IMG/VR virus record: IMGVR_UViG_3300008108_000072
Location: 1-59,419 of that record
DNA length: 59,419 bases
Reading direction: 5' to 3' (one strand)
From: a virus
The position numbers and the translations under genes are program-made. Shown here one piece after another: positions 1 to 59,419 of this stretch (the stretch's first letter is position 1; each line of letters begins with the position of its first letter). The notes below the pieces were generated by a model, which worked only from the letters and a program-made list of their open reading frames with translations, did no database searches and was not told where the DNA came from.

Positions 1-39
1 GTAATCAATTAGTTCCTGTCTTGATGATGGCTTTGCCAT
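1..39 (-). CDS. Start of probable neck protein gp13 (partial, runs off left edge)
   Basis: Only the first 13 codons lie in the window: ATG at 37-39, reading MAKPSSRQELIDY. T4 gp13 and its cyanophage relatives begin with a similar short leader followed by a K/RELxDY-type helix. In T4, gene 13 follows the baseplate and fibre genes, which is the position seen here. A late-promoter motif lies about 55 bp upstream. The assignment rests on 13 residues plus gene order, so it is tentative. Confidence 0.45.
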   Translation of the reverse strand, partial: MAKPSSRQELIDY

Positions 40-51
40 TTAATTAGATAC

Positions 52-83
52 AAAAAATCCCTACCTGTATTTAGCAGATAGGG
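52..83 (-). terminator. Intrinsic terminator after the 61-aa gene
   Basis: On the minus strand a stem CCCTATCTG / CAGGTAGGG (one G-U pair) with a 7-nt loop is followed directly by six T. It lies just past the stop of the gene at 105-290 and before the next gene start at 39. Confidence 0.75.
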
Positions 84-93
84 AGATTGGTTA

Positions 94-101
94 TATTTAT
101 T
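94..101 (-). promoter_or_regulatory. Late-promoter motif AATAAATA
   Basis: The minus strand reads AATAAATA, a match to the NATAAATA late-promoter core of T4-like cyanophages. It lies about 55 bp upstream of the start at 39. In AT-rich sequence chance matches are possible. Confidence 0.4.
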
Positions 102-104
102 TAA

Positions 105-290
105 TTATTCTGCCGAAGCTTCCTCCGCTTCTTCCTGGGGTTGTTCTAGAAGAGCAAGAGTTTCAAGACCACCTTGAAGCTTTAGTTTGTACTCTTTAGC
201 TTTTTCAAGACTTGCTTCTAGATCAATAATTTGCTTTTCGGCAGCAGCAAGCTGCTCTTCAAAATTCTTTTTGAGTTGTTCGGTGTCCAT
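105..290 (-). CDS. Small coiled-coil protein, T4-like cyanophage hypothetical
   Basis: A 61-aa protein, almost entirely charged and helical. Residues 3-45 show a heptad pattern (QLKKNFEEQLAAAEKQIIDLEASLEKAK written as separate heptads of hydrophobic a/d residues), followed by an acidic tail EEAEEASAE. Small coiled-coil proteins of this kind lie among structural genes in related phages. The function is unknown; a virion or chaperone role is inference from position. A late-promoter motif lies 31 bp upstream. Confidence 0.7.
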   Translation of the reverse strand: MDTEQLKKNFEEQLAAAEKQIIDLEASLEKAKEYKLKLQGGLETLALLEQPQEEAEEASAE

Positions 291-320
291 AATCGTTAAT
301 ATAAAATAATATTACTTTAG

Positions 321-328
321 TATTTATT
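321..328 (-). promoter_or_regulatory. Late-promoter motif AATAAATA
   Basis: Minus-strand AATAAATA lies 31 bp upstream of the ATG at 290, at the end of the preceding gene. It fits the NATAAATA late consensus of T4-like phages. Confidence 0.45.
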
Positions 329-1364
329 CTTGTAAAGTTATAACTACTCTACCCACGCCATTGTTTGATGAACCAGTATTGGATTGATTGGTTCCGTTGT
401 TAATAGATCCTCCTCCACTACCATTCGGTGTGCTGTAATAATAAATTCCTGTAGCTCCACCAGAATATCCTCCACCGCCAGCTCCACTGTGGTAAGTATC
501 CCCTCCACCACCAAAACCACCTCTACAGTTATAAAGCCCAGAGCCACCTGTAGCTCCGTTTTTAAATCCTAATGGAAAAGTTCCAGCATAACCAGAGCTA
601 TTAAAACTAAAACTGGCTCCAGGTTGGGCATAAGAATTTCCATAATATGTTCCAGGTGTATCGCCATTATTAGTTGTTGGAGCACCATACCCAGGAGAAT
701 ATCCGAAGTAAGTTGTGGTTCCTCCACCTCCTCCACCACCAGCAACAATTAAAGCTGACGAAGTTGACAAACTATCCCCAACAGAAACATATGAAGCTCC
801 TCCTCCACCTCCTGCATTATATTGATTTACCCAAGTTCCTCCAATTTGACCAACACAAATCCAAAGTTTTTGATTTTTTGTTAAAGTAAAGGAACCTGTC
901 ATTACAGCTCCATTACCTCCAATACAACCAGAATAACCTTGACCTCCAACAGCACCATACGCTTGAATTTGATATGTTCCATCCTTAGGAACAGTGAACA
1001 TTTGAATGCCAGTAGATGTTACGTCATAATATTCAGTTTGATTTAACCAAGGATTTGATGAAACATTATAGGAAGATAATAAAGCAGATTTTGTTGGACC
1101 AGAATTTAAGGTTGCTCCCCCATTTGTGAACGTAAAAGAAGTGAAAGCAAATAATCCACCACCAGCATTTGCTCCTCCTCCCCCACCTTCTTCTCCTGCT
1201 ATACTCCAATCTCCTCCATTATAAATCTCGACTTTTGCTGAAGTAGAATTAAAAATAAGCATACCCAATCTAGGAGTAGCCATTGAATCCCTTTGTGCTT
1301 CCGTATAAACTGGGATTTTTATACTACCAGTAACTTTTAAAGATCCAACGTTTAGATGAGACAT
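324..1364 (-). CDS. Glycine-rich tail-tip adhesin, copy 2 of a tandem pair
   Basis: 346 aa. Residues 1-60 form a short attachment domain (GSIKIPVYTEAQRDSM, then LGMLIFNSTSAKVEIYNGGDW) of the type found at the start of phage fibre proteins. Residues 75-130 are a beta segment. From about residue 135 to the end there are many glycine runs (GGGGGASY, AGGGGGGG, GGFGGGG, GAGGGGYSGG), ending in VVITL. This layout resembles the glycine-rich domains of ALK/LTK type and the polyglycine receptor-binding tips of gp38-like adhesins, so host binding at the fibre tip is likely. It is a close paralogue of the gene at 1389-2402, most similar in the glycine-rich part. A TATAAATA late motif lies 22 bp upstream. 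Confidence 0.75.
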   Translation of the reverse strand: MSHLNVGSLKVTGSIKIPVYTEAQRDSMATPRLGMLIFNSTSAKVEIYNGGDWSIAGEEGGGGGANAGGGLFAFTSFTFTNGGATLNSGPTKSALLSSYNVSSNPWLNQTEYYDVTSTGIQMFTVPKDGTYQIQAYGAVGGQGYSGCIGGNGAVMTGSFTLTKNQKLWICVGQIGGTWVNQYNAGGGGGASYVSVGDSLSTSSALIVAGGGGGGGTTTYFGYSPGYGAPTTNNGDTPGTYYGNSYAQPGASFSFNSSGYAGTFPLGFKNGATGGSGLYNCRGGFGGGGDTYHSGAGGGGYSGGATGIYYYSTPNGSGGGSINNGTNQSNTGSSNNGVGRVVITLQE

Positions 1365-1385
1365 TCTATTTTTTTATTTCTACAA

Positions 1386-1393
1386 TATTTATA
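1386..1393 (-). promoter_or_regulatory. Late-promoter motif TATAAATA
   Basis: An exact TATAAATA on the minus strand, 22 bp upstream of the ATG at 1364, overlapping the stop region of the paralogous gene. It gives the second adhesin copy its own late transcription start. Confidence 0.6.
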
Positions 1394-2402
1394 GGATAGT
1401 AATGGTAACACTGCCCATTCCAGCATTAGCGGAGCCAGTATTGGATTGATTGGTTCCGTTGTTAAATGATCCACCACCAAAACCATTTGGCGCACTATAA
1501 TAATATTGACCAGTATTTCCTCCAGAATACCCTCCTCCACCAGCTCCAGTGTGATAAGTATCTCCACCACCACCAAAACCACCAATACAGTTATAAAGAC
1601 CAGATCCACCCGTAGCTCCATTACGGAATCCTAATGGGTAGGTTCCTCCATAACCAGAGCTATTAAAACTAAAGCTTGCTCCAGGTTGAGCATAAGCTGC
1701 TGGTCCTACAGACCCAGCTGTATCACCATTATTAGTTGTTGGAGCACCATACCCAGGAGAATATCCAAAGTAATATGAAGTTCCTCCACCACCACCTCCT
1801 CCAGCAACAATTAAAGCAGTGGAAGTTCCTAAATTAGAACCTTTTGAAACAAAAGATCCGCCCCCACCAGCTCCAGCATTGTAGGGGTTTACATAATTTC
1901 CTCCAGATTGACCAACACAAATCCAAAGTTTTTCTCCTTGGACTAGAGCAAAATCTCCTCTCATGTTGGCTCCATTTCCTCCAGATTGACCATAAGCTCC
2001 TTGCCCACCAACGGCACCAATAGCTGTAATTCTATATGTCCCATCTTTAGGAACAGTAAATCTTTGAATGCCTGGGGATGGAACATCATAAAATTGACTA
2101 TCATTTAACCAAGGATTGGCTGTCGTATTATAAGTAGATATTAAAGATTGGCGACTAGGACCATTATTTAATGTCGCTCCTCCATTCGTGAAAGTAAAAG
2201 TAGTGAATGGAAACAATGCTCCAAAAGAAAGTTTCCCAGCAGGAATCCACTGAGATCCTGTGTTTACTTGAACTTCTAAATCATCTGTATTATATACTAG
2301 AAGACCAGCCTGATTTCCTAAAGCATTTCTTTGTGCTGTAGTTAATTTAGGAATGTTAATTTTAGATGATACTGATATATTTCCAGCATTAATAGCGGAC
2401 AT
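1389..2402 (-). CDS. Glycine-rich tail-tip adhesin, copy 1 of a tandem pair
   Basis: 337 aa. It has the same architecture as its downstream neighbour: an N-terminal domain (KINIPKLTTAQRNALG, GLLVYNTDDLEVQVNTGSQW), then a segment FPFTTFTFTNGGATLNNGPS, then a long glycine-rich region ending in VTITIL. The N-terminal 60 residues differ clearly from the paralogue, while long stretches of the C-terminal part are nearly identical. The protein is most likely a receptor-binding or fibre-tip component. It lies downstream of the giant fibre gene, as expected for a distal adhesin, with a late motif 25 bp upstream. Confidence 0.75.
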   Translation of the reverse strand: MSAINAGNISVSSKINIPKLTTAQRNALGNQAGLLVYNTDDLEVQVNTGSQWIPAGKLSFGALFPFTTFTFTNGGATLNNGPSRQSLISTYNTTANPWLNDSQFYDVPSPGIQRFTVPKDGTYRITAIGAVGGQGAYGQSGGNGANMRGDFALVQGEKLWICVGQSGGNYVNPYNAGAGGGGSFVSKGSNLGTSTALIVAGGGGGGGTSYYFGYSPGYGAPTTNNGDTAGSVGPAAYAQPGASFSFNSSGYGGTYPLGFRNGATGGSGLYNCIGGFGGGGDTYHTGAGGGGYSGGNTGQYYYSAPNGFGGGSFNNGTNQSNTGSANAGMGSVTITIL

Positions 2403-2426
2403 AATTATTTTATCTACCTTGTAATT

Positions 2427-2434
2427 TATTTATT
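2427..2434 (-). promoter_or_regulatory. Late-promoter motif AATAAATA
   Basis: Minus-strand AATAAATA 25 bp upstream of the ATG at 2402, overlapping the stop codon of the 58-aa gene. Confidence 0.45.
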
Positions 2435-2606
2435 TCCATTCTTCCACATTATAATATGAAAGTTTGTATGTTCCGTCAGCCTGTAGAGCATAAACTAAAT
2501 CTCCGTCTTCTGGATTTTCTGGATAAGAATCAACAACATCAATAGAAAATGATGTTGTTGATACTACAGTGTTTACTATTAGTTTTGAAGTTACTGATGG
2601 TTGCAT
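2430..2606 (-). CDS. Small fibre-associated protein, 58 aa
   Basis: ATG at 2606, TAA at 2430. The protein begins MQPSVTSKLIVNTVVSTTSF and ends ADGTYKLSYYNVEEWK. The middle (SYPENPEDGDLVYALQADGTY) has the 'gdlvy...dg.y' beta-hairpin look common in fibre attachment domains. It fills the gap between the giant fibre gene and the adhesin pair, in the same direction. The function is unknown; a small fibre or adhesin accessory role is inferred from position. Confidence 0.6.
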   Translation of the reverse strand: MQPSVTSKLIVNTVVSTTSFSIDVVDSYPENPEDGDLVYALQADGTYKLSYYNVEEWK

Positions 2607-2633
2607 AGCTGAGATAGAAGATAAAATTTACAA

Positions 2634-5600
2634 TTAAATAATGTTCCAAACGCCACCTTCTTGGATGGTGACTGTGTAACCACTGCCTATTGTTATAGGA
2701 CCAGCACTTACAGCATTATCACTAGCAGAAATGGTAACATTTTCGGTAATAGATTTTCTATTAACTCTAATTACTCCATATGTATCTAGCCATTGTTTAT
2801 CACCATTGGCATACAACACAGAAATATTCTGACCAGATGTGAAATTAGAGCCAGAAATATTTAATCCATTGTTGTTAGCACCTCCAACATGTAAAGTATA
2901 ACTTGGATTGGCTAATCCGATACCAACCTTAGATAATCTATGAATATCTAAGCCATTTGATGATTCGGTCCATCTTGAAGTTACAAATGGTAAGTTATTT
3001 TGATATACTTGACCATTAATGTTAATATTACCTTCAACATTTAATTTGTATGTTACTGTGGATCCAGTTGCTGTACTAGTAAATGTAGTTGTTCCAATAC
3101 CAACTAAACTACTTGTTCCAGAAATAGCAATTGCTGGAGTAGTAGACCATGTAGTTCCTCCATTATCTGTGGATGGAGTAATTTCAAAAATATCATTAGC
3201 ATTTAGTTGATTACCAATTCTGAAGTTTCTGTATCCAGAAGCACCTAAGAATAAAAGTGGAGCGCCATTGTTGCTAGCTGCGTTACCAACTGTTAAACTG
3301 GTAGAAGCACGAACATCACCAGTAACATCTAATTCATAAGAATCATTTGGAGTACCAAAAATACCAACTCTTCCATTTCCAGTAATCACTAAAGCATCTG
3401 ATTTGTTTCCAGTGCTGAATCTAAATGCTGGTGTAGTTGTTAATCCAGTAAATATTTGTTTGAAGTAAACGTCCCCAACATTGTTGTCATAACGTAGTTC
3501 AAAACCTTCGGATGTAAATCCAGAGTTAGCAGCTAATTGAATTACTGGATCATATGTTCCGTCTGTTGCCGTTACACGAAGAATTGTATCTGCTGCAGCA
3601 TCGCCAAAAACTTGTAATTTGACTCCAGAAGCATTTGAAACAGTGCCAATGTTAACACTATTGTTTGTAGCATCAACAAATAATGTATTTGTATCTACCG
3701 TCAAATTAGCAGTTAGTGTGGTATTGCCAGTAACTCCCAAAGTTCCGCCAACTGTTAAGTTGCTTCCTGTGCCAGATAAAGTTAACGAACCAGTCATGGT
3801 ATCGCCAGCTTTTAGAACGTTTAGTGAAGCTGCTCCAGTCAATGAGGCGGTGATTGTGCCAGCGGCAAAGTTGCCAGAAGCGTCACGAATAACAGCAGTG
3901 CTTACAACGTTAGTGCTATTGAAAGTTACGTTACCAGCGTTCCAGATTTTGTTGCCATTAATAGTAACACCATCAGGACCAACAACTTTAATATCGAGAG
4001 ATCCGCTACTGTTAGTAGAATTTCCTCCAGTAGCAACAATAGCAGAGTTGAAAGAAGCTGCTGCTAACTGAGAAGATCTGAAGTAGATTCCAGGAGATGA
4101 TGCTTGACCATCTCTTCTACCTAAACGTAGGTTGGCAGTTCCTCCATCACTTTCCAGTATAGCGGCTTCAAATGTTCCATCTGGTAATCCATTAGCATCA
4201 GAATCTAAATCTGAAATTGTAAAATCTTGGAAAGGAACTCTATTGCTTGCTGTACCAATAGTTTCAGCTCCAATAAAGTTACCTGTATCTAAAATACCAG
4301 TAATAATAGTGTAATTATTATTAGAATCATTGGTATCTTGATTAATAGTGATGTCACTAATTAATATTGTTCCAACACCAATAGCATTAGCATTGTAAAG
4401 GTTTACAGTTAAACCAGCTAAGAAAGGAGAAGCATTTAGTAATCTGTTAGATACGTAAATTTTATATCTTGGTTTTCCAGTGAAAGATAATACTCTAAGT
4501 TTATCTTGATAATTTTTTTCTGATTGGAATGATGGAATTCTATTATCGCTTATAGTACCAGTATTGATATTTAAAGCATTTTGATACCATGTTCCTTGCT
4601 TATTATCAAGTCTATCAGCATCTAATCCTGTATCTGGACCATCATTTAAAGAAGTCCAAACTTTAGCCCAAGAACCAAAAGATTCTACTCCAGTTCCAGA
4701 GCCACGAAGCCACATGTTATCATTATCAGTGAAAGCTAATTGCTTAATACCACCATCAACTGTAAAACCAGAACCTCCTGGTCTTAGAGTTACTACAAGA
4801 TTTTTTGAACCACCATCGTTTAAACCATTTGAAGTGTTATTTCTGGTATCAGCAATAATACCAGTCGAGAAAGCACTTGGTGAAGGATTTGATGTTGGGT
4901 TTGATGTACCAGTAATAAGTCTCAGTGTATTACCAGATTGTCCAGAAATACTGATGTTATATGTACCAGATAGTCTATCTACAGATACAGTACCAGCATT
5001 TAGGTTTGAAGCATTCAGGTAATACGAACCCTGAGCACCATCCAATAGGTCAGCATCTAGACCACTATCGGCACCTGTTTTGAGAACAACAGAACCATTA
5101 CCTGCCTGTCCAATTTGGAATTGGGATTTTTTAAATCTAGCAACACCAATAGTTCCAAATTCATCGGCAGAAATAGTTAGATCAGTTACTCTTTGGACAT
5201 CAACTGAGGTATTGGCGTATTGTCTATTGACAGTACTAATTTTAGCAGCTAAGACTAAACCAGATCCTCCACCAATTTGAGCTGGAGCTGTAGAAACATT
5301 AAAGTCTGATGTATAATTAGCTCCAGAGTTTGTTACAGTTATTTCAACAACGCTGCCACCAGAAACAATCAGGTTTACTTTTAATCCAGTACCACTACCA
5401 CCCGTCAAAGGAACATCAAAATACTGACCATCAGTAAATCCAGTTCCTCCGTTAGCAATAACGACATTATCAACAAAGCTACCTTGAGTGAAAGAAGATT
5501 CAAAAACAAGAGGAGAAGTTCCTCTTCTAAATTCAATAATAGTTCCAGCGGCAAGAGTTGATGTTAATGGATTGTTGATAGAAACTGTAGTTAATCCACC

Positions 5601-8600
5601 TGAAGTTACTACTCCATTTATATTGGTATTTGCTTGAATACCAGTTAAATTATCAACTACTTGGTGTCCAACAAGAGTATTTGAGTTTGTTGTAAAGATT
5701 AATTGGCTAGAACCACTGCTTGCCTGGCTAAACAATTTAGCAAAATATCTAGTCTCAGCTCCTTTAATAGATTGTAGTACAGGAACATAACTTTGATCAC
5801 CTCTTAGGAAAGTGAATGAGTTAGCAGCATCAGAATTATTTGCTAAACGTGAGGTAGAAATAACTCCAGATGTAATATCAGAAGCAGCAATTTGGTTAGT
5901 TGATAGAGATACCCAGTTATTATTATCTGAAGCAGAAGTATTTACAACTCTATTAATATTAATAGTTTCTTGTGGAATATCGCTAGACTGAATAGTATCA
6001 GCCTCACTCATTTTGATGTTGTTAACAATATCGCCATACAATCTGCTTTCAATTAAAGCAACACCAGTTGCTTGTGTGCCAGCTCCAGAAGGAGCAGAGA
6101 AAGTAACAGTTGGAGCAGTAGTATATCCTTTACCTCCAATATAACCATTGAACAGTTCAATTTCTATAGTTACAACTTGACCATTAGCAATGGTACAGGT
6201 TGCTGCTGCTTGTACAGCACCTGCTTGTGGATTTCCTCCAGTGATTGTTATTACAGGAGCAGTTGTATATCCAGAGCCAGCATCAGTAATATTAATTTGA
6301 TATACTACACCTTGACGATATTCTGTAGCTTGAATTTTACTTTCGGAAACACTTCCAGTAAATACATCGCCAATAGTAAATTGTAAAGTTGGATCTACAG
6401 CAAATGATACAAACAAACTATCATTATCATTGTTCAAAATATATGAAGTTGATGTATCCTGTTGAATAGCAATGTCGCCCGCTAGAGCACCTTCAATGTT
6501 TAAACGAGATTGTTGATCTGGTACAGTATAAACACTGAATGGACGTAGTGGAGGAATTTGATCAATTGAAATCTTACCAGAATCAGTTAGTTCAACAAGT
6601 GCTCTAGGAACAGCATTCGTTGAGTATGGTTTGTTGATGAAAGGTCCGAGGTTGTTTGTAATGTAATCTCTAACTGCCTTTTGAGTTGGTAGTTTAGAGT
6701 CGGTTGAGTTAGCACCGCCAAGAGTATTTGAAGCGTCGAAACCAGTAACAACAACATCACCGCCCTTCAACTTAAGGAATTCAACTTCGGAAATTGTAAC
6801 TGTACCAGTGAAGGTAATGTTACCAGTTCTGTTTTCAATTCTAGCAAATGTACCAACCTTAAAGTCACCAAGTTCATCAGTACCAGAAACATATGTTCTG
6901 CCGTAATTTTGAGAAACTTGCTCGTTTGCTTCAATCTTAACGCCGCCGTTTTCTGGCAGAGCGTTGTAGTTTGTGCCAGAGCCAGCAAATTCCCAAGTGT
7001 GGGATGAAGAGTTAACAATAGAAGGTCTATGTAATCTAATAGTTTTGCCAGTTAAAACTGATGTAGATACTGCCTGACCTGTAGCGATTTCTCTAAATTC
7101 GGCACCACCACCTGAGCCAGATTCAATTGTGACCTGAGCTGAGAAAGGAGGACCTACAGTTACTGCACCAACAGTTTCGATGTAGTATTCAATTTCTGTA
7201 TTTACATTTTCGTAGCCGTCAATTTTAACAATGTAGTGCTCAAGTGGTTCTCTGCCCAATCCGTCAATTGTTAGAATTGTTCTTCCTGTTGGCGTAGCAG
7301 AAACATTGGTAATAGTACCAATGTCAAATGAGTAAGCAAAATTATTATAACCAATAGCTCTCAGAGCATAGATACCAAAGTTAGTTGCTGAGTTGGTAAT
7401 CGAAGCATAACCACCAGATTCGGCAAGAACACCATCAGCACAGAAAATTACGAATACAGAAACAAGCTGAACATAACCATCATTAATAATTCTATAACCG
7501 ATACCCCCAAAAGATACAATGGTAAAAGCAGCAGCAACCATTGACTTACCCTGATTAGGATAAGTAGCCGTGCCATTGAGTTCTAGACCTGGGAATGGAC
7601 AGTTTGGTTGCTTAACTTTACTACCATCAATAAGGGCTCCACCACCACCAAGGAATGAAATTACTGAAGCGTTTTGAGTATACGGAGAAGCTTCAATAAT
7701 TGGATAGTCATCATAATCAGATCTAGGGGTAATTATAGTTCCATTAGCATCGTAAATAACACTATCTGGATATGATAAAATACTTGCTGTATCAAATAAA
7801 GTACCATATGTTTTTGTGGTTGCTCCAGGAGCAATAGTGCCATCTAAAATATCTTCAAGTAAAGTAAATGATGTGGTAATGGCAGATTCAATTTGAGCAC
7901 ACCATGGAGTTCCTGCTGTATCAACAAGAATACTTAAGTCTGTGAATAGAGGTATTATAGTGTGGAGAGCGGAATATGTTGATCCAGCACCACCAGCAGT
8001 CTTCCAATTTCTCATGGCAAGGATACAAAGATCTCTTACCTGATTGAAAGCATATATTGTTTCGTCTCTTTGTGCTTCTGGAATGCCAGTGAGTGCTGTG
8101 CCAGTAAAATAAGATTCAGCAGCAGTTACAATACCAGCGTTTCCGCCAAGAATAAGATCTCTTAGTAATCCAGTAATAATAAAATTGATATCTCTACGGC
8201 ACTTTCTTTCATTGATGTTCGAAAGACCTAACGATGGATATAATGCTTTTGTTTTTCCGTATGCTTCGTCAGCAATAAAATCTCTATTTCTGGCAATCAA
8301 GTAAGCAGCATCTAGAGAAGTTCCTGAAGCACTGTTTGACAATACATCAACAAACAAATACGAAAGAGTATTGATAGCAGATGCTACGTTAGCACAAGCA
8401 GGAGAAGATAAATCATCAATTACAGTAGGATCAAAATATCTTTCTATTGATGAATATTGTGGAGTGTATACTGGATCTAAAGGAGTTCCATTGCCAGTTC
8501 TCCACTTTCTCATGGCATAAATTGCTAGCTGTCTGGCATATTCAATAGCACGAATTGTTTGGGTAATTTCGTAATCAACTAAATTAATTTGACCAGCTGA

Positions 8601-11300
8601 AATATATTTTTTAGCTGCCTCAACAATATTATAGTTACTTCCGTATTCAAGGTCTCTAATAAGAGCATTCAGGAAGTGACCAACATCCCTACGACACTTC
8701 TGATCACTTACAGGAATATTAAAACTTGGATAAACTTTTTGTGTAGTTACTCCTTCAATATCACACTCTACAACAATTCCAGCAAGTTTTACTGTACTGT
8801 CTTCGACTAAAGAAGGAATTGGAGCTGATGTAGTAATTGTTGCTTCGCCAGTAACAATATTGTCGTAGACAAAATTGGTAATATTATAATTGGTGCTGTT
8901 GAAAGTTACAGTTCCTCCACTAACATAAGTATGAGCAAATGAAGATCCGCCTAGATAAATTTTGAAACTATTTCCAGAAATTGAATATACTGAAAAATAT
9001 TCCTTTTTAAATTGATCATTGATTTTTCTTACTACTTCATCAGCAATAAAGTCTATATTATTTCTAATTTGTAGACAAGCATCCTGGTATCTTCTTGCTA
9101 CTGGAGTGGCAACAGGAAATTTGTTTGGCGAGTTGAGAAGAGAAATCGTTACAGATTTTGAAGCAGATCTTACAGAAGCAAATTGACCTGGATCTACATT
9201 ACTATCAACAAGATCTGGATATTTTTTAGGAATTACAAATCTTCTTGCTCTACCATCAGCATCTTCAATAATTTTATAAATTCTTTGTTTGCCGTTTAAA
9301 AATGATAAATCTGGCGAAGCTGTTGGAAGACCAGAAATAAGAATTTCTTGACCTTCTTTGTAATTGTGAATATTTTGTCTGCCAACAAGTTGGTTAGTAT
9401 AAAATACAATACCACCTAAATCTTCTGGTGTTCCATAGTCACCAAAACCACCAGTAGCAATTTCTGGATCACCTTGTTTCGAAAAATCAATTCTAATAAT
9501 TGGTAAAGAAGAACTTAAATCTTCATCTGTAAATACTACTTCACCTTCAGCTCTAATTGATTTAATGTCTGTAGAAATGAATTCATATGCTGCTCTTAAG
9601 AAAGTATATCCTACTGAGTTAAGAGTAACAACTCCAGTAGTATGAGATGGAGCAGCATTGCCAGAAGTTCCTGCTGTGGTGATTTGATAAACGTTATCTC
9701 CAGTCCAAACTAATTGTCCCAGTGTGTAGGCTGTATTTGGAGCAAAAGAAACAGTGCCAATTCCGCCATACTGGAATGTTTCCCCTGTACTAAATGTTCC
9801 ACTTACTACAGTAAAATCTACAGAGCCATTGATATAAGCACTTGGACCAATTATATCTTCAAATGATACTGAAGTAAGTAAACCAACAGCACCAGTGTTT
9901 ACACCACGAACTCTTTGACCAGCAGTTAATTCTGTTAAACCTGTGTTGGTTTGGAATGTAGATCTGAATTTTTCTGGACCGAAAATTTGATGACCAATTG
10001 GAAATTCTGTTCCAAAATCTCCATTTGCCGAAACATCGTATTCAATACGTTGCTTGTCGTCAAACACCATAGCATAATCCCATGTAGCAACAGGATCACC
10101 GCTACTGTCAATCTTATCTCTATATGTAACACCAGTTACATAGTTTTTATCTCCAAACTTGAAGATATGTTTTCTAGGGTTATTTGGTCTAATGATAACA
10201 AGACGTAAGTTATCACCTACAACAGAAGCATCTGGAGGAATTGAGATGGGGTTGTCTTCTAAGTAATCTCCTCCAGAAACAACAACTGTTTCTTTAACTC
10301 CTGGAGTAGACCAAGCAATTTGACACGCTCTCTTGATTGTTTTTACGGGAGCGACTGCCGAACGACCATCATTTTCGTCGTTACCAATTTGAGCTGAAAC
10401 ATAAATACGACCACCAACATCATTAGTTGCTAGATTTAGAACGTATTCTGTGGTAGCAATTTTATCAGACTTATCGCCAAGAAGAGGAGTGATTGATCTT
10501 GGGAATAAACCTGATTCTCCAGTCTGACCAAAATAAGGTTGATTAGAATCTACAATTCTAAAACCAATATGTTTAAATTCAACTTCGCCATTTAATTCTA
10601 TACCATCTTCGTGGATAGGAGCACTTGTTCCAGTTTGTCCAGAATTTAATGATTGGTATACATTTGCTTCATGATAATAATAACTATTTTTTTGAACAAT
10701 TGTATTAGATGGCCATTGAGTGCCAGAATTATTTACAAATGTTTTTAAATTTGGTGCTCTAAAGGAGGCGTCTGGAGTAACAAAATTATCAATGTCTAGG
10801 TTTAAAATTCTAGCGGTGTCAGAAATGATAGACGTTGAAGTTCTAATAGCACCATTAATATCTAATTCATAATCTACGGTATCTAGAAAAGCCGTTGCCG
10901 CAGCACCAGATCCATTTCCGCCAGTAATAGTAACAGAAGGAGCTAAAGAATATCCATCACCAGGATCATCAACCACAATAGCAATTACAGAACCATTATT
11001 AATTACGCCAGAAGCTAAAGCTTGTCTTCCTCCAGGAAGATCTGGGGCGCTTAAAGTCACTGTTGGAACTAAAGTATATCCAGTACCACCTTGACCAGTA
11101 TTAATTTTAATACTTTCTACTCTTCTTCCAGTTCTATTAACACCAATTCTAGGCAATCCAGTTTGAGAATCTAACTGGGCTCTAAAAATTTCTTTCTCCG
11201 AAGAACCAGATCCAGACCTAATGGTTAATTCATTAATTCCTACGAGTTTTGGATTAACTGCCTGGATTACTTCCTTATCAGAATTGAATTGAAAACTCAT
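2634..11300 (-). CDS. Giant tail-fibre protein, 2888 aa
   Basis: The N-terminus (MSFQFNSDKEVIQAV, GINELTIRSGSGSSEKEIFRA) is a typical cyanophage fibre start. Residues about 65-140 hold two GGTGY-type beta repeats. Around 300-330 a segment (RIYVSAQIGNDENDG, VKTIKRACQIAW) resembles the opening of pectate-lyase-like beta-helix folds. A helical module occurs twice, near 743-960 and 1005-1130; both copies contain FIADE and CRRD, and end in AMRxW. Near 2080 and 2226 are TGLDADLLDG and TGLDADRLDNKQG repeats of the kind found in T4-like long-fibre shafts. The C-terminus (ITIGSGYTVTIQEGGVWNII) is a common cyanophage fibre ending. It is most likely a host-range determinant. The length is far above T4 gp34 or gp37. 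Confidence 0.8.
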   Translation of the reverse strand: MSFQFNSDKEVIQAVNPKLVGINELTIRSGSGSSEKEIFRAQLDSQTGLPRIGVNRTGRRVESIKINTGQGGTGYTLVPTVTLSAPDLPGGRQALASGVINNGSVIAIVVDDPGDGYSLAPSVTITGGNGSGAAATAFLDTVDYELDINGAIRTSTSIISDTARILNLDIDNFVTPDASFRAPNLKTFVNNSGTQWPSNTIVQKNSYYYHEANVYQSLNSGQTGTSAPIHEDGIELNGEVEFKHIGFRIVDSNQPYFGQTGESGLFPRSITPLLGDKSDKIATTEYVLNLATNDVGGRIYVSAQIGNDENDGRSAVAPVKTIKRACQIAWSTPGVKETVVVSGGDYLEDNPISIPPDASVVGDNLRLVIIRPNNPRKHIFKFGDKNYVTGVTYRDKIDSSGDPVATWDYAMVFDDKQRIEYDVSANGDFGTEFPIGHQIFGPEKFRSTFQTNTGLTELTAGQRVRGVNTGAVGLLTSVSFEDIIGPSAYINGSVDFTVVSGTFSTGETFQYGGIGTVSFAPNTAYTLGQLVWTGDNVYQITTAGTSGNAAPSHTTGVVTLNSVGYTFLRAAYEFISTDIKSIRAEGEVVFTDEDLSSSLPIIRIDFSKQGDPEIATGGFGDYGTPEDLGGIVFYTNQLVGRQNIHNYKEGQEILISGLPTASPDLSFLNGKQRIYKIIEDADGRARRFVIPKKYPDLVDSNVDPGQFASVRSASKSVTISLLNSPNKFPVATPVARRYQDACLQIRNNIDFIADEVVRKINDQFKKEYFSVYSISGNSFKIYLGGSSFAHTYVSGGTVTFNSTNYNITNFVYDNIVTGEATITTSAPIPSLVEDSTVKLAGIVVECDIEGVTTQKVYPSFNIPVSDQKCRRDVGHFLNALIRDLEYGSNYNIVEAAKKYISAGQINLVDYEITQTIRAIEYARQLAIYAMRKWRTGNGTPLDPVYTPQYSSIERYFDPTVIDDLSSPACANVASAINTLSYLFVDVLSNSASGTSLDAAYLIARNRDFIADEAYGKTKALYPSLGLSNINERKCRRDINFIITGLLRDLILGGNAGIVTAAESYFTGTALTGIPEAQRDETIYAFNQVRDLCILAMRNWKTAGGAGSTYSALHTIIPLFTDLSILVDTAGTPWCAQIESAITTSFTLLEDILDGTIAPGATTKTYGTLFDTASILSYPDSVIYDANGTIITPRSDYDDYPIIEASPYTQNASVISFLGGGGALIDGSKVKQPNCPFPGLELNGTATYPNQGKSMVAAAFTIVSFGGIGYRIINDGYVQLVSVFVIFCADGVLAESGGYASITNSATNFGIYALRAIGYNNFAYSFDIGTITNVSATPTGRTILTIDGLGREPLEHYIVKIDGYENVNTEIEYYIETVGAVTVGPPFSAQVTIESGSGGGAEFREIATGQAVSTSVLTGKTIRLHRPSIVNSSSHTWEFAGSGTNYNALPENGGVKIEANEQVSQNYGRTYVSGTDELGDFKVGTFARIENRTGNITFTGTVTISEVEFLKLKGGDVVVTGFDASNTLGGANSTDSKLPTQKAVRDYITNNLGPFINKPYSTNAVPRALVELTDSGKISIDQIPPLRPFSVYTVPDQQSRLNIEGALAGDIAIQQDTSTSYILNNDNDSLFVSFAVDPTLQFTIGDVFTGSVSESKIQATEYRQGVVYQINITDAGSGYTTAPVITITGGNPQAGAVQAAATCTIANGQVVTIEIELFNGYIGGKGYTTAPTVTFSAPSGAGTQATGVALIESRLYGDIVNNIKMSEADTIQSSDIPQETININRVVNTSASDNNNWVSLSTNQIAASDITSGVISTSRLANNSDAANSFTFLRGDQSYVPVLQSIKGAETRYFAKLFSQASSGSSQLIFTTNSNTLVGHQVVDNLTGIQANTNINGVVTSGGLTTVSINNPLTSTLAAGTIIEFRRGTSPLVFESSFTQGSFVDNVVIANGGTGFTDGQYFDVPLTGGSGTGLKVNLIVSGGSVVEITVTNSGANYTSDFNVSTAPAQIGGGSGLVLAAKISTVNRQYANTSVDVQRVTDLTISADEFGTIGVARFKKSQFQIGQAGNGSVVLKTGADSGLDADLLDGAQGSYYLNASNLNAGTVSVDRLSGTYNISISGQSGNTLRLITGTSNPTSNPSPSAFSTGIIADTRNNTSNGLNDGGSKNLVVTLRPGGSGFTVDGGIKQLAFTDNDNMWLRGSGTGVESFGSWAKVWTSLNDGPDTGLDADRLDNKQGTWYQNALNINTGTISDNRIPSFQSEKNYQDKLRVLSFTGKPRYKIYVSNRLLNASPFLAGLTVNLYNANAIGVGTILISDITINQDTNDSNNNYTIITGILDTGNFIGAETIGTASNRVPFQDFTISDLDSDANGLPDGTFEAAILESDGGTANLRLGRRDGQASSPGIYFRSSQLAAASFNSAIVATGGNSTNSSGSLDIKVVGPDGVTINGNKIWNAGNVTFNSTNVVSTAVIRDASGNFAAGTITASLTGAASLNVLKAGDTMTGSLTLSGTGSNLTVGGTLGVTGNTTLTANLTVDTNTLFVDATNNSVNIGTVSNASGVKLQVFGDAAADTILRVTATDGTYDPVIQLAANSGFTSEGFELRYDNNVGDVYFKQIFTGLTTTPAFRFSTGNKSDALVITGNGRVGIFGTPNDSYELDVTGDVRASTSLTVGNAASNNGAPLLFLGASGYRNFRIGNQLNANDIFEITPSTDNGGTTWSTTPAIAISGTSSLVGIGTTTFTSTATGSTVTYKLNVEGNININGQVYQNNLPFVTSRWTESSNGLDIHRLSKVGIGLANPSYTLHVGGANNNGLNISGSNFTSGQNISVLYANGDKQWLDTYGVIRVNRKSITENVTISASDNAVSAGPITIGSGYTVTIQEGGVWNII

Positions 11301-11356
11301 TTTACTGGACTGCTCCGACTAGAATCTGTTTGTATTCCTTAAGTATATTTAGTTTA

Positions 11357-11866
11357 TTAAGACCACAAAATACTAACTACATCAACTGTAGCAATCCATT
11401 TGATAGTATCTGTAGTACCAGCTCTGGTTACAGAATAACTAAATCTATTAGCAGCACCGCCATCAAAAGAACTAACCAACCAAGACTGTCCTTCTGGAAC
11501 ACTATCCTTAATAATAGTGCTCATTCCAGAAAGCTCTTGTACATTTCCGACAGCATTACAAGTAACATTACTTTCAATTTTTACCGAATAATGACCACCA
11601 CCTGTAGTATTAACTCCAATAACATGAGCAGTTATAAAATTAACTGTATTATTTGGCAAAATAATTTGTGAATCTGTATTATCTAAAGATAGAATAGAAG
11701 TATTTAGACCTCTTAAAATATATTGAGTTCTAGAACTATCACTAAAATTACTATTTTTTAGTTCTAATGTATTGACATTTTTGACATCTTTTGTGTTATT
11801 TACTATAGTTGTTTTATCTATAGAAAATCCACCAACAGAATCAAATTCTTTTAAATTAGTAGCCAT
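11357..11866 (-). CDS. Fibre or baseplate-associated structural protein, 169 aa
   Basis: The protein begins MATNLKEFDSVGGFSIDKTT and continues as short beta strands (TLELKNSNFSDSS, YILRGLNTSILSLDN). A second half reads FITAHVIGVNTTGGGHYSVKIESNVTC. It looks like a short all-beta structural protein that sits between two fibre genes. The start is separated by only 2 bp from the stop of the 1429-aa gene, so the two are probably co-transcribed. I do not recognise a named family. Confidence 0.65.
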   Translation of the reverse strand: MATNLKEFDSVGGFSIDKTTIVNNTKDVKNVNTLELKNSNFSDSSRTQYILRGLNTSILSLDNTDSQIILPNNTVNFITAHVIGVNTTGGGHYSVKIESNVTCNAVGNVQELSGMSTIIKDSVPEGQSWLVSSFDGGAANRFSYSVTRAGTTDTIKWIATVDVVSILWS

Positions 11867-11868
11867 TG

Positions 11869-14800
11869 TTATTTCTTAATTATGGTTTTTACTACAGTAA
11901 TATTTACTTGATCATTTGTGGTAACAAGGTCATCAAGTTCAATATTTAATCTGACATCACCTTGAGCATTAAAATCAAAAGTTATATTTACTAAAGTATC
12001 TCCAGTAGTTACGTTTCCATATTCTGAGTTAAAAATATCAGTATCTTTATCAATGATAGTAAATTCCATCATTTCTGTTGTGTTGTCAGTAATGTTATGA
12101 GCACATACTAAAACTTTTGCTCCTGAAGCAGATAATGGCGAATATAAATCAGTTGCTCCTGTGTTAGTGGTTCCTTTGATTAATTCAATATCTGTGGTAG
12201 ATAATTTAGTATCATCTAATTCAAAATCTTTAAGTTCTTTTGACAGAACAATTATATCGTCAGTAGTGCCATCGCCAAAAGCTTTATTAACAATAAACTC
12301 ACCGAAAGTATTCATTCTTAAAAGATAATCATTATTAAGACCAACTGAAAGACCTAAATCTAAATTATCCTTTGTTGAAGAAATAAATGTAGATGTACTA
12401 GTATTATCAATTGAAGCAGATAGATTGTCAAATGTTATTAAACCAGCATCAATTGCTAATGAATTGACAGTAGATGTTATTTTTGAAATAGATTCAAATT
12501 TTAAATCTGTCTTAGATAATTTTAAAGTATTTTCGCCATCATTATAAAAATATAAAATATTTTCGTTGGCACCAGGAACAGATTCTGGAATAATATATGT
12601 ATTTCCATCTACGTCCTTCACCCCACCTAAACTTGTCCAATTAACTCCGTTGTAACCCTCGAATTGAGTAATTGTGGTGTTATATCTAATAGAACCTTGT
12701 GCTGCCAATCCTCTTGTATTGCTATCACCAGAAGGAATGACCAACGATGTCATAGCATCTATAGTTACCTTTTTGCCAGAATTTGGTCTTAGTACCAAAT
12801 CATTAACATCAGTTGAAACTATATTATTAGCTAATCTAAGATCACTATTAATTACTAACGGAAGATTACCATTGGGACCAACTCTTAGTTCTGAAATTTG
12901 ATCAAATGTTAGTGGAGAAACAGCAGACGAATACCAAGTTAATGTCGCTGATCCATTTGATTGAGTGCCTGTTGTATGAATTGGCTCTGTTCCAGAAGTT
13001 CCTGTTGAACCTGCCTGGGTGACTTCATAAAGATTATTTCTATATTTTACAAATTGGCCTAATGATACTGGGGTGTTTGCTGCCCATTCAGTATATAATG
13101 GCAGATTTATATCTAGTGAACGTAAAGTTTTTACAGTATTAAAATCTAAATGTGTTCTTGTTAATTTTAATGTGTTGTTGCCATCATTATAGAAATATAA
13201 AATATTGTCATTGGCTCCTGTAAATGCTTCTGCCGCAATAAAAGTATTGCCATCTAAATCTCGTACACCACCCAATGATGACCAAGAGGAAGTAGTGGCA
13301 CTATATCCTTCATATTGATTGGTGTCTATATTAAATCTAATAGCACCATTTTCAGCTAAAGCCCCCGATGGTCTTTGAGCAGACGAACCAGCGGGAATAA
13401 TAAAGGCAGAAGATGAAACTATCTTTGCTAATCTTCCAGTTGCTGGAGATATTTTTATGTCATTTCCAGAAGTAGAAGAAACAGTATCATTTGCTAATGT
13501 TAATATATTACTGATATTTAATGAAGAGTTAGTTCTAATAATACCTGATGTAGTTATATTTCCAGTAGAATCAACAATTTGTATTGTTGAACCAATATTC
13601 AATGGACTATTTAATGAAGTTGAAGTAGCGTCAATTTGTAAATTGGTTGAAGATATTCCAGATACTGTTAGATCTGTTGTTTCTACGGTATCGGCAGTTA
13701 CAGTTTGGGATACGCTAAGATTAGTAAAAACTGCTTCTGGAGCAGTAAATTTTAAAGCAGATAATTCTCCAGTAGTTACGTTACCAACTATTACATCATT
13801 TACTAGAATTTCATTTACTTGAACAGAAAAACCCTGACCAAACTGTTTAGGGTTATTGGGATTTATTGTTAACAGTGCTTCTTCGTTATCATAACCACCC
13901 TCATCTACGTGGGAAACATTATTTACAGCACAATAATAATATAAATTTGGGGTGGTTTCAGTAACTTTTATTGTTAAACTATTGGAAGATGAGGTAACTC
14001 CATCAGTATAAGAAACACCTCTAAATGATAATACAGCAGCGCCTGAAGTTGTGGGGAAAGAAGTTAGTGTTAATGTAGTTGAATTTAATACTTGATCTAC
14101 AAAAGTTCCATTAGAAATTTGGCCGTCTCCAGATTCTAGAATGACTTCCATTCCAGGCAATATACCTGTAGTATCAGAAACAGTAATTTGTTTGGTGGAA
14201 ATGGATAAAGTTGTAGATAAATCTTGAATATAGCTAGGACCCCAAATACCATCTCTATATTTACTTAGAGCGAATTGATGAGATTGGTTTGAAGTATCTG
14301 ATAAATCAAATTTATATACACTTCCTACATATAATGTAATTGGAGGACTTATTTGATAACCACTACCGATATCAATAAAATATCTGTATTGTCTTCCCGA
14401 AGCGTTTGATAATTGATATGTTGTAGAAGATCCAGTTTTAACAATTAAATCTGATGAAGATATTTGTGAATCATAATCTACTAAAATGTAATCAATATTA
14501 GATCCTGTTGTTTTTACATAATGAACAGTAAGATCTGTTGTTGTAGAGACGGCATCTACTGTCAATACAATATTATCTGCTGGAGTAGAACCACCAACAT
14601 TTGCTCCAGGTATTGTTACTGTGCCTCCTTCAACATATAAAACGCCACCAGATGAAATAGTTACGTTAGAAACATTTCCCGTTGGATCTCTAGAAACGTT
14701 AAATGTGGCACCACTACCCGTAGTACTGGTTGAGGAAACTCCTGAATATGTGTTGCCACCTTCGCCAGAAATATTTGAAGATGATGAAATAGTTATAGCT

Positions 14801-16158
14801 TCTATTTCTCCATCTGCTTTCTTTACAGTATTGCCGACCTGAAAAACTGTGCTAGAAATTGTATTAGCAAACTGTAATTTTTGAATACTTTTATTTTGTA
14901 CTGGATATTCAATTGGCTGTACTAAATCTCTAGAATCTACCGTTAAAACGTCTAAATTTGTATATCCAGATCCACCATCATTAATATCATATTCTTCGAT
15001 AGCACCTAAAACTTCAACTAAATACGAAAAATTGGTAGCTGGCTCTCCGAATGGAGGAATAAATTTTAATGTAGCTGATCCAGAAGTTGATGGTAATTCG
15101 GATAATGTAACTGTGTTTAAAGCTGGGTTGATTGATAATACTACAGTTCCAGCAGCTACTTGCCCTGTTCCCGAAACAGATTCTACAAGATATCCAGAAT
15201 TAATGCCACTAGTATCTAATCCTGTTACAGTAATGTCTGTAGAAGTATTATCTAATGTGGTAGTTTTTGTGACAGGAGATGGTAGCAATAAAACATCATT
15301 TATTTGATACCCAGAACCTTTGGAATCAAATTCAAATGAAGTAACTTGACCAGGATTATTTGAAACAGTTAATACTAATCCAGAACCAGTTCCTCCCAAA
15401 TCAGCGTTATTGATTGATAATGTATCTCCATTCGAATAACCAGAACCAGAATTTGTTATAGTAATAGTTTCAATTGCTCCTGTTGTGTTATTAATAAACA
15501 CAGAAGCTTCTGCCCCAGATCCAGAAGAAGAAATATTAGTTAATGGTACATTATTGAAAGTTGGTATGATAGGACTACCACCATACGAAGTACCGCCGTT
15601 TGTGATTGATACTTCTAAGTCAGAGACGTTGAAATTTACTGATGCGTTTGATCCACTACCACCAACCAAAAGAATGTTATTATAAATTCCGCCAATATAA
15701 CCAGAACCAGAATTTGTAATACTACCAGAAAATTCCGTTACAGTTAAATCTATCGTTGCTTCTTGACCTGTTCCTCCCAATAAAGCAACATCTGTATATG
15801 TTCCTGGATCGTAATTAGAACCAAAATTTGTAACTAAAATTCCAGATGTTTGTAAAGAATTTTTTTGTACAACTAAATCTCTAAAAGAATAAAAAGCCTC
15901 TAAAGAAAAATTAGAAAGAATTTTTCCATCACTAACATAACCTAAAGTTTTTTGTGATGGTTTATAAATTCCTAAAGTGGCATCTGATAAAAAAGCTAAA
16001 GCAGGAGAAGTTCTAGTCCCATCACCTAATTTCAAATTTCCTGTAGATAAATCGCTGCCACCACTTTGAATGTCATAAACATCAGAAGCAACTTGATTTA
16101 CTTTTTGCCTAAAAATTTCAAAGGTGTCGGTTTTAGCAACGGATCTAAGAACTGCCAT
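11869..16158 (-). CDS. Baseplate-attached fibre protein with cupredoxin-like segment, 1429 aa
   Basis: The N-terminus (TDTFEIFRQKVNQVASDVYDI) resembles the helix found at the start of T4 gp9/gp10-type and cyanophage fibre proteins, and probably anchors it to the baseplate. Residues about 100-330 carry repeated GSGY-type beta units. Around residues 600-750 there is a cupredoxin-like segment, with YKFDLSDTSNQSHQFALS followed later by YYYCAVNNVSH. The His, Cys and His are spaced as in type-1 copper sites, although a Met ligand is not obvious. Residues 900-1200 contain two related modules starting RDLDGNTFIAAEA and KDVDGNTYIIPES. The start overlaps the 68-aa gene by 14 bp. Confidence 0.7.
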   Translation of the reverse strand: MAVLRSVAKTDTFEIFRQKVNQVASDVYDIQSGGSDLSTGNLKLGDGTRTSPALAFLSDATLGIYKPSQKTLGYVSDGKILSNFSLEAFYSFRDLVVQKNSLQTSGILVTNFGSNYDPGTYTDVALLGGTGQEATIDLTVTEFSGSITNSGSGYIGGIYNNILLVGGSGSNASVNFNVSDLEVSITNGGTSYGGSPIIPTFNNVPLTNISSSGSGAEASVFINNTTGAIETITITNSGSGYSNGDTLSINNADLGGTGSGLVLTVSNNPGQVTSFEFDSKGSGYQINDVLLLPSPVTKTTTLDNTSTDITVTGLDTSGINSGYLVESVSGTGQVAAGTVVLSINPALNTVTLSELPSTSGSATLKFIPPFGEPATNFSYLVEVLGAIEEYDINDGGSGYTNLDVLTVDSRDLVQPIEYPVQNKSIQKLQFANTISSTVFQVGNTVKKADGEIEAITISSSSNISGEGGNTYSGVSSTSTTGSGATFNVSRDPTGNVSNVTISSGGVLYVEGGTVTIPGANVGGSTPADNIVLTVDAVSTTTDLTVHYVKTTGSNIDYILVDYDSQISSSDLIVKTGSSTTYQLSNASGRQYRYFIDIGSGYQISPPITLYVGSVYKFDLSDTSNQSHQFALSKYRDGIWGPSYIQDLSTTLSISTKQITVSDTTGILPGMEVILESGDGQISNGTFVDQVLNSTTLTLTSFPTTSGAAVLSFRGVSYTDGVTSSSNSLTIKVTETTPNLYYYCAVNNVSHVDEGGYDNEEALLTINPNNPKQFGQGFSVQVNEILVNDVIVGNVTTGELSALKFTAPEAVFTNLSVSQTVTADTVETTDLTVSGISSTNLQIDATSTSLNSPLNIGSTIQIVDSTGNITTSGIIRTNSSLNISNILTLANDTVSSTSGNDIKISPATGRLAKIVSSSAFIIPAGSSAQRPSGALAENGAIRFNIDTNQYEGYSATTSSWSSLGGVRDLDGNTFIAAEAFTGANDNILYFYNDGNNTLKLTRTHLDFNTVKTLRSLDINLPLYTEWAANTPVSLGQFVKYRNNLYEVTQAGSTGTSGTEPIHTTGTQSNGSATLTWYSSAVSPLTFDQISELRVGPNGNLPLVINSDLRLANNIVSTDVNDLVLRPNSGKKVTIDAMTSLVIPSGDSNTRGLAAQGSIRYNTTITQFEGYNGVNWTSLGGVKDVDGNTYIIPESVPGANENILYFYNDGENTLKLSKTDLKFESISKITSTVNSLAIDAGLITFDNLSASIDNTSTSTFISSTKDNLDLGLSVGLNNDYLLRMNTFGEFIVNKAFGDGTTDDIIVLSKELKDFELDDTKLSTTDIELIKGTTNTGATDLYSPLSASGAKVLVCAHNITDNTTEMMEFTIIDKDTDIFNSEYGNVTTGDTLVNITFDFNAQGDVRLNIELDDLVTTNDQVNITVVKTIIKK

Positions 16159-16351
16159 TTCTTACTATCTCTCTAAGAAGCTTTTTGATTTCAGATATTT
16201 CTTCCTTCAAAGTATTTATGTCATCAATAGCATTATTAAATTGCCTAGAGAAGTTTTTGGGAGCTGGTTTGTCTGTGTTGACAATAGCTCCCGTTGTAGC
16301 ATCTCTGTACAAATTTTCGTGACCTTCGACTTTAATATAACGAGAATTCAT
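16145..16351 (-). CDS. Small helical structural-module protein, 68 aa
   Basis: The N-terminal half reads MNSRYIKVEGHENLYRDATT and continues with GAIVNTDK, a motif common in small virion-associated proteins of T4-like phages. The C-terminal half (INTLKEEISEIKKLLREIV) is a coiled coil. It starts one base inside the stop of the 2698-aa gene (TAATG) and overlaps the following gene by 14 bp, so it is translated within the late operon. The role is unknown. Confidence 0.7.
   Translation of the reverse strand: MNSRYIKVEGHENLYRDATTGAIVNTDKPAPKNFSRQFNNAIDDINTLKEEISEIKKLLREIVRNGSS
16213..16220 (-). promoter_or_regulatory. Late-promoter motif CATAAATA
   Basis: Minus-strand CATAAATA inside the 68-aa gene, 55 bp upstream of the 1429-aa gene start. 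It matches NATAAATA. Confidence 0.4.
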
Positions 16352-19300
16352 TAGTAAGAAGCAACAGCACGTAGATCTTGGATTTTTGGTGGATATGATG
16401 GATCATTAGTTTTCATCACAAGTTTAATAGCAAATGAATTAAACTCTGGTAAATTTGAAGCACTATATTTTAATTCTTGGTATGAAGATTGACTTTCGAT
16501 TTGACCAGAAATTGTATTTGTGTAAGTAGCCAAGTCATTGTTATCTGGATTACCATCAATATTAAAGTAATTCCATTCAACATCTTCAAAGTTTACTTGA
16601 CTTGAAGATTCTTTAATTCTGTAAAGAAGTTTAACATTAGAAATATCTTTCACGTTGACAGTCAATCTAACATCAACTGATGTTCCAGGCTGGTTGATGG
16701 CAATTTCTTTGGTCACATATTTAGCTATAGAAGAGCTATTGATAGCTGCTTTTTCAGAAACAAAATCAACACCCTCACTAAATTCCATAGATCCAATCTC
16801 AACAAACTCTTCTTCCCCAAAACCAATACCTTCATAGTAAAGAGTATCTCCAACTCTAAAGATATCTGGGGATTGGTTATCTAATTCAGGGTCTCTTGAG
16901 AAAGCACTGCCCAAAGTAATCTTACTTACATAATCATTATTAATAGGTGCCTTGTCATTTTCAATAATTAATTTTCTTGAAGCAGAATCCCAATTAATTA
17001 TTTTTCCACTAATTTTATTGTCATATTTTTCGTTTGTAGCACTTGGATTAAATGCCACAATGGTTGAATTAATTTCAAAACTGAAAGATTCTTGAATGAT
17101 ACTATTATTGGCAATTGAAATATCTACTCCTTCCAAGATACCACCATCTTGTGACTGAGTTGATAGGAAAATATATTCTTGTTGGGTGAAAGATGATGGT
17201 GATGTAACTTTGACCCAAATACGCTGCCCCTCGGCTTTAACAATTTTTCCTTTTGCCCCAGAAGTCAATCCTTCTACAGTTTGATTGATCTCAATATTTT
17301 CATTTGTACCGTTAACTAAGAATTGATATACAGGTAAGAAAGTTAGAATTTGATATCTCTTACCAAATCTATCTTCTTTGCCATTGGCATCTTCAATTCT
17401 ATTTGTAGATGTTTTAACAGAAGCGACACGAAGATCAATCACTGGAGATAAGTAAGAAACACTAGAAGAAAGCTGTACTTTATAAGTAAGCGATCTATCT
17501 ACAGAGTTTAGGATTTCATTAATTCTTGAAGCAATTACTTTTTGATTTGTGAAGAATTGCTCTTCATTAATAAAAGTTTTTTCGAAATCTGTTTGTGTAT
17601 ATGATCTATAATTTTGTGTATTTGAATCAACGGGGATAATGTTGGTTGTTTTTACAAAAGTTTCAATTTTTGTATTTGGAGCTTGAATATAATTGATGTG
17701 AGCATATAATTTTTCAAATTTTCTGTTGTATGATACGAGTCCAGAATTACCACCACCAAGTGAATTGGCACTAGCTCTAGTAGGTCCTACAATGTTGTAA
17801 TAATCTACACCAGAGTTAGAAATTTTAAATAGCGTAGAATTTAGTGAACTTCCTTTAAATCCACCTACATCTTTTAATGATTTGAAGAACACGTAAGATT
17901 TCCCAGAATCTTCAAAACCATTGTCTCTATGCTTTACTTTAATAATAGAATTATTATTTTTGAATAGTGGTGAAGTAGCATTGGTATTGGCTAAAGCGTA
18001 GGTTTCAATTGGATCTAATTCTAATTTTTCGTAGCCAAGATTATCATTTGTCAATAACAATTCAGCAGTTCTGCTGATATCAAATTCTGCTCTATAAAGT
18101 GTAAATTTAATATCTTCAAAAAGATCTTGAGTCCAGTTATCTGTATTTTGTGATTTGTATACAGAACCTAGGAGAGGTTGAGTAGTAACTGACACACCAG
18201 TGGATACGTCAGTTTCTGTCAATCTAGAAGCCCAAAGAGTATAGTCAGTTGAATCAGTTTCGATCGCTAACGTATATTCTGTATCATTTTGTAGATAAAC
18301 TGGATGTCTAAAATTAAATCTTGTTGGCGTGGTTGAAGGTGTTACACCAGCAGCGTCAATGGCTACACCCATTCTTACAGCTGGAGTGTCAATTTCAATA
18401 ACTGATTCAATTACAGCACCACTAAAACCATTTCCTGTGCCACGAATGACAACTGATGGGGGTTCAGTATATCCACTTCCACCGATAGAAATTTCAGTGT
18501 TATAAATTTTTCCATTAGAAACATCTACTGTTCCTGTGGCAGTACTGCCACCTGGAAGTTGAGGGCTTTCAATAGTTAAGATAGCACTTTGATAATTTGT
18601 GCCAACACTCTTAATCTTCAAATCAACAACTTTACCAGAATCTTTGGCAATTCGTAGAGTTAAATTTTGAGCAGTTTTATTATTGAATAGAGTTACCGAT
18701 GGAACTTCGATAAGTTCATTTTGCTGGAAAGCAATTCCGTTATGATTATCTAGTACTAAAGTATATACTTGTTCGTTATTGAGAGAAATTTCTCCAGTTG
18801 TTGAAGGTAATACTTCAATATTATTTTTATCTAATACTTTTAGAATAGGACCTTCTGCTCCAGAACTTTTACCTCTTACTTTTTCCCCAACTACTATTGA
18901 TAGATTTCCGCTAGCAAAAATTTTTAAATATGTATTTGGAAGTAAAGTAGTTTCTGTTCCTGGAACAATATACTTTCCTGGCTTGCCGACATCAATGTTA
19001 GTCAAATAAATTCTGACTGGAATATTTTTGCTCTTTGAACTGAAATATAAATCAACGCCAGTAGCAAATAATCCGCCGTCAAAATTTTCTACATTAAATG
19101 TTTGTGTTAAAGGACTTGGCTTTTCTTTACTGCTTGTTGATTGATCTACTAGTTGAATACCTTCATTAGCTTTAAAATAAGCAGGTACTGTAGAAATAAT
19201 ACTGGAAGGATTTTCTGGAAGTGTGCCAGAAGAATAGAACTTAGTTTCTGTGTAAGTATCTACTTTGTCCTTAGCTTCATCAGTAGAGCTTGAAGTAAAT

Positions 19301-22300
19301 CTAATAGTTTTTACTCCCGAAGTAACATATACATCAGCAGCAGTATCATCATAAATTACAGTTTGTACATTTCCAGTCCAAGAAGTATTTTCTCTGGGTG
19401 GCTTGCCAGCAGGAATTAAAATAATTCCACTAGCATTTCCATTTTCGTCAGTAATAATAGGAGCATTGAACGACGATGGAGAATTGCCAGCAACTCCAGT
19501 GTATCTAATATCAGGAATTGCCCAACGATTAACATCAATACCCTCCATGAAAACATAAATTTGAGTTTGTGGCTTCAAACGAGCTAAATTAAATTTAACT
19601 GGAATACTTCTAGCAAAAAATTGAATTGAAGAAACAACTGAATTATTGTTTACTGTTTTTGTAGATACTCCTTTAGCAGTTTCATTATTGAATGGGCTGA
19701 TGTTTGAAGAACTAGCAACCGAAGCAATTTCTACGTTCGAGAAAGCTTGTTGAGAATTTACATTTGACAATGAAGTAATATTGTAGAAGTTTCTGTTGAA
19801 ACCAATCCAATTAATAATAAATGAATTGTAGAAACTTGAGAAAGAATCTTTGATATTTTCTTTCGAGATAAAAATAGTGAATAGATTTGTATTAGTATCA
19901 GTAACTAAAGGAACGATGTTTGTGTTATACCATTGATCTACTGATGGACTAATATTGGCGTCTCCTACATATTGGAGAACAACAAATGGATTTGGGTTAA
20001 TAGTTTTAGTAGCAAAACTATTGCCGAGGAGTTTTACATCAGTGAAAGGTAGTGTTACTACATCACTTGATTTTTGATAACCAGCATTCTGTCTTTCATC
20101 CTCTCTGGAATAAACTTCTTTAAGGGTGAAATTATCTTCTTTTACTTGTGGTCTTAATACAGATTGCTGAGTATCAATAGAACATTTGTAATCAACTGAA
20201 GGTAGATTGCCAATACGATGAGTTTCAAAGTTATCTACCACAAAACCACTCTTGAATCTATCTAAACCAATTTCATCTTTAATTTGCATATTTAGAGCTT
20301 GCTGCTCTAATACACTTAATAAAGTATAATATTCTAGTCTTTCAATTCTCTTTTCTAGCTTTCCAATATCCCTCATTGTATAACGCTTGTTGTCAACAGG
20401 AATAATTCTTACATCTTTGCTTGTGACAGTGAAAGCAGGGATATACAAATAGTATAGTGGAATGGAGTCGTCAACGATTTCTGGCTTGCTTGGATTAAGT
20501 GAAGAATTTCCTTCTTTGACGATAAACTCCCCATTCTTATCTAAGAAAACTCCATCAATTCTGTCTAGATATTGTGTTTCGCTGAATGATAACGTGTATT
20601 CTAAATTAGAATCCGAGGCAGGAGAACCAGAAATTATACCACCAGGACCAGCAAATTTTATGTAATCAGCCTGAGATAAGAGTGTCTTATCTTGGAAACC
20701 AGAAATGATTGTGTTACTATCAGCTTTTGGTCTAAAGTCAACAACATTTTTTAAAGAAACAATACCATAAACTGAAGAATTAAATGATGGTATTTCTTCT
20801 TGACCGACGCCAGCTTCGTGAAGATAAGAATCTACGGTACAGAAATCTCCTTGAGAATGCTCGAAATAATCAAAGCCAATAACTAACTGACCTACTGGTG
20901 CTTCGAATCCTGGCTTGAGAATTATTCTTGAAACATCATAGTGAGTATCTCTTTGCCCATCATCAAATGTAAATCTATTGGTTACATCAGTACCTGAGAT
21001 GAGATTGCCGTTTGTATCTACTTTAGGAGGATTTGTGGTTGAACCTTCATAAACATATCTTAATTTGTATACATCAGAATATGAGAAAATTTCTACTTCT
21101 TCTGTGTCATAATCTTGGCCCCTAATAGGAATAATTCTATCGCCGCTAGAAACAACTACAACTCTTTTATTTTTAATTGAAGTTTTTAATCTTGGCTTTG
21201 CTTTTGTGACTTCAATAGTAGCAGAAAGCTTTAATTTAGGGAAATTGGAAGTGAGATCACCAAAGAAATTATTTGGTAATGTGATAGTAACACTACCTGC
21301 TGTTAATCCACTTGTGGTGTCAGAAGAAGTTTCTACGTTTACATAACTAGGATCAATATAAAGAATATCACCATTCGACACTAAAGTTGAACTTCCTCTA
21401 TCGATAACAGTGATCAGGAAATTTTCTTCTGTGTAACTTGTAAATCTTTGAGTACCAAAAGGTAATTGAGCAGCAAAAGTGATAGTGCCACCACTCGAAG
21501 AACCACTGGTAATAAAATCTCTTCTAACATAATATTTAAATTTGCTGTCAGCAGTATCTTTAATGAGAGAATTTACTTGATTACTTCCTGTTGGGAAAAT
21601 AAGACTAGTGTTCAAATTAGAAACAGTTGGTCTTAATCTAACTACAGAAACATTAGTCGCTGTGTCTGGTAAAGCATAATCTAAATAAATTCTTGACTTT
21701 TTAGATCCTTCTGGTCTAGTAGCATATTGAACAATCATTTTGTTCGTTCTTCCAGTATCATCTGAGAAAAGAACAATGTCACCCTGTACTAATAGTTTTG
21801 AGGCATCGCCGCCAAAACCATTACACTCGATATACTTGTCACCAGCAAAACCAGTAAAGCTAAAATCAGTTACTGGGGTTGTTTCTGTGTAACTAGTTTT
21901 ATTTACTTCTACATCAGCACTAAATTTATTATTCTTTGCTGAACCATATTCAGCATAGAAAGATTTAACATTTTGTGGAGTAAAAGTATAAACAGAATTT
22001 CTGAATAGAATTGGTTCTACTACACAAGCTGATACCGTAGGTTCTACAGAATTAACAACTACGATTGGTGGCGTTGAATATTCCGTTGAAACAGCATCTC
22101 TGTCTAAAACATCAATTCTGTAAACAGAACTTCCTTCAGCAAAAACTTTAATTTTAGAATTATCGTAAGCTACACCATCAATTGACACAGTTGGATTTGT
22201 AAATCCAGATCCTCTCTTAGTAACAATAAAGTGAGAGATTGTGTTATCTTTAGCAATTCGTAAAATGTTTCCGTTTTCGTCCGAAATACTTTCGCCTGGT

Positions 22301-24447
22301 AAGAAGGTTCCTGAAAGAGTTTTTACGAAGAGGGTATTACCATACGAATAAAACTCCGTGAGAGATCCCTCTACGACCCCGTAAGCGCCGCTTTGTAGAC
22401 CTCTAATGTACTTGCCTGGAGTGAACGATTGGCTGCTTACATTGCTTTCTGGGTTGGTGCTATCAAGCAATAAGCGGGTAAAAAATACAGGATTGAAATA
22501 GTTGAAATTGAAAGTTGTATTATATGATGGAGTGCCATCATTTAATTTGCCTTTGGAAATAACAATATCTGTATCAGAATTAAATCCTGCTCCTTTTTCG
22601 ACAAGACTAAAATTCTTTGGTTTTGATAGACCAATTACAGGAGTAATGATTTCACTGTAATCTACAATAGTACCAAATTTATTTTGGTTAGCAAAAGCAT
22701 CAGAATTTGATAAAAATACATCTCTTAATTTAGAAGCACTTTGTTCATCGTATTCTTTCAAGAATAAAGAAAGTAAATCTTTTCTGCCATAAACAGTTAA
22801 TTCCAATAAAGGAATGTCAGTAGTGATGCCTGGGCGATTTACTTTCGAGAAAGCAATTGGCTTTACACTATCAATAGTAGATGGAGTGGTTCCAATTCTT
22901 GTTTTAATAAACCAAAGATCTGCTAATACAGTTTCGAAGTTATCGTTATTGATTGTTTGAATTGGATTTGATAAACTTGTTACGGAAATGTAAATAGTTT
23001 TAATACCATAACCAATTTCAAATCCTTCGCTTCTTCTATTAATTGTTTGCTTTTGATCTGAAGAAGCTTCTAAATTATTTTGACCAATAGTACCATCATT
23101 AAATACAGAATTTAAAAATACTGTTGGATATGAAGTAGCATCTGCTCCATCATCATTTAATGGGATAGTACCATATACATTAGTTACTTTAAACTCGGCT
23201 AATCCTTTTGTTTTTAAAGTAATATTATCTCTAGTAATAGTATCTCTAGCTTTATTTACTTCGAGATATTTGGTTTCATTGTTAACAATTTCATAACCTC
23301 TAACATAAGCTTTGCCAGGACCTACGTTGGCTAGCAATTTGTTTGAAGCTTCCGATTCCGAAATACCATTAACTAATCCACTAGCATCTTTAGAAAATAC
23401 ACCTAGGTTATTATCTTTTTGATAATATTCTCTAACTTCTAGTGGGAAATTATCTACAACATAATCACCCGATTCGTCGTAGGTTCTTCTTGCTAAAGTA
23501 TTTTCAATTAAAGTATAATCTGCTTGCTTGATCTGTTTTTGTACTACGCCTTCTTTAATTGATAAAAGTTGAATGAAATTTTTATCAGTTTGAGCATTGT
23601 ATGAATATACTTGTAGCTTTAACTCAATATTTAATCTATGTGCTCCAGGAGCTGTGTAATTAGAAAACCCTCTAGAATTATCATACAGTGAGGCATCTTG
23701 CTCAGGAGCAATAATGTTTTCTTCTACGTTAAATCCAACAATAGCAGATGGCTTATCGTAATACTTGTCAATAACAATTAATTGCTCATCATTTCTGACA
23801 AAATATCCATTTACAAAATAAATACCTTCTTCCACTTTAACAGCAGAAGCAAATCCCATAGCGGGACTTTCTATGAAAGAAGATTGATTAGTATCTGGAT
23901 TTGTAATTTTAATACTTGTTGGTAAGGCACTTCCATCAGTGCCGACCACTAATAGTGGAGTGTTTACTCCATTAATAATTTCTAGAGTTTCTCCTTGACG
24001 AAATGTTGTTTCATCCCCAGAGTTACCGCTAGTTGTGTAATTTAAAAATAAAGTATCAGATTCAGTTTCGGATCCATACTCAGCAGCAAGTACATTGGCA
24101 ATAACCCCTGAGGTAATGCCCTGTACTTGCTGCCCGACTAACTTTTTAATATCATATTTTTGGAAAACTACGTTTCCATCGATATTTACTGCTACTTCAG
24201 AAACAGAAGACAACTTAACATAGTCAAGTCTATTGTTTAACCCAACTTCGCCAGGAACAACTAAATCTCCTTGCTTAAATTGAAATTTGCCGTAGCTTTC
24301 AATTTGGCTTTGAAGAATAGACTGGAGGGAGGTTAACTCCCTCGTCTGGACAGAATATCCTGGTCTAAAAAGAACTTTGTAGAAATTCTTTCTTGGATCA
24401 AAATCGTCATAATATGGAGATACATTGAGATTTGTCTTCTGTGGCAT
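16351..24447 (-). CDS. DUF4815-type large tail/baseplate protein, 2698 aa
   Basis: The N-terminus (MPQKTNLNVSPYYDDFDPR, NFYKVLFRPGYSVQTRELTS, LQSILQSQIESYGKFQF) is the hallmark of the DUF4815 family of T4-like cyanophages and related marine phages. The rest is long, beta-rich and repetitive, with GSGY motifs and immunoglobulin-like stretches. A helical segment (RRYTMRDIGKLEKRIERLEYYTLLSVLEQQAL read in parts, near residues 1350-1380) could trimerise the molecule. It occupies the place of T4 gp9/gp10 between gp8 and the fibres, suggesting it connects the baseplate to fibres. That role is inferred from position. Confidence 0.75.
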   Translation of the reverse strand: MPQKTNLNVSPYYDDFDPRKNFYKVLFRPGYSVQTRELTSLQSILQSQIESYGKFQFKQGDLVVPGEVGLNNRLDYVKLSSVSEVAVNIDGNVVFQKYDIKKLVGQQVQGITSGVIANVLAAEYGSETESDTLFLNYTTSGNSGDETTFRQGETLEIINGVNTPLLVVGTDGSALPTSIKITNPDTNQSSFIESPAMGFASAVKVEEGIYFVNGYFVRNDEQLIVIDKYYDKPSAIVGFNVEENIIAPEQDASLYDNSRGFSNYTAPGAHRLNIELKLQVYSYNAQTDKNFIQLLSIKEGVVQKQIKQADYTLIENTLARRTYDESGDYVVDNFPLEVREYYQKDNNLGVFSKDASGLVNGISESEASNKLLANVGPGKAYVRGYEIVNNETKYLEVNKARDTITRDNITLKTKGLAEFKVTNVYGTIPLNDDGADATSYPTVFLNSVFNDGTIGQNNLEASSDQKQTINRRSEGFEIGYGIKTIYISVTSLSNPIQTINNDNFETVLADLWFIKTRIGTTPSTIDSVKPIAFSKVNRPGITTDIPLLELTVYGRKDLLSLFLKEYDEQSASKLRDVFLSNSDAFANQNKFGTIVDYSEIITPVIGLSKPKNFSLVEKGAGFNSDTDIVISKGKLNDGTPSYNTTFNFNYFNPVFFTRLLLDSTNPESNVSSQSFTPGKYIRGLQSGAYGVVEGSLTEFYSYGNTLFVKTLSGTFLPGESISDENGNILRIAKDNTISHFIVTKRGSGFTNPTVSIDGVAYDNSKIKVFAEGSSVYRIDVLDRDAVSTEYSTPPIVVVNSVEPTVSACVVEPILFRNSVYTFTPQNVKSFYAEYGSAKNNKFSADVEVNKTSYTETTPVTDFSFTGFAGDKYIECNGFGGDASKLLVQGDIVLFSDDTGRTNKMIVQYATRPEGSKKSRIYLDYALPDTATNVSVVRLRPTVSNLNTSLIFPTGSNQVNSLIKDTADSKFKYYVRRDFITSGSSSGGTITFAAQLPFGTQRFTSYTEENFLITVIDRGSSTLVSNGDILYIDPSYVNVETSSDTTSGLTAGSVTITLPNNFFGDLTSNFPKLKLSATIEVTKAKPRLKTSIKNKRVVVVSSGDRIIPIRGQDYDTEEVEIFSYSDVYKLRYVYEGSTTNPPKVDTNGNLISGTDVTNRFTFDDGQRDTHYDVSRIILKPGFEAPVGQLVIGFDYFEHSQGDFCTVDSYLHEAGVGQEEIPSFNSSVYGIVSLKNVVDFRPKADSNTIISGFQDKTLLSQADYIKFAGPGGIISGSPASDSNLEYTLSFSETQYLDRIDGVFLDKNGEFIVKEGNSSLNPSKPEIVDDSIPLYYLYIPAFTVTSKDVRIIPVDNKRYTMRDIGKLEKRIERLEYYTLLSVLEQQALNMQIKDEIGLDRFKSGFVVDNFETHRIGNLPSVDYKCSIDTQQSVLRPQVKEDNFTLKEVYSREDERQNAGYQKSSDVVTLPFTDVKLLGNSFATKTINPNPFVVLQYVGDANISPSVDQWYNTNIVPLVTDTNTNLFTIFISKENIKDSFSSFYNSFIINWIGFNRNFYNITSLSNVNSQQAFSNVEIASVASSSNISPFNNETAKGVSTKTVNNNSVVSSIQFFARSIPVKFNLARLKPQTQIYVFMEGIDVNRWAIPDIRYTGVAGNSPSSFNAPIITDENGNASGIILIPAGKPPRENTSWTGNVQTVIYDDTAADVYVTSGVKTIRFTSSSTDEAKDKVDTYTETKFYSSGTLPENPSSIISTVPAYFKANEGIQLVDQSTSSKEKPSPLTQTFNVENFDGGLFATGVDLYFSSKSKNIPVRIYLTNIDVGKPGKYIVPGTETTLLPNTYLKIFASGNLSIVVGEKVRGKSSGAEGPILKVLDKNNIEVLPSTTGEISLNNEQVYTLVLDNHNGIAFQQNELIEVPSVTLFNNKTAQNLTLRIAKDSGKVVDLKIKSVGTNYQSAILTIESPQLPGGSTATGTVDVSNGKIYNTEISIGGSGYTEPPSVVIRGTGNGFSGAVIESVIEIDTPAVRMGVAIDAAGVTPSTTPTRFNFRHPVYLQNDTEYTLAIETDSTDYTLWASRLTETDVSTGVSVTTQPLLGSVYKSQNTDNWTQDLFEDIKFTLYRAEFDISRTAELLLTNDNLGYEKLELDPIETYALANTNATSPLFKNNNSIIKVKHRDNGFEDSGKSYVFFKSLKDVGGFKGSSLNSTLFKISNSGVDYYNIVGPTRASANSLGGGNSGLVSYNRKFEKLYAHINYIQAPNTKIETFVKTTNIIPVDSNTQNYRSYTQTDFEKTFINEEQFFTNQKVIASRINEILNSVDRSLTYKVQLSSSVSYLSPVIDLRVASVKTSTNRIEDANGKEDRFGKRYQILTFLPVYQFLVNGTNENIEINQTVEGLTSGAKGKIVKAEGQRIWVKVTSPSSFTQQEYIFLSTQSQDGGILEGVDISIANNSIIQESFSFEINSTIVAFNPSATNEKYDNKISGKIINWDSASRKLIIENDKAPINNDYVSKITLGSAFSRDPELDNQSPDIFRVGDTLYYEGIGFGEEEFVEIGSMEFSEGVDFVSEKAAINSSSIAKYVTKEIAINQPGTSVDVRLTVNVKDISNVKLLYRIKESSSQVNFEDVEWNYFNIDGNPDNNDLATYTNTISGQIESQSSYQELKYSASNLPEFNSFAIKLVMKTNDPSYPPKIQDLRAVASY

Positions 24448-24486
24448 TGTAAATAAGTTTTAGAGAATTTCTTACTAACCTAAAAA

Positions 24487-26316
24487 TCAGAACTCAATAA
24501 CCAATTTGATGTCTTCAATTTGATCAGGGGCTCTGGTGATTAGTCTTCTATTCTCTATGTATATTACTTCTCCAGAGTTATTTTTGATTTCTGGAGTGGC
24601 AATACCATCAGTGAAAGTAGAACCAAGTAGAACAGTGCCATCGGCAAATGTAGTATCAACGGCGCCAGAAGCTAATGAAATTTCGCCAGTAATAGCGTTA
24701 GCAGCATTAGACTGGAAGGCACGAACAACTCCGTTATCTTTGTGGGAAGTTGGAGTTTGGATATACTTAAGAACGCCAGAAGTTGTGCTTCCAGAATCTA
24801 ACGTCCATGAAACGACAGTACCATAAGCAGTACCACCAGTTACTGTTTGTGAAATAGTTTCGTCTGGAACAAAACCTGCTGTAGCTCCAGTAATTTTAAC
24901 AGCGTATACGCCACTTAAAGTATCGAGAGTAGCAAAATCTGTAGTTCCATTAAGAACAGGATTTCTTAAAATGCCAATTCTACGGAAATCGTTATCTACA
25001 GGGAAATCACCAGAACCCTCAGAATAAGTTAAGCGAATGTTGAGCATTACACGCTTACCATTTAGCTCCTCTTCCATGTTTGAACCATGTCCACCTTGAG
25101 GTGAAATGATGGGCTCAATTGCTCCTGTGGCGTTAGAGGCAACAGTAACCGAAGCAGTTAGGGCACTATCACTGAATAGACCATAAGCAGTAGCTCCAGA
25201 ACCAGTACCAGTCACTAAGCCAATTGAAGCATAGCTATAACCACTACCAGGAGCAGTTACTGTTACTGAAGAAATAGCTCCACCTGAAACAACAATTTCT
25301 GCTTTGCCACCAGTGCCATCTCCTACGATAGGAGCATAATGTGTTCCGTTTGGTAAGTTAGCGCCAACAGCTTCAATTAAAGCTACGTGAACAGCACCAT
25401 CAACAGCAGCACCCTCGGTAGCAACACGAGTAGGATTAGTTTCTTCAACGATTGGCATGAAATCGGTTGAAAGGAATCTTAATACATCATCAGTTGGGAT
25501 GGTGAATAGATACTTCCAAATATAAGTATTGGATGGCTCAGCATAAATGCCGCCTGAATAAGATCCTTGACCAGCGCCAGGAGTGGTCTTTGGCTCATAA
25601 GTAGCGTTTACGCCAGTTGGATTAGCTGGAGTTTGACCGTTGTAAATACACTTAAATACTTCATAATTAGAGTTGACAACATAAAACTTAGCATCAGCAA
25701 TTGAAGTAGCACCAGTAGCAGATGATTTGCCAATTTGACCACCGCCACCAGGAGTAGCAGAGTAGTCTGGCTTCCACATGTCAAACTTTGGATTTGCTGT
25801 CAAATCCCAGTTATATCTTCTAACTACTGTTCTAGCATAAGAAGATGTAACTCTTTTAGCAGCAATGATATCATCATAGATATCATACTTTTCTGCTTGG
25901 TTGTCTAGTGGAACTGGGGGAACGTCTTCCGTAGCATATCTGTAAACACCAGTTAAAGCTTGTGCTCCAGTATTAGCAGTTCCGTTCCAGCCTTTTAAAA
26001 GTGAACCAACGCTAGGTGAAGATGATACACTTGGAAGAACATCAAAAAGCACTAAGCTGTTTTCGTGAACCTCACGAATTTTTGCTTTAAATGTAGCAGC
26101 GGCGTATGTAGAACCTACGTATACTTCCTGCCCAGCAACAAAATCGGTTGAGTTTTCGCTGTAAATTTCTAAGTAAGAATCCCATCTCTGAGGGCGTCCT
26201 ACGAAGAAATACATTCTAGTACGCTCTTCGCTAGTATCAGATGGACCTTCCGAAAGAGATTCTAAGAATTGTTCAGCATTAAAAATTCTAAATTTATCTG
26301 AAATGATAGCAGCCAT
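24487..26316 (-). CDS. 8: Baseplate wedge subunit gp8
   Basis: 609 aa, against 334 aa for T4 gp8. The start (MAAIISDKFRIFNAEQFLES, then MYFFVGRPQRW) matches the T4 gp8 opening pattern (SKFR...F..FGR...W). The motif YAEPSNTYIWKYLFTIPTDD corresponds to the T4 gp8 region ending 'GYVWEYLFEIP'. The extra length is a GSGYSYASIGLVTG-type beta insertion and a C-terminal extension ending DQIEDIKLVIEF. In T4 the gp8 dimer is part of each wedge beside gp7 and gp10. It lies directly downstream of gp7 here, as in T4, with two overlapping late motifs in front. Confidence 0.88.
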   Translation of the reverse strand: MAAIISDKFRIFNAEQFLESLSEGPSDTSEERTRMYFFVGRPQRWDSYLEIYSENSTDFVAGQEVYVGSTYAAATFKAKIREVHENSLVLFDVLPSVSSSPSVGSLLKGWNGTANTGAQALTGVYRYATEDVPPVPLDNQAEKYDIYDDIIAAKRVTSSYARTVVRRYNWDLTANPKFDMWKPDYSATPGGGGQIGKSSATGATSIADAKFYVVNSNYEVFKCIYNGQTPANPTGVNATYEPKTTPGAGQGSYSGGIYAEPSNTYIWKYLFTIPTDDVLRFLSTDFMPIVEETNPTRVATEGAAVDGAVHVALIEAVGANLPNGTHYAPIVGDGTGGKAEIVVSGGAISSVTVTAPGSGYSYASIGLVTGTGSGATAYGLFSDSALTASVTVASNATGAIEPIISPQGGHGSNMEEELNGKRVMLNIRLTYSEGSGDFPVDNDFRRIGILRNPVLNGTTDFATLDTLSGVYAVKITGATAGFVPDETISQTVTGGTAYGTVVSWTLDSGSTTSGVLKYIQTPTSHKDNGVVRAFQSNAANAITGEISLASGAVDTTFADGTVLLGSTFTDGIATPEIKNNSGEVIYIENRRLITRAPDQIEDIKLVIEF

Positions 26317-26353
26317 TTAGTTAGTCTCTCTATTGAAAACGATTTATCTATCT

Positions 26354-26367
26354 TATTTATATTTATA
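26354..26367 (-). promoter_or_regulatory. Double late-promoter motif before gp8
   Basis: Two overlapping TATAAATA sequences on the minus strand (26354-26361 and 26360-26367), 38-50 bp upstream of the gp8 start. This is the strongest late-promoter candidate in the window. Confidence 0.7.
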
Positions 26368-26371
26368 AAAT

Positions 26372-29300
26372 TTAATCGAAGGTTCTTAAATAATCTCCCG
26401 CTGAATGAGATGCGGAAATAGTGTTATCTACACCTCTAGTAACGCCAGTAAATGATGTTGATGTTTTGTTGGTGTAACTAACAACTTCATTACCAATTAA
26501 GAGTTTTCCACTTGTTGGGAATGAAGCAGTTGACTGTACAAAAATTGTAGTCTGACTTTCCGACATACTGAAAGTGACAAAAGCTCCTATGGAATTAATA
26601 GATGGAATAGCTAAATTAAAGACAGCTCCTCCCAAAGTAATAGAAGAATTAGGTCTTTCTTCAAAGTCTTTGATTGTTAGTGATGGATATGCTCTAGATA
26701 AAGTTTCAATCGATCCAGTAACACCAAATGAGCCAGTATTAATGAATATATTATTTTCAAAAGACTTTAATGTGGGACCAGCATTACCTAAATTATATGA
26801 ATCATAGAAATCTTCTTTAAATACAGCTCTATTTTCTACAATTGCAATAGCACCAGATCTTTGATAAATTTCATTTATAGGAGAATCTAAAATAACTTCC
26901 CCAGTTCTTGTTTGTATTGGGTTTACTAGTACAGCAGTTTCTTCAAAATAATCTAAGGAACCAGTATTATAGAATATTTTTATATCAGCATTTTTTGCTA
27001 ATTTACTGGTTACAGATGATGAAGAAGTGATAATTTCTCCTAAACCAGCGACTACAGTTAATACTTGTGACGAAAGATTGTTTAATCTGACGTTATCTAA
27101 AATTGAAGTATTTAAAGTAAGCTCATCAACTACAGATTCTATTCTATTTGATATTGATAATAATGTAACTACAGCAGCATCAAAGTTTTTGACTACTAAA
27201 GTAGAAATTCTATTAACTGTAGATAAAATATCAACTTGTACTGTATTAGTTGTTACTGTGCTGGTGTGAGATACAGTAATTATTGCTGATGTTACTCTTT
27301 CAATCGAACTATGAACTGATACAGTTGTTTGAGATGAAATAATGGTATCAGAATTATCTACATTAACAGTAACTATATTAGAAATTTCGTTTTCTACTGA
27401 CTGTATTGTATTGACGATTGATGTAATAGCTAGAGCAGAAACAGAAGCAGATACAGTTGATACAAAAGAACTTGTGTATGATGTTATTGCTGTTACATAC
27501 GTTGTTGGTGGTATGATAGTGATTTGTTCAGAAACACTAACATCACTATTATCTAAATCAATTTGTTGCTGGGCAGTTAGCTCAATCTGAGTTAATTCAT
27601 TGGCGGCAGCAGATGGGACATCATTTGCTGTAGTAGACGTTATTTTAACAATAGACGTATCAGTAGAATGAATCTCAGTTACTGTTATTTCGGTAATGAT
27701 AGATGTAGATGGACCTACAGGAACTATACTTACAAGCTCTGGTAGATGACGTAAATAATCGCCAGCTTCGTGTGTCGTAGCTGTTGTTCCAGAAGCTCCT
27801 CTAATAACATTTAAGAATCTATCAGGTAATTTGCCATTGTATAATACAATTTCTTTACCAATAAGTAATCTACTTACATCAGGGAATCTTCTTGTATCTG
27901 GAATGTAAACAATAGTATCAGTTTCTGATAATGGTAGATCTAAGAAAGCACCAATATCATTAATAGAATTTGGAGCAGTTTCAACTATAGAATTATTGAC
28001 TACTTTAGTAATTTTTCTAGTAATTTCTCTGTCAGTAGATGATATTGTTGAATTAGAAACTACATTAAATGGAACGTCAATAATATTTGTAATTTCTTTA
28101 TTTACAGAAACTATACTACTAAACTGAACTGGTCTAACCAGTCCACCAGATATATAAAGCTCAGTAACATATGCTTTGTGATTTGATCCAACATTATTAA
28201 TAGTTTGAATAATAGAAGTTACATCTCTGTAATATGTTGTTTCGAGAGGACCACCAAGAGAAATAATTTCTATTTCAGTTCCTTCAATTCTGGCAGTTTC
28301 TATATTTACTATGCTTGAATAAGCCATAGTAAAGCCAGTGATTTCGATATCTAAATTTAATCTGGTGAAAGAGTCAATTTTTCTATTTGGCTCTTTGATG
28401 ATGTCGTACCCTCTGGCTACAACAACAGTAGGTGGTTCTTGATAACCAGAGCCACCGTCAAGTAAAACAATATTAATTACTTGACCATCATAGACAATGA
28501 CTTCTGCTTTTGCTCCACCACCAGTAGTGTCAGTAGGAATAAATTGTAAAATTGGTGGTGTGTAATATTGATAGGCTGTTGGCTGTAATAATAAATTATT
28601 TTCGAAGTATAATTCCAGTTCTCTTCTATTCCAATCTAACGAAACTACTTTTCCATTAGAAATGTTAGCAACAACAGCTAATCCTTCTCCACGTACAATA
28701 TCATTATAATTTGAAGAAAGAATTTTGCTATAAACACTGTTACTTACATAAGAATTTCTTCTGTAATCCTTTGTTTTTGCTTTGGCAGGAATATAAGAAA
28801 TTTCTCTATATTCATTTTCACCATCAATTTTAATTAAATCACCTGGATGTAAATTAGCATAAGAACGAGTTTGTTCGTACCAAGCTTTATCAGCTAATTC
28901 GGAGCCATACAAATATCTGCTACTTGCTCTAGATAAAACTCTATTTCCATCTGCATTTTCTTCATATGAGGTGGTTACTTGATAAGTTCCTCCTAAAGTA
29001 AAATCTGCTGTGTTATTAAATGTAGAAGTTAAAGAGAATTTTAATGGTAAGCTAGAGTTATATACTACGTTTTGTGAAGATAATGTTAGTGACCATTGAT
29101 TTGATGTAATCTTTCTAAATGCTCTTAACTTACCTAAACATACATTATTTTGATGTACCCATATTTCATTTGAGCCAATAGGTCCTATCCAATTTGAGAA
29201 GTTTGTATAGCTATTAGCTCCTGTTATAGTTAAAGTTAATTTATTGTAGAAAGTATCTCTTTCGAAATCATATGCTGTTAATGTTTGAGCAATATCTCTA

Positions 29301-32300
29301 CCATATAAAAGAATTATATTTACATCTGGATAAGTAATTTCTCCACTCTCAGAAATAAAATAATTTAATGGTTTTGTGAAAGTTATTGTAGGACCACTTA
29401 TTTTATATGATTCTCCTTGTACTTGTAGAACTCCATCAACAAAAACAATAGCATAATTAGGATCTTCGACTTTCTTTACTCGCTCTTCTACTTCATCAAT
29501 AATCAAGAAAGGACCAGTTCTTCTAAATGGTATTAAATCGGTATTAATTTTTAATCTTAAATAAGAACCCACACTAAAGCCAAAAGATTTCTCGTACCCA
29601 GCTAATTCTGGTTCAGAACCTTCTACAATATCATCATGCTTAATTGGGGGATCAGAAAATACAATTTTGTCAGTTACATTTATATCGTCTGATCGTAAAA
29701 TATAATACGAATTTTTTTCTGGAATATAGTTATCAACATCAACAAAAGTCTTTGCTTTTTGTACTACAGAATTTAAAGTAATAATTAAATTTTCATTTAC
29801 ACTAGTTTTTACTATATCTCCATTGTCATAGTATAAATCAAACGTTGTATTAATTCCATCAAATTCAGATTCTAATGTTGATAATTTTTTCAAATACTGT
29901 GAATTTAGATCATTTGCCTTAAATCTGAAATATTTTCCATAAAACTTTTGACCAGTAACATATTGTCCTTCTGTTACATTCTCTCCAAATGGAGGAGATG
30001 AGAATGTTATTTGAGTTCCATTAACAGTATATGCTTTTCCTGGCTCTTGTAATACACCATCAATTGTGATAATTAATTGCTGTTCATTGTATGGAGCGAG
30101 AGGAAGACCTGATTTTTTATCAATTAAAGTAAATACCGTATCACCTATTGGCTGACCGTTATAAGAGTCTAGTCTTCCATTAAATGGTGTTGATAAAACA
30201 AATTCTCCAGCGATAGTTTCTGAGTTATCAAAGGTATCTACAGAAATAGATCCAAGACCTCTTTCGACAGCAAAAGAATTCAAGTTAACTACAGTTTCTG
30301 TTAAGTATCTCTTAGTACCAACAACAGAAATGTCCTTTGCTCCCAGATCAATAAATGTAATTGTTTCAGTTTTGTTTTGTTCAATTTGAGATGGCATAGA
30401 AATATCGCCATCAGTTTCAACTAAAACTTCCCCAAATAATTTAAAGCCAGCAGGGTGTACAGTTTCTTTAATTAAATCTCTCCAAATAGAAATTGGAGTT
30501 TTTGATTTAATTACATAAGAATAATCTTGATAAAAATAAGAGTCAGTAATTTTTTGGGAAGCTACGCTAATTTTTCCTCGATCAGAAGAAAATCTTCCCT
30601 GATTGTCAAAATAACCTTTAATGTCGGGAGCAAAAACAGTAGACAAAATTGCTTTTATCTTAGCTGTCTTGCTTTTAACTAATCCTTTGATGGGTAAATT
30701 TTCATCAATTACACCTTGAATTTTCTCAATTCTAAGAATGTTGCTTCCTTGACGATAACCATTAGAAGAAACAACACCAGATGAAATAATTACCCCATTA
30801 TCATATTGAACAATCTTTTCTCCAATAGCAAAAGCATTATCTGGAATATCTTCTAATAGTAAAACTGTTGGAGATTTAAACTCAGAATATAAAGTTTTGT
30901 CGCTATGGAAAGCATATCCATTTTCTATAATATTAACTGTTTGAGGAATACCAATATCATTACTTGTAAAATATAATTTTACATCAGTCTCTATAATTTT
31001 TACTGTAGGAAGATATGTATAATTTTTGCCTTCATTAATTACAGTAACTCTACTAATAGAACCATTGTTAACTAAAACTTCAAATTCAACTTCGGAGCCA
31101 TCACCATCAACAACTATTGCTTTAGGCTTCGAATAATTTTTTCCTCCGTCAATAACGGTAATAGATTTTATTTTCTTTTCTATAGAATCGTAAGTAACAG
31201 AAATTGTCGCTTCATATTCTTGAGCTACATCAACACCATATACAGTAGGAACACGCTTGTAATTTTCGCCAAAATTTTCTACAACAACGCTGTTTATTTT
31301 GCCAATAGCAAATTTAGATGATGTTGTATAATTAATTTGTCCTGTTCCATCATATTCAGGAACTTTAGCTAAATTATAAACAAATCTAGTGTCAGTTGAA
31401 TATATTACATCCTTTTCTCCTGTTAAAGGATCGTCTACAACTTGTAGATAAGAATTTTGGGTGTTTACATCAGATACTTTAATAAAATAAAAATAATTTG
31501 TGAAGTTTACAGGTTTCTTCTGTTCAAAACTGTTTGTGGAAATATTAGGACCAAACCCAAGCTTGATAGTCAAATACGAACCAGGATTGCCAGGAGGAAC
31601 GCTGCTTACAAATTTTTCTTCGGTGAATACGTTATAATTTAAACTACTTGAAAAATCCAAGTAAGTATCAAGCATAGAAAAGTGGCTTACATCAAACTTA
31701 TACTTGTAATACTTCTGAATTTGGACAACAGGGTTAGCTTTAAAATCAATATTATCTTTTGAAAACTCTAATCTGTATTCTGCTGTATCAGTAGAAGAAA
31801 TAGTAACTAATTTTTGAGGGCTGCTAGCGTCATAGAATGTGTTGCTTCTTACTAACTGATTTGGTGCTGACGAAGAATAATCAAAAATTAACACCAATTC
31901 TTGTGTTTTTTCGTCATAAGAATATACGTAAGGATCATTTACTCCAGTCCCCTTAATACGTTGACCTTCTGTAAATCTATATCTAGAGTTGACGCTGGAT
32001 ATTTCTTTTCCATTGTAATGATCTACAATCCTTGTTCCGTTTTGACCACGTAGTACAGAAACAGTTTTTGTAACTTCATCAACTGAAGTTACTTTAACAA
32101 TTTCGTCTCCGATAGATAAAAGATCATTTACAGCAATACCTACAATAGAATTTAATTTTAGACCAGTATTTTGCCCAGCAAAACCAACATGGTCTACTAA
32201 TAAAGTAAGTCTTTGGTTAGAGATGCTAGATTGTAGTCTATCTAAATCAAGATCAGATACAGTTAAGATATCTCCTTTTCTGTATCCATTGCCTTTGCTT

Positions 32301-35300
32301 GTGATAAAAATTTGAACCACACCACCATAATTTGATCCACTAACGCCAGAAACTACAATAGTTGCTCTAGCATTACCAGAATCTCCAGGCAATCCGATGT
32401 TATTTCTAGCAGTAGTACTATCTTGGAAAATGAGTTCTACATTATTATATGTGCCTACTGTATAATCAACACCACTATTCAACAAGTCAAAACGACCCAA
32501 ACCAAGATCATTAATCTTTTTCGTTACTCTAGGTGCTTTTAGGGTAATTTTTTGATAATATCTTTTTCTTACATAATACTCAGTTTCAGTTAAAGTATCA
32601 TCTGGGTTAACATCTATAATAACTTTGTCGCCAACTGTTAATCCGTGAGAATCTGAAGTTTCAATAATAGCGATATTTTGGCTGATAGAAGTAGGAGAAA
32701 TGCCCAAACTCAATGAAGAGATTGTAATAATTTTGGATCCTACGGTATCGTTTAAATCATTACTCTTTAAAAATAAATCTTCGTTGACAATAAAGTTACC
32801 TGTAAGGACTTTTAATTTTAAACTATTTTGATTATTTGTGGTTTCTAATACTAGACCTGTAGAAATAGGATTATTAATACCATCAGTGAGAGCAATAACA
32901 CTCCCAGCAGTAAAAGATGAATTTTGATTTAAGACTAAATTAATAACATTAATAGTAGATTCAATTAGTTTATTTGGTTCAAATGTACCAACGACATTAC
33001 GAAGAACTAATTGATTTGAATTTATCACATCACCAATTAAAGTGCCGACCGCTCCAGTTGAAGGCTGACTAATAGTATCTCCTTCAAAATAATATGCTGT
33101 CTGTAAAGTTTTTATTTCAGTAGCTTTTATTTCTTTTGATTCTAAAGAAACAACATTTTTGCCTACGACAGAAGAAACCGAAGCAGATGCCTTAGAGCCT
33201 CCAGTGTTGGAGTTATTAATTCTGACGACAGAGCCAACTTTGAAATTATTGTAAGACTCTTCTACTGTTCCAGAAGAAATACCACCCGTAGTAACACTAT
33301 CAATATAAGCTATAACGCTACTACCATTTTGTTCTAATTTTGATGTTTTGAGTCTTCTAGCACTGACTGGAATATCATTTTGAGAGATACTAGAATTATA
33401 ATTAGAATCAACTGGTAAAGAATAGTAATTTTTGCCGAGAATATATGGGAAAACAGGAATATTGTTGGAATCTATAGTTAAGAAATAAGCATATACGCCA
33501 TTTGGGTAATCTGGAGTTACACAAAATCTTCCGTTGTTTTCATCTAGTTCGGTTTTACCAGTATTTACTGAAGGCTTCCATTCGTAATCTTGTACAAATG
33601 TACCAAGAGGATATACCGTAGTTGGTGGACCCTCAAAGCGAGAAGATTTTAATTGATACCCCGAAGATAATCTAGTGATAGCAGATGAAGGATCTACTGG
33701 GTCAGAATACCCGAATGGTCCATAGATTGGAACGCCATCATAAGCAAAACCAATAATAGGCGAGTGTGTTTTTGTTACAGGCTCTTCAAAAGTAGAACTT
33801 AAATTGTCATTTAATAAAGTTCTTAGTCTAGTAGGGTTAGCAATTCTTCCATATAGGTAATCCTTGTTTAATCTACTTAAACTATCAAATGTTTCGAAAA
33901 CATATCCATAGCTATCATCTACTTTTGTTTCGTTTTTCTTTAATCTATCAAAATACCACTTTTCAATTTCAGCAGTTGCTTCTGCTTCACTGCCTCTAGC
34001 ATCTTCGATTACTTCAACTACGACATTTTCTTGGGTATAAAATTTGCCTTCGTCAATTTTCTCAAACCCAGTAATTTGACCTTTTGGAGAAACTATGGCT
34101 TTATAGTCAGCAAACTTTCCTCTTCCAGCTAAATCACTAATTCTAATAATAGGAGGAGAAGAATAATATTCTCCTGGATTTCTAATTACTAAACTAGTAA
34201 TTTTACCACTAGTAACAATAGCCTCTAATTTAGCTCCTCTACCAGCAGTTATCACAACTTTTGGTATTGAAGTAAAGGATTCTGTAGTGTTAATATTGAT
34301 AGACTCTACAACTTCACCAGATAGTTTTGCTACTGCCTTTCCAGGTTGATTATTGATTAAAACAAATGGAGGAGTTTTGTATCCTGTGCCAGATTTTAAT
34401 AGAGATAATTTTGTTAGCTTTCCAAAATTAACAAATTCAGAATCTCTGTGGTTTAAAACTAATGTGCCATCGACAAAGATACCTACATCTCTAGTTCCAG
34501 TTTGGTAAATTTCCGTCGTTGTAGTTGGTCTTTTTCTAATTAATCTTAGTAAATCTTTGCCAACTAGATTAACATCAACATCGCTTGATAAAATATCATG
34601 TGAAGGATAACCAGATGAACAAATATAATAGTATTGATCGTCTTCGTAAATAGCTGCTACGTTAGCAAGCTCTTCCGCTACAGCGTTTTGTAATGTTAAA
34701 TTCGATTGAATACTTGGTGTAGTATTATTTTCGTTGATTAACCATCTAGTGTTGTTTGTAGCTCTATTAAAAATAATAGGATCACGAGTTTCAAAACCAG
34801 CATCAGAAATTTGAACAATATCTTTTTCTTCTGAGTATGGTGCTAAAACTTTAGTATTTAAATTATAAAGAACACCTAATGTGAGTAATTTGACGTTATT
34901 ACCTACTACAGTTGATGCCGAATAAACATCACTGCCAGCTGGATGAGCTGATGGGGGGTTTGCTCTTTGATCAATTACAAATTGTGTGGCATTTTTTGCA
35001 TTATATTTAATGACTTCAGAACCAATTAAAATTTTACCTACATTTTTCCATCCTAATGTTGAACCAACATTAATTTTTTGTCCTGAAGATAAGTTTGTAT
35101 TGATTGCTTTTCTTAACGTAGTTTTCGAAGCAATTTCAAAAACGCCATTAACTGTTGATGGGTCTAAAATAATTTCGTAAATATCACCTTCTTCTGTAGA
35201 ACCTTTGAATGCTACATTATCGACTACAGCCGAAGCATACAGCATTTCTGGCTTAGTTTCGTCAAGTTCTTGTGTTAAACGCTGCCCAATTAAGTCTAAT

Positions 35301-36055
35301 GGATTGCCAGAAAGAACTTTTACTTTTAATGAATATGTAGATACCCAATCAGAAGTCGATGCCTTCAGCGTAGAGTCTTTAGGATTGTATATTTCTGGAA
35401 TATCCTGAGGATCTCTAGATACAATCGAATTGAAAATAAATTTAATTGACTTATCAGTACCTTTTGCCTTATAAAATTTACTGATATTTTTGATTAAAGT
35501 TCTTTTATCAACCTGACCCTTTAAATATTTTTCAGGGAAAGCACCAAGATACTGTGCTTCGAAATTTTTAATAAAAGCGTATAAGAAAAGATTGCTAATG
35601 TTGTAAACAACAGCACTAGCATCATGAGAAGCAGATTGAGTAGAAACAAAAGTTGTTTCTGAATACAAATCTCCTAATGTGGTGTTTCCACTAACTCCAC
35701 GAGAAACTTCTAAAAATTCTGTATCTGTTCTAGTCTTGTAGAAACAAATTTCATTATCAATACGAATATAACCATTCTCTTTGGGGAATGATGTAGCATC
35801 GTCTACGACAATAGTAGTAGCACTATCAGATACACTACTCGCTAGTTTAGTGCTTTGCTTTAAAAGATTTTCTTCGTAAAAATCCACATCACGATATTTC
35901 GTGATATTACTAATAATATCAACAGGCTGACCAACCAACTCCAATTGTTCGTAGTATTTTTCTACTAACTTAGAAAAATTTACGTATTCTGAAGATATAA
36001 ACCCTGGTAGCTGTTGCTCAATCAGGGTTGAAATTTTTCTAGTTTTTGGAGCCAT
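26372..36055 (-). CDS. 7: Giant baseplate wedge protein gp7, 3227 aa
   Basis: It lies between gp6 and gp8, the place of T4 gene 7. The N-terminal helices (LIEQQLPGFISSEYVNFSKL, VEKYYEQLE) and the segment at about 168-212 (LIKNISKFYKAKGTDKSIKF) resemble the part of T4 gp7 that reads 'RFFESRSYDFYSTKGIEASYKFLF'. Near residue 1855, WRDLIKETVHPAGFKLFGEV corresponds to T4 'WKSDVIRFVHPVGFGF'. Around 755-900 is a YHYH-like domain (GFAYDGVPIYGPFGYSDP, then YPNGVYAYFLTID). A module with TTIxVxSTxxFPxxGxLxIGxExV recurs near both termini. Residues about 2750-2950 are a Ser/Thr/Val/Ile-rich repetitive tract. At 3227 aa it is about three times the length of T4 gp7 (1032 aa). Confidence 0.78.
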   Translation of the reverse strand: MAPKTRKISTLIEQQLPGFISSEYVNFSKLVEKYYEQLELVGQPVDIISNITKYRDVDFYEENLLKQSTKLASSVSDSATTIVVDDATSFPKENGYIRIDNEICFYKTRTDTEFLEVSRGVSGNTTLGDLYSETTFVSTQSASHDASAVVYNISNLFLYAFIKNFEAQYLGAFPEKYLKGQVDKRTLIKNISKFYKAKGTDKSIKFIFNSIVSRDPQDIPEIYNPKDSTLKASTSDWVSTYSLKVKVLSGNPLDLIGQRLTQELDETKPEMLYASAVVDNVAFKGSTEEGDIYEIILDPSTVNGVFEIASKTTLRKAINTNLSSGQKINVGSTLGWKNVGKILIGSEVIKYNAKNATQFVIDQRANPPSAHPAGSDVYSASTVVGNNVKLLTLGVLYNLNTKVLAPYSEEKDIVQISDAGFETRDPIIFNRATNNTRWLINENNTTPSIQSNLTLQNAVAEELANVAAIYEDDQYYYICSSGYPSHDILSSDVDVNLVGKDLLRLIRKRPTTTTEIYQTGTRDVGIFVDGTLVLNHRDSEFVNFGKLTKLSLLKSGTGYKTPPFVLINNQPGKAVAKLSGEVVESININTTESFTSIPKVVITAGRGAKLEAIVTSGKITSLVIRNPGEYYSSPPIIRISDLAGRGKFADYKAIVSPKGQITGFEKIDEGKFYTQENVVVEVIEDARGSEAEATAEIEKWYFDRLKKNETKVDDSYGYVFETFDSLSRLNKDYLYGRIANPTRLRTLLNDNLSSTFEEPVTKTHSPIIGFAYDGVPIYGPFGYSDPVDPSSAITRLSSGYQLKSSRFEGPPTTVYPLGTFVQDYEWKPSVNTGKTELDENNGRFCVTPDYPNGVYAYFLTIDSNNIPVFPYILGKNYYSLPVDSNYNSSISQNDIPVSARRLKTSKLEQNGSSVIAYIDSVTTGGISSGTVEESYNNFKVGSVVRINNSNTGGSKASASVSSVVGKNVVSLESKEIKATEIKTLQTAYYFEGDTISQPSTGAVGTLIGDVINSNQLVLRNVVGTFEPNKLIESTINVINLVLNQNSSFTAGSVIALTDGINNPISTGLVLETTNNQNSLKLKVLTGNFIVNEDLFLKSNDLNDTVGSKIITISSLSLGISPTSISQNIAIIETSDSHGLTVGDKVIIDVNPDDTLTETEYYVRKRYYQKITLKAPRVTKKINDLGLGRFDLLNSGVDYTVGTYNNVELIFQDSTTARNNIGLPGDSGNARATIVVSGVSGSNYGGVVQIFITSKGNGYRKGDILTVSDLDLDRLQSSISNQRLTLLVDHVGFAGQNTGLKLNSIVGIAVNDLLSIGDEIVKVTSVDEVTKTVSVLRGQNGTRIVDHYNGKEISSVNSRYRFTEGQRIKGTGVNDPYVYSYDEKTQELVLIFDYSSSAPNQLVRSNTFYDASSPQKLVTISSTDTAEYRLEFSKDNIDFKANPVVQIQKYYKYKFDVSHFSMLDTYLDFSSSLNYNVFTEEKFVSSVPPGNPGSYLTIKLGFGPNISTNSFEQKKPVNFTNYFYFIKVSDVNTQNSYLQVVDDPLTGEKDVIYSTDTRFVYNLAKVPEYDGTGQINYTTSSKFAIGKINSVVVENFGENYKRVPTVYGVDVAQEYEATISVTYDSIEKKIKSITVIDGGKNYSKPKAIVVDGDGSEVEFEVLVNNGSISRVTVINEGKNYTYLPTVKIIETDVKLYFTSNDIGIPQTVNIIENGYAFHSDKTLYSEFKSPTVLLLEDIPDNAFAIGEKIVQYDNGVIISSGVVSSNGYRQGSNILRIEKIQGVIDENLPIKGLVKSKTAKIKAILSTVFAPDIKGYFDNQGRFSSDRGKISVASQKITDSYFYQDYSYVIKSKTPISIWRDLIKETVHPAGFKLFGEVLVETDGDISMPSQIEQNKTETITFIDLGAKDISVVGTKRYLTETVVNLNSFAVERGLGSISVDTFDNSETIAGEFVLSTPFNGRLDSYNGQPIGDTVFTLIDKKSGLPLAPYNEQQLIITIDGVLQEPGKAYTVNGTQITFSSPPFGENVTEGQYVTGQKFYGKYFRFKANDLNSQYLKKLSTLESEFDGINTTFDLYYDNGDIVKTSVNENLIITLNSVVQKAKTFVDVDNYIPEKNSYYILRSDDINVTDKIVFSDPPIKHDDIVEGSEPELAGYEKSFGFSVGSYLRLKINTDLIPFRRTGPFLIIDEVEERVKKVEDPNYAIVFVDGVLQVQGESYKISGPTITFTKPLNYFISESGEITYPDVNIILLYGRDIAQTLTAYDFERDTFYNKLTLTITGANSYTNFSNWIGPIGSNEIWVHQNNVCLGKLRAFRKITSNQWSLTLSSQNVVYNSSLPLKFSLTSTFNNTADFTLGGTYQVTTSYEENADGNRVLSRASSRYLYGSELADKAWYEQTRSYANLHPGDLIKIDGENEYREISYIPAKAKTKDYRRNSYVSNSVYSKILSSNYNDIVRGEGLAVVANISNGKVVSLDWNRRELELYFENNLLLQPTAYQYYTPPILQFIPTDTTGGGAKAEVIVYDGQVINIVLLDGGSGYQEPPTVVVARGYDIIKEPNRKIDSFTRLNLDIEITGFTMAYSSIVNIETARIEGTEIEIISLGGPLETTYYRDVTSIIQTINNVGSNHKAYVTELYISGGLVRPVQFSSIVSVNKEITNIIDVPFNVVSNSTISSTDREITRKITKVVNNSIVETAPNSINDIGAFLDLPLSETDTIVYIPDTRRFPDVSRLLIGKEIVLYNGKLPDRFLNVIRGASGTTATTHEAGDYLRHLPELVSIVPVGPSTSIITEITVTEIHSTDTSIVKITSTTANDVPSAAANELTQIELTAQQQIDLDNSDVSVSEQITIIPPTTYVTAITSYTSSFVSTVSASVSALAITSIVNTIQSVENEISNIVTVNVDNSDTIISSQTTVSVHSSIERVTSAIITVSHTSTVTTNTVQVDILSTVNRISTLVVKNFDAAVVTLLSISNRIESVVDELTLNTSILDNVRLNNLSSQVLTVVAGLGEIITSSSSVTSKLAKNADIKIFYNTGSLDYFEETAVLVNPIQTRTGEVILDSPINEIYQRSGAIAIVENRAVFKEDFYDSYNLGNAGPTLKSFENNIFINTGSFGVTGSIETLSRAYPSLTIKDFEERPNSSITLGGAVFNLAIPSINSIGAFVTFSMSESQTTIFVQSTASFPTSGKLLIGNEVVSYTNKTSTSFTGVTRGVDNTISASHSAGDYLRTFD

Positions 36056-36060
36056 CTAGA

Positions 36061-37860
36061 TTACTCTTGATATGCGATAAATTTACTGTTTGGGATATCA
36101 ACGTCAAGATATACGTTTCTCAAAGCGTTAATATCATTTGATGCTGGTTTTACACGAATTTCGATCCTGTTATCAAAATAACTACCTTTAATGATAGTTA
36201 AATCATACAGCATGATCTCGCCTTTAGTATAATCAATATCACCGACATAATCGTTTAAAACGATTTTATCTCCAGATAAAGAGTCTAATCTATATAGGAC
36301 AATTTTGCCACCCCTATCTTCCAAATACACAGTAAAATTGGGGTATTCGCTTACTACAAACCCAGATGATTCTACTGAGGGACTATCACAATCTACAAAA
36401 AATTCATTCTGGAAACAGATTTCGTAAAAGAAGGTAGAATTGATGGATGGATAAAAATCCTTTCTCATTATAACGCTAGTGTGGTTGGAATTAATTGCCT
36501 TATCAGCATCATCAATAACACCAACCACTTTACTGTATCTAAACTTTCCGTTGAATTTTTCGACATCGGAAGTTTCAATATAATTTTCAAGTGCCGAAAT
36601 AACTTTAGATTTAATTTCTTCGGGTACTAATGTTGTGATTTGTCTGTTGTAATAAATCTTGCTGTTTAATTCTACATAAAGAATTGAAGGATTGATTAGA
36701 TCTGGAGTGACTGAAGCAACCATATAATTCTTCAATTCACGAACAATTTCCTGTTTGGTGAAAGAAGATAAAGCAGCACCGTTAGATGGTTTGACTGAAA
36801 TTTTAACTTTGCCGTATTCTGGGGGTACAGACTCTTCACCCCCATATACAATGATATCAGCGACCGCTGGGTAAATATTTCTCACAATAGCAGCATAATC
36901 AGATGGTGTTACAGCTCTATCCTGAGTGCCGTAGTATTTTGGAGCATTGAACTTAATTTTTGATACACTTTCAATATCCTCACCGCCGTTAGCGTTATTG
37001 ACTGTGCTTACATTAACAATAGATAAAGAATAACTGGAATTACCACTTAAGTCTTCTAAAACACCACTAAATGTAAATGATCTAGCACCATTAGTTACTG
37101 GACCATTAGTTGTTAAATAGCTAACTTCAATATACTCACCATTTTCTAATTTTCTTCCTAAAACACCATCACCAAAGAATAACTCATACTTTTCATCCTC
37201 AATCTCTTCTACAAAGAACACATTCGAGGAAGGATTGATATTTAAAATATTATCAGCAGCTTTGTAAATTTGGAAAGAAGTTGATGATGATGAAGGATAA
37301 ACTTTTACTTGAATCGTGTTTGTGTCAATAGATGGGTTTTGTAAAATAAAACGTTGGCTTTGTAACCCAGTATTTACAGTAAATGTGTTTGTTACTAAAG
37401 CACCTTCATACACATCAACGTTAACAAAAGATGCTGTACCATTAACTACAGACGCTGTATAATCTTCTACAGCAACATATTGATACAGATTATCATCAAA
37501 TGTCGTTACAAAACCAGTTCCCTTCTTTAAAATGATCTCTTTTGGAGCAGTTCCATTAAATTCTACGCCAAAACTTACTGTAGCCTTCGGAGCTACTTTT
37601 GATTTGGCTCTATAACCAAGCTGTTTAGCTAATGCTACTACATTGTCTCTCAGAGTAGCAGAATCTAAAAACAGCTCGTTTACAACGAGATTAGTGTTAA
37701 ATGCTGTATAATAAGTGTTATAAGCAAGAACATCAAGTAAATTGCTCCATACAGAACCCTCAAAATCATAATCAGTAAAGTCCGTCTGGGCTCTTAGGTA
37801 ATCCTTGAGAGCGATTTTGATTTGAGTGTAATCTAAATTAGATACCTGAGCGTATGGCAT
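36061..37860 (-). CDS. 6: Baseplate wedge subunit gp6
   Basis: 599 aa, a little shorter than T4 gp6 (660 aa). The opening (DYTQIKIALKDYLRAQTDFT, DYDFEGSVWSNLLDVLAYNT, YYTAFNTNLVVNELFLDSAT) is the strongly conserved gp6/baseplate-J signature. The middle (VTPSDYAAIVRNIYPAVADI) is also typical. Six gp6 dimers form the ring that holds the wedges together. The gene abuts gp25 without a gap and is followed 5 bp later by gp7, so the three are one transcription unit. Confidence 0.93.
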   Translation of the reverse strand: MPYAQVSNLDYTQIKIALKDYLRAQTDFTDYDFEGSVWSNLLDVLAYNTYYTAFNTNLVVNELFLDSATLRDNVVALAKQLGYRAKSKVAPKATVSFGVEFNGTAPKEIILKKGTGFVTTFDDNLYQYVAVEDYTASVVNGTASFVNVDVYEGALVTNTFTVNTGLQSQRFILQNPSIDTNTIQVKVYPSSSSTSFQIYKAADNILNINPSSNVFFVEEIEDEKYELFFGDGVLGRKLENGEYIEVSYLTTNGPVTNGARSFTFSGVLEDLSGNSSYSLSIVNVSTVNNANGGEDIESVSKIKFNAPKYYGTQDRAVTPSDYAAIVRNIYPAVADIIVYGGEESVPPEYGKVKISVKPSNGAALSSFTKQEIVRELKNYMVASVTPDLINPSILYVELNSKIYYNRQITTLVPEEIKSKVISALENYIETSDVEKFNGKFRYSKVVGVIDDADKAINSNHTSVIMRKDFYPSINSTFFYEICFQNEFFVDCDSPSVESSGFVVSEYPNFTVYLEDRGGKIVLYRLDSLSGDKIVLNDYVGDIDYTKGEIMLYDLTIIKGSYFDNRIEIRVKPASNDINALRNVYLDVDIPNSKFIAYQE

Positions 37861-38253
37861 TTATCGTGTTCTCTCTAGAAAGAATGCTACATTAACTGGA
37901 ATGTCTTCTCTACCAATAATTTCAAAAGATAACTCAACATCAAATCCATTTTCGTCAAAATTTGGAATAGTATCAACACTTAATACATTAATTCTTGGTT
38001 CGTATAATCTCAAAGTATTCTCAATTTCCGATGAAATCATACCAGCAGTACCATAATCAAGAGGTTCAAACAACATTGACGAAACAGAAGAACCTATATT
38101 TGCGTTAAAAAATCTTTCACCCTTATTAGTCAATAATAAATTCACAACAGCTTGCTTGATAGCAGCCTCATCCTTGGTGACGATTAGATCGCCAGTGATA
38201 GGATGAGGCTTAAATGTGATATTTAGATCTTTAAAGGTAAGAGTCTTTGCCAC
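37861..38253 (-). CDS. 25: Baseplate wedge subunit gp25
   Basis: 130 aa, close to T4 gp25 (132 aa). It has the GPW/gp25 signature: HPITGDLIVTKDEAAIKQAV, then LLLTNKGERFFNANIGSSV, then LRLYEPRINVLSVDTIP. gp25 sits at the core of the wedge bundle and contacts the sheath. A CATAAATA late motif lies 20 bp upstream. Confidence 0.94.
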   Translation of the reverse strand: MAKTLTFKDLNITFKPHPITGDLIVTKDEAAIKQAVVNLLLTNKGERFFNANIGSSVSSMLFEPLDYGTAGMISSEIENTLRLYEPRINVLSVDTIPNFDENGFDVELSFEIIGREDIPVNVAFFLERTR

Positions 38254-38272
38254 ACAAATAACTGTTTATTGT

Positions 38273-38280
38273 TATTTATG
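38273..38280 (-). promoter_or_regulatory. Late-promoter motif CATAAATA before gp25
   Basis: Minus-strand CATAAATA 20 bp upstream of the gp25 ATG at 38253. It would serve the gp25-gp6-gp7 unit. Confidence 0.55.
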
Positions 38281-38281
38281 T

Positions 38282-38473
38282 TTATTCCTCAAATCGCTCA
38301 ACGAAATCATCGAACCCATTTGCCCCACCACATGGGCGTGAGAGGCGATCATTTGGAACTTGATACTGCTTCATTCTAGCTCTTCTTAAATGCTTTTCTG
38401 AAGCAAGGTCTGAAATCAGAGTCATACCTGATTTAATAAAGGCATCACTTTTATCTACTGGACTGTTAGCCAT
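38282..38473 (-). CDS. Cyanophage hypothetical, 63 aa
   Basis: The open frame runs back to 38545, but the ATG at 38473 has a GGAG seven bases upstream and gives MANSPVDKSDAFIKSGMTLI. The second half (RRARMKQYQVPNDRLSRP) is basic and ends GFDDFVERFEE. It precedes gp25 in the same direction and lies just past a strong terminator. The function is unknown. Confidence 0.6.
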   Translation of the reverse strand: MANSPVDKSDAFIKSGMTLISDLASEKHLRRARMKQYQVPNDRLSRPCGGANGFDDFVERFEE

Positions 38474-38544
38474 CTGTTTTCTCCAATAAGGTTTAAACAG
38501 AACTTTTAAAGGGGTTGCTATCCCTTCCATACTATTTAATCCCA

Positions 38545-38567
38545 ATAAAAAAGCGGCTTACGCCGCT
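38545..38567 (-). terminator. Intrinsic terminator after the 47-aa basic gene
   Basis: The minus strand has stem AGCGGC, loop GTAA, stem GCCGCT, then a run of six or more T. It lies 7 bp past the stop of the gene at 38574-38717 and separates it from the gene starting at 38473. Confidence 0.88.
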
Positions 38568-38573
38568 GTAATA

Positions 38574-38717
38574 TTAGTTGCCTTGACCACGATACCTTTT
38601 ACGAGCATTGTTTCGACTGGTGGCAGCATACTTTGTGTGCTTCCCAGCTCCCTGACGGGACTTCTTGGGTTTGGACTCAATTTGGTTTGCCCCAGTAAAC
38701 GAAGGACGCTTTGCCAT
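38574..38717 (-). CDS. Small highly basic protein, 47 aa
   Basis: ATG at 38717 and TAA at 38574. It begins MAKRPSFTGANQIESKPKKS and ends RNNARKRYRGQGN. About a third of the residues are Lys or Arg, and there is no acidic patch, so nucleic-acid binding is likely. Very similar short basic proteins lie beside baseplate genes in many T4-like cyanophages. Its function is not established. Confidence 0.72.
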   Translation of the reverse strand: MAKRPSFTGANQIESKPKKSRQGAGKHTKYAATSRNNARKRYRGQGN

Positions 38718-38752
38718 GTGTGTTATCCGTAAACTACCAGACCATTATAGCA

Positions 38753-39121
38753 CTACTTAGCCGAATTGGCAACAAAGAGCTTGGGATAGCTGAACGGTAT
38801 TGTCAGTGGTCTATCAGTGCCTGCTAGTTGGCAGAGATCCCCCTGAACCAACGCTGGGAACCGATTGAAAAAGACAGATTTATTCACTTTGTTCACAAGT
38901 ACTCTAATGCCTGGTTGGCATGGTGCTGGGATGGCTGGGTTGATCTTCACCCCGACCACTGGAGTGGGCGTCAGAGCGGCGTGTGAGAACTTTAGAGGCT
39001 GGCTATCATAAAAGATACCTACGGCAGGCTGGACGCCCGTTCCGAGGGGTTCTGGAGGGTATGAGCAGTTGCCATCGGTAGATACCGTGTCAATTGTGTC
39101 TGGTCCTACAAGTAAAGGCAT
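38753..39121 (-). CDS. PAAR-like spike-tip protein (T4 gp5.4 analogue)
   Basis: 122 aa. The C-terminal part (FNRFPALVQGDLCQLAGTDR, then PLTIPFSYPKLFVANSAK) has the turn pattern and conserved GD and P positions of PAAR-repeat spike tips. Upstream there are many Pro and Val residues in short strands. In T4, gp5.4 caps the central spike and its gene lies between gene 5 and gene 6, which is close to the position here. PAAR zinc ligands (three His and one Cys) are not fully clear, so this is a probable rather than certain call. Confidence 0.55.
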   Translation of the reverse strand: MPLLVGPDTIDTVSTDGNCSYPPEPLGTGVQPAVGIFYDSQPLKFSHAALTPTPVVGVKINPAIPAPCQPGIRVLVNKVNKSVFFNRFPALVQGDLCQLAGTDRPLTIPFSYPKLFVANSAK

Positions 39122-39122
39122 T

Positions 39123-39308
39123 TTAATTTTTTTCTAGCTCTTTTAGTCTTTTGTCTACCTCATCCAGGTACTGAACGATGTTTACATGTTCGGTTTCACC
39201 TGGAGGGCGATACATTAATCTAAATGGAATGGGAAGCTGATTTAGCTTCTCTTCCATTCTCTTCACCTTAGTCTCTAATAAACTCAGCCTCTGGATCAAG
39301 TCGTCCAT
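39123..39308 (-). CDS. Small coiled-coil protein, 61 aa
   Basis: Two heptad stretches (LIQRLSLLETKVKRMEEKLN and LDEVDKRLKELEKN) flank a short loop with PPGETEHVN. The stop abuts the start of the PAAR-like gene, and the start overlaps the preceding gene by 41 bp. The arrangement suggests an assembly or virion role in the central spike, which is inference only. Confidence 0.62.
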   Translation of the reverse strand: MDDLIQRLSLLETKVKRMEEKLNQLPIPFRLMYRPPGETEHVNIVQYLDEVDKRLKELEKN

Positions 39309-39492
39309 TTTCAGATACCCTCTCTTTTTTAATCATGTCATCATAGATTGTCTCAACGTCAATCTCAGGTCTCATCCCAGCATAGTAGTCTGTTGCTAGG
39401 GTTTCGATGGTGTCAGCGAATTGATTGAAGTCATCAAAGCGTTGCTCTTTTAGAGTACCATCTGATGTTTTGTAAGTAATTTTGTGTTCCAT
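39268..39492 (-). CDS. Cyanophage hypothetical, 74 aa
   Basis: The protein opens with a beta hairpin (MEHKITYKTSDGTLKEQRFD) followed by a helix (FNQFADTIETLATDYYAG) and an acidic tail. It is the first gene of the tail module after the AT-rich gap. I recognise no domain. The ATG is preceded by a run of A and T without a strong ribosome site. Confidence 0.6.
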   Translation of the reverse strand: MEHKITYKTSDGTLKEQRFDDFNQFADTIETLATDYYAGMRPEIDVETIYDDMIKKERVSENGRLDPEAEFIRD

Positions 39493-40018
39493 CGGGGTTT
39501 TTAACGAAAAATTTTCTGGGAAATTTTTTTAGAATTGGGGAATCTGGGATTTCAAATTCCTTTTAAGTATTTAGAGGGCTCTGGGAAACGTTTATAGCTT
39601 AGAAAGACGGTACTTTTTTGAATCGACCCCCCGCTCGGCGTTAATTATAATTAATTAACGATTACGATTAACTGCTAATTCTAATTACCTTCTAATCGTA
39701 TTTACTGCTTTATTCTTTATATCAATAACATTTATTTACTGGTTATTAATAATATCGAACAATCGTAAATACTGATTAATTCTAATTACTGTGTAATTAT
39801 ATTAAATTGATATTATTAATATAACTGTAAATATCAAAGTATTAATAATACTGTGTAATTGTAATTATTGAATAATAGTAATTATTCTGTAATCTATGTG
39901 TATCTGTATTAATATACATTGCTACATTTATTTGATTGTATAAAGAATAGCTAACTGTAAAAAAAGAGAAATAAAAAAGGGGGCAGGATTTGCCCCCCGT
40001 AAGTATAGCTAACTGTGC
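39493..40018 (-). other. Gene-free, very AT-rich region with short direct repeats
   Basis: No convincing ORF on either strand. From about 39640 to 39960 the sequence is almost all A and T. Contents: an 8-bp-arm palindrome (GTTAATTA-N4-TAATTAAC, near 39641-39660), a 13-bp direct repeat (TAATTCTAATTAC at 39676-39688 and 39777-39789) and a 12-bp direct repeat (TACTGTGTAATT at 39787-39798 and 39849-39860). It separates the late tail module from the accessory module. A replication or DNA-unwinding function is possible but unproved. Confidence 0.6.
39973..39997 (-). terminator. Intrinsic terminator after the 93-aa gene
   Basis: Minus-strand stem GGGGGCA, loop AATCC, stem TGCCCCC, followed by six T. 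It lies 22 bp past the stop at 40019, so it ends accessory-module transcription before the AT-rich gap. Confidence 0.9.
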
Positions 40019-40300
40019 TCAATCTTCAGTGAATTCGATAATCTGAAGATCCCCAACTTTCCTGCCCTTTGCTATCACTGAGCCGAGGGAGAATCCGAGA
40101 AGATCGGGTGATTTAAGAATTTCAGTTAGGTATACAACGTAGCGAGATGTAGCCTTGAAAGCGTATGCTTTCTCGTGGTTTGATTGAAATACAATCTCCA
40201 CCAGATCTTCGTCGATCTCGATGTTACGAATGGCGCTGGATTCGTCGATACTGAAAGTCCGAAAGATCGGGGCTTTTGTGATTTCGAAGGAAACAGACAT
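40019..40300 (-). CDS. KTSC-like small protein, 93 aa
   Basis: The protein reads ...FSIDESSAIRNIEIDEDLVE, then IVFQSNHEKAYAFKATSRYV, then a helix and LLGFSLGSVIAKGRKVGDL. The order (S/A-I strand, hydrophobic-x-F-x-S strand, aromatic turn, helix, G-x-x-hydrophobic end) parallels the KTSC-type gene at 44621-44848, and a few positions match directly (ID.S/T-AI, V.I.F.S, LQI). KTSC domains are small fold units of unknown, possibly nucleic-acid-related, function. A TACACT -10-like box lies 10 bp upstream, with no dyad. Confidence 0.55.
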   Translation of the reverse strand: MSVSFEITKAPIFRTFSIDESSAIRNIEIDEDLVEIVFQSNHEKAYAFKATSRYVVYLTEILKSPDLLGFSLGSVIAKGRKVGDLQIIEFTED

Positions 40301-40367
40301 TTCGAGAAAAGTGTAGAGAATGGGAGGGGGGCTGGAGTGCCCCCCCGTTGCTCGCTATCCTAGCAGA

Positions 40368-40664
40368 TCAGACGCTGCTGTTGCGGTTCTGTGCCCACTG
40401 GCTGAGGCGCTTGGTGCTCGCCTTGCTGAACACCCGATCGGTCTGGGTGATGGCGCCGTCGTCGTGGAGCACACGGTGGCGGTTGGCAGCCTTGGCACAT
40501 GCCTGGAGGGCACGGCGTCCCAGGCGGTCGCTCTGGGCGAGATTCAGCAGGAGGGTGGCACGGTGCCCACCGATCACACGGGGGCGCTCGATCAGCAGGT
40601 GGGCGACTCGCTCGGCGTCACCCAGGAAGGCGGCGAAGCGGGTGGAGGGGATGATGGGGAGCAT
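40368..40664 (-). CDS. Cyanophage hypothetical, 98 aa, in the GC-rich island
   Basis: The protein begins MLPIIPSTRFAAFLGDAERV and has an Arg-rich middle (IERPRVIGGHRATLLLNLAQ) and a basic C-terminus (STKRLSQWAQNRNSSV). It is served by the dyad promoter at 40711-40766, which supports it over the long plus-strand frames opposite. A GC hairpin (arms at 40326-40332 and 40339-40345) follows the stop. No domain recognised; nucleic-acid binding is possible from its charge. Confidence 0.6.
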   Translation of the reverse strand: MLPIIPSTRFAAFLGDAERVAHLLIERPRVIGGHRATLLLNLAQSDRLGRRALQACAKAANRHRVLHDDGAITQTDRVFSKASTKRLSQWAQNRNSSV

Positions 40665-40710
40665 CGGTCTCGGTTGGTGGTGGGGGGTCTCTGTCGCCCC
40701 CCGTGTCCTA

Positions 40711-40766
40711 ATTATAGCGGATCGGGGGTGGCTGTCGAGGGTCGGCAGCCAGTTCCCGAACTGGCA
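40711..40766 (-). promoter_or_regulatory. Dyad promoter for the 98-aa gene
   Basis: -10 TATAAT (40711-40716), 16-bp spacer, -35 TCGACA (40733-40738). Upstream is the dyad TGCCAG-N8-CTGGCT on the minus strand (40747-40766), the most symmetric of the set since GCCAGTTC/GAACTGGC is a perfect 8+2+8 palindrome. Confidence 0.75.
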
Positions 40767-40767
40767 C

Positions 40768-40941
40768 TCAGTGGCGGTCGGAGATGTTCCAGGTGCCGCT
40801 GTCGCTCCAGGAGGGGGCGGGGCGGAGACCCTGGCGGATCTCCTGGCGGCGCTGCTCCTCTGCCTGGAGCTGCTTCATGTAGGATGCCATCGCCATCTGG
40901 CAGGCGAGGTCTTGGCGGGCAGCTTCGTTGGTGATGAACAT
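40768..40941 (-). CDS. Small helical hypothetical, 57 aa
   Basis: ATG at 40941 and TGA at 40768. It begins MFITNEAARQDLACQMAMAS and has a charged helix (YMKQLQAEEQRRQEIRQGLR), ending WNISDRH. It was found by reading the GC-rich minus strand between two dyads: the stop touches the dyad of the next promoter, and its own dyad promoter lies at 40966-41022. This cassette placement is the main reason to believe it. Confidence 0.6.
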   Translation of the reverse strand: MFITNEAARQDLACQMAMASYMKQLQAEEQRRQEIRQGLRPAPSWSDSGTWNISDRH

Positions 40942-40965
40942 CGGGTGTCTGTGGTTGACTCTGGA

Positions 40966-41022
40966 ATTCTAGCGGGTCAGGGGAGCTGGCAGCTGCCAGG
41001 GAGGACACTGTTGTAAGTGGCA
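40966..41022 (-). promoter_or_regulatory. Dyad promoter for the 57-aa gene
   Basis: -10 TAGAAT (40966-40971) and dyad TGCCAC-N8-GTGTCC on the minus strand (41003-41022). No TTGACA-like -35 at the usual place. I predicted the dyad position from the -10 spacing of the other copies and then found it there. Confidence 0.6.
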
Positions 41023-41153
41023 CAGCGGCGCTCGGTGGCGGCGTTCACAGCACCCACGGTGTCAGCAGCGAACCCGATAGCAGCAGCACCCACAGCCCCG
41101 ATGGGAGCGTAGAGGGCAGCACCGAGGGAGAGCAGGGCGAGGGTCTTGAGCAT
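40977..41153 (-). CDS. Small exported or membrane protein, 58 aa
   Basis: ATG at 41153. The N-terminal 30 residues (MLKTLALLSLGAALYAPIGA and on) form a hydrophobic signal-like segment, and the rest contains two Cys (RRC, GSC) that could pair outside the cytoplasm. Its leader, AGTCAACCAACGACAGAGCC before the ATG, is identical to the leader of the GP88-like gene. The frame extends further upstream, but this leader match fixes the start. Confidence 0.6.
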   Translation of the reverse strand: MLKTLALLSLGAALYAPIGAVGAAAIGFAADTVGAVNAATERRCATYNSVLPGSCQLP

Positions 41154-41178
41154 GGCTCTGTCGTTGGTTGACTCTGGA

Positions 41179-41236
41179 ATTCTACCATGAGGTGGGGCAC
41201 CCACGGTGGTGCCCCTGTAACATTTCAGAACATCTC
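41179..41236 (-). promoter_or_regulatory. Degenerate dyad promoter for the 58-aa exported-type gene
   Basis: -10 TAGAAT (41179-41184) lies 26 bp before the ATG. The dyad place (41217-41236) holds only a weak match, and a GC hairpin GGGGCACC-N6-GGTGCCCC lies between. This is the poorest member of the set. Confidence 0.35.
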
Positions 41237-41500
41237 CCCGATGGGCATGATGTCGGGGGTGGGATCGTAACCCTCGAAAATCGCCTCTACGATCTCCTGG
41301 TGTGTACGCTGGGAGAGAATACCCTCCACAGCGATCTCCTCTGCCCATTCATAACAGCCACCAGTGAGAAAATCACAGGGGAGCATGTATGGGTGGGTTT
41401 GATCAAACAAATCCTCGATCTTGCCCAGTTCGGTGTTGATGTCGGTGGGAATCTCCCAGCCTTCGTCGATCTGAACGGTGTCGGTGAAAGCGTAGGTCAT
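41225..41500 (-). CDS. Acidic hypothetical, 91 aa
   Basis: The protein is strongly acidic (MTYAFTDTVQIDEGWEIPTD, then INTELGKIEDLFDQ) and has two Cys (LPCDFLTGGCYEW). It reads as one compact helical domain. A dyad promoter lies directly upstream at 41525-41582. I recognise no family. Acidic small phage proteins are often inhibitors or DNA mimics, but there is no direct sign of that here. Confidence 0.65.
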   Translation of the reverse strand: MTYAFTDTVQIDEGWEIPTDINTELGKIEDLFDQTHPYMLPCDFLTGGCYEWAEEIAVEGILSQRTHQEIVEAIFEGYDPTPDIMPIGEMF

Positions 41501-41524
41501 GGGGTGTCTGTGGTTGACTTGATC

Positions 41525-41582
41525 AGTCTACAGGGTGGGTGGGGGCATTGCTGCCCCCTGGTGGACAGTGCTCAGGCTGGCA
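41525..41582 (-). promoter_or_regulatory. Dyad promoter for the 91-aa gene
   Basis: -10 TAGACT (41525-41530), no TTGACA -35, dyad TGCCAG-N8-CTGTCC on the minus strand (41563-41582). The dyad overlaps the stop region of the GP88-like gene. A GGGGGCA-N4-TGCCCCC hairpin lies between -10 and dyad. Confidence 0.65.
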
Positions 41583-42300
41583 CAGCTGCCCGAACCTTCG
41601 CCTTCTGTACCTTACGGTTTGCCCTTGCTGCCTTGCCCCACTCGCTGCCCTTAGGCTGGGTGCCGTGTACCAGGAGAGCGAAGGGACCATCCTCAAAGCA
41701 GGAGCGATCCTTAACATCGACCTTGTAACCTGCTGCCACTGCTTGATCCTCAGTCATGAACACTTTAGCATAACGAGGGAACACACCTTCGTCGATCATG
41801 TGATCGAATTTGCCACCATAGGAGGCAGTGAAGTAGAAATTAGCAGGCAGCACCAAACCAACAAACAGTGGCAGATTCTTGCTGTAGCAGTAGAATTTGA
41901 TGCTAGGATTGGCGCTGGCAACTAACACCCAAGCGAGCAAATACTCAGGGGAGAAGAAATCACCAGACTCGTGAATTCTCACCTTCGTGATACGCTTAGT
42001 GAGATTCTTCTGGAGTTCGGTGTTGATGAGACCAGCACAGTTGCCCTCCTGGAGAGCTTCACGGATAGCCTTGAGGTTTGCTTGTCGTGCTTCATAAACT
42101 GGCGTGTACTGTACTTCAGAAGAAGCAGCAAAGCAGCGAAACTCAGTTTGAGGACCATCCCAAATCTTACGGTTTCCGTTAGAATCAATCCGAACCATTG
42201 AGAGGCACTTGTTAGCACCAGGGCAGGTTGTGCCAGCAGGCAGGTTGAAAATCAGGGTCTGCTTGTCGAGCTTGTCGTTGCCTTTGGAGAAGGTGAGCAT
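41572..42300 (-). CDS. GP88-like protein, 242 aa
   Basis: ATG at 42300 (MLTFSKGNDKLDKQTLIFNL). The sequence shows PAGTTCPGANKCLSMV (paired Cys), then FRCFAASSE, then VRIHESGDFFSPEYLLAWV, then SNPSIKFYCYSKNLP. This order, and in particular the HESGDFF motif, is what I associate with the 'gene product 88' family of mycobacteriophages and plasmids, whose function is unknown. The four Cys could bind metal. It has its own dyad promoter at 42326-42383 and the same leader as the exported-type gene at 41153. Confidence 0.6.
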   Translation of the reverse strand: MLTFSKGNDKLDKQTLIFNLPAGTTCPGANKCLSMVRIDSNGNRKIWDGPQTEFRCFAASSEVQYTPVYEARQANLKAIREALQEGNCAGLINTELQKNLTKRITKVRIHESGDFFSPEYLLAWVLVASANPSIKFYCYSKNLPLFVGLVLPANFYFTASYGGKFDHMIDEGVFPRYAKVFMTEDQAVAAGYKVDVKDRSCFEDGPFALLVHGTQPKGSEWGKAARANRKVQKAKVRAAVPA

Positions 42301-42325
42301 GGCTCTGTCGTTGGTTGACTTGATC

Positions 42326-42383
42326 AGTATAGGGGCAGGGTGGGGGCACTGTGGGGGTCGAGTGGACAGTGCCCCAGGTGGCA
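42326..42383 (-). promoter_or_regulatory. Dyad promoter for the GP88-like gene
   Basis: -10 TATACT (42326-42331). The -35 position reads CCACAG, not TTGACA. Dyad TGCCAC-N8-CTGTCC on the minus strand (42364-42383), with a 9-bp GC hairpin (GGGGCACTG/CAGTGCCCC) overlapping it. Confidence 0.65.
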
Positions 42384-42388
42384 CACCC

Positions 42389-42580
42389 TCAGAAGTCTAC
42401 AGCCCAGTCTGGGTCATTCTTTACAGCAACCCAGAAGAAATTCTTTCCATTGTGAGAACGAAGGAACACACGGTTCTCTTTAATTTGTTCCACAATACAC
42501 TCTGGGTTGCTGTTCATCAAGTTAGCGAATCTGTTCTTCGCTTTCTTGCTCTTAGGTGTGACAAAAGCGAGGTCAAACAT
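42389..42580 (-). CDS. Cyanophage conserved hypothetical, 63 aa
   Basis: ATG at 42580, one base inside the preceding stop (TGATG), so translation is coupled. It reads MFDLAFVTPKSKKAKNRFAN, then LMNSNPECIVEQ, and ends FFWVAVKNDPDWAVDF, a form I know from many T4-like cyanophages. It is basic at the N-terminus, with a beta-rich second half. Function unknown. Confidence 0.75.
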   Translation of the reverse strand: MFDLAFVTPKSKKAKNRFANLMNSNPECIVEQIKENRVFLRSHNGKNFFWVAVKNDPDWAVDF

Positions 42581-42759
42581 CACAGAACGTAGATACCGTG
42601 GGTGTTAAACAGTGTGGGTTGATTCTGTTGCCAACCCGTCATCATTTGCTGGAGTTGTTGTTGAGAATAGCGATTCAGAAAAGTATACTCAAACTCGGGT
42701 TTGTTATTCTGAATCCGAAGCATGTTCTGGATTGAGTTAATCAAACGTGAGCGAAGCAT
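42580..42759 (-). CDS. Small Gln/Asn-rich hypothetical, 59 aa
   Basis: ATG at 42759, TGA at 42580. Starts MLRSRLINSIQNMLRIQNNK and ends LFNTHGIYVL, with a Gln-rich middle (YSQQQLQQMMTGWQQNQ). It is the first gene of a two-gene unit with the 63-aa gene and follows the dyad promoter at 42782-42839 by 22 bp. No domain recognised. Confidence 0.65.
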   Translation of the reverse strand: MLRSRLINSIQNMLRIQNNKPEFEYTFLNRYSQQQLQQMMTGWQQNQPTLFNTHGIYVL

Positions 42760-42781
42760 TGTGTTTGTTTGAACTGTGTTC

Positions 42782-42839
42782 AGTATAGGGGGCAGGATGC
42801 CCCCCTGTGGGTGTTAGTGTGCCAGTTTAGATTCTGACA
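42782..42839 (-). promoter_or_regulatory. Dyad promoter for the 59/63-aa gene pair
   Basis: -10 TATACT (42782-42787). The -35 position reads CCACAG. Dyad TGTCAG-N8-CTGGCA on the minus strand (42820-42839) overlaps the 3' end of the upstream coding region. A GGGGGCA hairpin lies between. Confidence 0.65.
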
Positions 42840-43107
42840 CATCACATGCCCAATAGTAGGCACGTTCAGTGGTAGAACTCACAAACAGCAGCACACGTTG
42901 AGTATAACGAAGCAGGGTCTCTCGCCCGCCGTTGTTATACCAATCGCTGACACGGTTAGCAACCCAAACCGTGACGCCGACGATGAATCCAACCACCGTG
43001 GCGATTGTATAAAGAATCTGTTGGATGGTTTCGTTATTCTGAACCATCTCCATCAGTTCGTTATACTTTTCGACGATGGGGTTGTTGACAAGAATGGCGG
43101 TGTTCAT
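42814..43107 (-). CDS. Membrane protein with one transmembrane helix, 97 aa
   Basis: Residues 1-32 are polar and helical, 33-52 are hydrophobic (YTIATVVGFIVGVTVWVANR), and the rest is basic, then acidic, ending CDVSESKLAH. Single-pass topology is likely. It sits behind the dyad promoter at 43161-43217. No family recognised. Confidence 0.65.
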   Translation of the reverse strand: MNTAILVNNPIVEKYNELMEMVQNNETIQQILYTIATVVGFIVGVTVWVANRVSDWYNNGGRETLLRYTQRVLLFVSSTTERAYYWACDVSESKLAH

Positions 43108-43160
43108 TGTTGTTAAGAATTGGTTGGTGGGTTGAGTATACTTTCCTCAACCACACACCA

Positions 43161-43217
43161 AGAATAGCAACACCAGGGGCACCAGTCAAGGGGTAGTGGA
43201 CAGTTCACAAAGTGGCA
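43161..43217 (-). promoter_or_regulatory. Dyad promoter for the 97-aa membrane protein
   Basis: -10 TATTCT (43161-43166), 17-bp spacer, -35 TTGACT (43184-43189), dyad TGCCAC-N8-CTGTCC on the minus strand (43198-43217). Confidence 0.75.
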
Positions 43218-43241
43218 CACTAACACTTGACAAACACTAAA

Positions 43242-43269
43242 ATACCCTCTAGACTATACTAGAGGGTAT
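43242..43269 (-). terminator. Hairpin terminator candidate after the 42-aa gene
   Basis: Perfect 11-bp arms ATACCCTCTAG / CTAGAGGGTAT with a 6-nt loop (ACTATA). The minus strand continues TTTTAGTGTTTG, so termination is plausible; it could also act on the plus strand. Confidence 0.6.
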
Positions 43270-43275
43270 AATAAA

Positions 43276-43404
43276 CTACTCTTGAGTAGTATAATCTACT
43301 TCTGTTACTATACTATAATCATCATATTCTACTTCTTTATTCTTTATATCTTCTTCTTTCATTTCTTGTATAATATATTCTTGAAATGTTAATGTATTAG
43401 ACAT
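43276..43404 (-). CDS. Small acidic hypothetical, 42 aa
   Basis: ATG at 43404, TAG at 43276. It reads MSNTLTFQEYIIQEMKEEDI and is almost all charged or aromatic, ending VDYTTQE. It is followed by a hairpin terminator, and its leader holds the 19-bp inverted repeat at 43442-43490. The AT-rich composition contrasts with the GC-rich genes next to it. Function unknown. Confidence 0.55.
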   Translation of the reverse strand: MSNTLTFQEYIIQEMKEEDIKNKEVEYDDYSIVTEVDYTTQE

Positions 43405-43441
43405 AAAGATTATCCGTTAAAGTTTAATTTTTAATTATTTG

Positions 43442-43490
43442 AAAAAGTGAAAAATCTTAATTTTTGAGTTTTTAAGATTTTTCACTTTTT
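43442..43490 (-). repeat. Perfect 19-bp inverted repeat in an intergenic leader
   Basis: Arms 43442-43460 and 43472-43490 pair perfectly around an 11-nt loop. It lies after the stop at 43498 and before the start at 43404, so it is either a terminator or part of the next gene's leader. The loop motif AAACTCAAAAA also occurs in the leader at 44880-44983. Confidence 0.85.
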
Positions 43491-43497
43491 GAGATTT

Positions 43498-43674
43498 TCA
43501 GCTTTCCAACAATTCTGGATAATACTGATTTACCTCTTCCTTCAATTCTTCATCACTATACTTATCATAACCCTCTTGAAGATAGTCATAACACAGTGCC
43601 ATCACTGTCTTAAGATCCATGTCGTCCAACATCTGCTGAACCAATTGATCTTGGAGTTCCTGACGATCCATCAT
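43498..43674 (-). CDS. Cyanophage conserved helical protein, 58 aa
   Basis: Start chosen at the ATG (43674) that overlaps the preceding stop (ATGA). It reads MMDRQELQDQLVQQMLDDMD, then ALCYDYLQEGYDKYSDEELK, and ends VNQYYPELLES. I know this helical sequence from many marine cyanophages. Last of three coupled genes (43963 to 43498). Function unknown. Confidence 0.75.
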   Translation of the reverse strand: MMDRQELQDQLVQQMLDDMDLKTVMALCYDYLQEGYDKYSDEELKEEVNQYYPELLES

Positions 43675-43799
43675 TTCCGAAGGGGAGAGTTGAAGTAACG
43701 AGTGAAGCATAGCACCAGGATGATGCCAGTGGAGATGACACCGACCAGTCCGAGAACTGTCACAGCATCACCAGTAAAGTTGTAAGTGTCAACCATCAT
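43671..43799 (-). CDS. Small single-pass membrane protein, 42 aa
   Basis: ATG at 43799 overlapping the previous stop (ATGA), TGA at 43671. One hydrophobic helix (VTVLGLVGVISTGIILVLCF) with a short polar N-terminus and a basic end (TRYFNSPLRK). It is the size of small photosystem or cytochrome subunits, but the sequence does not match one I know. It is coupled to the genes on both sides. Confidence 0.65.
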   Translation of the reverse strand: MMVDTYNFTGDAVTVLGLVGVISTGIILVLCFTRYFNSPLRK

Positions 43800-43963
43800 A
43801 CATCATAACAAAGGTACATTGCTTTTTCATCTTCATACATGTCGATCTCAGATTCAGTCAGCCAAGGCAATGTCAGCATCATGTTGAAGAAATCAACTTG
43901 CCAACCATTCAGCATCATGATGTCGTCGTGACGAGCAATGATGTTGGTGTTGAAGTAATCCAT
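43796..43963 (-). CDS. Small acidic hypothetical, 55 aa
   Basis: ATG at 43963, TGA at 43796. It reads MDYFNTNIIARHDDIMMLNG, then FFNMMLTLPWLTE, and ends EKAMYLCYDV. It is the first gene of a three-gene coupled unit driven by the dyad promoter at 43987-44043. Function unknown. Confidence 0.65.
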   Translation of the reverse strand: MDYFNTNIIARHDDIMMLNGWQVDFFNMMLTLPWLTESEIDMYEDEKAMYLCYDV

Positions 43964-43986
43964 GTGGATTTCTCAGGTACAGATCA

Positions 43987-44043
43987 AGAATAACATGGGT
44001 GGGGGGTCATGTCAACCCCCCTGTGCCACTTCAGATGGCGGAC
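43987..44043 (-). promoter_or_regulatory. Dyad promoter (half-site) for the 55/42/58-aa unit
   Basis: -10 TATTCT (43987-43992), 17-bp spacer, -35 TTGACA (44010-44015). The proximal half-site GTGGCA is intact at 44024-44029. The distal half (44038-44043) is degenerate because it falls in coding sequence. Confidence 0.65.
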
Positions 44044-44210
44044 TTGAAGCCACGGCTCCACAGTGCCAGCCTCATGGTGCTAGCCTTCTCCACCTGCTGT
44101 TGGGTACGCCCAGAGCCCAGGGCTGCCTTCTGGAGCTGCTTACGGGTCTCACGACCAGCGGTGTTCACCAGCACGTTACGGGCAGACTGGAGGAGTTGCT
44201 GAGAAGTCAT
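44031..44210 (-). CDS. Basic helical hypothetical, 59 aa
   Basis: ATG at 44210 (MTSQQLLQSARNVLVNTAGR). It is rich in Arg, Lys and Gln (ETRKQLQKAALGSGRTQQQV), ending SRGFKSAI. It could bind nucleic acid. It has its own dyad promoter at 44257-44314. Its coding G+C is higher than its AT-rich neighbours. Confidence 0.6.
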   Translation of the reverse strand: MTSQQLLQSARNVLVNTAGRETRKQLQKAALGSGRTQQQVEKASTMRLALWSRGFKSAI

Positions 44211-44256
44211 TTTGAACCTCGGTAGTGTTTGGTCGGGGTGTTCCCCCGATGAACAT

Positions 44257-44314
44257 AGTATGGCACCCACCAGAGCCCCCTACAAGCCCCTCTGTGCCAC
44301 CTCTAGAACTGTCA
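44257..44314 (-). promoter_or_regulatory. Dyad promoter for the 59-aa basic gene
   Basis: -10 CATACT (44257-44262), 17-bp spacer, -35 TTGTAG (44280-44285), dyad TGACAG-N8-GTGGCA on the minus strand (44295-44314). Confidence 0.7.
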
Positions 44315-44372
44315 CAGTGTCACACCACCGAGGCATCTCAAACGTGCTAAGAATGGCTTCTGGTGTAGGTAT

Positions 44373-44396
44373 AAAAAAAGAGGGGCATTGCCCCTC
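44373..44396 (-). terminator. Intrinsic terminator after the 54-aa gene
   Basis: Minus-strand stem GAGGGGC, loop AAT, stem GCCCCTC, followed by seven T. It lies 11 bp past the stop at 44407. A-rich sequence on the other side makes it potentially bidirectional. Confidence 0.9.
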
Positions 44397-44406
44397 AAAA
44401 TATTAC

Positions 44407-44571
44407 CTATTCCCAATCGCCATAGTCATCGTAATCCTTGAATTTGGTTTGACGCTTATTCCTTGTTGAATAACGTTTCTGATTTTGGACTTCATACCCA
44501 AAGTCTTCAAATTCTTCTTCAAGGGACAGATCTTTAAAAGATTCTGTGTACTTACGAGTGCTTTTTGCCAT
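44407..44571 (-). CDS. Charged cyanophage hypothetical, 54 aa
   Basis: ATG at 44571, TAG at 44407. It reads MAKSTRKYTESFKDLSLEEE, then NQKRYSTRNKRQTK, and ends DYDDYGDWE: a basic centre with acidic ends. It has a late-type CATAAATA motif upstream and a strong terminator behind, so it is probably expressed late, unlike its neighbours. Confidence 0.65.
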   Translation of the reverse strand: MAKSTRKYTESFKDLSLEEEFEDFGYEVQNQKRYSTRNKRQTKFKDYDDYGDWE

Positions 44572-44611
44572 TTTTAACTCAATTTACTCCTGTTTTGTGG
44601 GTATTTTGTGA

Positions 44612-44619
44612 TATTTATG
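44612..44619 (-). promoter_or_regulatory. Late-promoter motif CATAAATA
   Basis: Minus-strand CATAAATA 41 bp upstream of the ATG at 44571, directly after the stop of the KTSC-type gene. Confidence 0.5.
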
Positions 44620-44620
44620 T

Positions 44621-44848
44621 TCAAACAGCAACAATTTGAAGAGTTTGCTCTTCTTTCAGTGCTCGATTGAACAAACGACCAACACTTTGGTTGTTTTCAA
44701 TAGCATTTTGAACAGAATCTACAAAATTACCAGTGGTATCACGGTAATTATAGCTATTACCACTATTAAATGTAATAGTGACAATGTTATCATCACTCAT
44801 GCTAACAGCACTAATAGCAGTAGAATCAATGTTTTGAATGGTTTTCAT
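44621..44848 (-). CDS. KTSC-domain-like protein, 75 aa
   Basis: The layout IDSTAISAVSMSDDNIVTIT, then FNSGNSYNYRD, then VQNAIENNQSVGRLFNRALK follows the KTSC domain: S-x-I strand, hydrophobic strand with F-x-x-G, aromatic Y-x-Y strand, helix, then S-x-G-x-x-F/L-N. The function of KTSC domains is unknown. Its transcript from the promoter at 44990 would carry a long leader (about 135 nt) with an imperfect hairpin, which suggests leader control. Confidence 0.7.
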   Translation of the reverse strand: MKTIQNIDSTAISAVSMSDDNIVTITFNSGNSYNYRDTTGNFVDSVQNAIENNQSVGRLFNRALKEEQTLQIVAV

Positions 44849-44879
44849 GATTTATCGATTAATGGTTAAATGTTAACTT

Positions 44880-44983
44880 TGAAGTTTTTGGAAATCTCAA
44901 AAATCTTAAATTCTGAAGTTTTTAACTTTTTGAGTTTTTTGAGTTTTTGGGATTTCTCGATTTCTGAGATTTCCGAACTTCAT
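44880..44983 (-). repeat. Imperfect inverted repeat in the KTSC-gene leader
   Basis: The left part (GAAGTTTTTGGAAATCTCAA from 44880) is nearly complementary to the right part ending near 44983 (reverse complement GAAGTTCGGAAATCTCAGAA). Between them are repeats of TTTTTGAGTTTTT. It lies in the 5' leader between promoter 44990 and the ATG at 44848. Confidence 0.6.
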
Positions 44984-44989
44984 GAATAC

Positions 44990-45046
44990 AGTATAGGGCA
45001 TCCTGCCAGGGTTGTCAAGGGGGCTGTGCCAGTCCCTGAACTGTCC
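44990..45046 (-). promoter_or_regulatory. Dyad promoter for the KTSC-like gene
   Basis: -10 TATACT (44990-44995), 17-bp spacer, -35 TTGACA (45013-45018), dyad GGACAG-N8-CTGGCA on the minus strand (45027-45046). It is one of the best consensus copies. Confidence 0.85.
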
Positions 45047-45087
45047 TTCGAGGGTCTCCGAGGGTCTTAGAGTTAGACTGGGAGATT

Positions 45088-45122
45088 TGTCAAGCCCCTT
45101 TGTGCCACTTTGAGAACTGGCA
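45088..45122 (-). promoter_or_regulatory. Second, tandem dyad with -35 but poor -10
   Basis: -35 TTGACA (45088-45093) and dyad TGCCAG-N8-GTGGCA on the minus strand (45103-45122), 76 bp upstream of the first copy. No good -10 at 17 bp, so it may be a decayed duplicate or an extra operator. Confidence 0.55.
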
Positions 45123-45346
45123 TATTTCGGCTTGACTTTCGAGTGGTGGCGGGCTTAGACAACAACACCTCCGTAGATTTCCATGCTTTCAGCAACAATT
45201 AACGAAAGCTTTTGTGAGGGAATCAAAACACTTAACTATGTTTTTTTAAACATTTATTAATATACTAGTTTTCCACAAGTTTTTCCACAACGTTGTGGAA
45301 AACTCAAAGGTATCATTGAGAACAACCCAGTCATACACTGGATACT
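45123..45346 (-). other. Intergenic region between the tandem dyads and the HNH gene
   Basis: No gene seen. It holds short frames only (the longest codes for about 23 residues, ending MEIYGGVVV), an AT-rich stretch near 45236-45268, and the DnaA-box-like cluster at 45269-45302. Confidence 0.6.
45269..45302. repeat. Three TTTTCCACAA sites, two forming a perfect 22-bp palindrome
   Basis: TTTTCCACAA at 45269-45278, and a perfect palindrome TTTTCCACAACGTTGTGGAA+AA at 45281-45302 made of two opposed copies. TTTTCCACA is the DnaA-box form described for cyanobacteria. An AT-rich run (45236-45268) lies beside it, as at origins. Binding by host DnaA is inference. Confidence 0.7.
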
Positions 45347-45844
45347 CTACCTGCGGAAAGTAGCTGCCTTAATAGAGTTTTCTTGTGGTGTTGCCCATTC
45401 AAGATTACTTACATGATTATTTGTTGGTTCATGATCTATATGATTAACATAGATCATTTCACTTATAATCTCTTTGACTGGTGATGGTAACTCTTTCCAA
45501 TATGTTTTCAATCTATGAGGTGGGTACTTTTCTATTGGTTTATATGTTTCTATTACTAACCTATGAACATATACTCTACGTTGATATGTTGTACAATTTA
45601 AATTTTTTCTTTTCTTTTGGTAGTGTTCATCATTTGGTAGTAATCCATATGGTATTGCTAGGCGAACACATAAGTAATCTTTCTTTCTATCCCATTTTGT
45701 TTGCTTCATTTCTACCATTGGTCCTGTTGTAACATATCCAGTATTCTTTCCTTTGTTTCTGATTCTGGTAGTGAATACACGCCCATCGGTGGAAACATAG
45801 TAACCAGGAATAACTTTACCACAAAATACTGCTGCTTTGATCAT
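45347..45844 (-). CDS. HNH homing-type endonuclease, 165 aa
   Basis: The start is the ATG at 45844 that overlaps the preceding stop (ATGA); a second ATG four codons upstream is possible. Residues 10-30 (KVIPGYYVSTDGRVFTTRIR) are a NUMOD-type opening. VHRLVIETYKPI (93-104) and VNHIDHEPTNNHVSNLEWAT (133-152) followed by PQENS form an HNH_3 motif with His135 and Asp137. Free-standing HNH enzymes move between phage genomes. It is AT-rich and directly beside the DnaA-box-like palindrome. No intron or split gene was found around it. Confidence 0.85.
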   Translation of the reverse strand: MIKAAVFCGKVIPGYYVSTDGRVFTTRIRNKGKNTGYVTTGPMVEMKQTKWDRKKDYLCVRLAIPYGLLPNDEHYQKKRKNLNCTTYQRRVYVHRLVIETYKPIEKYPPHRLKTYWKELPSPVKEIISEMIYVNHIDHEPTNNHVSNLEWATPQENSIKAATFRR

Positions 45845-46029
45845 GCTACCATCCATTCATGAACAGGATAATCCATTTGATCAAGTAAACAAGCAGCAAC
45901 TTCATTCATTGCTACATTACGATCTGATTTGTAGACATTGTGCTGTAGATCCATTGCCCGAACGTATAGAGCATCAGCAAGGGCTGTACGCTGCTCAGGA
46001 GTCAGTGTAATGGTAACGGTGGTGTTCAT
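45841..46029 (-). CDS. Cyanophage hypothetical, 62 aa
   Basis: It reads MNTTVTITLTPEQRTALADA, then LYVRAMDLQHNVYKS, and ends DQMDYPVHEWMVA. A short strand is followed by helices. It has a dyad promoter at 46052-46108, and its stop overlaps the start of the HNH gene, so the two are co-expressed. Function unknown. Confidence 0.68.
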   Translation of the reverse strand: MNTTVTITLTPEQRTALADALYVRAMDLQHNVYKSDRNVAMNEVAACLLDQMDYPVHEWMVA

Positions 46030-46051
46030 GTGGGTTGGTTGAACTGTGCTT

Positions 46052-46108
46052 ATTGTAATGGGTGATAGGTGGGGTTGAGACTAGAAAGGGACAGTTGCTA
46101 AGCTGTCC
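46052..46108 (-). promoter_or_regulatory. Dyad promoter for the 62-aa gene and HNH endonuclease
   Basis: -10 TACAAT (46052-46057), no TTGACA -35, perfect dyad GGACAG-N8-CTGTCC (46089-46108). The dyad's outer bases extend the symmetry to AAGGGACAG / CTGTCCCTT. Confidence 0.7.
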
Positions 46109-46119
46109 CTTGATTAAAA

Positions 46120-46365
46120 TTATGATGATTGTTTTGCTTCATAATCCTGTTGGAGTTCTTTCTCATTATAATAGAGAAACACTTCATCAGGATATTGTCC
46201 TATCCATTCTAGGAACTCATCACCTATGGCAATAGCATTATCCATTTGGTTTTCTTCCATTAAATGTTGGAAGCGATCCTGCATGTATAATAAGATCTGA
46301 TCTGATTGTTCAGATACAGATTCATATTCTTTTTCTTGTTGTCTTTGTTCTTCGTCTGGTGTCAT
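46120..46365 (-). CDS. Acidic helical hypothetical, 81 aa
   Basis: The protein is very acidic and Gln-rich (MTPDEEQRQQEKEYESVSEQ, then MEENQMDNAIAIGDEFLEWI). It looks all-helical. Third gene of a coupled unit (ATGA overlap with the gene before). Function unknown. Confidence 0.68.
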   Translation of the reverse strand: MTPDEEQRQQEKEYESVSEQSDQILLYMQDRFQHLMEENQMDNAIAIGDEFLEWIGQYPDEVFLYYNEKELQQDYEAKQSS

Positions 46366-46631
46366 TGGACCTCCACTGTTAATTCATTTTTTAAATGGTC
46401 ATAGTTAATAAAAGTATAGTTCTCAGGGAGAGATTCTACTAAAGCTTTGACGAATTCAAGTGGGAAATGACCATGGTAACGCCAAAAGATTTGATTACGA
46501 CGTTCATTTGATCCTGGTAATGGTTTAGGATGAATGATGTGTTGTCCTGGGGTGAGTTCAGGATAGGGCTCTAGTAGCTCTGTGACATGTTGTATCACTA
46601 AAGGTGATGGTCTAGTAGTAGATTGGCTCAT
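46362..46631 (-). CDS. Cyanophage hypothetical, 89 aa
   Basis: It reads MSQSTTRPSPLVIQHVTELL, with a Pro/His-rich centre (PYPELTPGQHIIHPKPLPGS), then FWRYHGHFPLEFVKALVESL. Second gene of the unit, with ATGA overlaps at both ends. No domain recognised. Confidence 0.68.
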   Translation of the reverse strand: MSQSTTRPSPLVIQHVTELLEPYPELTPGQHIIHPKPLPGSNERRNQIFWRYHGHFPLEFVKALVESLPENYTFINYDHLKNELTVEVQ

Positions 46632-46846
46632 TTGACATACATGGCAGGTGTGTACTGTTGAAGGAAGTCTACAGAAGCTTTGTACAACTGATATTGATCA
46701 GGCACAAGATCCATCCAATCAATCAGATCAAATGAATCCCAATCCACTGAACCATCATCATTGACATCACAAATGACGGGAGTGCCCATTTCGTCCAGCA
46801 TGATTGCTTTATCTTCAATCACGAAATACATTTGGTCGTGTTCCAT
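46628..46846 (-). CDS. Acidic hypothetical, 72 aa
   Basis: It reads MEHDQMYFVIEDKAIMLDEM, then DVNDDGSVDWDSFDLIDWMD. The DVNDDGSVDWDSF stretch resembles an EF-hand/dockerin-type loop (D-x-N-x-D-G-x-V-x-x-x-D/S), but only one loop is seen, so calcium binding is speculative. First gene of a three-gene coupled unit, with a sigma70-type promoter at 46872-46900. Confidence 0.68.
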   Translation of the reverse strand: MEHDQMYFVIEDKAIMLDEMGTPVICDVNDDGSVDWDSFDLIDWMDLVPDQYQLYKASVDFLQQYTPAMYVK

Positions 46847-46871
46847 GTTCCTCCGTTGAGTGTATGTAGTG

Positions 46872-46900
46872 AGTGTAGCAGATCAGGTGGCTGATGTCAA
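46872..46900 (-). promoter_or_regulatory. Sigma70-type promoter without a dyad
   Basis: -10 TACACT (46872-46877), 17-bp spacer, -35 TTGACA (46895-46900). It lies inside the 3' end of the upstream gene and drives the unit starting at 46846. The dyad seen at other promoters is absent. Confidence 0.7.
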
Positions 46901-47104
46901 CACCTTGGGTAGACCCACAAGGATCAAGAAAGAGAGCAGAGCCACAACATCCCAACACTTATTCCGTATCATGTACGGAAGTGCTAGGGCATTTGCTACC
47001 ATGTACAACTTGGCACCTGTTACAGTGTCATGGTACATGGTAATATAATATGCTGTGACAACAAGAATAGATGATATGATTCTTGCTTTTACATCAGGTT
47101 TCAT
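46883..47104 (-). CDS. Membrane protein, 73 aa
   Basis: ATG at 47104. Three hydrophobic stretches are visible (IISSILVVTAYYIT, GAKLYMVANALALPYM, VALLSFLILVGLPKV). Last of four overlapping genes (47819 to 46883); the start overlaps the gene before by 11 bp. Its 3' end also holds the promoter for the next unit. No family recognised. Confidence 0.68.
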   Translation of the reverse strand: MKPDVKARIISSILVVTAYYITMYHDTVTGAKLYMVANALALPYMIRNKCWDVVALLSFLILVGLPKVLTSAT

Positions 47105-47354
47105 ACTCTTTGAGGACAATGTTCTTTGATTTAGGGAACATATCTTCTCCTCTCATGACATATTCTACGAAACGCTCCACACGTTCGAGACTAGTATCAT
47201 GTGATTGTGACATCATCTCACTCGTATACTTCAACATCATGAAGAAATCATCACGACATTCTATCCAAATACCAAATCGTCGTACTTGAGCATGATACCA
47301 ATGAATATCAGGATTGTTTGTTAAGGATGGCTTTCGAATAATTCTCATTTTCAT
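47094..47354 (-). CDS. Cyanophage hypothetical, 86 aa
   Basis: It begins MKMRIIRKPSLTNNPDIHWY and contains HAQVRRFGIWIECRDDFFMM and YVMRGEDMFPKSKNIV. Basic N-terminus, mixed alpha/beta. ATGA overlap with the upstream gene. No function recognised. Confidence 0.66.
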   Translation of the reverse strand: MKMRIIRKPSLTNNPDIHWYHAQVRRFGIWIECRDDFFMMLKYTSEMMSQSHDTSLERVERFVEYVMRGEDMFPKSKNIVLKEYET

Positions 47355-47638
47355 GGTGTTACCTCTTGTGTAGGGGGCTCTGGAGGGGCTGGTGGTACTT
47401 GTGGCGTGGGTGGCAGCTGTGGCATGATTGGAGCCTGCTGCTGGGGCATCTGGAGGGGGCTGGAGAGCTTTTCTTCTAGCTTCTCCTCCAACTGTGTGAG
47501 TTTCTGCTCAATAGCAGGTTGTGGTTCTTCTGGTTTATATTCTGGCTGATTCTGTGCCAGTTTATAACCAGCAGCACCAGCAGCGAAAATACTAGCCAGT
47601 GCTGCTACTGTGGAGACAGTTGATTGAAACTTACTCAT
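47351..47638 (-). CDS. Membrane-anchored proline-rich protein, 95 aa
   Basis: Start chosen at the ATG at 47638. One transmembrane helix (STVSTVAALASIFAAGAAGY), then a short coiled coil (EQKLTQLEEKLEEKL), then a long Pro/Gln-rich tail (PQQQAPIMPQLPPTPQVPPA). The tail could span the periplasm or bind partners, as TonB-like Pro tails do. The overlapping genes on both sides suggest a joint role. Confidence 0.68.
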   Translation of the reverse strand: MSKFQSTVSTVAALASIFAAGAAGYKLAQNQPEYKPEEPQPAIEQKLTQLEEKLEEKLSSPLQMPQQQAPIMPQLPPTPQVPPAPPEPPTQEVTP

Positions 47639-47819
47639 TTTTGTTGATGATGGCTTTGAGTTCAAAGATGGCGTTACTTACAGTCGCCTCAAGATAACCA
47701 TAACAATAGGGATACCCATGCTCATTTTGAATGGCAGGGTTCTTAGTCACCTTCAGGGCATCTTGGAGACCTTCCAGAATGCTTTCCAGATGCCAGGTGG
47801 TGACTTTGGTGCTGCTCAT
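47631..47819 (-). CDS. Cyanophage hypothetical, 62 aa
   Basis: It reads MSSTKVTTWHLESILEGLQD and has two helices separated by HGYPYCYGYLEATV. First gene of the unit that ends with the 73-aa membrane protein. A -10 box TAGACT and a perfect dyad lie upstream, inside the next gene's coding sequence. Confidence 0.66.
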   Translation of the reverse strand: MSSTKVTTWHLESILEGLQDALKVTKNPAIQNEHGYPYCYGYLEATVSNAIFELKAIINKNE

Positions 47820-47840
47820 GTTGAGTTGGGTGAACTGAGA

Positions 47841-47996
47841 TCAGTCTAGCTCTCTCAGGTCATCCAGCAGGTCTTCTGGGACAGTCTCGTAACTGTCCTC
47901 CAGATAGATGTGTTCAGCACTTTGTAGAATACTCTTCCTCATGCTGTAATCATCATACATGTATTCAGTTGTGTCAAAGTCAGAAAAGTAAGTCAT
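47841..47996 (-). CDS. Small acidic hypothetical, 51 aa
   Basis: ATG at 47996 inside the preceding stop (ATGA), TGA at 47841. Highly acidic (MTYFSDFDTTEYMYDDYSMR, then EDSYETVPEDLLDDLREL). It contains the regulatory dyad 47879-47898, so coding and control sequence overlap. It may be a DNA-mimic-like or inhibitor peptide; that is speculation. Confidence 0.6.
   Translation of the reverse strand: MTYFSDFDTTEYMYDDYSMRKSILQSAEHIYLEDSYETVPEDLLDDLRELD
47843..47898 (-). promoter_or_regulatory. Dyad promoter inside a coding region, for the 62-aa gene unit
   Basis: -10 TAGACT (47843-47848) and a perfect dyad GGACAG-N8-CTGTCC (47879-47898) at the standard 36-bp distance. No TTGACA -35. The whole element lies in the coding sequence of the 51-aa gene. 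Confidence 0.6.
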
Positions 47997-48229
47997 GATT
48001 CGTGTGAATGGTTTCCTTTTACAAGTTCAAGTGTATCATACTGTGGAGGATATACAATTACACATACATCCCTCACTCGTTCAGTTGGAAATTCTCGTAT
48101 ACAAACTGTCATGTAATGTTCACAGGCAAATCTTACATGCCCATACATGCCTTTATAATATACTTCTGTTCCTACGGGCAGCATACTCGTACTCTGTAAT
48201 TGGTCGTTCTCCAGCAGTTGATCCATCAT
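47993..48229 (-). CDS. Cyanophage hypothetical, 78 aa
   Basis: Start at the first of two ATGs (48229). It reads MMDQLLENDQLQSTSMLPVG, then TEVYYKGMYGHVRFACEHYM and VRDVCVIVYPPQYD. The beta-rich middle (KGMYGHVRF) looks like a small SH3-type barrel. The 3' end is coupled to the 51-aa gene. Function unknown. Confidence 0.65.
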   Translation of the reverse strand: MMDQLLENDQLQSTSMLPVGTEVYYKGMYGHVRFACEHYMTVCIREFPTERVRDVCVIVYPPQYDTLELVKGNHSHES

Positions 48230-48416
48230 TATCAGGGTACATACAATTAGCAATATACAATGCTTGATGTGAATTGTTTGCTACCACATATACATCAGCA
48301 ATAATACAATTAGGCACATCATCGGGAGCATCTTGTAAAGGCAAATACACCTCCACAAGATACACTTTGCCGTTCTTTAAATGATTTTCAAAATCAATAA
48401 CAAGATCAGACATCAT
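48153..48416 (-). CDS. Cyanophage hypothetical, 87 aa
   Basis: It begins MMSDLVIDFENHLKNGKVYL and has strands (VEVYLPLQDAPDDVPNCIIA), then a helix around HQALYIANCM and a C-terminus ARRNRSIL. The 3' end overlaps the next gene by 77 bp, a large overlap. Both ends read as normal protein, so I keep both frames. Confidence 0.6.
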   Translation of the reverse strand: MMSDLVIDFENHLKNGKVYLVEVYLPLQDAPDDVPNCIIADVYVVANNSHQALYIANCMYPDNDGSTAGERPITEYEYAARRNRSIL

Positions 48417-48576
48417 ACTCTTTATTCAATTCAGATGTCAGTTCAAAACGTAGTTCGTCAATCTCTTCACGAAGATGTCTGATTTCTTTCTGTAATCCAA
48501 TGATTTCACCTTGTTGTGTTTTGATCAGTTCAGCATACTCTGCAATGAGAGCTTCTGCTTGTTCTAGGCTTGTCAT
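48406..48576 (-). CDS. Small coiled-coil protein, 56 aa
   Basis: ATG at 48576 (MTSLEQAEALIAEYAELIKT). From residue 3 to 45 it is a continuous heptad coiled coil (QQGEIIGLQKEIRHLREEID). It is the first gene of a four-gene coupled unit ending at 47841. No clear promoter was seen in front; it may be read through from the halogenase. Confidence 0.66.
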   Translation of the reverse strand: MTSLEQAEALIAEYAELIKTQQGEIIGLQKEIRHLREEIDELRFELTSELNKEYDV

Positions 48577-48607
48577 ACTAGTTACCTTGGGACAAATGAT
48601 ATTTAGT

Positions 48608-48635
48608 GTGTCGCTACAGTTGGATGTAGCGACAC
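48608..48635 (-). terminator. Hairpin after the halogenase gene
   Basis: Perfect 11-bp arms GTGTCGCTACA / TGTAGCGACAC with a 6-nt loop, 8 bp past the halogenase stop. There is no T-run, so it may protect the 3' end rather than terminate. Confidence 0.6.
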
Positions 48636-48642
48636 TATACAA

Positions 48643-50253
48643 TCAAAGAGTATAAAACTCAGTGGAAGAGTAAATGTTTCTGTCGAGATATTCAAGAGTT
48701 GACGGGGCATACTCAAGGTTTTGAATAACATACTGTTTGTAGATTTCATGGATTCTTGCCAACGTTTGAATGTTAGCATAATCCATTTCGCCAGTAGCAA
48801 TCTTGTATTCAATCTTGCTCTTGGCAATGGCATCATAGCCCATCCCGTTGGCAATGTAAAGGGTCCCCAGGAACGTATCGTAATTATTCGTTACGTTTGC
48901 TCCGTGAAGCGTTTCCATGTATAGTCTGGGTGACTTCACAATTTTACTCGTGAGGTCATCATCACTGATGAGTTTAACATTTTCACGGATTGATTTCCAA
49001 TATGGAGTATCATCACGTTGAGAAAGCACATAGTGCATTGCCACAAAATCTTTGAATTGTTCAATGGTATAATCAGCAAAATGATTGAACCCATCAATAT
49101 CAATCAAGTTGATGTCACACTTACGACGCTCAAGAGCATTGATTAAACAAATAATATTCTCGTGAGCGGTGAGAAGACCAGTTGATTCAAGTGGCTCAAT
49201 GAAACCATATGACAAGCCAATACCAACTACATTCTTCACCCATGCTTTTTTATGCTTGCCATGTTTGATCTTGATGAAATTAAACTCTAGATCATCCATA
49301 TCAAATGATCGTACCATGAATCGAAGATCATATTTTTTTAAGATGTGATCTTTGTACTCTTGGAGAGCAGTTTCATCATCAACAAACTTACTGGAGTAAA
49401 CATATCCAGAGCCCATACGATCCCACAAAGGAATTGTCCACACCCAACCATTTGGCATAGACCAACAATCAGTATAGTTTACCAGCTCTTCAGGTTTATC
49501 TGAGTATGGGATTTTACAAGCAATTGCTCTGTCATTGTATAGAACATCATCAAATGGCACGAATTCTGAATTCATTTCTTGTTCAAGTAGAACAGAAGAG
49601 AATCCAGTACAGTCAATAAACAAATCAGCATATACTGTGCCATTTTGTTTTGTGTCTACACTGGCAACATAACCATCATCTGACTTGTTGACCTTAACAA
49701 CTGTATCTGAAATATGTTCAACACCATTCTTATCACAAATGTGTGTCTTGAGGTATTTGGCAAAGAGATCAGCATCAAAATGATATGCTGTATCACGATT
49801 GAAATTCAAATTCCTAATGGTGCTGTTGTCATTAGTGAGTTTGTTTTGGGTAGCAAGAAATGTTATTGGATTATAATACTCAGCAAATGTATCTGGTTCA
49901 TAACTATTGTCGATATGCTTGATATAATACCAATCTTCCAAACCTATCTTGTTAGTCGAATCGAGTGGACCAAAGGGATAATGGAATCGTGTATTACGTT
50001 GCCTCCAATCAGTAAAGCTAATTGATACCTTGTATGTGGCATTACAATGCTTCATCCAATCAGTATCCTTCAATTTAAGCAGATGTAAATACTGGTTAAA
50101 TTGACCAAGCGTAGACTCTCCCACACCAACAGTGCTAATTTCAGGAGATTCAATGATAGTTACCATACATGTAGGTATTCTCTTGGCGATGGCAGCAGCA
50201 GTCATCCAACCAGCAGTTCCACCACCAACAACACAAATTTTATTAATAATCAT
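48643..50253 (-). CDS. Flavin-dependent (tryptophan-type) halogenase, 536 aa
   Basis: The full diagnostic set is present. The FAD-binding turn is GGGTAGW (residues 10-16). NATYKVSISFTDW contains Lys75, the counterpart of catalytic PrnA Lys79. The halogenase motif is W270-V-W-T-I-P275. FIEPLESTG contains Glu356 and Ser357, matching PrnA Glu346 and Ser347. Length 536 is normal. Such enzymes turn halide and reduced flavin into a hypohalous acid that is passed by the lysine to a substrate. Cyanophage Syn10 encodes a relative (VirX1) that prefers iodide. The substrate here is unknown, and a separate flavin reductase was not seen in the window. It is translationally coupled to the 41-aa peptide. 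Confidence 0.92.
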   Translation of the reverse strand: MIINKICVVGGGTAGWMTAAAIAKRIPTCMVTIIESPEISTVGVGESTLGQFNQYLHLLKLKDTDWMKHCNATYKVSISFTDWRQRNTRFHYPFGPLDSTNKIGLEDWYYIKHIDNSYEPDTFAEYYNPITFLATQNKLTNDNSTIRNLNFNRDTAYHFDADLFAKYLKTHICDKNGVEHISDTVVKVNKSDDGYVASVDTKQNGTVYADLFIDCTGFSSVLLEQEMNSEFVPFDDVLYNDRAIACKIPYSDKPEELVNYTDCWSMPNGWVWTIPLWDRMGSGYVYSSKFVDDETALQEYKDHILKKYDLRFMVRSFDMDDLEFNFIKIKHGKHKKAWVKNVVGIGLSYGFIEPLESTGLLTAHENIICLINALERRKCDINLIDIDGFNHFADYTIEQFKDFVAMHYVLSQRDDTPYWKSIRENVKLISDDDLTSKIVKSPRLYMETLHGANVTNNYDTFLGTLYIANGMGYDAIAKSKIEYKIATGEMDYANIQTLARIHEIYKQYVIQNLEYAPSTLEYLDRNIYSSTEFYTL

Positions 50254-50375
50254 GATTTGCCATTTACTGTAACGTAATAATTATAACACATACTTGAACG
50301 GTTGAGAAGCTCCTCTTGGTGTAGAGTGTAACCAGCCACACCAAGAGCAAACAAAACAAAAATAACTGATTTCAT
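50250..50375 (-). CDS. 41-aa membrane/secreted peptide coupled to the halogenase
   Basis: ATG at 50375, preceded by GAGG and itself inside the stop of the zinc-ribbon gene (ATGA). TGA at 50250 overlaps the halogenase start (ATGA). Sequence opening: MKSVIFVLFALGVAGYTLHQ, then polar EELLNRSS and YNYYVTVNGKS. Basic start plus an 11-13-residue hydrophobic core looks like a signal anchor. A TATAAT (minus strand, 50280-50285) inside it could start halogenase transcription. No family recognised. Confidence 0.62.
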   Translation of the reverse strand: MKSVIFVLFALGVAGYTLHQEELLNRSSMCYNYYVTVNGKS

Positions 50376-50581
50376 CCCATACCTCGGGGGAATTCATGTT
50401 TACAATCAGGACACAACCAATGATTGATTCTATCCTCACCAAGAAACTCAATGCCAATCACACGAGAGTAGAAATAAGGCGGAGAATAATGCTGTCGATA
50501 CTCTTTGGGGATGGGTTTATCCACCCAGTTTGCCCCACATTCGGGACAGTTCCGCATCTTAGTGATATTTGTGTACTTCAT
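50372..50581 (-). CDS. Zinc-ribbon protein, 69 aa
   Basis: Two CxxC pairs (CPEC at residues 12-15, CPDC at 57-60) frame a 41-residue middle with aromatic residues, which is a zinc-ribbon layout. M9 (MRNCPECGANW) is an alternative start. Phage zinc ribbons of this size often bind nucleic acid or polymerase. It overlaps the 41-aa peptide gene by ATGA. Confidence 0.72.
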   Translation of the reverse strand: MKYTNITKMRNCPECGANWVDKPIPKEYRQHYSPPYFYSRVIGIEFLGEDRINHWLCPDCKHEFPRGMG

Positions 50582-50701
50582 TCACATAAACTCCATCATG
50601 TAATAGTCTACAGTTACCTCAAGTTCCGCAGCTTTCTCCTCAATGGCTTGATCGAATGCGGAATCAATCTCAAATTGGTCGTGTTCCTGTTGTTCAGTCA
50701 T
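50582..50701 (-). CDS. Small acidic peptide, 39 aa
   Basis: Start taken at the ATG at 50701, giving MTEQQEHDQFEIDSAFDQAI and ending VDYYMMEFM. The longer frame would overlap the next gene badly. Acidic and helical. The start overlaps the upstream gene by 8 bp, and the stop abuts the zinc-ribbon gene. Confidence 0.55.
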   Translation of the reverse strand: MTEQQEHDQFEIDSAFDQAIEEKAAELEVTVDYYMMEFM

Positions 50702-50867
50702 TGGTTTCAAGTGCTTCCCAAGCAGTAAATAGTTTAGCATAGAGTTCGTTTCCGTCAATCTTTGTGTGATTTTCAAGATGAACCTGGATGTGTTGGTTGA
50801 GATACTGGAGAGCAGAGACAAGATAGTTAAGCTCTCCAGAATTGAGACGTACAAAATCCTCAGGCAT
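50694..50867 (-). CDS. Helical hypothetical, 57 aa
   Basis: ATG at 50867 (MPEDFVRLNSGELNYLVSAL), with helix QYLNQHIQVHLENHTK and end LFTAWEALETND. Mid-operon, overlapping both neighbours by 8 bp. No domain. Confidence 0.62.
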   Translation of the reverse strand: MPEDFVRLNSGELNYLVSALQYLNQHIQVHLENHTKIDGNELYAKLFTAWEALETND

Positions 50868-51051
50868 CGTAGCCAGCATAGCGGAGCATGGCTCGTCGGG
50901 CATCATAGGCAGTGAACTCATTAGGGTAGACTCCAAGGCAGTGGCGAGTCTCACGATCAATGATCTCCCACTTGCTCGTACCAATCCTAGCACGAACGAT
51001 CATGGGGTTGTCAATGCCCAGGGGATAAGGCTTTTTGGTGGTCATGCTCAT
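50860..51051 (-). CDS. Cyanophage hypothetical, 63 aa
   Basis: ATG at 51051, coupled by ATGA to the gene before. It reads MSMTTKKPYPLGIDNPMIVR, then ARIGTSKWEIIDRETRHC and NEFTAYDARRAMLRYAGYDA. It looks like a short beta sheet followed by a helix. Function unknown. Confidence 0.66.
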   Translation of the reverse strand: MSMTTKKPYPLGIDNPMIVRARIGTSKWEIIDRETRHCLGVYPNEFTAYDARRAMLRYAGYDA

Positions 51052-51224
51052 TGGATTTTACCCTCGCTAATGTCGTTGATAATGAATCGAAGTTTGTCAA
51101 TAGTCTCTTGATCAACATAATTGTCGATCATCGTGTCTGTGTTGTAGCAGTCTACAATAAGCTTAGCAGCATCGTAGACAGCAGCAACAGCTTCGTCACG
51201 GGTTTCAAATTGAAAGTTGCTCAT
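51048..51224 (-). CDS. Cyanophage hypothetical, 58 aa
   Basis: ATG at 51224 chosen because it lies 26 bp after the -10 of the dyad promoter. It reads MSNFQFETRDEAVAAVYDAA, then helices. First gene of the unit that continues to the halogenase (six coupled genes to 50250). Confidence 0.64.
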   Translation of the reverse strand: MSNFQFETRDEAVAAVYDAAKLIVDCYNTDTMIDNYVDQETIDKLRFIINDISEGKIQ

Positions 51225-51249
51225 GAGGTGTTCTCTTGAGTACCCCCAT

Positions 51250-51306
51250 ATTATGGCATCCCTTCGTGGGCATGTCAAGGGGTGTGTGCCAGTTTCAAGA
51301 CAGTAA
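51250..51306 (-). promoter_or_regulatory. Dyad promoter for the halogenase-containing operon
   Basis: -10 CATAAT (51250-51255), 17-bp spacer, -35 TTGACA (51273-51278), dyad TTACTG-N8-CTGGCA on the minus strand (51287-51306). The dyad overlaps the stop of the 591-aa gene. The operon runs 51224 to 48643. Confidence 0.78.
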
Positions 51307-53070
51307 CAGGTGAGGTGCCGAATCGTAGGCTGCTTGTGGTACGTTCTTCAACTCTGCTGTAATAGCACTCTTGATTGTAGTAATTCCTTCAGAATAATCG
51401 TATATCTTGTAACCTTTCTTACTGATCACACCATATATGGTCAAGAATATACGTTGTTTGAGATATGTTTGATAACTCTTGCCACCAATAAAAGTAAACC
51501 ACGCCAGCTGAGCATGTACATAGTGAGCTTCTATTCTATCATCTGTCTCTTGTTTAGTTGCTGGTCTAGTGATTTGTATTTTATCCTTATCTTTAGGTCC
51601 TTTCTTGTTTGGATTGGGTATCATGTCTTTCATAGTGAAACTAGCAAACTCATCTGATATTTTGATGGATGGGCTTATCTGTTTCCTCACGAGATTGATT
51701 AAACAAACCTGATATGCTATGTGAGATTGCTGTCTACCATTTTCTTCATCATACAAAGCAAAAAAGTCTTTTAAGTTTTTGGATTGCTTAACAGTATATA
51801 ATATCTTCTTCGTTACTAATTCACCTGTTGCTTTCATGTAAAGTTGTTTCAACTTAGGCGAGAATGTTTTTGTGTCTACATTACCAGTTTCTTTCCCAGT
51901 TAACACATACTTAAATGCTCTCATTCTCATGTTGACTAGTTTTCTTATTACAGTAGAATACTCACTGTATTGTTCATAGAAATGTTCAAATGTTGATACA
52001 CCACCGCCACCAGTCCATGGAGGACCTTGATGCCCAACTTGAACAAAACCATTCCAGCCAGCACCATATCCTTGAGCAAGGAATACAATCTTGTAATTAA
52101 TATCACTCATTGGCTCAGCATCTCTACCAAATACTTTCTGTGCTGCCACTTTATATCTAAATGTCACAGGCAACTCCCATGTCAATACTTTAGGAGACAC
52201 TTTAAACTGACCGTATTCTATTTTGATTAGATTTTCAATTAATGATTTTAGTTGTTGTGGTGTAGATGAAAGAGCCAGAACCATAAACTTAGTATATGGA
52301 TCAATATAATCAGATACTTCTTTCTTTACTCTCTGTGTTCCAATAATGTTTATGTATTTCTTTTGTTCAATTGTGCCAGGTAGTTTTAATGATACTGGCA
52401 CTAGTGATCTAGTATTAGATGAAGAATAAAAGTATCTGTTTAAAATTGTTCTGTATGTGTGACGATTCAAACAATAGTTCTTTAATATAGTAGCATCGTC
52501 AGCATTTATTATATTTGTGTTGATGTCATTCAATATTTCAGTTTTTTTATTTTTGTTGACAATAAACACATCAAAGCTAGCAAGCATGTCCAGTTTAAAT
52601 GATAATCCAAACACATCTTTAATTCTATTCAAAGCAGCATCTTTGACAGTCATTGTAAAACTATCAGTCTGATCTAAAAATTCATAGATTGACCAGTTCT
52701 GTCCAATAACCTGAGAATCATATAAAGTTAATGCTACATCGTATACTTTTTGTACCGTAGAGTTAGCTGTAATCTTATTGTCTTTCTTGCTATATTTTGT
52801 TTTGAATTCATTAATCGTTTTTCTAAACGGAAATGATTTGCCTAGATTATGCCTGTATGATAGTAAATTTAAGTTTCCGAGACCAAGAGTTCTCCTATCA
52901 TTAATTGGTAAGAAAAGCTGATAGAATTTCTCTTGATGTTCTTTGTACAGAGCATAATCTGTGGGAGACAACGGGCGAGTGTTGTTCCAATTTATTGGAT
53001 TAGAGGCAAAATGAGCAAATGCCAAACACTGGACAAATTCTTTGGTGTTTCCTGTGTTACCTTTTGCCAT
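51295..53070 (-). CDS. Large protein of unknown family, 591 aa
   Basis: It begins MAKGNTGNTKEFVQCLAFAH and is soluble, basic and mixed alpha/beta. A Gly-rich spot (GHQGPPWTGGGGVSTFEHFY, near residues 353-372) and a Lys-rich loop (PNPNKKGPKDKDKIQ, near 485-499) stand out. No transmembrane helix or known catalytic motif. The N-terminal 'NTG-T-KE' style recalls some phage injected or structural proteins, but I cannot name a family. It is the largest unassigned non-structural gene here and lies directly upstream of the halogenase operon promoter. Confidence 0.8.
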   Translation of the reverse strand: MAKGNTGNTKEFVQCLAFAHFASNPINWNNTRPLSPTDYALYKEHQEKFYQLFLPINDRRTLGLGNLNLLSYRHNLGKSFPFRKTINEFKTKYSKKDNKITANSTVQKVYDVALTLYDSQVIGQNWSIYEFLDQTDSFTMTVKDAALNRIKDVFGLSFKLDMLASFDVFIVNKNKKTEILNDINTNIINADDATILKNYCLNRHTYRTILNRYFYSSSNTRSLVPVSLKLPGTIEQKKYINIIGTQRVKKEVSDYIDPYTKFMVLALSSTPQQLKSLIENLIKIEYGQFKVSPKVLTWELPVTFRYKVAAQKVFGRDAEPMSDINYKIVFLAQGYGAGWNGFVQVGHQGPPWTGGGGVSTFEHFYEQYSEYSTVIRKLVNMRMRAFKYVLTGKETGNVDTKTFSPKLKQLYMKATGELVTKKILYTVKQSKNLKDFFALYDEENGRQQSHIAYQVCLINLVRKQISPSIKISDEFASFTMKDMIPNPNKKGPKDKDKIQITRPATKQETDDRIEAHYVHAQLAWFTFIGGKSYQTYLKQRIFLTIYGVISKKGYKIYDYSEGITTIKSAITAELKNVPQAAYDSAPHLLLS

Positions 53071-53086
53071 GGGTCATAGTTTTTAA

Positions 53087-53248
53087 CTATTTAGATTTAC
53101 GCTTTGGCTTCTTCTGTTTTTCTCTATGTTTTTTCAGTGCCTCAATAGCTTGCTCATCTGTCTTGTGATCGCTGAGCTGCTGTCCATTGTATATTAAAAC
53201 AAAACGGTCCCCCCAGGGGACCGTAGCATATCCATCTTTAGTTATCAT
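53087..53248 (-). CDS. Small basic hypothetical, 53 aa, with an internal terminator-like hairpin
   Basis: ATG at 53248, TAG at 53087. It reads MITKDGYATVPWGDRFVLIY, then NGQQLSDHKTDEQAIEAL, and a basic tail KKPKRKSK. It overlaps the previous gene by 11 bp. A terminator-like hairpin (53204-53224) lies in codons 9-15, so transcription may be attenuated here. Confidence 0.62.
   Translation of the reverse strand: MITKDGYATVPWGDRFVLIYNGQQLSDHKTDEQAIEALKKHREKQKKPKRKSK
53204..53224 (-). terminator. Terminator-like hairpin inside the 53-aa ORF
   Basis: Minus strand ACGGTCCCC, loop TGG, GGGGACCGT (perfect 9-bp arms), followed by TTTTGTTTTAA. It lies 14 bp past the stop at 53238, so it can end that transcript although it falls inside the next ORF. 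Confidence 0.7.
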
Positions 53249-53405
53249 ATCCTAGTCTCTCTCTACAGTATTTAAACCGTTCCCATTCCTCGTCAGTGAA
53301 GTTATCACTAGCATATGGGATGCCCACTACATAAGCACAGAATTTGTTGATCTGTTCAGATTGATTGCTGGAAGCAATAATAGCACTGGCGAGGAGTTCA
53401 ATCAT
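53238..53405 (-). CDS. Small hypothetical, 55 aa
   Basis: ATG at 53405, TAA at 53238. It reads MIELLASAIIASSNQSEQIN, then FCAYVVGIPYASDNFTDEEW and ERFKYCRERLGYDN. It overlaps the next ORF start by 11 bp and follows the SPFH C-terminal gene after 2 bp. No domain recognised. Confidence 0.62.
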   Translation of the reverse strand: MIELLASAIIASSNQSEQINKFCAYVVGIPYASDNFTDEEWERFKYCRERLGYDN

Positions 53406-53407
53406 AA

Positions 53408-53860
53408 TCACTTACCGTCGAAACCACCTGGCAGGATGTCCATCTTAGCACCGTTCACGATAATCATCTTTTGGATGCTACCATTCTTCATTGCTTCACG
53501 GAGAATCTCATTACGCTGATACTCAAGATAGGACGGAGTGATAGTCGAAGCAAGAGATTTGTTCTCGTTCGATTTCAGTTCAGCAGTACGGTTCTTCACA
53601 ATCTGTTCCTTCTCAGCAGATTGAGCAGTCACCACACGGTTCACAGCAGCAACCAGATCCTCGGGAAGATCTGCTTTCACAACAACCACAGATTCAATAT
53701 CAATCTTGCCGCCCAGGTTGTTCTTATCCAGAGCAAGAATCAGATTCTGTTTGATGGTATCCTGAATCTTATCCAGACTGCTGTTCACATCCAGAGCAGG
53801 ATATTCGTCAACCGATTGGTTCACAGCAGAAGTAATCAGACGCTTGATGAAACTTGCCAT
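53408..53860 (-). CDS. SPFH/prohibitin-like C-terminal half, 150 aa
   Basis: It begins MASFIKRLITSAVNQSVDEY, which matches the middle of SPFH domains (RxxIxxAVxxVxxxY), and continues VKADLPEDLVAAVNRVVTAQ (typical P-ExL-x-A-I...Q) into a charged coiled coil (AEKEQIVKNRTAELKSNENK). The first third of the SPFH domain is missing because it is in the preceding ORF. It starts one base inside that stop (TGATG). Confidence 0.7.
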   Translation of the reverse strand: MASFIKRLITSAVNQSVDEYPALDVNSSLDKIQDTIKQNLILALDKNNLGGKIDIESVVVVKADLPEDLVAAVNRVVTAQSAEKEQIVKNRTAELKSNENKSLASTITPSYLEYQRNEILREAMKNGSIQKMIIVNGAKMDILPGGFDGK

Positions 53861-54147
53861 CAGTTCAATCTGACCATTCTCACTTCCATATCTTTCATAA
53901 TGGTGTTGTCTTTGGTCTTCGGAGTCAGGTTATCCGATTGAACAGTGATCTTACGAGTGTTGAAGACTTTGATAGAACCGAAACCATCGTATTTAATACC
54001 AGGAGTCAGCACTTCATTCTTCACCTGACCATCAAATCCCACGTAGAGACCATTCTCACCAGTGTTGATGGTGGTGAATTGACCAGCAGTGAGCACGAGA
54101 GCGAGCAGAACACCGCCAGCACCAAGAACAATTTTGCCAGTAGACAT
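53860..54147 (-). CDS. SPFH/prohibitin-like N-terminal half, 95 aa
   Basis: A membrane anchor (KIVLGAGGVLLALVLTAGQF, residues 5-24) is followed by the SPFH opening (INTGENGLYVGFDGQVKNEV, LTPGIKYDG, VFNTRKITVQSDNLTPKTKD). It breaks off at MKDMEVRMVRLN and stop. Relative to normal SPFH proteins a stretch of about 25-40 residues between the two halves is absent. Cyanophages often encode an intact prohibitin-like protein. The upstream small membrane gene and the coupled downstream half suggest one membrane complex. Confidence 0.7.
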   Translation of the reverse strand: MSTGKIVLGAGGVLLALVLTAGQFTTINTGENGLYVGFDGQVKNEVLTPGIKYDGFGSIKVFNTRKITVQSDNLTPKTKDNTIMKDMEVRMVRLN

Positions 54148-54174
54148 AGTTAGTTAGGGAGTAAAGAACAAGAA

Positions 54175-54336
54175 TTAGTCAGAAGTAACACCAGCGTAAA
54201 TCAACGCTACTGCTACGATGAGAAGAAGAACGAGGGGCAGCATCTTCATAAAGAACAATACTGGAATGCCCCTCGACAATAGAATCAGCAGGATAAGAAA
54301 TACACCTGCTCCAGTACCAAGAATACGAGCAATCAT
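54175..54336 (-). CDS. Small membrane protein with two helices, 53 aa
   Basis: ATG at 54336, TAA at 54175. Two hydrophobic helices (GAGVFLILLILL and MLPLVLLLIVAVALIYAGV) separated by SRGIPVLFFMK. It precedes the split SPFH genes and could act with them at the membrane. Function unknown. Confidence 0.62.
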   Translation of the reverse strand: MIARILGTGAGVFLILLILLSRGIPVLFFMKMLPLVLLLIVAVALIYAGVTSD

Positions 54337-54342
54337 TTTACA

Positions 54343-54756
54343 TCAGGGAGTAATCCAATCATAACCATCAGGTTGTTTAACAGTCTCATACCCATCATAT
54401 TCATCAATACGATAAGGACCAGAGACTTCTTTGATAGCAAGTTTAGCACAAGAACCGTCTGCTTTCTCTCCCAGTTCTTCTACAACTTGAACAAGAATGG
54501 GGTCGTGACGGGAAACATTATGATCATACCAAGTTTGTTTTGAATATCTTTCGTTGAAGTCCTTACGTTCATCTTGGGTCATCAATCGCCATTCTTTTTG
54601 GACTACACGTTCTTCAGGTGGAACCAACCAAACATTGAATCCCCACGAAGAATTTTCAATCCAAACTTGTTGACCTTTGATTTCCCAGTAACGCTCACAC
54701 GCTTCACGGGACAGACCGAACCCACCGTAGCAGGCATTATATACTACTTTAATCAC
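54343..54756 (-). CDS. Phage-conserved hypothetical, 137 aa
   Basis: It begins MIKVVYNACYGGFGLSREAC, an opening I know from many marine phages, and has NSSWGFNVWLVPPEERVVQK and DHNVSRHDPILVQVVEELG. It is a compact alpha/beta protein with two conserved Cys near the start. The start overlaps the upstream gene by ATGA. Function unknown. Confidence 0.75.
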   Translation of the reverse strand: MIKVVYNACYGGFGLSREACERYWEIKGQQVWIENSSWGFNVWLVPPEERVVQKEWRLMTQDERKDFNERYSKQTWYDHNVSRHDPILVQVVEELGEKADGSCAKLAIKEVSGPYRIDEYDGYETVKQPDGYDWITP

Positions 54757-55022
54757 AGTGCTGCTACCTCTTCCATAATGATTTCTACATCACGCTCATC
54801 ACGATGACCAAGAACATCCTCAGTGATGGGAGTATCATAGCACAGTTCAAAGTCATCTTCATTTCCTTTGATGACTGCTACCTCATACAGATCATGGGCA
54901 TAACCATATGATCCAGGGAATCGTACCACACTCACACCATAACCATTGGGGAAAAAGTGTTTTGCTTGAACCCCGTCAGTAGTATAGTGTGGATGGGGTT
55001 GAAAGTCAAGATCAGTGAATTT
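54753..55022 (-). CDS. Cyanophage hypothetical, 89 aa
   Basis: ATG at 55022 (MKFTDLDFQPHPHYTTDGVQ), then FPNGYGVSVVRFPGSYGYAH and an acidic tail RDVEIIMEEVAAL. It overlaps the upstream gene by 11 bp. A sigma70-type promoter sequence lies within its first codons. Confidence 0.68.
   Translation of the reverse strand, partial: KFTDLDFQPHPHYTTDGVQAKHFFPNGYGVSVVRFPGSYGYAHDLYEVAVIKGNEDDFELCYDTPITEDVLGHRDERDVEIIMEEVAAL
54981..55009 (-). promoter_or_regulatory. Sigma70-type promoter inside a gene
   Basis: -10 TATACT (54981-54986), 17-bp spacer, -35 TTGACT (55004-55009), within codons 5-14 of the 89-aa gene. It would drive the genes from 54756 onwards, including the split SPFH pair. Confidence 0.5.
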
Positions 55023-55296
55023 CATCGGATTTAAAGCGATCGGACCAGGCAGTGTTGAAGCGTTCACGAAGATTCTCAATCATAGTGTAGCGTTGAACAA
55101 TCTCACTGTCCATAGGAAGATCATAAATTCCATAAGGACAAGCAAAATTCATCGTTTCAACTGCTTGAAGTAGTACATCACAAATCATTTGATGCTCAGC
55201 ATATGTCAATGTAATGTTGAGATCATTCCGATCAATGTGAAGATCATCGTTTGTATCTTCAACGATGAGTTGATTGATTACAGGGAGCGAAATCAT
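55012..55296 (-). CDS. Cyanophage hypothetical, 94 aa
   Basis: It reads MISLPVINQLIVEDTNDDLH, then LTYAEHQMICDVLLQAVETM and YTMIENLRERFNTAWSDRFK. A short strand is followed by helices. It follows the 52-aa gene after 2 bp. Function unknown. Confidence 0.68.
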   Translation of the reverse strand: MISLPVINQLIVEDTNDDLHIDRNDLNITLTYAEHQMICDVLLQAVETMNFACPYGIYDLPMDSEIVQRYTMIENLRERFNTAWSDRFKSDEIH

Positions 55297-55298
55297 AA

Positions 55299-55457
55299 TC
55301 AGAAAGCAATCTCGTCGAGAGTGGGCATAGGACCAGCAGATACAGTTTCAGTACACTCTGCTGTCACAGTATCGCCAGCAATAGCATCAAGAATGCTCAG
55401 AATTTGTTCGCCATTGGAACCCTTACGGAGCATGGAGATCAGAAGTTGCTTGCTCAT
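55299..55457 (-). CDS. Small hypothetical, 52 aa
   Basis: ATG at 55457 (MSKQLLISMLRKGSNGEQIL, then SILDAIAGDTVTAECTETVS, ending TLDEIAF). The longer upstream frame would overlap the preceding gene. Similar short proteins ending 'PTLDEIxF' occur in cyanophages. Function unknown. Confidence 0.62.
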   Translation of the reverse strand: MSKQLLISMLRKGSNGEQILSILDAIAGDTVTAECTETVSAGPMPTLDEIAF

Positions 55458-55482
55458 GGTAATAAAATAATAAGGTTTACAA

Positions 55483-55644
55483 TTAGTCTTCGATAGGGAA
55501 CAGTTGCCAAGTGTCAGGGCGAATGCCCATCTCTTCACAACGAACCTCGTAGGCAATACGCTGGAGCAGACGGAGATCCATGTCTAGCACCGCTTTACGG
55601 ATGGTGTGACGGATCTGGGCGTCTTGGGTGGTGTCAGTAACCAT
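55483..55644 (-). CDS. Small hypothetical, 53 aa
   Basis: ATG at 55644, TAA at 55483. It reads MVTDTTQDAQIRHTIRKAVL, then DMDLRLLQRIAYEVRCEE and ends RPDTWQLFPIED. It follows the dyad promoter at 55668-55725 by 24 bp and begins the unit that runs to 53238. Confidence 0.64.
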   Translation of the reverse strand: MVTDTTQDAQIRHTIRKAVLDMDLRLLQRIAYEVRCEEMGIRPDTWQLFPIED

Positions 55645-55667
55645 GTCGGTTGCTTGAGTACCTACTC

Positions 55668-55725
55668 ATTATAGGGGTGAAACCACCCCGATGTGGGGTG
55701 GTGTGTGCCAGTTGTCAGACTGCCA
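55668..55725 (-). promoter_or_regulatory. Dyad promoter with a hairpin in place of the -35
   Basis: -10 TATAAT (55668-55673). The -35 position reads CCACAT. Perfect 8-bp hairpin ACCACCCC-N5-GGGGTGGT at 55682-55702. Dyad TGGCAG-N8-CTGGCA on the minus strand (55706-55725). Confidence 0.68.
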
Positions 55726-56128
55726 GTGCTGCCGAAGGAATCTCGGCAATGGTGGGCATAGTGTTCTCTTCGAACTGGTGACGATCATAGCAGATCCACT
55801 CATCATCGAGCGTGAAGATGTAAGCATACTCTTCGCCATCTGCCAAGTAGTCATACTTGTTGGCATCGAGGCGAGGGGGGCAATCCTCACCACGCTGAGA
55901 GTAGTAGTTAGGACCATACTCAGATGGCTTGCCATTGTGATCCATGGGCAGCTCAGTCCAGCAACAGCTCATGTCACCACCATCAATCAGCTCAGCCGCC
56001 TTCTCACGGCTGTTGTAGTGGGTCTTGAGGATACGACCCAGCCACTCGGGATAGCCATCCCAGTGGTGATACACCGAAAGGATCGACTCGTCGGGAAGCA
56101 TGATGCCGATTCGTGAGCGGGTTGCCAT
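55715..56128 (-). CDS. Phage-conserved hypothetical, 137 aa
   Basis: It opens MATRSRIGIMLPDESILSVY, then HHWDGYPEWLGRILKTHYNS and REKAAELIDGGDMS. The 'ATRSRIGI...S-Y-HWDGYP..G..L..HY' pattern is shared by many phages. The C-terminus (TLDDEWICYDRHQF) is also typical. Function unknown; the His, Trp and Asp cluster hints at a binding or catalytic site. It has its own dyad promoter. Confidence 0.8.
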   Translation of the reverse strand: MATRSRIGIMLPDESILSVYHHWDGYPEWLGRILKTHYNSREKAAELIDGGDMSCCWTELPMDHNGKPSEYGPNYYSQRGEDCPPRLDANKYDYLADGEEYAYIFTLDDEWICYDRHQFEENTMPTIAEIPSAALAV

Positions 56129-56152
56129 GTGGTCTCCGTTGTTGACTCACTT

Positions 56153-56209
56153 AATATAGGGCAAAACAAAGGGGGCGTCAAGCCCCCTGTGCCACTTGCT
56201 CAACTGTCA
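56153..56209 (-). promoter_or_regulatory. Dyad promoter for the 137-aa gene
   Basis: -10 TATATT (56153-56158), 17-bp spacer, -35 TTGACG (56176-56181), dyad TGACAG-N8-GTGGCA on the minus strand (56190-56209), touching the stop of the upstream gene. Confidence 0.82.
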
Positions 56210-56371
56210 CCCACCATTCTCTCGGATGCTTCTCACAAGATACGCTGTAAATTGTTCCATTTTTTCAGGTGATACTGACTGGGGAAGATCATGAATGGCA
56301 TTTCTCAGAGCAACCATTTCGCTCCATTCTTCATTGTTGAGATTGCTATTTGGTTGTTTTGGGAGAGTCAT
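56207..56371 (-). CDS. Small hypothetical, 54 aa
   Basis: ATG at 56371 (MTLPKQPNSNLNNEEWSEMV), helical, ending YLVRSIRENGG. The stop lies inside the dyad of the next promoter. Function unknown. Confidence 0.62.
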   Translation of the reverse strand: MTLPKQPNSNLNNEEWSEMVALRNAIHDLPQSVSPEKMEQFTAYLVRSIRENGG

Positions 56372-56439
56372 AGATACCTCGTTTGTCAGCATTTCAACAC
56401 ATTATACATGTATTTAACCAAAATATGTTATTTGTGTAG

Positions 56440-56658
56440 TTATGTGAAAGGACCAAACATTCCTTTATCACCATTCATACGCTCTTCCATCTTATCGATG
56501 AACTCATCAATCTTCATCAGTTGATCAATATCACCAATCATAGCAGAAATAGTTTTACATACCAGGGGTCGTTCCTGTCGAGCAGCATATGCTAGGGCAT
56601 TACGAAGCGATGCTTCGGCTTCTTTTAAACTGGTAGCTACAGATTCAGATAGTGCCAT
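56440..56658 (-). CDS. Helical hypothetical, 72 aa
   Basis: It reads MALSESVATSLKEAEASLRN, then ALAYAARQERPLVCKTISAM and an acidic helix IDEFIDKMEERMNGD. The start overlaps the upstream stop (TAATG). Probably a small helical bundle. Function unknown. Confidence 0.65.
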   Translation of the reverse strand: MALSESVATSLKEAEASLRNALAYAARQERPLVCKTISAMIGDIDQLMKIDEFIDKMEERMNGDKGMFGPFT

Positions 56659-56933
56659 TACTTCATTACCTCGTAGTGTTTGGTCAGTGTGTCAATAAAT
56701 TTTTTGGTCGTTTGTTTGTCAAGCAATACTTCAGCAAATGCTCCACACCCATACCTTGATTTCTTACCAAGAATATACAGGAAAGCATACTTCAAACGTT
56801 GCCAGATGCCAAGATCAGACAGATGAACATGAAACCAAATGGTATCATTAAAATCTGGATCAGCATCAAAAGATAGAACCAGTTGGTGATCTATCTCACC
56901 ACACTGACAAACAAATAAAGTATTACTTTCCAT
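56658..56933 (-). CDS. Cyanophage hypothetical, 91 aa
   Basis: It opens MESNTLFVCQCGEIDHQLVL with a CxC pair, then DTIWFHVHLSDLGIWQRLKY and GKKSRYGCGAFAEVLL. CxC and a later Cys could bind zinc. It overlaps the thioredoxin gene by 11 bp. Function unknown. Confidence 0.68.
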   Translation of the reverse strand: MESNTLFVCQCGEIDHQLVLSFDADPDFNDTIWFHVHLSDLGIWQRLKYAFLYILGKKSRYGCGAFAEVLLDKQTTKKFIDTLTKHYEVMK

Positions 56934-57195
56934 GATTGTTGATGGTTGTTTGCCAAAATGTGGTAGTCATATCTTGTGATCCTGCCATACGAGCAACCAC
57001 GTTGCCATCAATCAACGCCACAAGCGTTGGTGTTGCCACAACACCACATTCTTTGGCGAATTCAGACCACTGACCATTTTCTTTAGCTGGTGTGATAGTT
57101 ACCACATTTTCCCAACCTTCTACTTTCTTCAGTTGTGTTTCGGCATACAAGCAAGGACGGCATCCTTCCTGTACAAATAAATGTATTTCTTTCAT
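56923..57195 (-). CDS. Thioredoxin-like protein, 90 aa
   Basis: It begins MKEIHLFVQEGCRPCLYAET, with active-site C12-R-P-C15, and has the cis-Pro loop VATPTLVALIDGNVVARMAG. Length and order fit a compact thioredoxin or glutaredoxin. T4-like phages carry such redox proteins to serve ribonucleotide reductase; the same may hold here. Overlaps both neighbours. Confidence 0.85.
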   Translation of the reverse strand: MKEIHLFVQEGCRPCLYAETQLKKVEGWENVVTITPAKENGQWSEFAKECGVVATPTLVALIDGNVVARMAGSQDMTTTFWQTTINNHGK

Positions 57196-57533
57196 TGGGT
57201 GAGTTCGGCGTTGTTACACATTGCTTCCATTTCTTCTTCAGTATATTGAGGATTCTCTGGATTTTCAAGGCGAGAGAGTTGTGCTCTCACATCATCAAGT
57301 TCTTTGCCAGCATTAATTGCTGTTCTCCAAGCACATTGAAAATTACGATCATAATCTTCAAGATAATATTTGATGTAATCACACGAAGCATACATCAAGG
57401 ATTCTGCTCGACTCTTATCATTATTGTCAAGATATTCAAGAGCAGTTTCCATCATTTCCTTGATGTATCCAAGTTTGGATGTCATCATATCAAGTTCGTT
57501 CATGCTGTCCCAGACATCGCTGTAAGTAGTCAT
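57192..57533 (-). CDS. Acidic helical hypothetical, 113 aa
   Basis: ATG at 57533, one base inside the upstream stop (TGATG); the codon before it is TTG. It reads MTTYSDVWDSMNELDMMTSK, then METALEYLDNNDKSRAESLM and EEEMEAMCNNAELTQ. All helical and acidic. Function unknown. Confidence 0.68.
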   Translation of the reverse strand: MTTYSDVWDSMNELDMMTSKLGYIKEMMETALEYLDNNDKSRAESLMYASCDYIKYYLEDYDRNFQCAWRTAINAGKELDDVRAQLSRLENPENPQYTEEEMEAMCNNAELTQ

Positions 57534-57718
57534 CAAGTGTCTCCAAGCGTGAAGTTTCTAAGAGTATACTCGCTTTGATCCATCATGTCAAGTCGGTTCA
57601 GGATCTCATACAGAGTATTGTCAGTCTCGATTTGCTCATCTTTGAGACGGTCTACCAGCAATTCAAGTTGGTATATTCGTTCCGCCAAAGATTCGTATTC
57701 AAAATTATATTCTGACAT
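57533..57718 (-). CDS. Small coiled-coil protein, 61 aa
   Basis: ATG at 57718 (MSEYNFEYESLAERIYQLEL). Heptads continue through LVDRLKDEQIETDNTLYEIL and NRLDMMDQ. It lies 2 bp from the gene before and overlaps the one after. Function unknown. Confidence 0.68.
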   Translation of the reverse strand: MSEYNFEYESLAERIYQLELLVDRLKDEQIETDNTLYEILNRLDMMDQSEYTLRNFTLGDT

Positions 57719-57720
57719 AA

Positions 57721-58233
57721 TTATGCTACCCAATCTGGTTTACGTTCTGGCATACGAAGATAATTAGATGCAACCCAAGGTTTGGACGAAATATACATCT
57801 TGTAAGCAGTAAAAGTGTCAATGCTTGTGTCAAGTTTAAATTCATCTGGCATAGCACGGGCGAATGGTGTTACTTCAGTAATTTTACCCTTTGGGAACAG
57901 ATAATATGCTTCCAAAAGAGTAAAATAACATGAATGTGGTTTTCCATAACGAAGTTCAAATTCATCACACAAATTCATACCATGTTTAATCAACCAGTAG
58001 GCATTATGAATAGATTCTGCTGCCCATTGTGTACATGGATGATTACGAAATGCTCCCTTTTCTGTGGCATATGGAGTGGCATCTGATTTATGAATAGGAC
58101 CATAATTATGATACCACTTCGATGCTACTATAGAAAGCATTTGACAGCACTCTAACGGCATCTTGACGATATGTTTGTCAGGAAGGCACAAAGCAGATTC
58201 TGCTGGCCATGGTGATGTGACAAAGATGTTCAT
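57721..58233 (-). CDS. Phage-conserved protein resembling the pyrimidine-dimer glycosylase group, 170 aa
   Basis: It opens MNIFVTSPWPAESALCLPDK, then HIVKMPLECCQMLSIVAS, later NHPCTQWAAESIHNAYWLIK and ELRYGKPHSCYFTLLEAYYL. The layout (D-K-H-x-V-K-M-x-L-E, then an NHPCxxW motif and a helical C-terminus) is common in phages and resembles the DenV-like group only distantly. A DNA-repair role is a guess. Its ATG overlaps the upstream stop (ATGA). Confidence 0.65.
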   Translation of the reverse strand: MNIFVTSPWPAESALCLPDKHIVKMPLECCQMLSIVASKWYHNYGPIHKSDATPYATEKGAFRNHPCTQWAAESIHNAYWLIKHGMNLCDEFELRYGKPHSCYFTLLEAYYLFPKGKITEVTPFARAMPDEFKLDTSIDTFTAYKMYISSKPWVASNYLRMPERKPDWVA

Positions 58234-58397
58234 AGGATTCCAACTTCTTTAAGATACTCACGATAGCGTATAAACCGTCCAAGTTTTGGCTGGTTCACAA
58301 CTTGTAACTGATGACAAATTTCACAATAACACAACCAATCATACCATGGCGTAGTAGGATCCAGTTCGTGATATGGGTATTCTTTAGAGTTTTCCAC
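58230..58397 (-). CDS. Small hypothetical, 55 aa, with GTG start
   Basis: GTG at 58397 with a clear AAGGAG six bases before it; TGA at 58230 overlaps the next ATG. It reads VENSKEYPYHELDPTTPWYD, then WLCYCEICHQLQVVNQPKLG and ends YLKEVGIL. A CYCEIC motif suggests metal binding. Short and cyanophage-like, function unknown. Confidence 0.62.
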   Translation of the reverse strand: MENSKEYPYHELDPTTPWYDWLCYCEICHQLQVVNQPKLGRFIRYREYLKEVGIL

Positions 58398-58608
58398 CTA
58401 CTACTCCTTCGTGTGTTTGTGCTTCTGGGAATCCTTCTTGAAGCCATTTAAGATAACATCGAGTAGCATTAACACATTGTTCCTCTGTGAGAGATGTAAT
58501 GATAGGTTTTTCATTTTTATCAAAAGAGTGCCAAAGTCCATAAGGAGTTTTCTTTAAATAAAATGCTCCTTCATCATAGAAAATTTGCTCGTTGTTCTGG
58601 TCGCTCAT
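58384..58608 (-). CDS. Cyanophage hypothetical, 74 aa
   Basis: ATG at 58608 with AAGGAG six bases upstream. It reads MSDQNNEQIFYDEGAFYLKK, then YGLWHSFDKNEKPIITSLTE and ends HEGVVGGKL. Overlaps both neighbours (13 and 35 bp). Function unknown. Confidence 0.68.
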   Translation of the reverse strand: MSDQNNEQIFYDEGAFYLKKTPYGLWHSFDKNEKPIITSLTEEQCVNATRCYLKWLQEGFPEAQTHEGVVGGKL

Positions 58609-58804
58609 CTGGTACTCCTTCAATAATAATTTGTGCTGGTTCATCGTTCCAGTGGCGAACAACACCAGCAACGATGAACATATTAGTAATTAGATACGTA
58701 GCAAATATAATCGTTCTAACGATTGCTACTCGGTCTGCCACGTCGTCTTTTTTGTGTGCTTTCTCCCCCAGTGCTAGTGCCCACAGGTGCCACAGTTTTT
58801 TCAT
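58574..58804 (-). CDS. Cyanophage membrane protein, 76 aa
   Basis: ATG at 58804 (MKKLWHLWALALGEKAHKKD); a longer frame starts three codons earlier. One transmembrane helix (AIVRTIIFATYLITNMFIVA) precedes GVVRHWNDEP and an acidic tail. I know this MKKLW...GEKA...VRHW sequence from several T4-like cyanophages. Function unknown. Confidence 0.72.
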   Translation of the reverse strand: MKKLWHLWALALGEKAHKKDDVADRVAIVRTIIFATYLITNMFIVAGVVRHWNDEPAQIIIEGVPDERPEQRANFL

Positions 58805-59093
58805 TTGGTTCAAAGAATTGATCTAGTGAAGAGAATAGTTGTTGTTTGGGTTTCCTGCCACGTTTCTTCGGTGTTTCTACAGGTTCTTCCTTATCCACTA
58901 CAGGAAGTGGCACAGCAAGAGCAGGATCTTGATAATGAATGGTAACATCCTTTGCCTTGATCTTGTAGCGAGTCAAATGCTTTTCCAGATGATTCTGGCA
59001 CTGAAACCAGCAGATTTTACGTTCCTTCCCATCTTGATACTCCAGACGAACTGGAAATCCGCTGTGAGGGAACAGGTCTTGGTCTTGCTTCAT
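58716..59093 (-). CDS. Basic protein with AT-hook-like motifs, 125 aa
   Basis: ATG at 59093 (MKQDQDLFPHSGFPVRLEYQ). An N-terminal folded part contains CWFQCQNHLEKHLTRYKIKA. The tail carries two AT-hook-like cores: KKRGRKPK (near 80) and KRRRGRPSS (near 118), separated by a Ser/Thr linker. RGR-P cores bind the minor groove of AT-rich DNA. It overlaps the next gene by 89 bp. A DNA-binding role is likely. Confidence 0.68.
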   Translation of the reverse strand: MKQDQDLFPHSGFPVRLEYQDGKERKICWFQCQNHLEKHLTRYKIKAKDVTIHYQDPALAVPLPVVDKEEPVETPKKRGRKPKQQLFSSLDQFFEPNEKTVAPVGTSTGGESTQKRRRGRPSSNR

Positions 59094-59419
59094 AATGTTG
59101 TAATTTGCCGTTGAGAAAGGTAAGAGCACACTCGGGCCAGTCTTCCCACCGACCTTTGTAGTTCTCTGGATATACTACCACAGTTCGGGAGATCCGACAA
59201 GGGGTGACTTTGCCATGATTGCCGTTTGGCACCCATTCAAACCCAAGAAAAGCAGTATCTGATTCTACCATATCAGATATGTCGGTTTCATCAACAACCC
59301 ACAAGCGTCCCGATGGATCTAACCAGTATAGATCAAGAGCACCTCTGTAGTGTTCATGAAATGTCTTAGATTGACATACAGTTTCAGTAAATGGTTCTCC
59401 AAGATCATACGATGATCTG
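59017..59419 (-). CDS. Cyanophage hypothetical (partial, runs off right edge)
   Basis: The frame is open from the right edge without a start in the window. It reads ...DLGEPFTETVCQSKTFHEHY, then DLYWLDPSGRLWVVDETDIS and KVTPCRISRTVVVYPENYKG. It overlaps the AT-hook gene by 77 bp. Beta-rich with aromatic residues; function unknown. Confidence 0.65.
   Translation of the reverse strand, partial: RSSYDLGEPFTETVCQSKTFHEHYRGALDLYWLDPSGRLWVVDETDISDMVESDTAFLGFEWVPNGNHGKVTPCRISRTVVVYPENYKGRWEDWPECALTFLNGKLQHYEARPRPVPSQRISSSSGVSRWEGT

What the first reader, a model, noticed from the sequence alone, without database searches (positions are those of the whole stretch)
40711..56209. About fifteen copies of one dyad, TGNCAG-N8-CTGNCA, at a fixed distance from sigma70-like -10 boxes
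Reading the minus strand between 40.7 and 56.2 kb I find a 20-bp dyad with half-sites TGNCAG / CTGNCA (variants GGACAG, TGCCAC, GTGGCA) and always 8 bp between them. Positions: 40747-40766, 41003-41022, 41563-41582, 42364-42383, 42820-42839, 43198-43217, 44295-44314, 45027-45046, 45103-45122, 46089-46108, 47879-47898, 51287-51306, 55706-55725, 56190-56209, plus a half copy at 44024-44043. In nearly every case a -10 box begins 36-38 bp before it. Constant spacer and phase point to one dimeric DNA-binding protein acting on a set of small-gene promoters. I know of no described cyanophage regulon with this site.
Basis: partly seen in the sequence, partly recalled or inferred. Interest (0 to 1): 0.88.

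Follow-up and report, generated by a model that had tools for sequence, protein, structure and literature searches.

The report
Host-activator-like sites at cyanophage early promoters
A set of early-gene promoters in a virus of photosynthetic bacteria carries the same paired DNA signal, at the same distance from the start site, that the bacteria use to switch on one of their own small regulatory RNAs, so the virus probably starts its infection programme by borrowing a bacterial activator protein.

Summary
All 15 have a -10 box 30-32 nt downstream. 51287 has a decayed left half; 44024 is a half-site.

The element is not private to this phage. A 24-bp palindrome, TG[T/G]G[A/C]CA[G/C]TT-N4-AA[C/G]TG[G/T]C[A/C]CA, sits 31-32 nt before TATAAT in nearly all Kyanoviridae examined (Syn9, P-SSM2, P-TIM40, S-PM2 and others). 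It also occurs in the unrelated Microcystis siphovirus Mic1, where all 48 sites lie in the gp50-gp73 region, which published RNA-seq links to early genes.

In cyanobacterial genomes the strict palindrome's main recurrent home is the promoter of the Cyano-1/Yfr2 sRNA, with the same spacing. Published work says a GntR regulator (PMM1637, common to all cyanobacteria) binds yfr2 promoters and mediates Yfr2 induction. Host genomes tested hold that GntR; the phages tested hold none.

Most likely mechanism: the dyad is a strong site for this host activator, centred near -53.5, letting phage early promoters fire on entry, often without a -35 box. Binding itself is untested. Doron et al. 2016 probably reported the early element; I could not read it.

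The parts
56153..56209 (-). Promoter module: dyad 56190-56209 (TGACAGTTGAGCAAGTGGCA), TTGACG as -35 in the loop of GGGGGC-ttgac-GCCCCC followed by T-rich DNA, -10 TATATT 56153-56158; gene 55715-56128 (137 aa)
   Evidence: (29.4 bits)
55668..55725 (-). Promoter module: dyad 55706-55725, hairpin CCACCCC/GGGGTGG in the spacer, -10 TATAAT 55668-55673; gene 55483-55644 (53 aa)
   Evidence: (16.9 bits)
51250..51306 (-). Promoter module: dyad 51287-51306 with decayed left half, -35 TTGACA, -10 CATAAT 51250-51255; gene 51048-51224 (58 aa)
   Evidence: (11.1 bits)
47843..47898 (-). Promoter module: dyad 47879-47898 (GGACAGTTACGAGACTGTCC), -10 TAGACT 47843-47848, no -35; gene 47631-47819 (62 aa)
   Evidence: (20.6 bits)
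46052..46108 (-). Promoter module: dyad 46089-46108, -10 TACAAT 46052-46057, no -35; gene 45841-46029 (62 aa)
   Evidence: (21.0 bits)
45066..45122 (-). Upstream member of a tandem pair: dyad 45103-45122, -35 TTGACA, weak -10 TCTAAG 45066-45071
   Evidence: (29.2 bits)
44990..45046 (-). Promoter module: dyad 45027-45046, -35 TTGACA, -10 TATACT 44990-44995; long A-rich leader (141 nt); gene 44621-44848 (75 aa)
   Evidence: (22.8 bits)
44257..44314 (-). Promoter module: dyad 44295-44314, -10 CATACT 44257-44262; gene 44031-44210 (59 aa)
   Evidence: (30.1 bits)
43987..44043 (-). Half-site only (right half 44024-44029) with -35 TTGACA and -10 TATTCT 43987-43992; gene 43796-43963 (55 aa)
   Evidence: (2.3 bits)
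43161..43217 (-). Promoter module: dyad 43198-43217, -35 TTGACT, -10 TATTCT 43161-43166; gene 42814-43107 (97 aa)
   Evidence: (25.8 bits)
42782..42839 (-). Promoter module: dyad 42820-42839, hairpin GGGGGCA-tcc-TGCCCCC, -10 TATACT 42782-42787; gene 42580-42759 (59 aa)
   Evidence: (21.0 bits)
42326..42383 (-). Promoter module: dyad 42364-42383, -10 TATACT 42326-42331; gene 41572-42300 (242 aa, Pfam Gp88)
   Evidence: (20.3 bits)
41525..41582 (-). Promoter module: dyad 41563-41582, hairpin GGGGGCA-gcaa-TGCCCCC, -10 TAGACT 41525-41530; gene 41225-41500 (91 aa)
   Evidence: (19.2 bits)
40966..41022 (-). Promoter module: dyad 41003-41022, -10 TAGAAT 40966-40971; gene 40768-40941 (57 aa)
   Evidence: (21.6 bits)
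40711..40766 (-). Promoter module: dyad 40747-40766 (nearly perfect 8-bp arms), -10 TATAAT 40711-40716; gene 40368-40664 (98 aa)
   Evidence: (15.0 bits)

Best explanation
The dyads are binding sites for a dimeric transcription activator of the HOST: most likely the cyanobacterial GntR-family regulator (PMM1637 in Prochlorococcus MED4; from memory, its relatives are called PlmA/Sll1961) that acts at the promoter of the host sRNA Yfr2 (Rfam Cyano-1). The phage has put a strong, symmetric version of this site, centred near -53.5 (31-32 nt before the -10 box), in front of a dozen or more small early genes. On DNA entry the resident activator recruits host sigma-70 RNA polymerase to promoters that in many phages have no usable -35 box; in some promoters the freed spacer even holds an intrinsic-type terminator hairpin for the upstream gene. 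SHOWN here: the sites, their fixed spacing, independence of the half-sites, conservation in Kyanoviridae and Mic1, the same site and spacing at host Cyano-1/yfr2 promoters, a GntR gene in the hosts tested and none in the phages tested. FROM LITERATURE: GntR PMM1637 binds yfr2 promoters and mediates Yfr2 induction; Mic1 genes of this region are early by RNA-seq. INFERRED: that GntR binds the phage dyads, that it activates rather than represses there, and that the window's genes are early.
For: 1) A matrix trained on other phages recovers 13 of 15 sites as the 13 best in the window. 2) Over 11 cyanophage records, strong -10 boxes lie 30/31/32 nt after exact dyads 10/41/22 times against 1.5 expected per offset; in 186 strict IMG/VR dyads, 31/32 nt occurs 76/33 times against about 2. 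3) Mic1, a siphovirus of Microcystis: 48 of 48 matrix hits lie in 56.8-72.1 kb (gp50-gp73), and RNA-seq puts gp49 and gp69-gp73 in the immediate cluster and gp52, gp59, gp63 among the next early genes (PMC11237433). There the -10 lies mainly 32 or 41 nt after the dyad, about one helical turn apart, as expected of a factor touching polymerase. 4) Hosts: a strict palindrome scan of 292 cyanobacterial genomes gives 26 sites against 3 in the control; those in 9 loci stand at Cyano-1 RNA, with a weak -10 about 32 nt after the dyad in most. Of 51 oriented Cyano-1 promoters, 23 have a dyad of at least 5 bits and 22 of these lie at -71 to -65 from the conserved GTGAGGAG. 5) PMC6778093: PMM1637, 'common to all cyanobacteria', binds yfr2 promoters with the CGRE1 motif; CGRE1 is nowhere else in MED4; Yfr2 induction is mediated by PMM1637. 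This agrees with no enrichment of the dyad in 61 picocyanobacterial genomes (75 against 174 control). 6) GntR over the family cut-off: one each in 4 of 4 picocyanobacteria, 0 in 10 cyanophage records and the window. In a 29-genome sample every genome with Cyano-1 has the full-length GntR. 7) -35 matches are near chance level in P-SSM2, P-TIM40 and B23, as for activator-dependent promoters.
Against: No binding or expression data for this phage. In picocyanobacteria the yfr2 site is diverged (right half often GAGCGSC), so the phage sites are closer to the non-marine yfr2 sites than to those of the likely hosts. Roughly half of the Cyano-1 promoters scanned show no recognisable dyad. The letters of CGRE1 are not in any paper I could read, so equating it with this dyad is inference. 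Several window promoters have good -35 boxes and might not need help. The co-occurrence of GntR and Cyano-1 is confounded by ancestry. A number of host dyads lie next to other genes (e.g. L513, L516, L517, L521-L525, L530, L531).
Confidence: 0.7

Rival explanations
1. The dyad is bound by a phage-encoded activator, injected with the DNA or made at once from leaky promoters, conserved in cyanophages.
For: The palindrome is not enriched in picocyanobacterial genomes, so it looks like a phage regulon when only those hosts are examined; many core cyanophage proteins have no known function.
Against: No obvious transcription regulator stood out by eye among 34 ORFs shared by most dyad phages and absent from T4 (they were not scanned against domain libraries). 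The same site occurs in the unrelated siphovirus Mic1 and at host Cyano-1 promoters with the same spacing. No GntR gene in the phages.
Confidence: 0.15
2. The dyad is an operator at which a regulator (host or phage) represses early genes or shuts them off later.
For: Palindromic operators are commonly repressor sites; Mic1 has arrays of several dyads 56-58 bp apart.
Against: The fixed 31-32 nt distance upstream of the -10, the poor -35 boxes and published induction of Yfr2 through PMM1637 fit an activator; a repressor needs no fixed distance.
Confidence: 0.08
3. The dyads are RNA hairpins, terminators of the upstream genes.
For: They often overlap or follow the upstream stop codon, and real terminator-like hairpins do occur next to them: 18 of 114 spacers hold a G-C-rich stem against 1.7 in shuffles.
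Against: Arms pair no more often than expected if left and right halves vary independently (e.g. position 3: 44 against 50; position 6: 46 against 59). The hairpins lie in the spacer, not in the dyad.
Confidence: 0.03
4. The repeats are a recombination cassette or by-product of promoter duplication, with no regulator.
For: Neighbouring modules share similarity beyond the dyad (e.g. 41505-41584 and 42306-42385); composite promoter-stem-loop cassettes are reported to mediate shuffling in T4-like phages (cited in PMC4503421).
Against: Half-sites and spacers differ between copies while dyad symmetry and distance stay constant across diverged phage genera and Mic1.
Confidence: 0.04

Closest known systems
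Early-gene regulatory element of Syn9 and P-TIM40 (Doron et al. 2016, ISME J 10:1437; abstract from memory, paper not held)
   Same: Same phages and the same kind of region: Syn9 promoters of gp55, gp68, gp73 and gp75, and P-TIM40 44-55 kb, carry the dyad before small genes. That abstract, as I recall it, says a novel element controls early genes and is conserved in T4-like cyanophages.
   Different: I could not compare the letters or the position of their motif; the host-factor link found here may or may not be in print.
yfr2 (Cyano-1, RF01701) promoters with the CGRE1 motif and GntR regulator PMM1637 (Lambrecht et al. 2018 DNA Res 25:489, not held; restated in PMC6778093)
   Same: Dyad of the same sequence, ending about 32 nt before the -10.
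   Different: Those drive a host sRNA; phage copies drive coding genes, are more symmetric, and occur up to about 48 times per genome. In picocyanobacterial yfr2 promoters the right half has diverged.
Late promoters of phage P2 activated by Ogr/Delta (from memory)
   Same: Dyad centred near -55, no good -35, sigma-70 -10, activator contacts RNA polymerase.
   Different: P2 site is TGT-N12-ACA, late genes, phage-encoded zinc-finger activator; here early genes and, by inference, a host GntR protein.
PeSL promoter-stem-loop cassettes of T4-like phages (Comeau et al. 2014; cited in PMC4503421)
   Same: Compact terminator hairpin joined to an early promoter between small genes.
   Different: Here the hairpin, when present, sits inside the promoter between the dyad and the -10; the defining feature is the dyad.

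Membership tests
T4-like cyanophage early-gene regulatory element (Doron et al. 2016) | Present at early-region promoters of Syn9 and P-TIM40 | tested here: met
   (early status of these Syn9 and P-TIM40 genes is from position and memory, not tested)
T4-like cyanophage early-gene regulatory element (Doron et al. 2016) | Motif letters and position as published | not testable with these tools
   paper not held
T4-like cyanophage early-gene regulatory element (Doron et al. 2016) | Conserved among T4-like cyanophages | tested here: met
   nearly all Kyanoviridae tested; T4 none by matrix
CGRE1 / GntR PMM1637-regulated promoters | Same dyad at yfr2 promoters at the same distance | tested here: met
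   (22 of 23 scoring dyads at -71..-65)
CGRE1 / GntR PMM1637-regulated promoters | Bound and regulated by the GntR protein | not testable with these tools
   needs binding assays; GntR present in hosts, absent from phages
Sigma-70-type promoters | -10 TATAAT-like hexamer and -35 at 16-18 nt | tested here: inconclusive
   -10 present in nearly all; -35 only in some
T4 middle (MotA) promoters | MotA box centred at -30 with phage MotA/AsiA | tested here: not met
   dyad centred near -53.5; cyanomyoviruses lack motA and asiA (PMC2984593)
P2 Ogr/Delta late promoters | TGT-N12-ACA dyad near -55 | tested here: not met
   consensus differs
Intrinsic terminators | Arms of the dyad pair as RNA with T-run | tested here: not met
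   independent half-sites

The most novel reading that the evidence does not exclude
Cyanophages of at least two unrelated families, with hosts from Prochlorococcus to Microcystis, start infection by copying the activator site of one host sRNA promoter (yfr2) tens of times, thereby enslaving a cyanobacterial GntR regulator and replacing the -35 box. This would explain how phages lacking Alt, MotA and AsiA capture host polymerase at once.
Probability: 0.6. Interest if true: 0.87.

Novelty: new variant of a known kind. Interest (0 to 1): 0.74.

Why it matters
How T4-like cyanophages, which lack T4's Alt, Mod, MotA and AsiA proteins, switch host polymerase to their early genes is stated as unclear in the literature (PMC2984593). 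The shared dyad names a concrete, testable host factor, explains why one early programme can work in different hosts, gives a matrix that finds early promoters in metagenomic cyanophages, and links light and nitrogen control of the host sRNA Yfr2 to the first minutes of infection.

Tried and rejected
Hairpin/terminator reading of the dyad: half-sites vary independently. Private regulon of this phage: rejected. Phage-encoded regulator: no obvious transcription-factor candidate among shared proteins by inspection, no GntR. First IMG/VR scan with half-site plus -35 mainly caught a different element, a terminator hairpin AGGGGTAACTGG-CACAAT-CCAGTTGACACCCCT-T6 followed by a -10; set aside. Correlating dyad presence with proteins failed because almost all Kyanoviridae have dyads. 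Rfam and tRNA scans of the window: nothing. Literature: Doron 2016, Lambrecht 2018 and the PeSL papers are not held. The 'control' (reversed pattern) exceeds the forward count in hosts; I do not read this as avoidance, only as no enrichment. Structure prediction was not used: it would not test binding specificity here.
Full report
WHAT WAS CLAIMED.

CHECK. All sites are there. One-mismatch pattern search: 11 matches, 1.54 expected. No hit of 10 bits or more lies in 1-40 kb, which holds homologues of baseplate and other large structural genes (closest relative by gene order is S-PM2). Site 51287 has a decayed left half; 44024 is a half-site. In all 15 the -10 hexamer lies 30, 31 or 32 nt after the dyad and, in most, the ATG is 22-25 nt after the -10. 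Most first genes are 53-137 aa; their PHROG matches, where present, are of unknown function; the exception is Gp88.

ANATOMY. Reading the minus strand: upstream stop codon, dyad, usually CA, 31-32 nt, -10, short A-rich leader, ATG. Taking the -10 as -12 to -7, the dyad spans about -63 to -44, centre -53.5. A -35 TTGACA-like box is present in about half of the window promoters and absent from the rest. Across 114 promoters of 11 phage records the extended consensus is TG[T/G]G[A/C]CA[G/C]TT-N4-AA[C/G]TG[G/T]C[A/C]CA, and -35 matches in P-SSM2, P-TIM40 and B23 are near the chance level. In 18 of 114 the spacer holds a stem with at least 4 G-C pairs (1.7 expected after shuffling), sometimes with a T-run: a terminator placed inside the promoter. 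In the window the clearest is GGGGGC-ttgac-GCCCCC in the 56190 module, with the -35 in its loop.

PROTEIN SITE, NOT RNA. Left and right halves pair no more often than in random re-assortments, so the symmetry is that of a DNA-bound dimer.

DISTRIBUTION. Counts of KGNCAST-N6-ASTGNCM, forward against reversed control: about 85 against 1 over 17 records, with T4 and Ma-LMM01 at zero. Over 126 exact dyads, strong -10 boxes peak at 30/31/32 nt (10/41/22; 1.5 expected). In Syn9 the dyads precede small genes gp55, gp68, gp73 and gp75; in P-TIM40, P-SSM2 and S-SRM01 many precede annotated small genes by about 70-90 nt. The strict 24-bp palindrome gives at least 120 stretches of IMG/VR, its reversed control none, with the same 31/32-nt peak.

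A SECOND PHAGE FAMILY. Some IMG/VR arrays led to Microcystis siphovirus Mic1. The matrix trained on myoviruses finds 48 sites in its 92.6 kb, all in 56.8-72.1 kb, the region gp50-gp73. RNA-seq (PMC11237433) puts gp49 and gp69-gp73 in the immediate-early cluster and lists gp52, gp59 and gp63 among the 17 next early genes. The full gene table was not readable, so I do not claim that every gene there is early; gp49 has no dyad hit. The -10 lies mainly 32 or 41 nt after the dyad, about one helical turn apart.

THE HOST COUNTERPART. Picocyanobacterial genomes show no enrichment. A phylum-wide scan for the strict palindrome found 26 sites in 21 of 292 genomes (3 control). Dyads in 9 loci stand at Cyano-1 RNA (RF01701), and most of these share the layout dyad, about 32 nt, weak -10, and a TGTGTGAGGAG 5' end. 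I equate Cyano-1 with the Yfr2 family by its GTGAGGAG and GAAACA motifs (from memory). Taking Cyano-1 genes themselves, 51 oriented promoters were extracted; 23 score 5 bits or more for the dyad and 22 of the 23 lie at -71 to -65 from GTGAGGAG. In picocyanobacteria the right half has drifted to about GAGCGSC (L551 of WH7803, L555, L562).

WHO BINDS. PMC6778093 reports that GntR regulator PMM1637, common to all cyanobacteria, binds yfr2 promoters with the CGRE1 motif, that CGRE1 occurs nowhere else in MED4, and that Yfr2 induction is mediated by PMM1637. The picocyanobacteria tested each have one GntR gene over the family cut-off; ten cyanophage records and the window have none. The WH7803 protein is a 329-aa GntR with full-length relatives, 47-54% identical, in every genome of a 29-genome sample that has Cyano-1; ancestry confounds this.

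MODEL. Phage early promoters carry a strong copy of the site used by this host activator, so they work as soon as DNA enters. Shown: sites, spacing, conservation, host counterpart, absence of a phage GntR. Inferred: GntR binding to phage DNA, activation, early timing in this phage.

WORKS LIKE / IS A. It works like an activator-dependent promoter with a site just upstream of -35 (compare P2 Ogr, from memory), but is not an Ogr or MotA promoter. It very probably belongs to the cyanophage early element of Doron et al. 2016, which I could not read. Whether the GntR link to phages is already published is unknown to me.

Noticed in passing
L468 12-420, L431 1640-1960, Mic1 (L510+L511) 65.9-72.1 kb: Tandem arrays of the dyad with 56-58-bp units in Mic1-like phages; many units hold only a degenerate -10. 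They may titrate or concentrate the activator at the most strongly expressed early genes.
   Followed up: partly
loci such as L017, L025, L048, L117: A different widespread cyanophage element: CGTCGTCGC...AGGGGTAACTGG-CACAAT-CCAGTTGACACCCCT-TTTTTT followed 17 nt after TTGACA by a TATAAT box, i.e. a terminator hairpin whose 3' arm carries the -35 of the next promoter.
   Followed up: no
window 43428-43514 and 44877-44972: A-rich direct repeats (AAAACTCAAAAAGTTAAAAA-like on the minus strand) form the long leader downstream of the 45027 promoter and recur at 43.4 kb; function unknown.
   Followed up: no
L521, L522, L523, L524: Four cyanobacterial genomes share a near-identical dyad TGTACCAGTTTTGCAAGTGGCACA that is not at Cyano-1; a possible second host target of the same regulator.
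   Followed up: no
window 45347-45856: HNH endonuclease gene (Pfam HNH_3) in the early small-gene region, just upstream of the tandem dyad promoters 45103/45027.
   Followed up: no
window 56036-56071: 36 bp identical to S-8S55 (OQ504983 37656-37691) within an otherwise dissimilar region.
   Followed up: no
S-CREM1 80007, 84941; Syn9 gp63: Dyads with 9 instead of 8 bp between half-sites, so counts with fixed N8 are lower bounds.
   Followed up: partly
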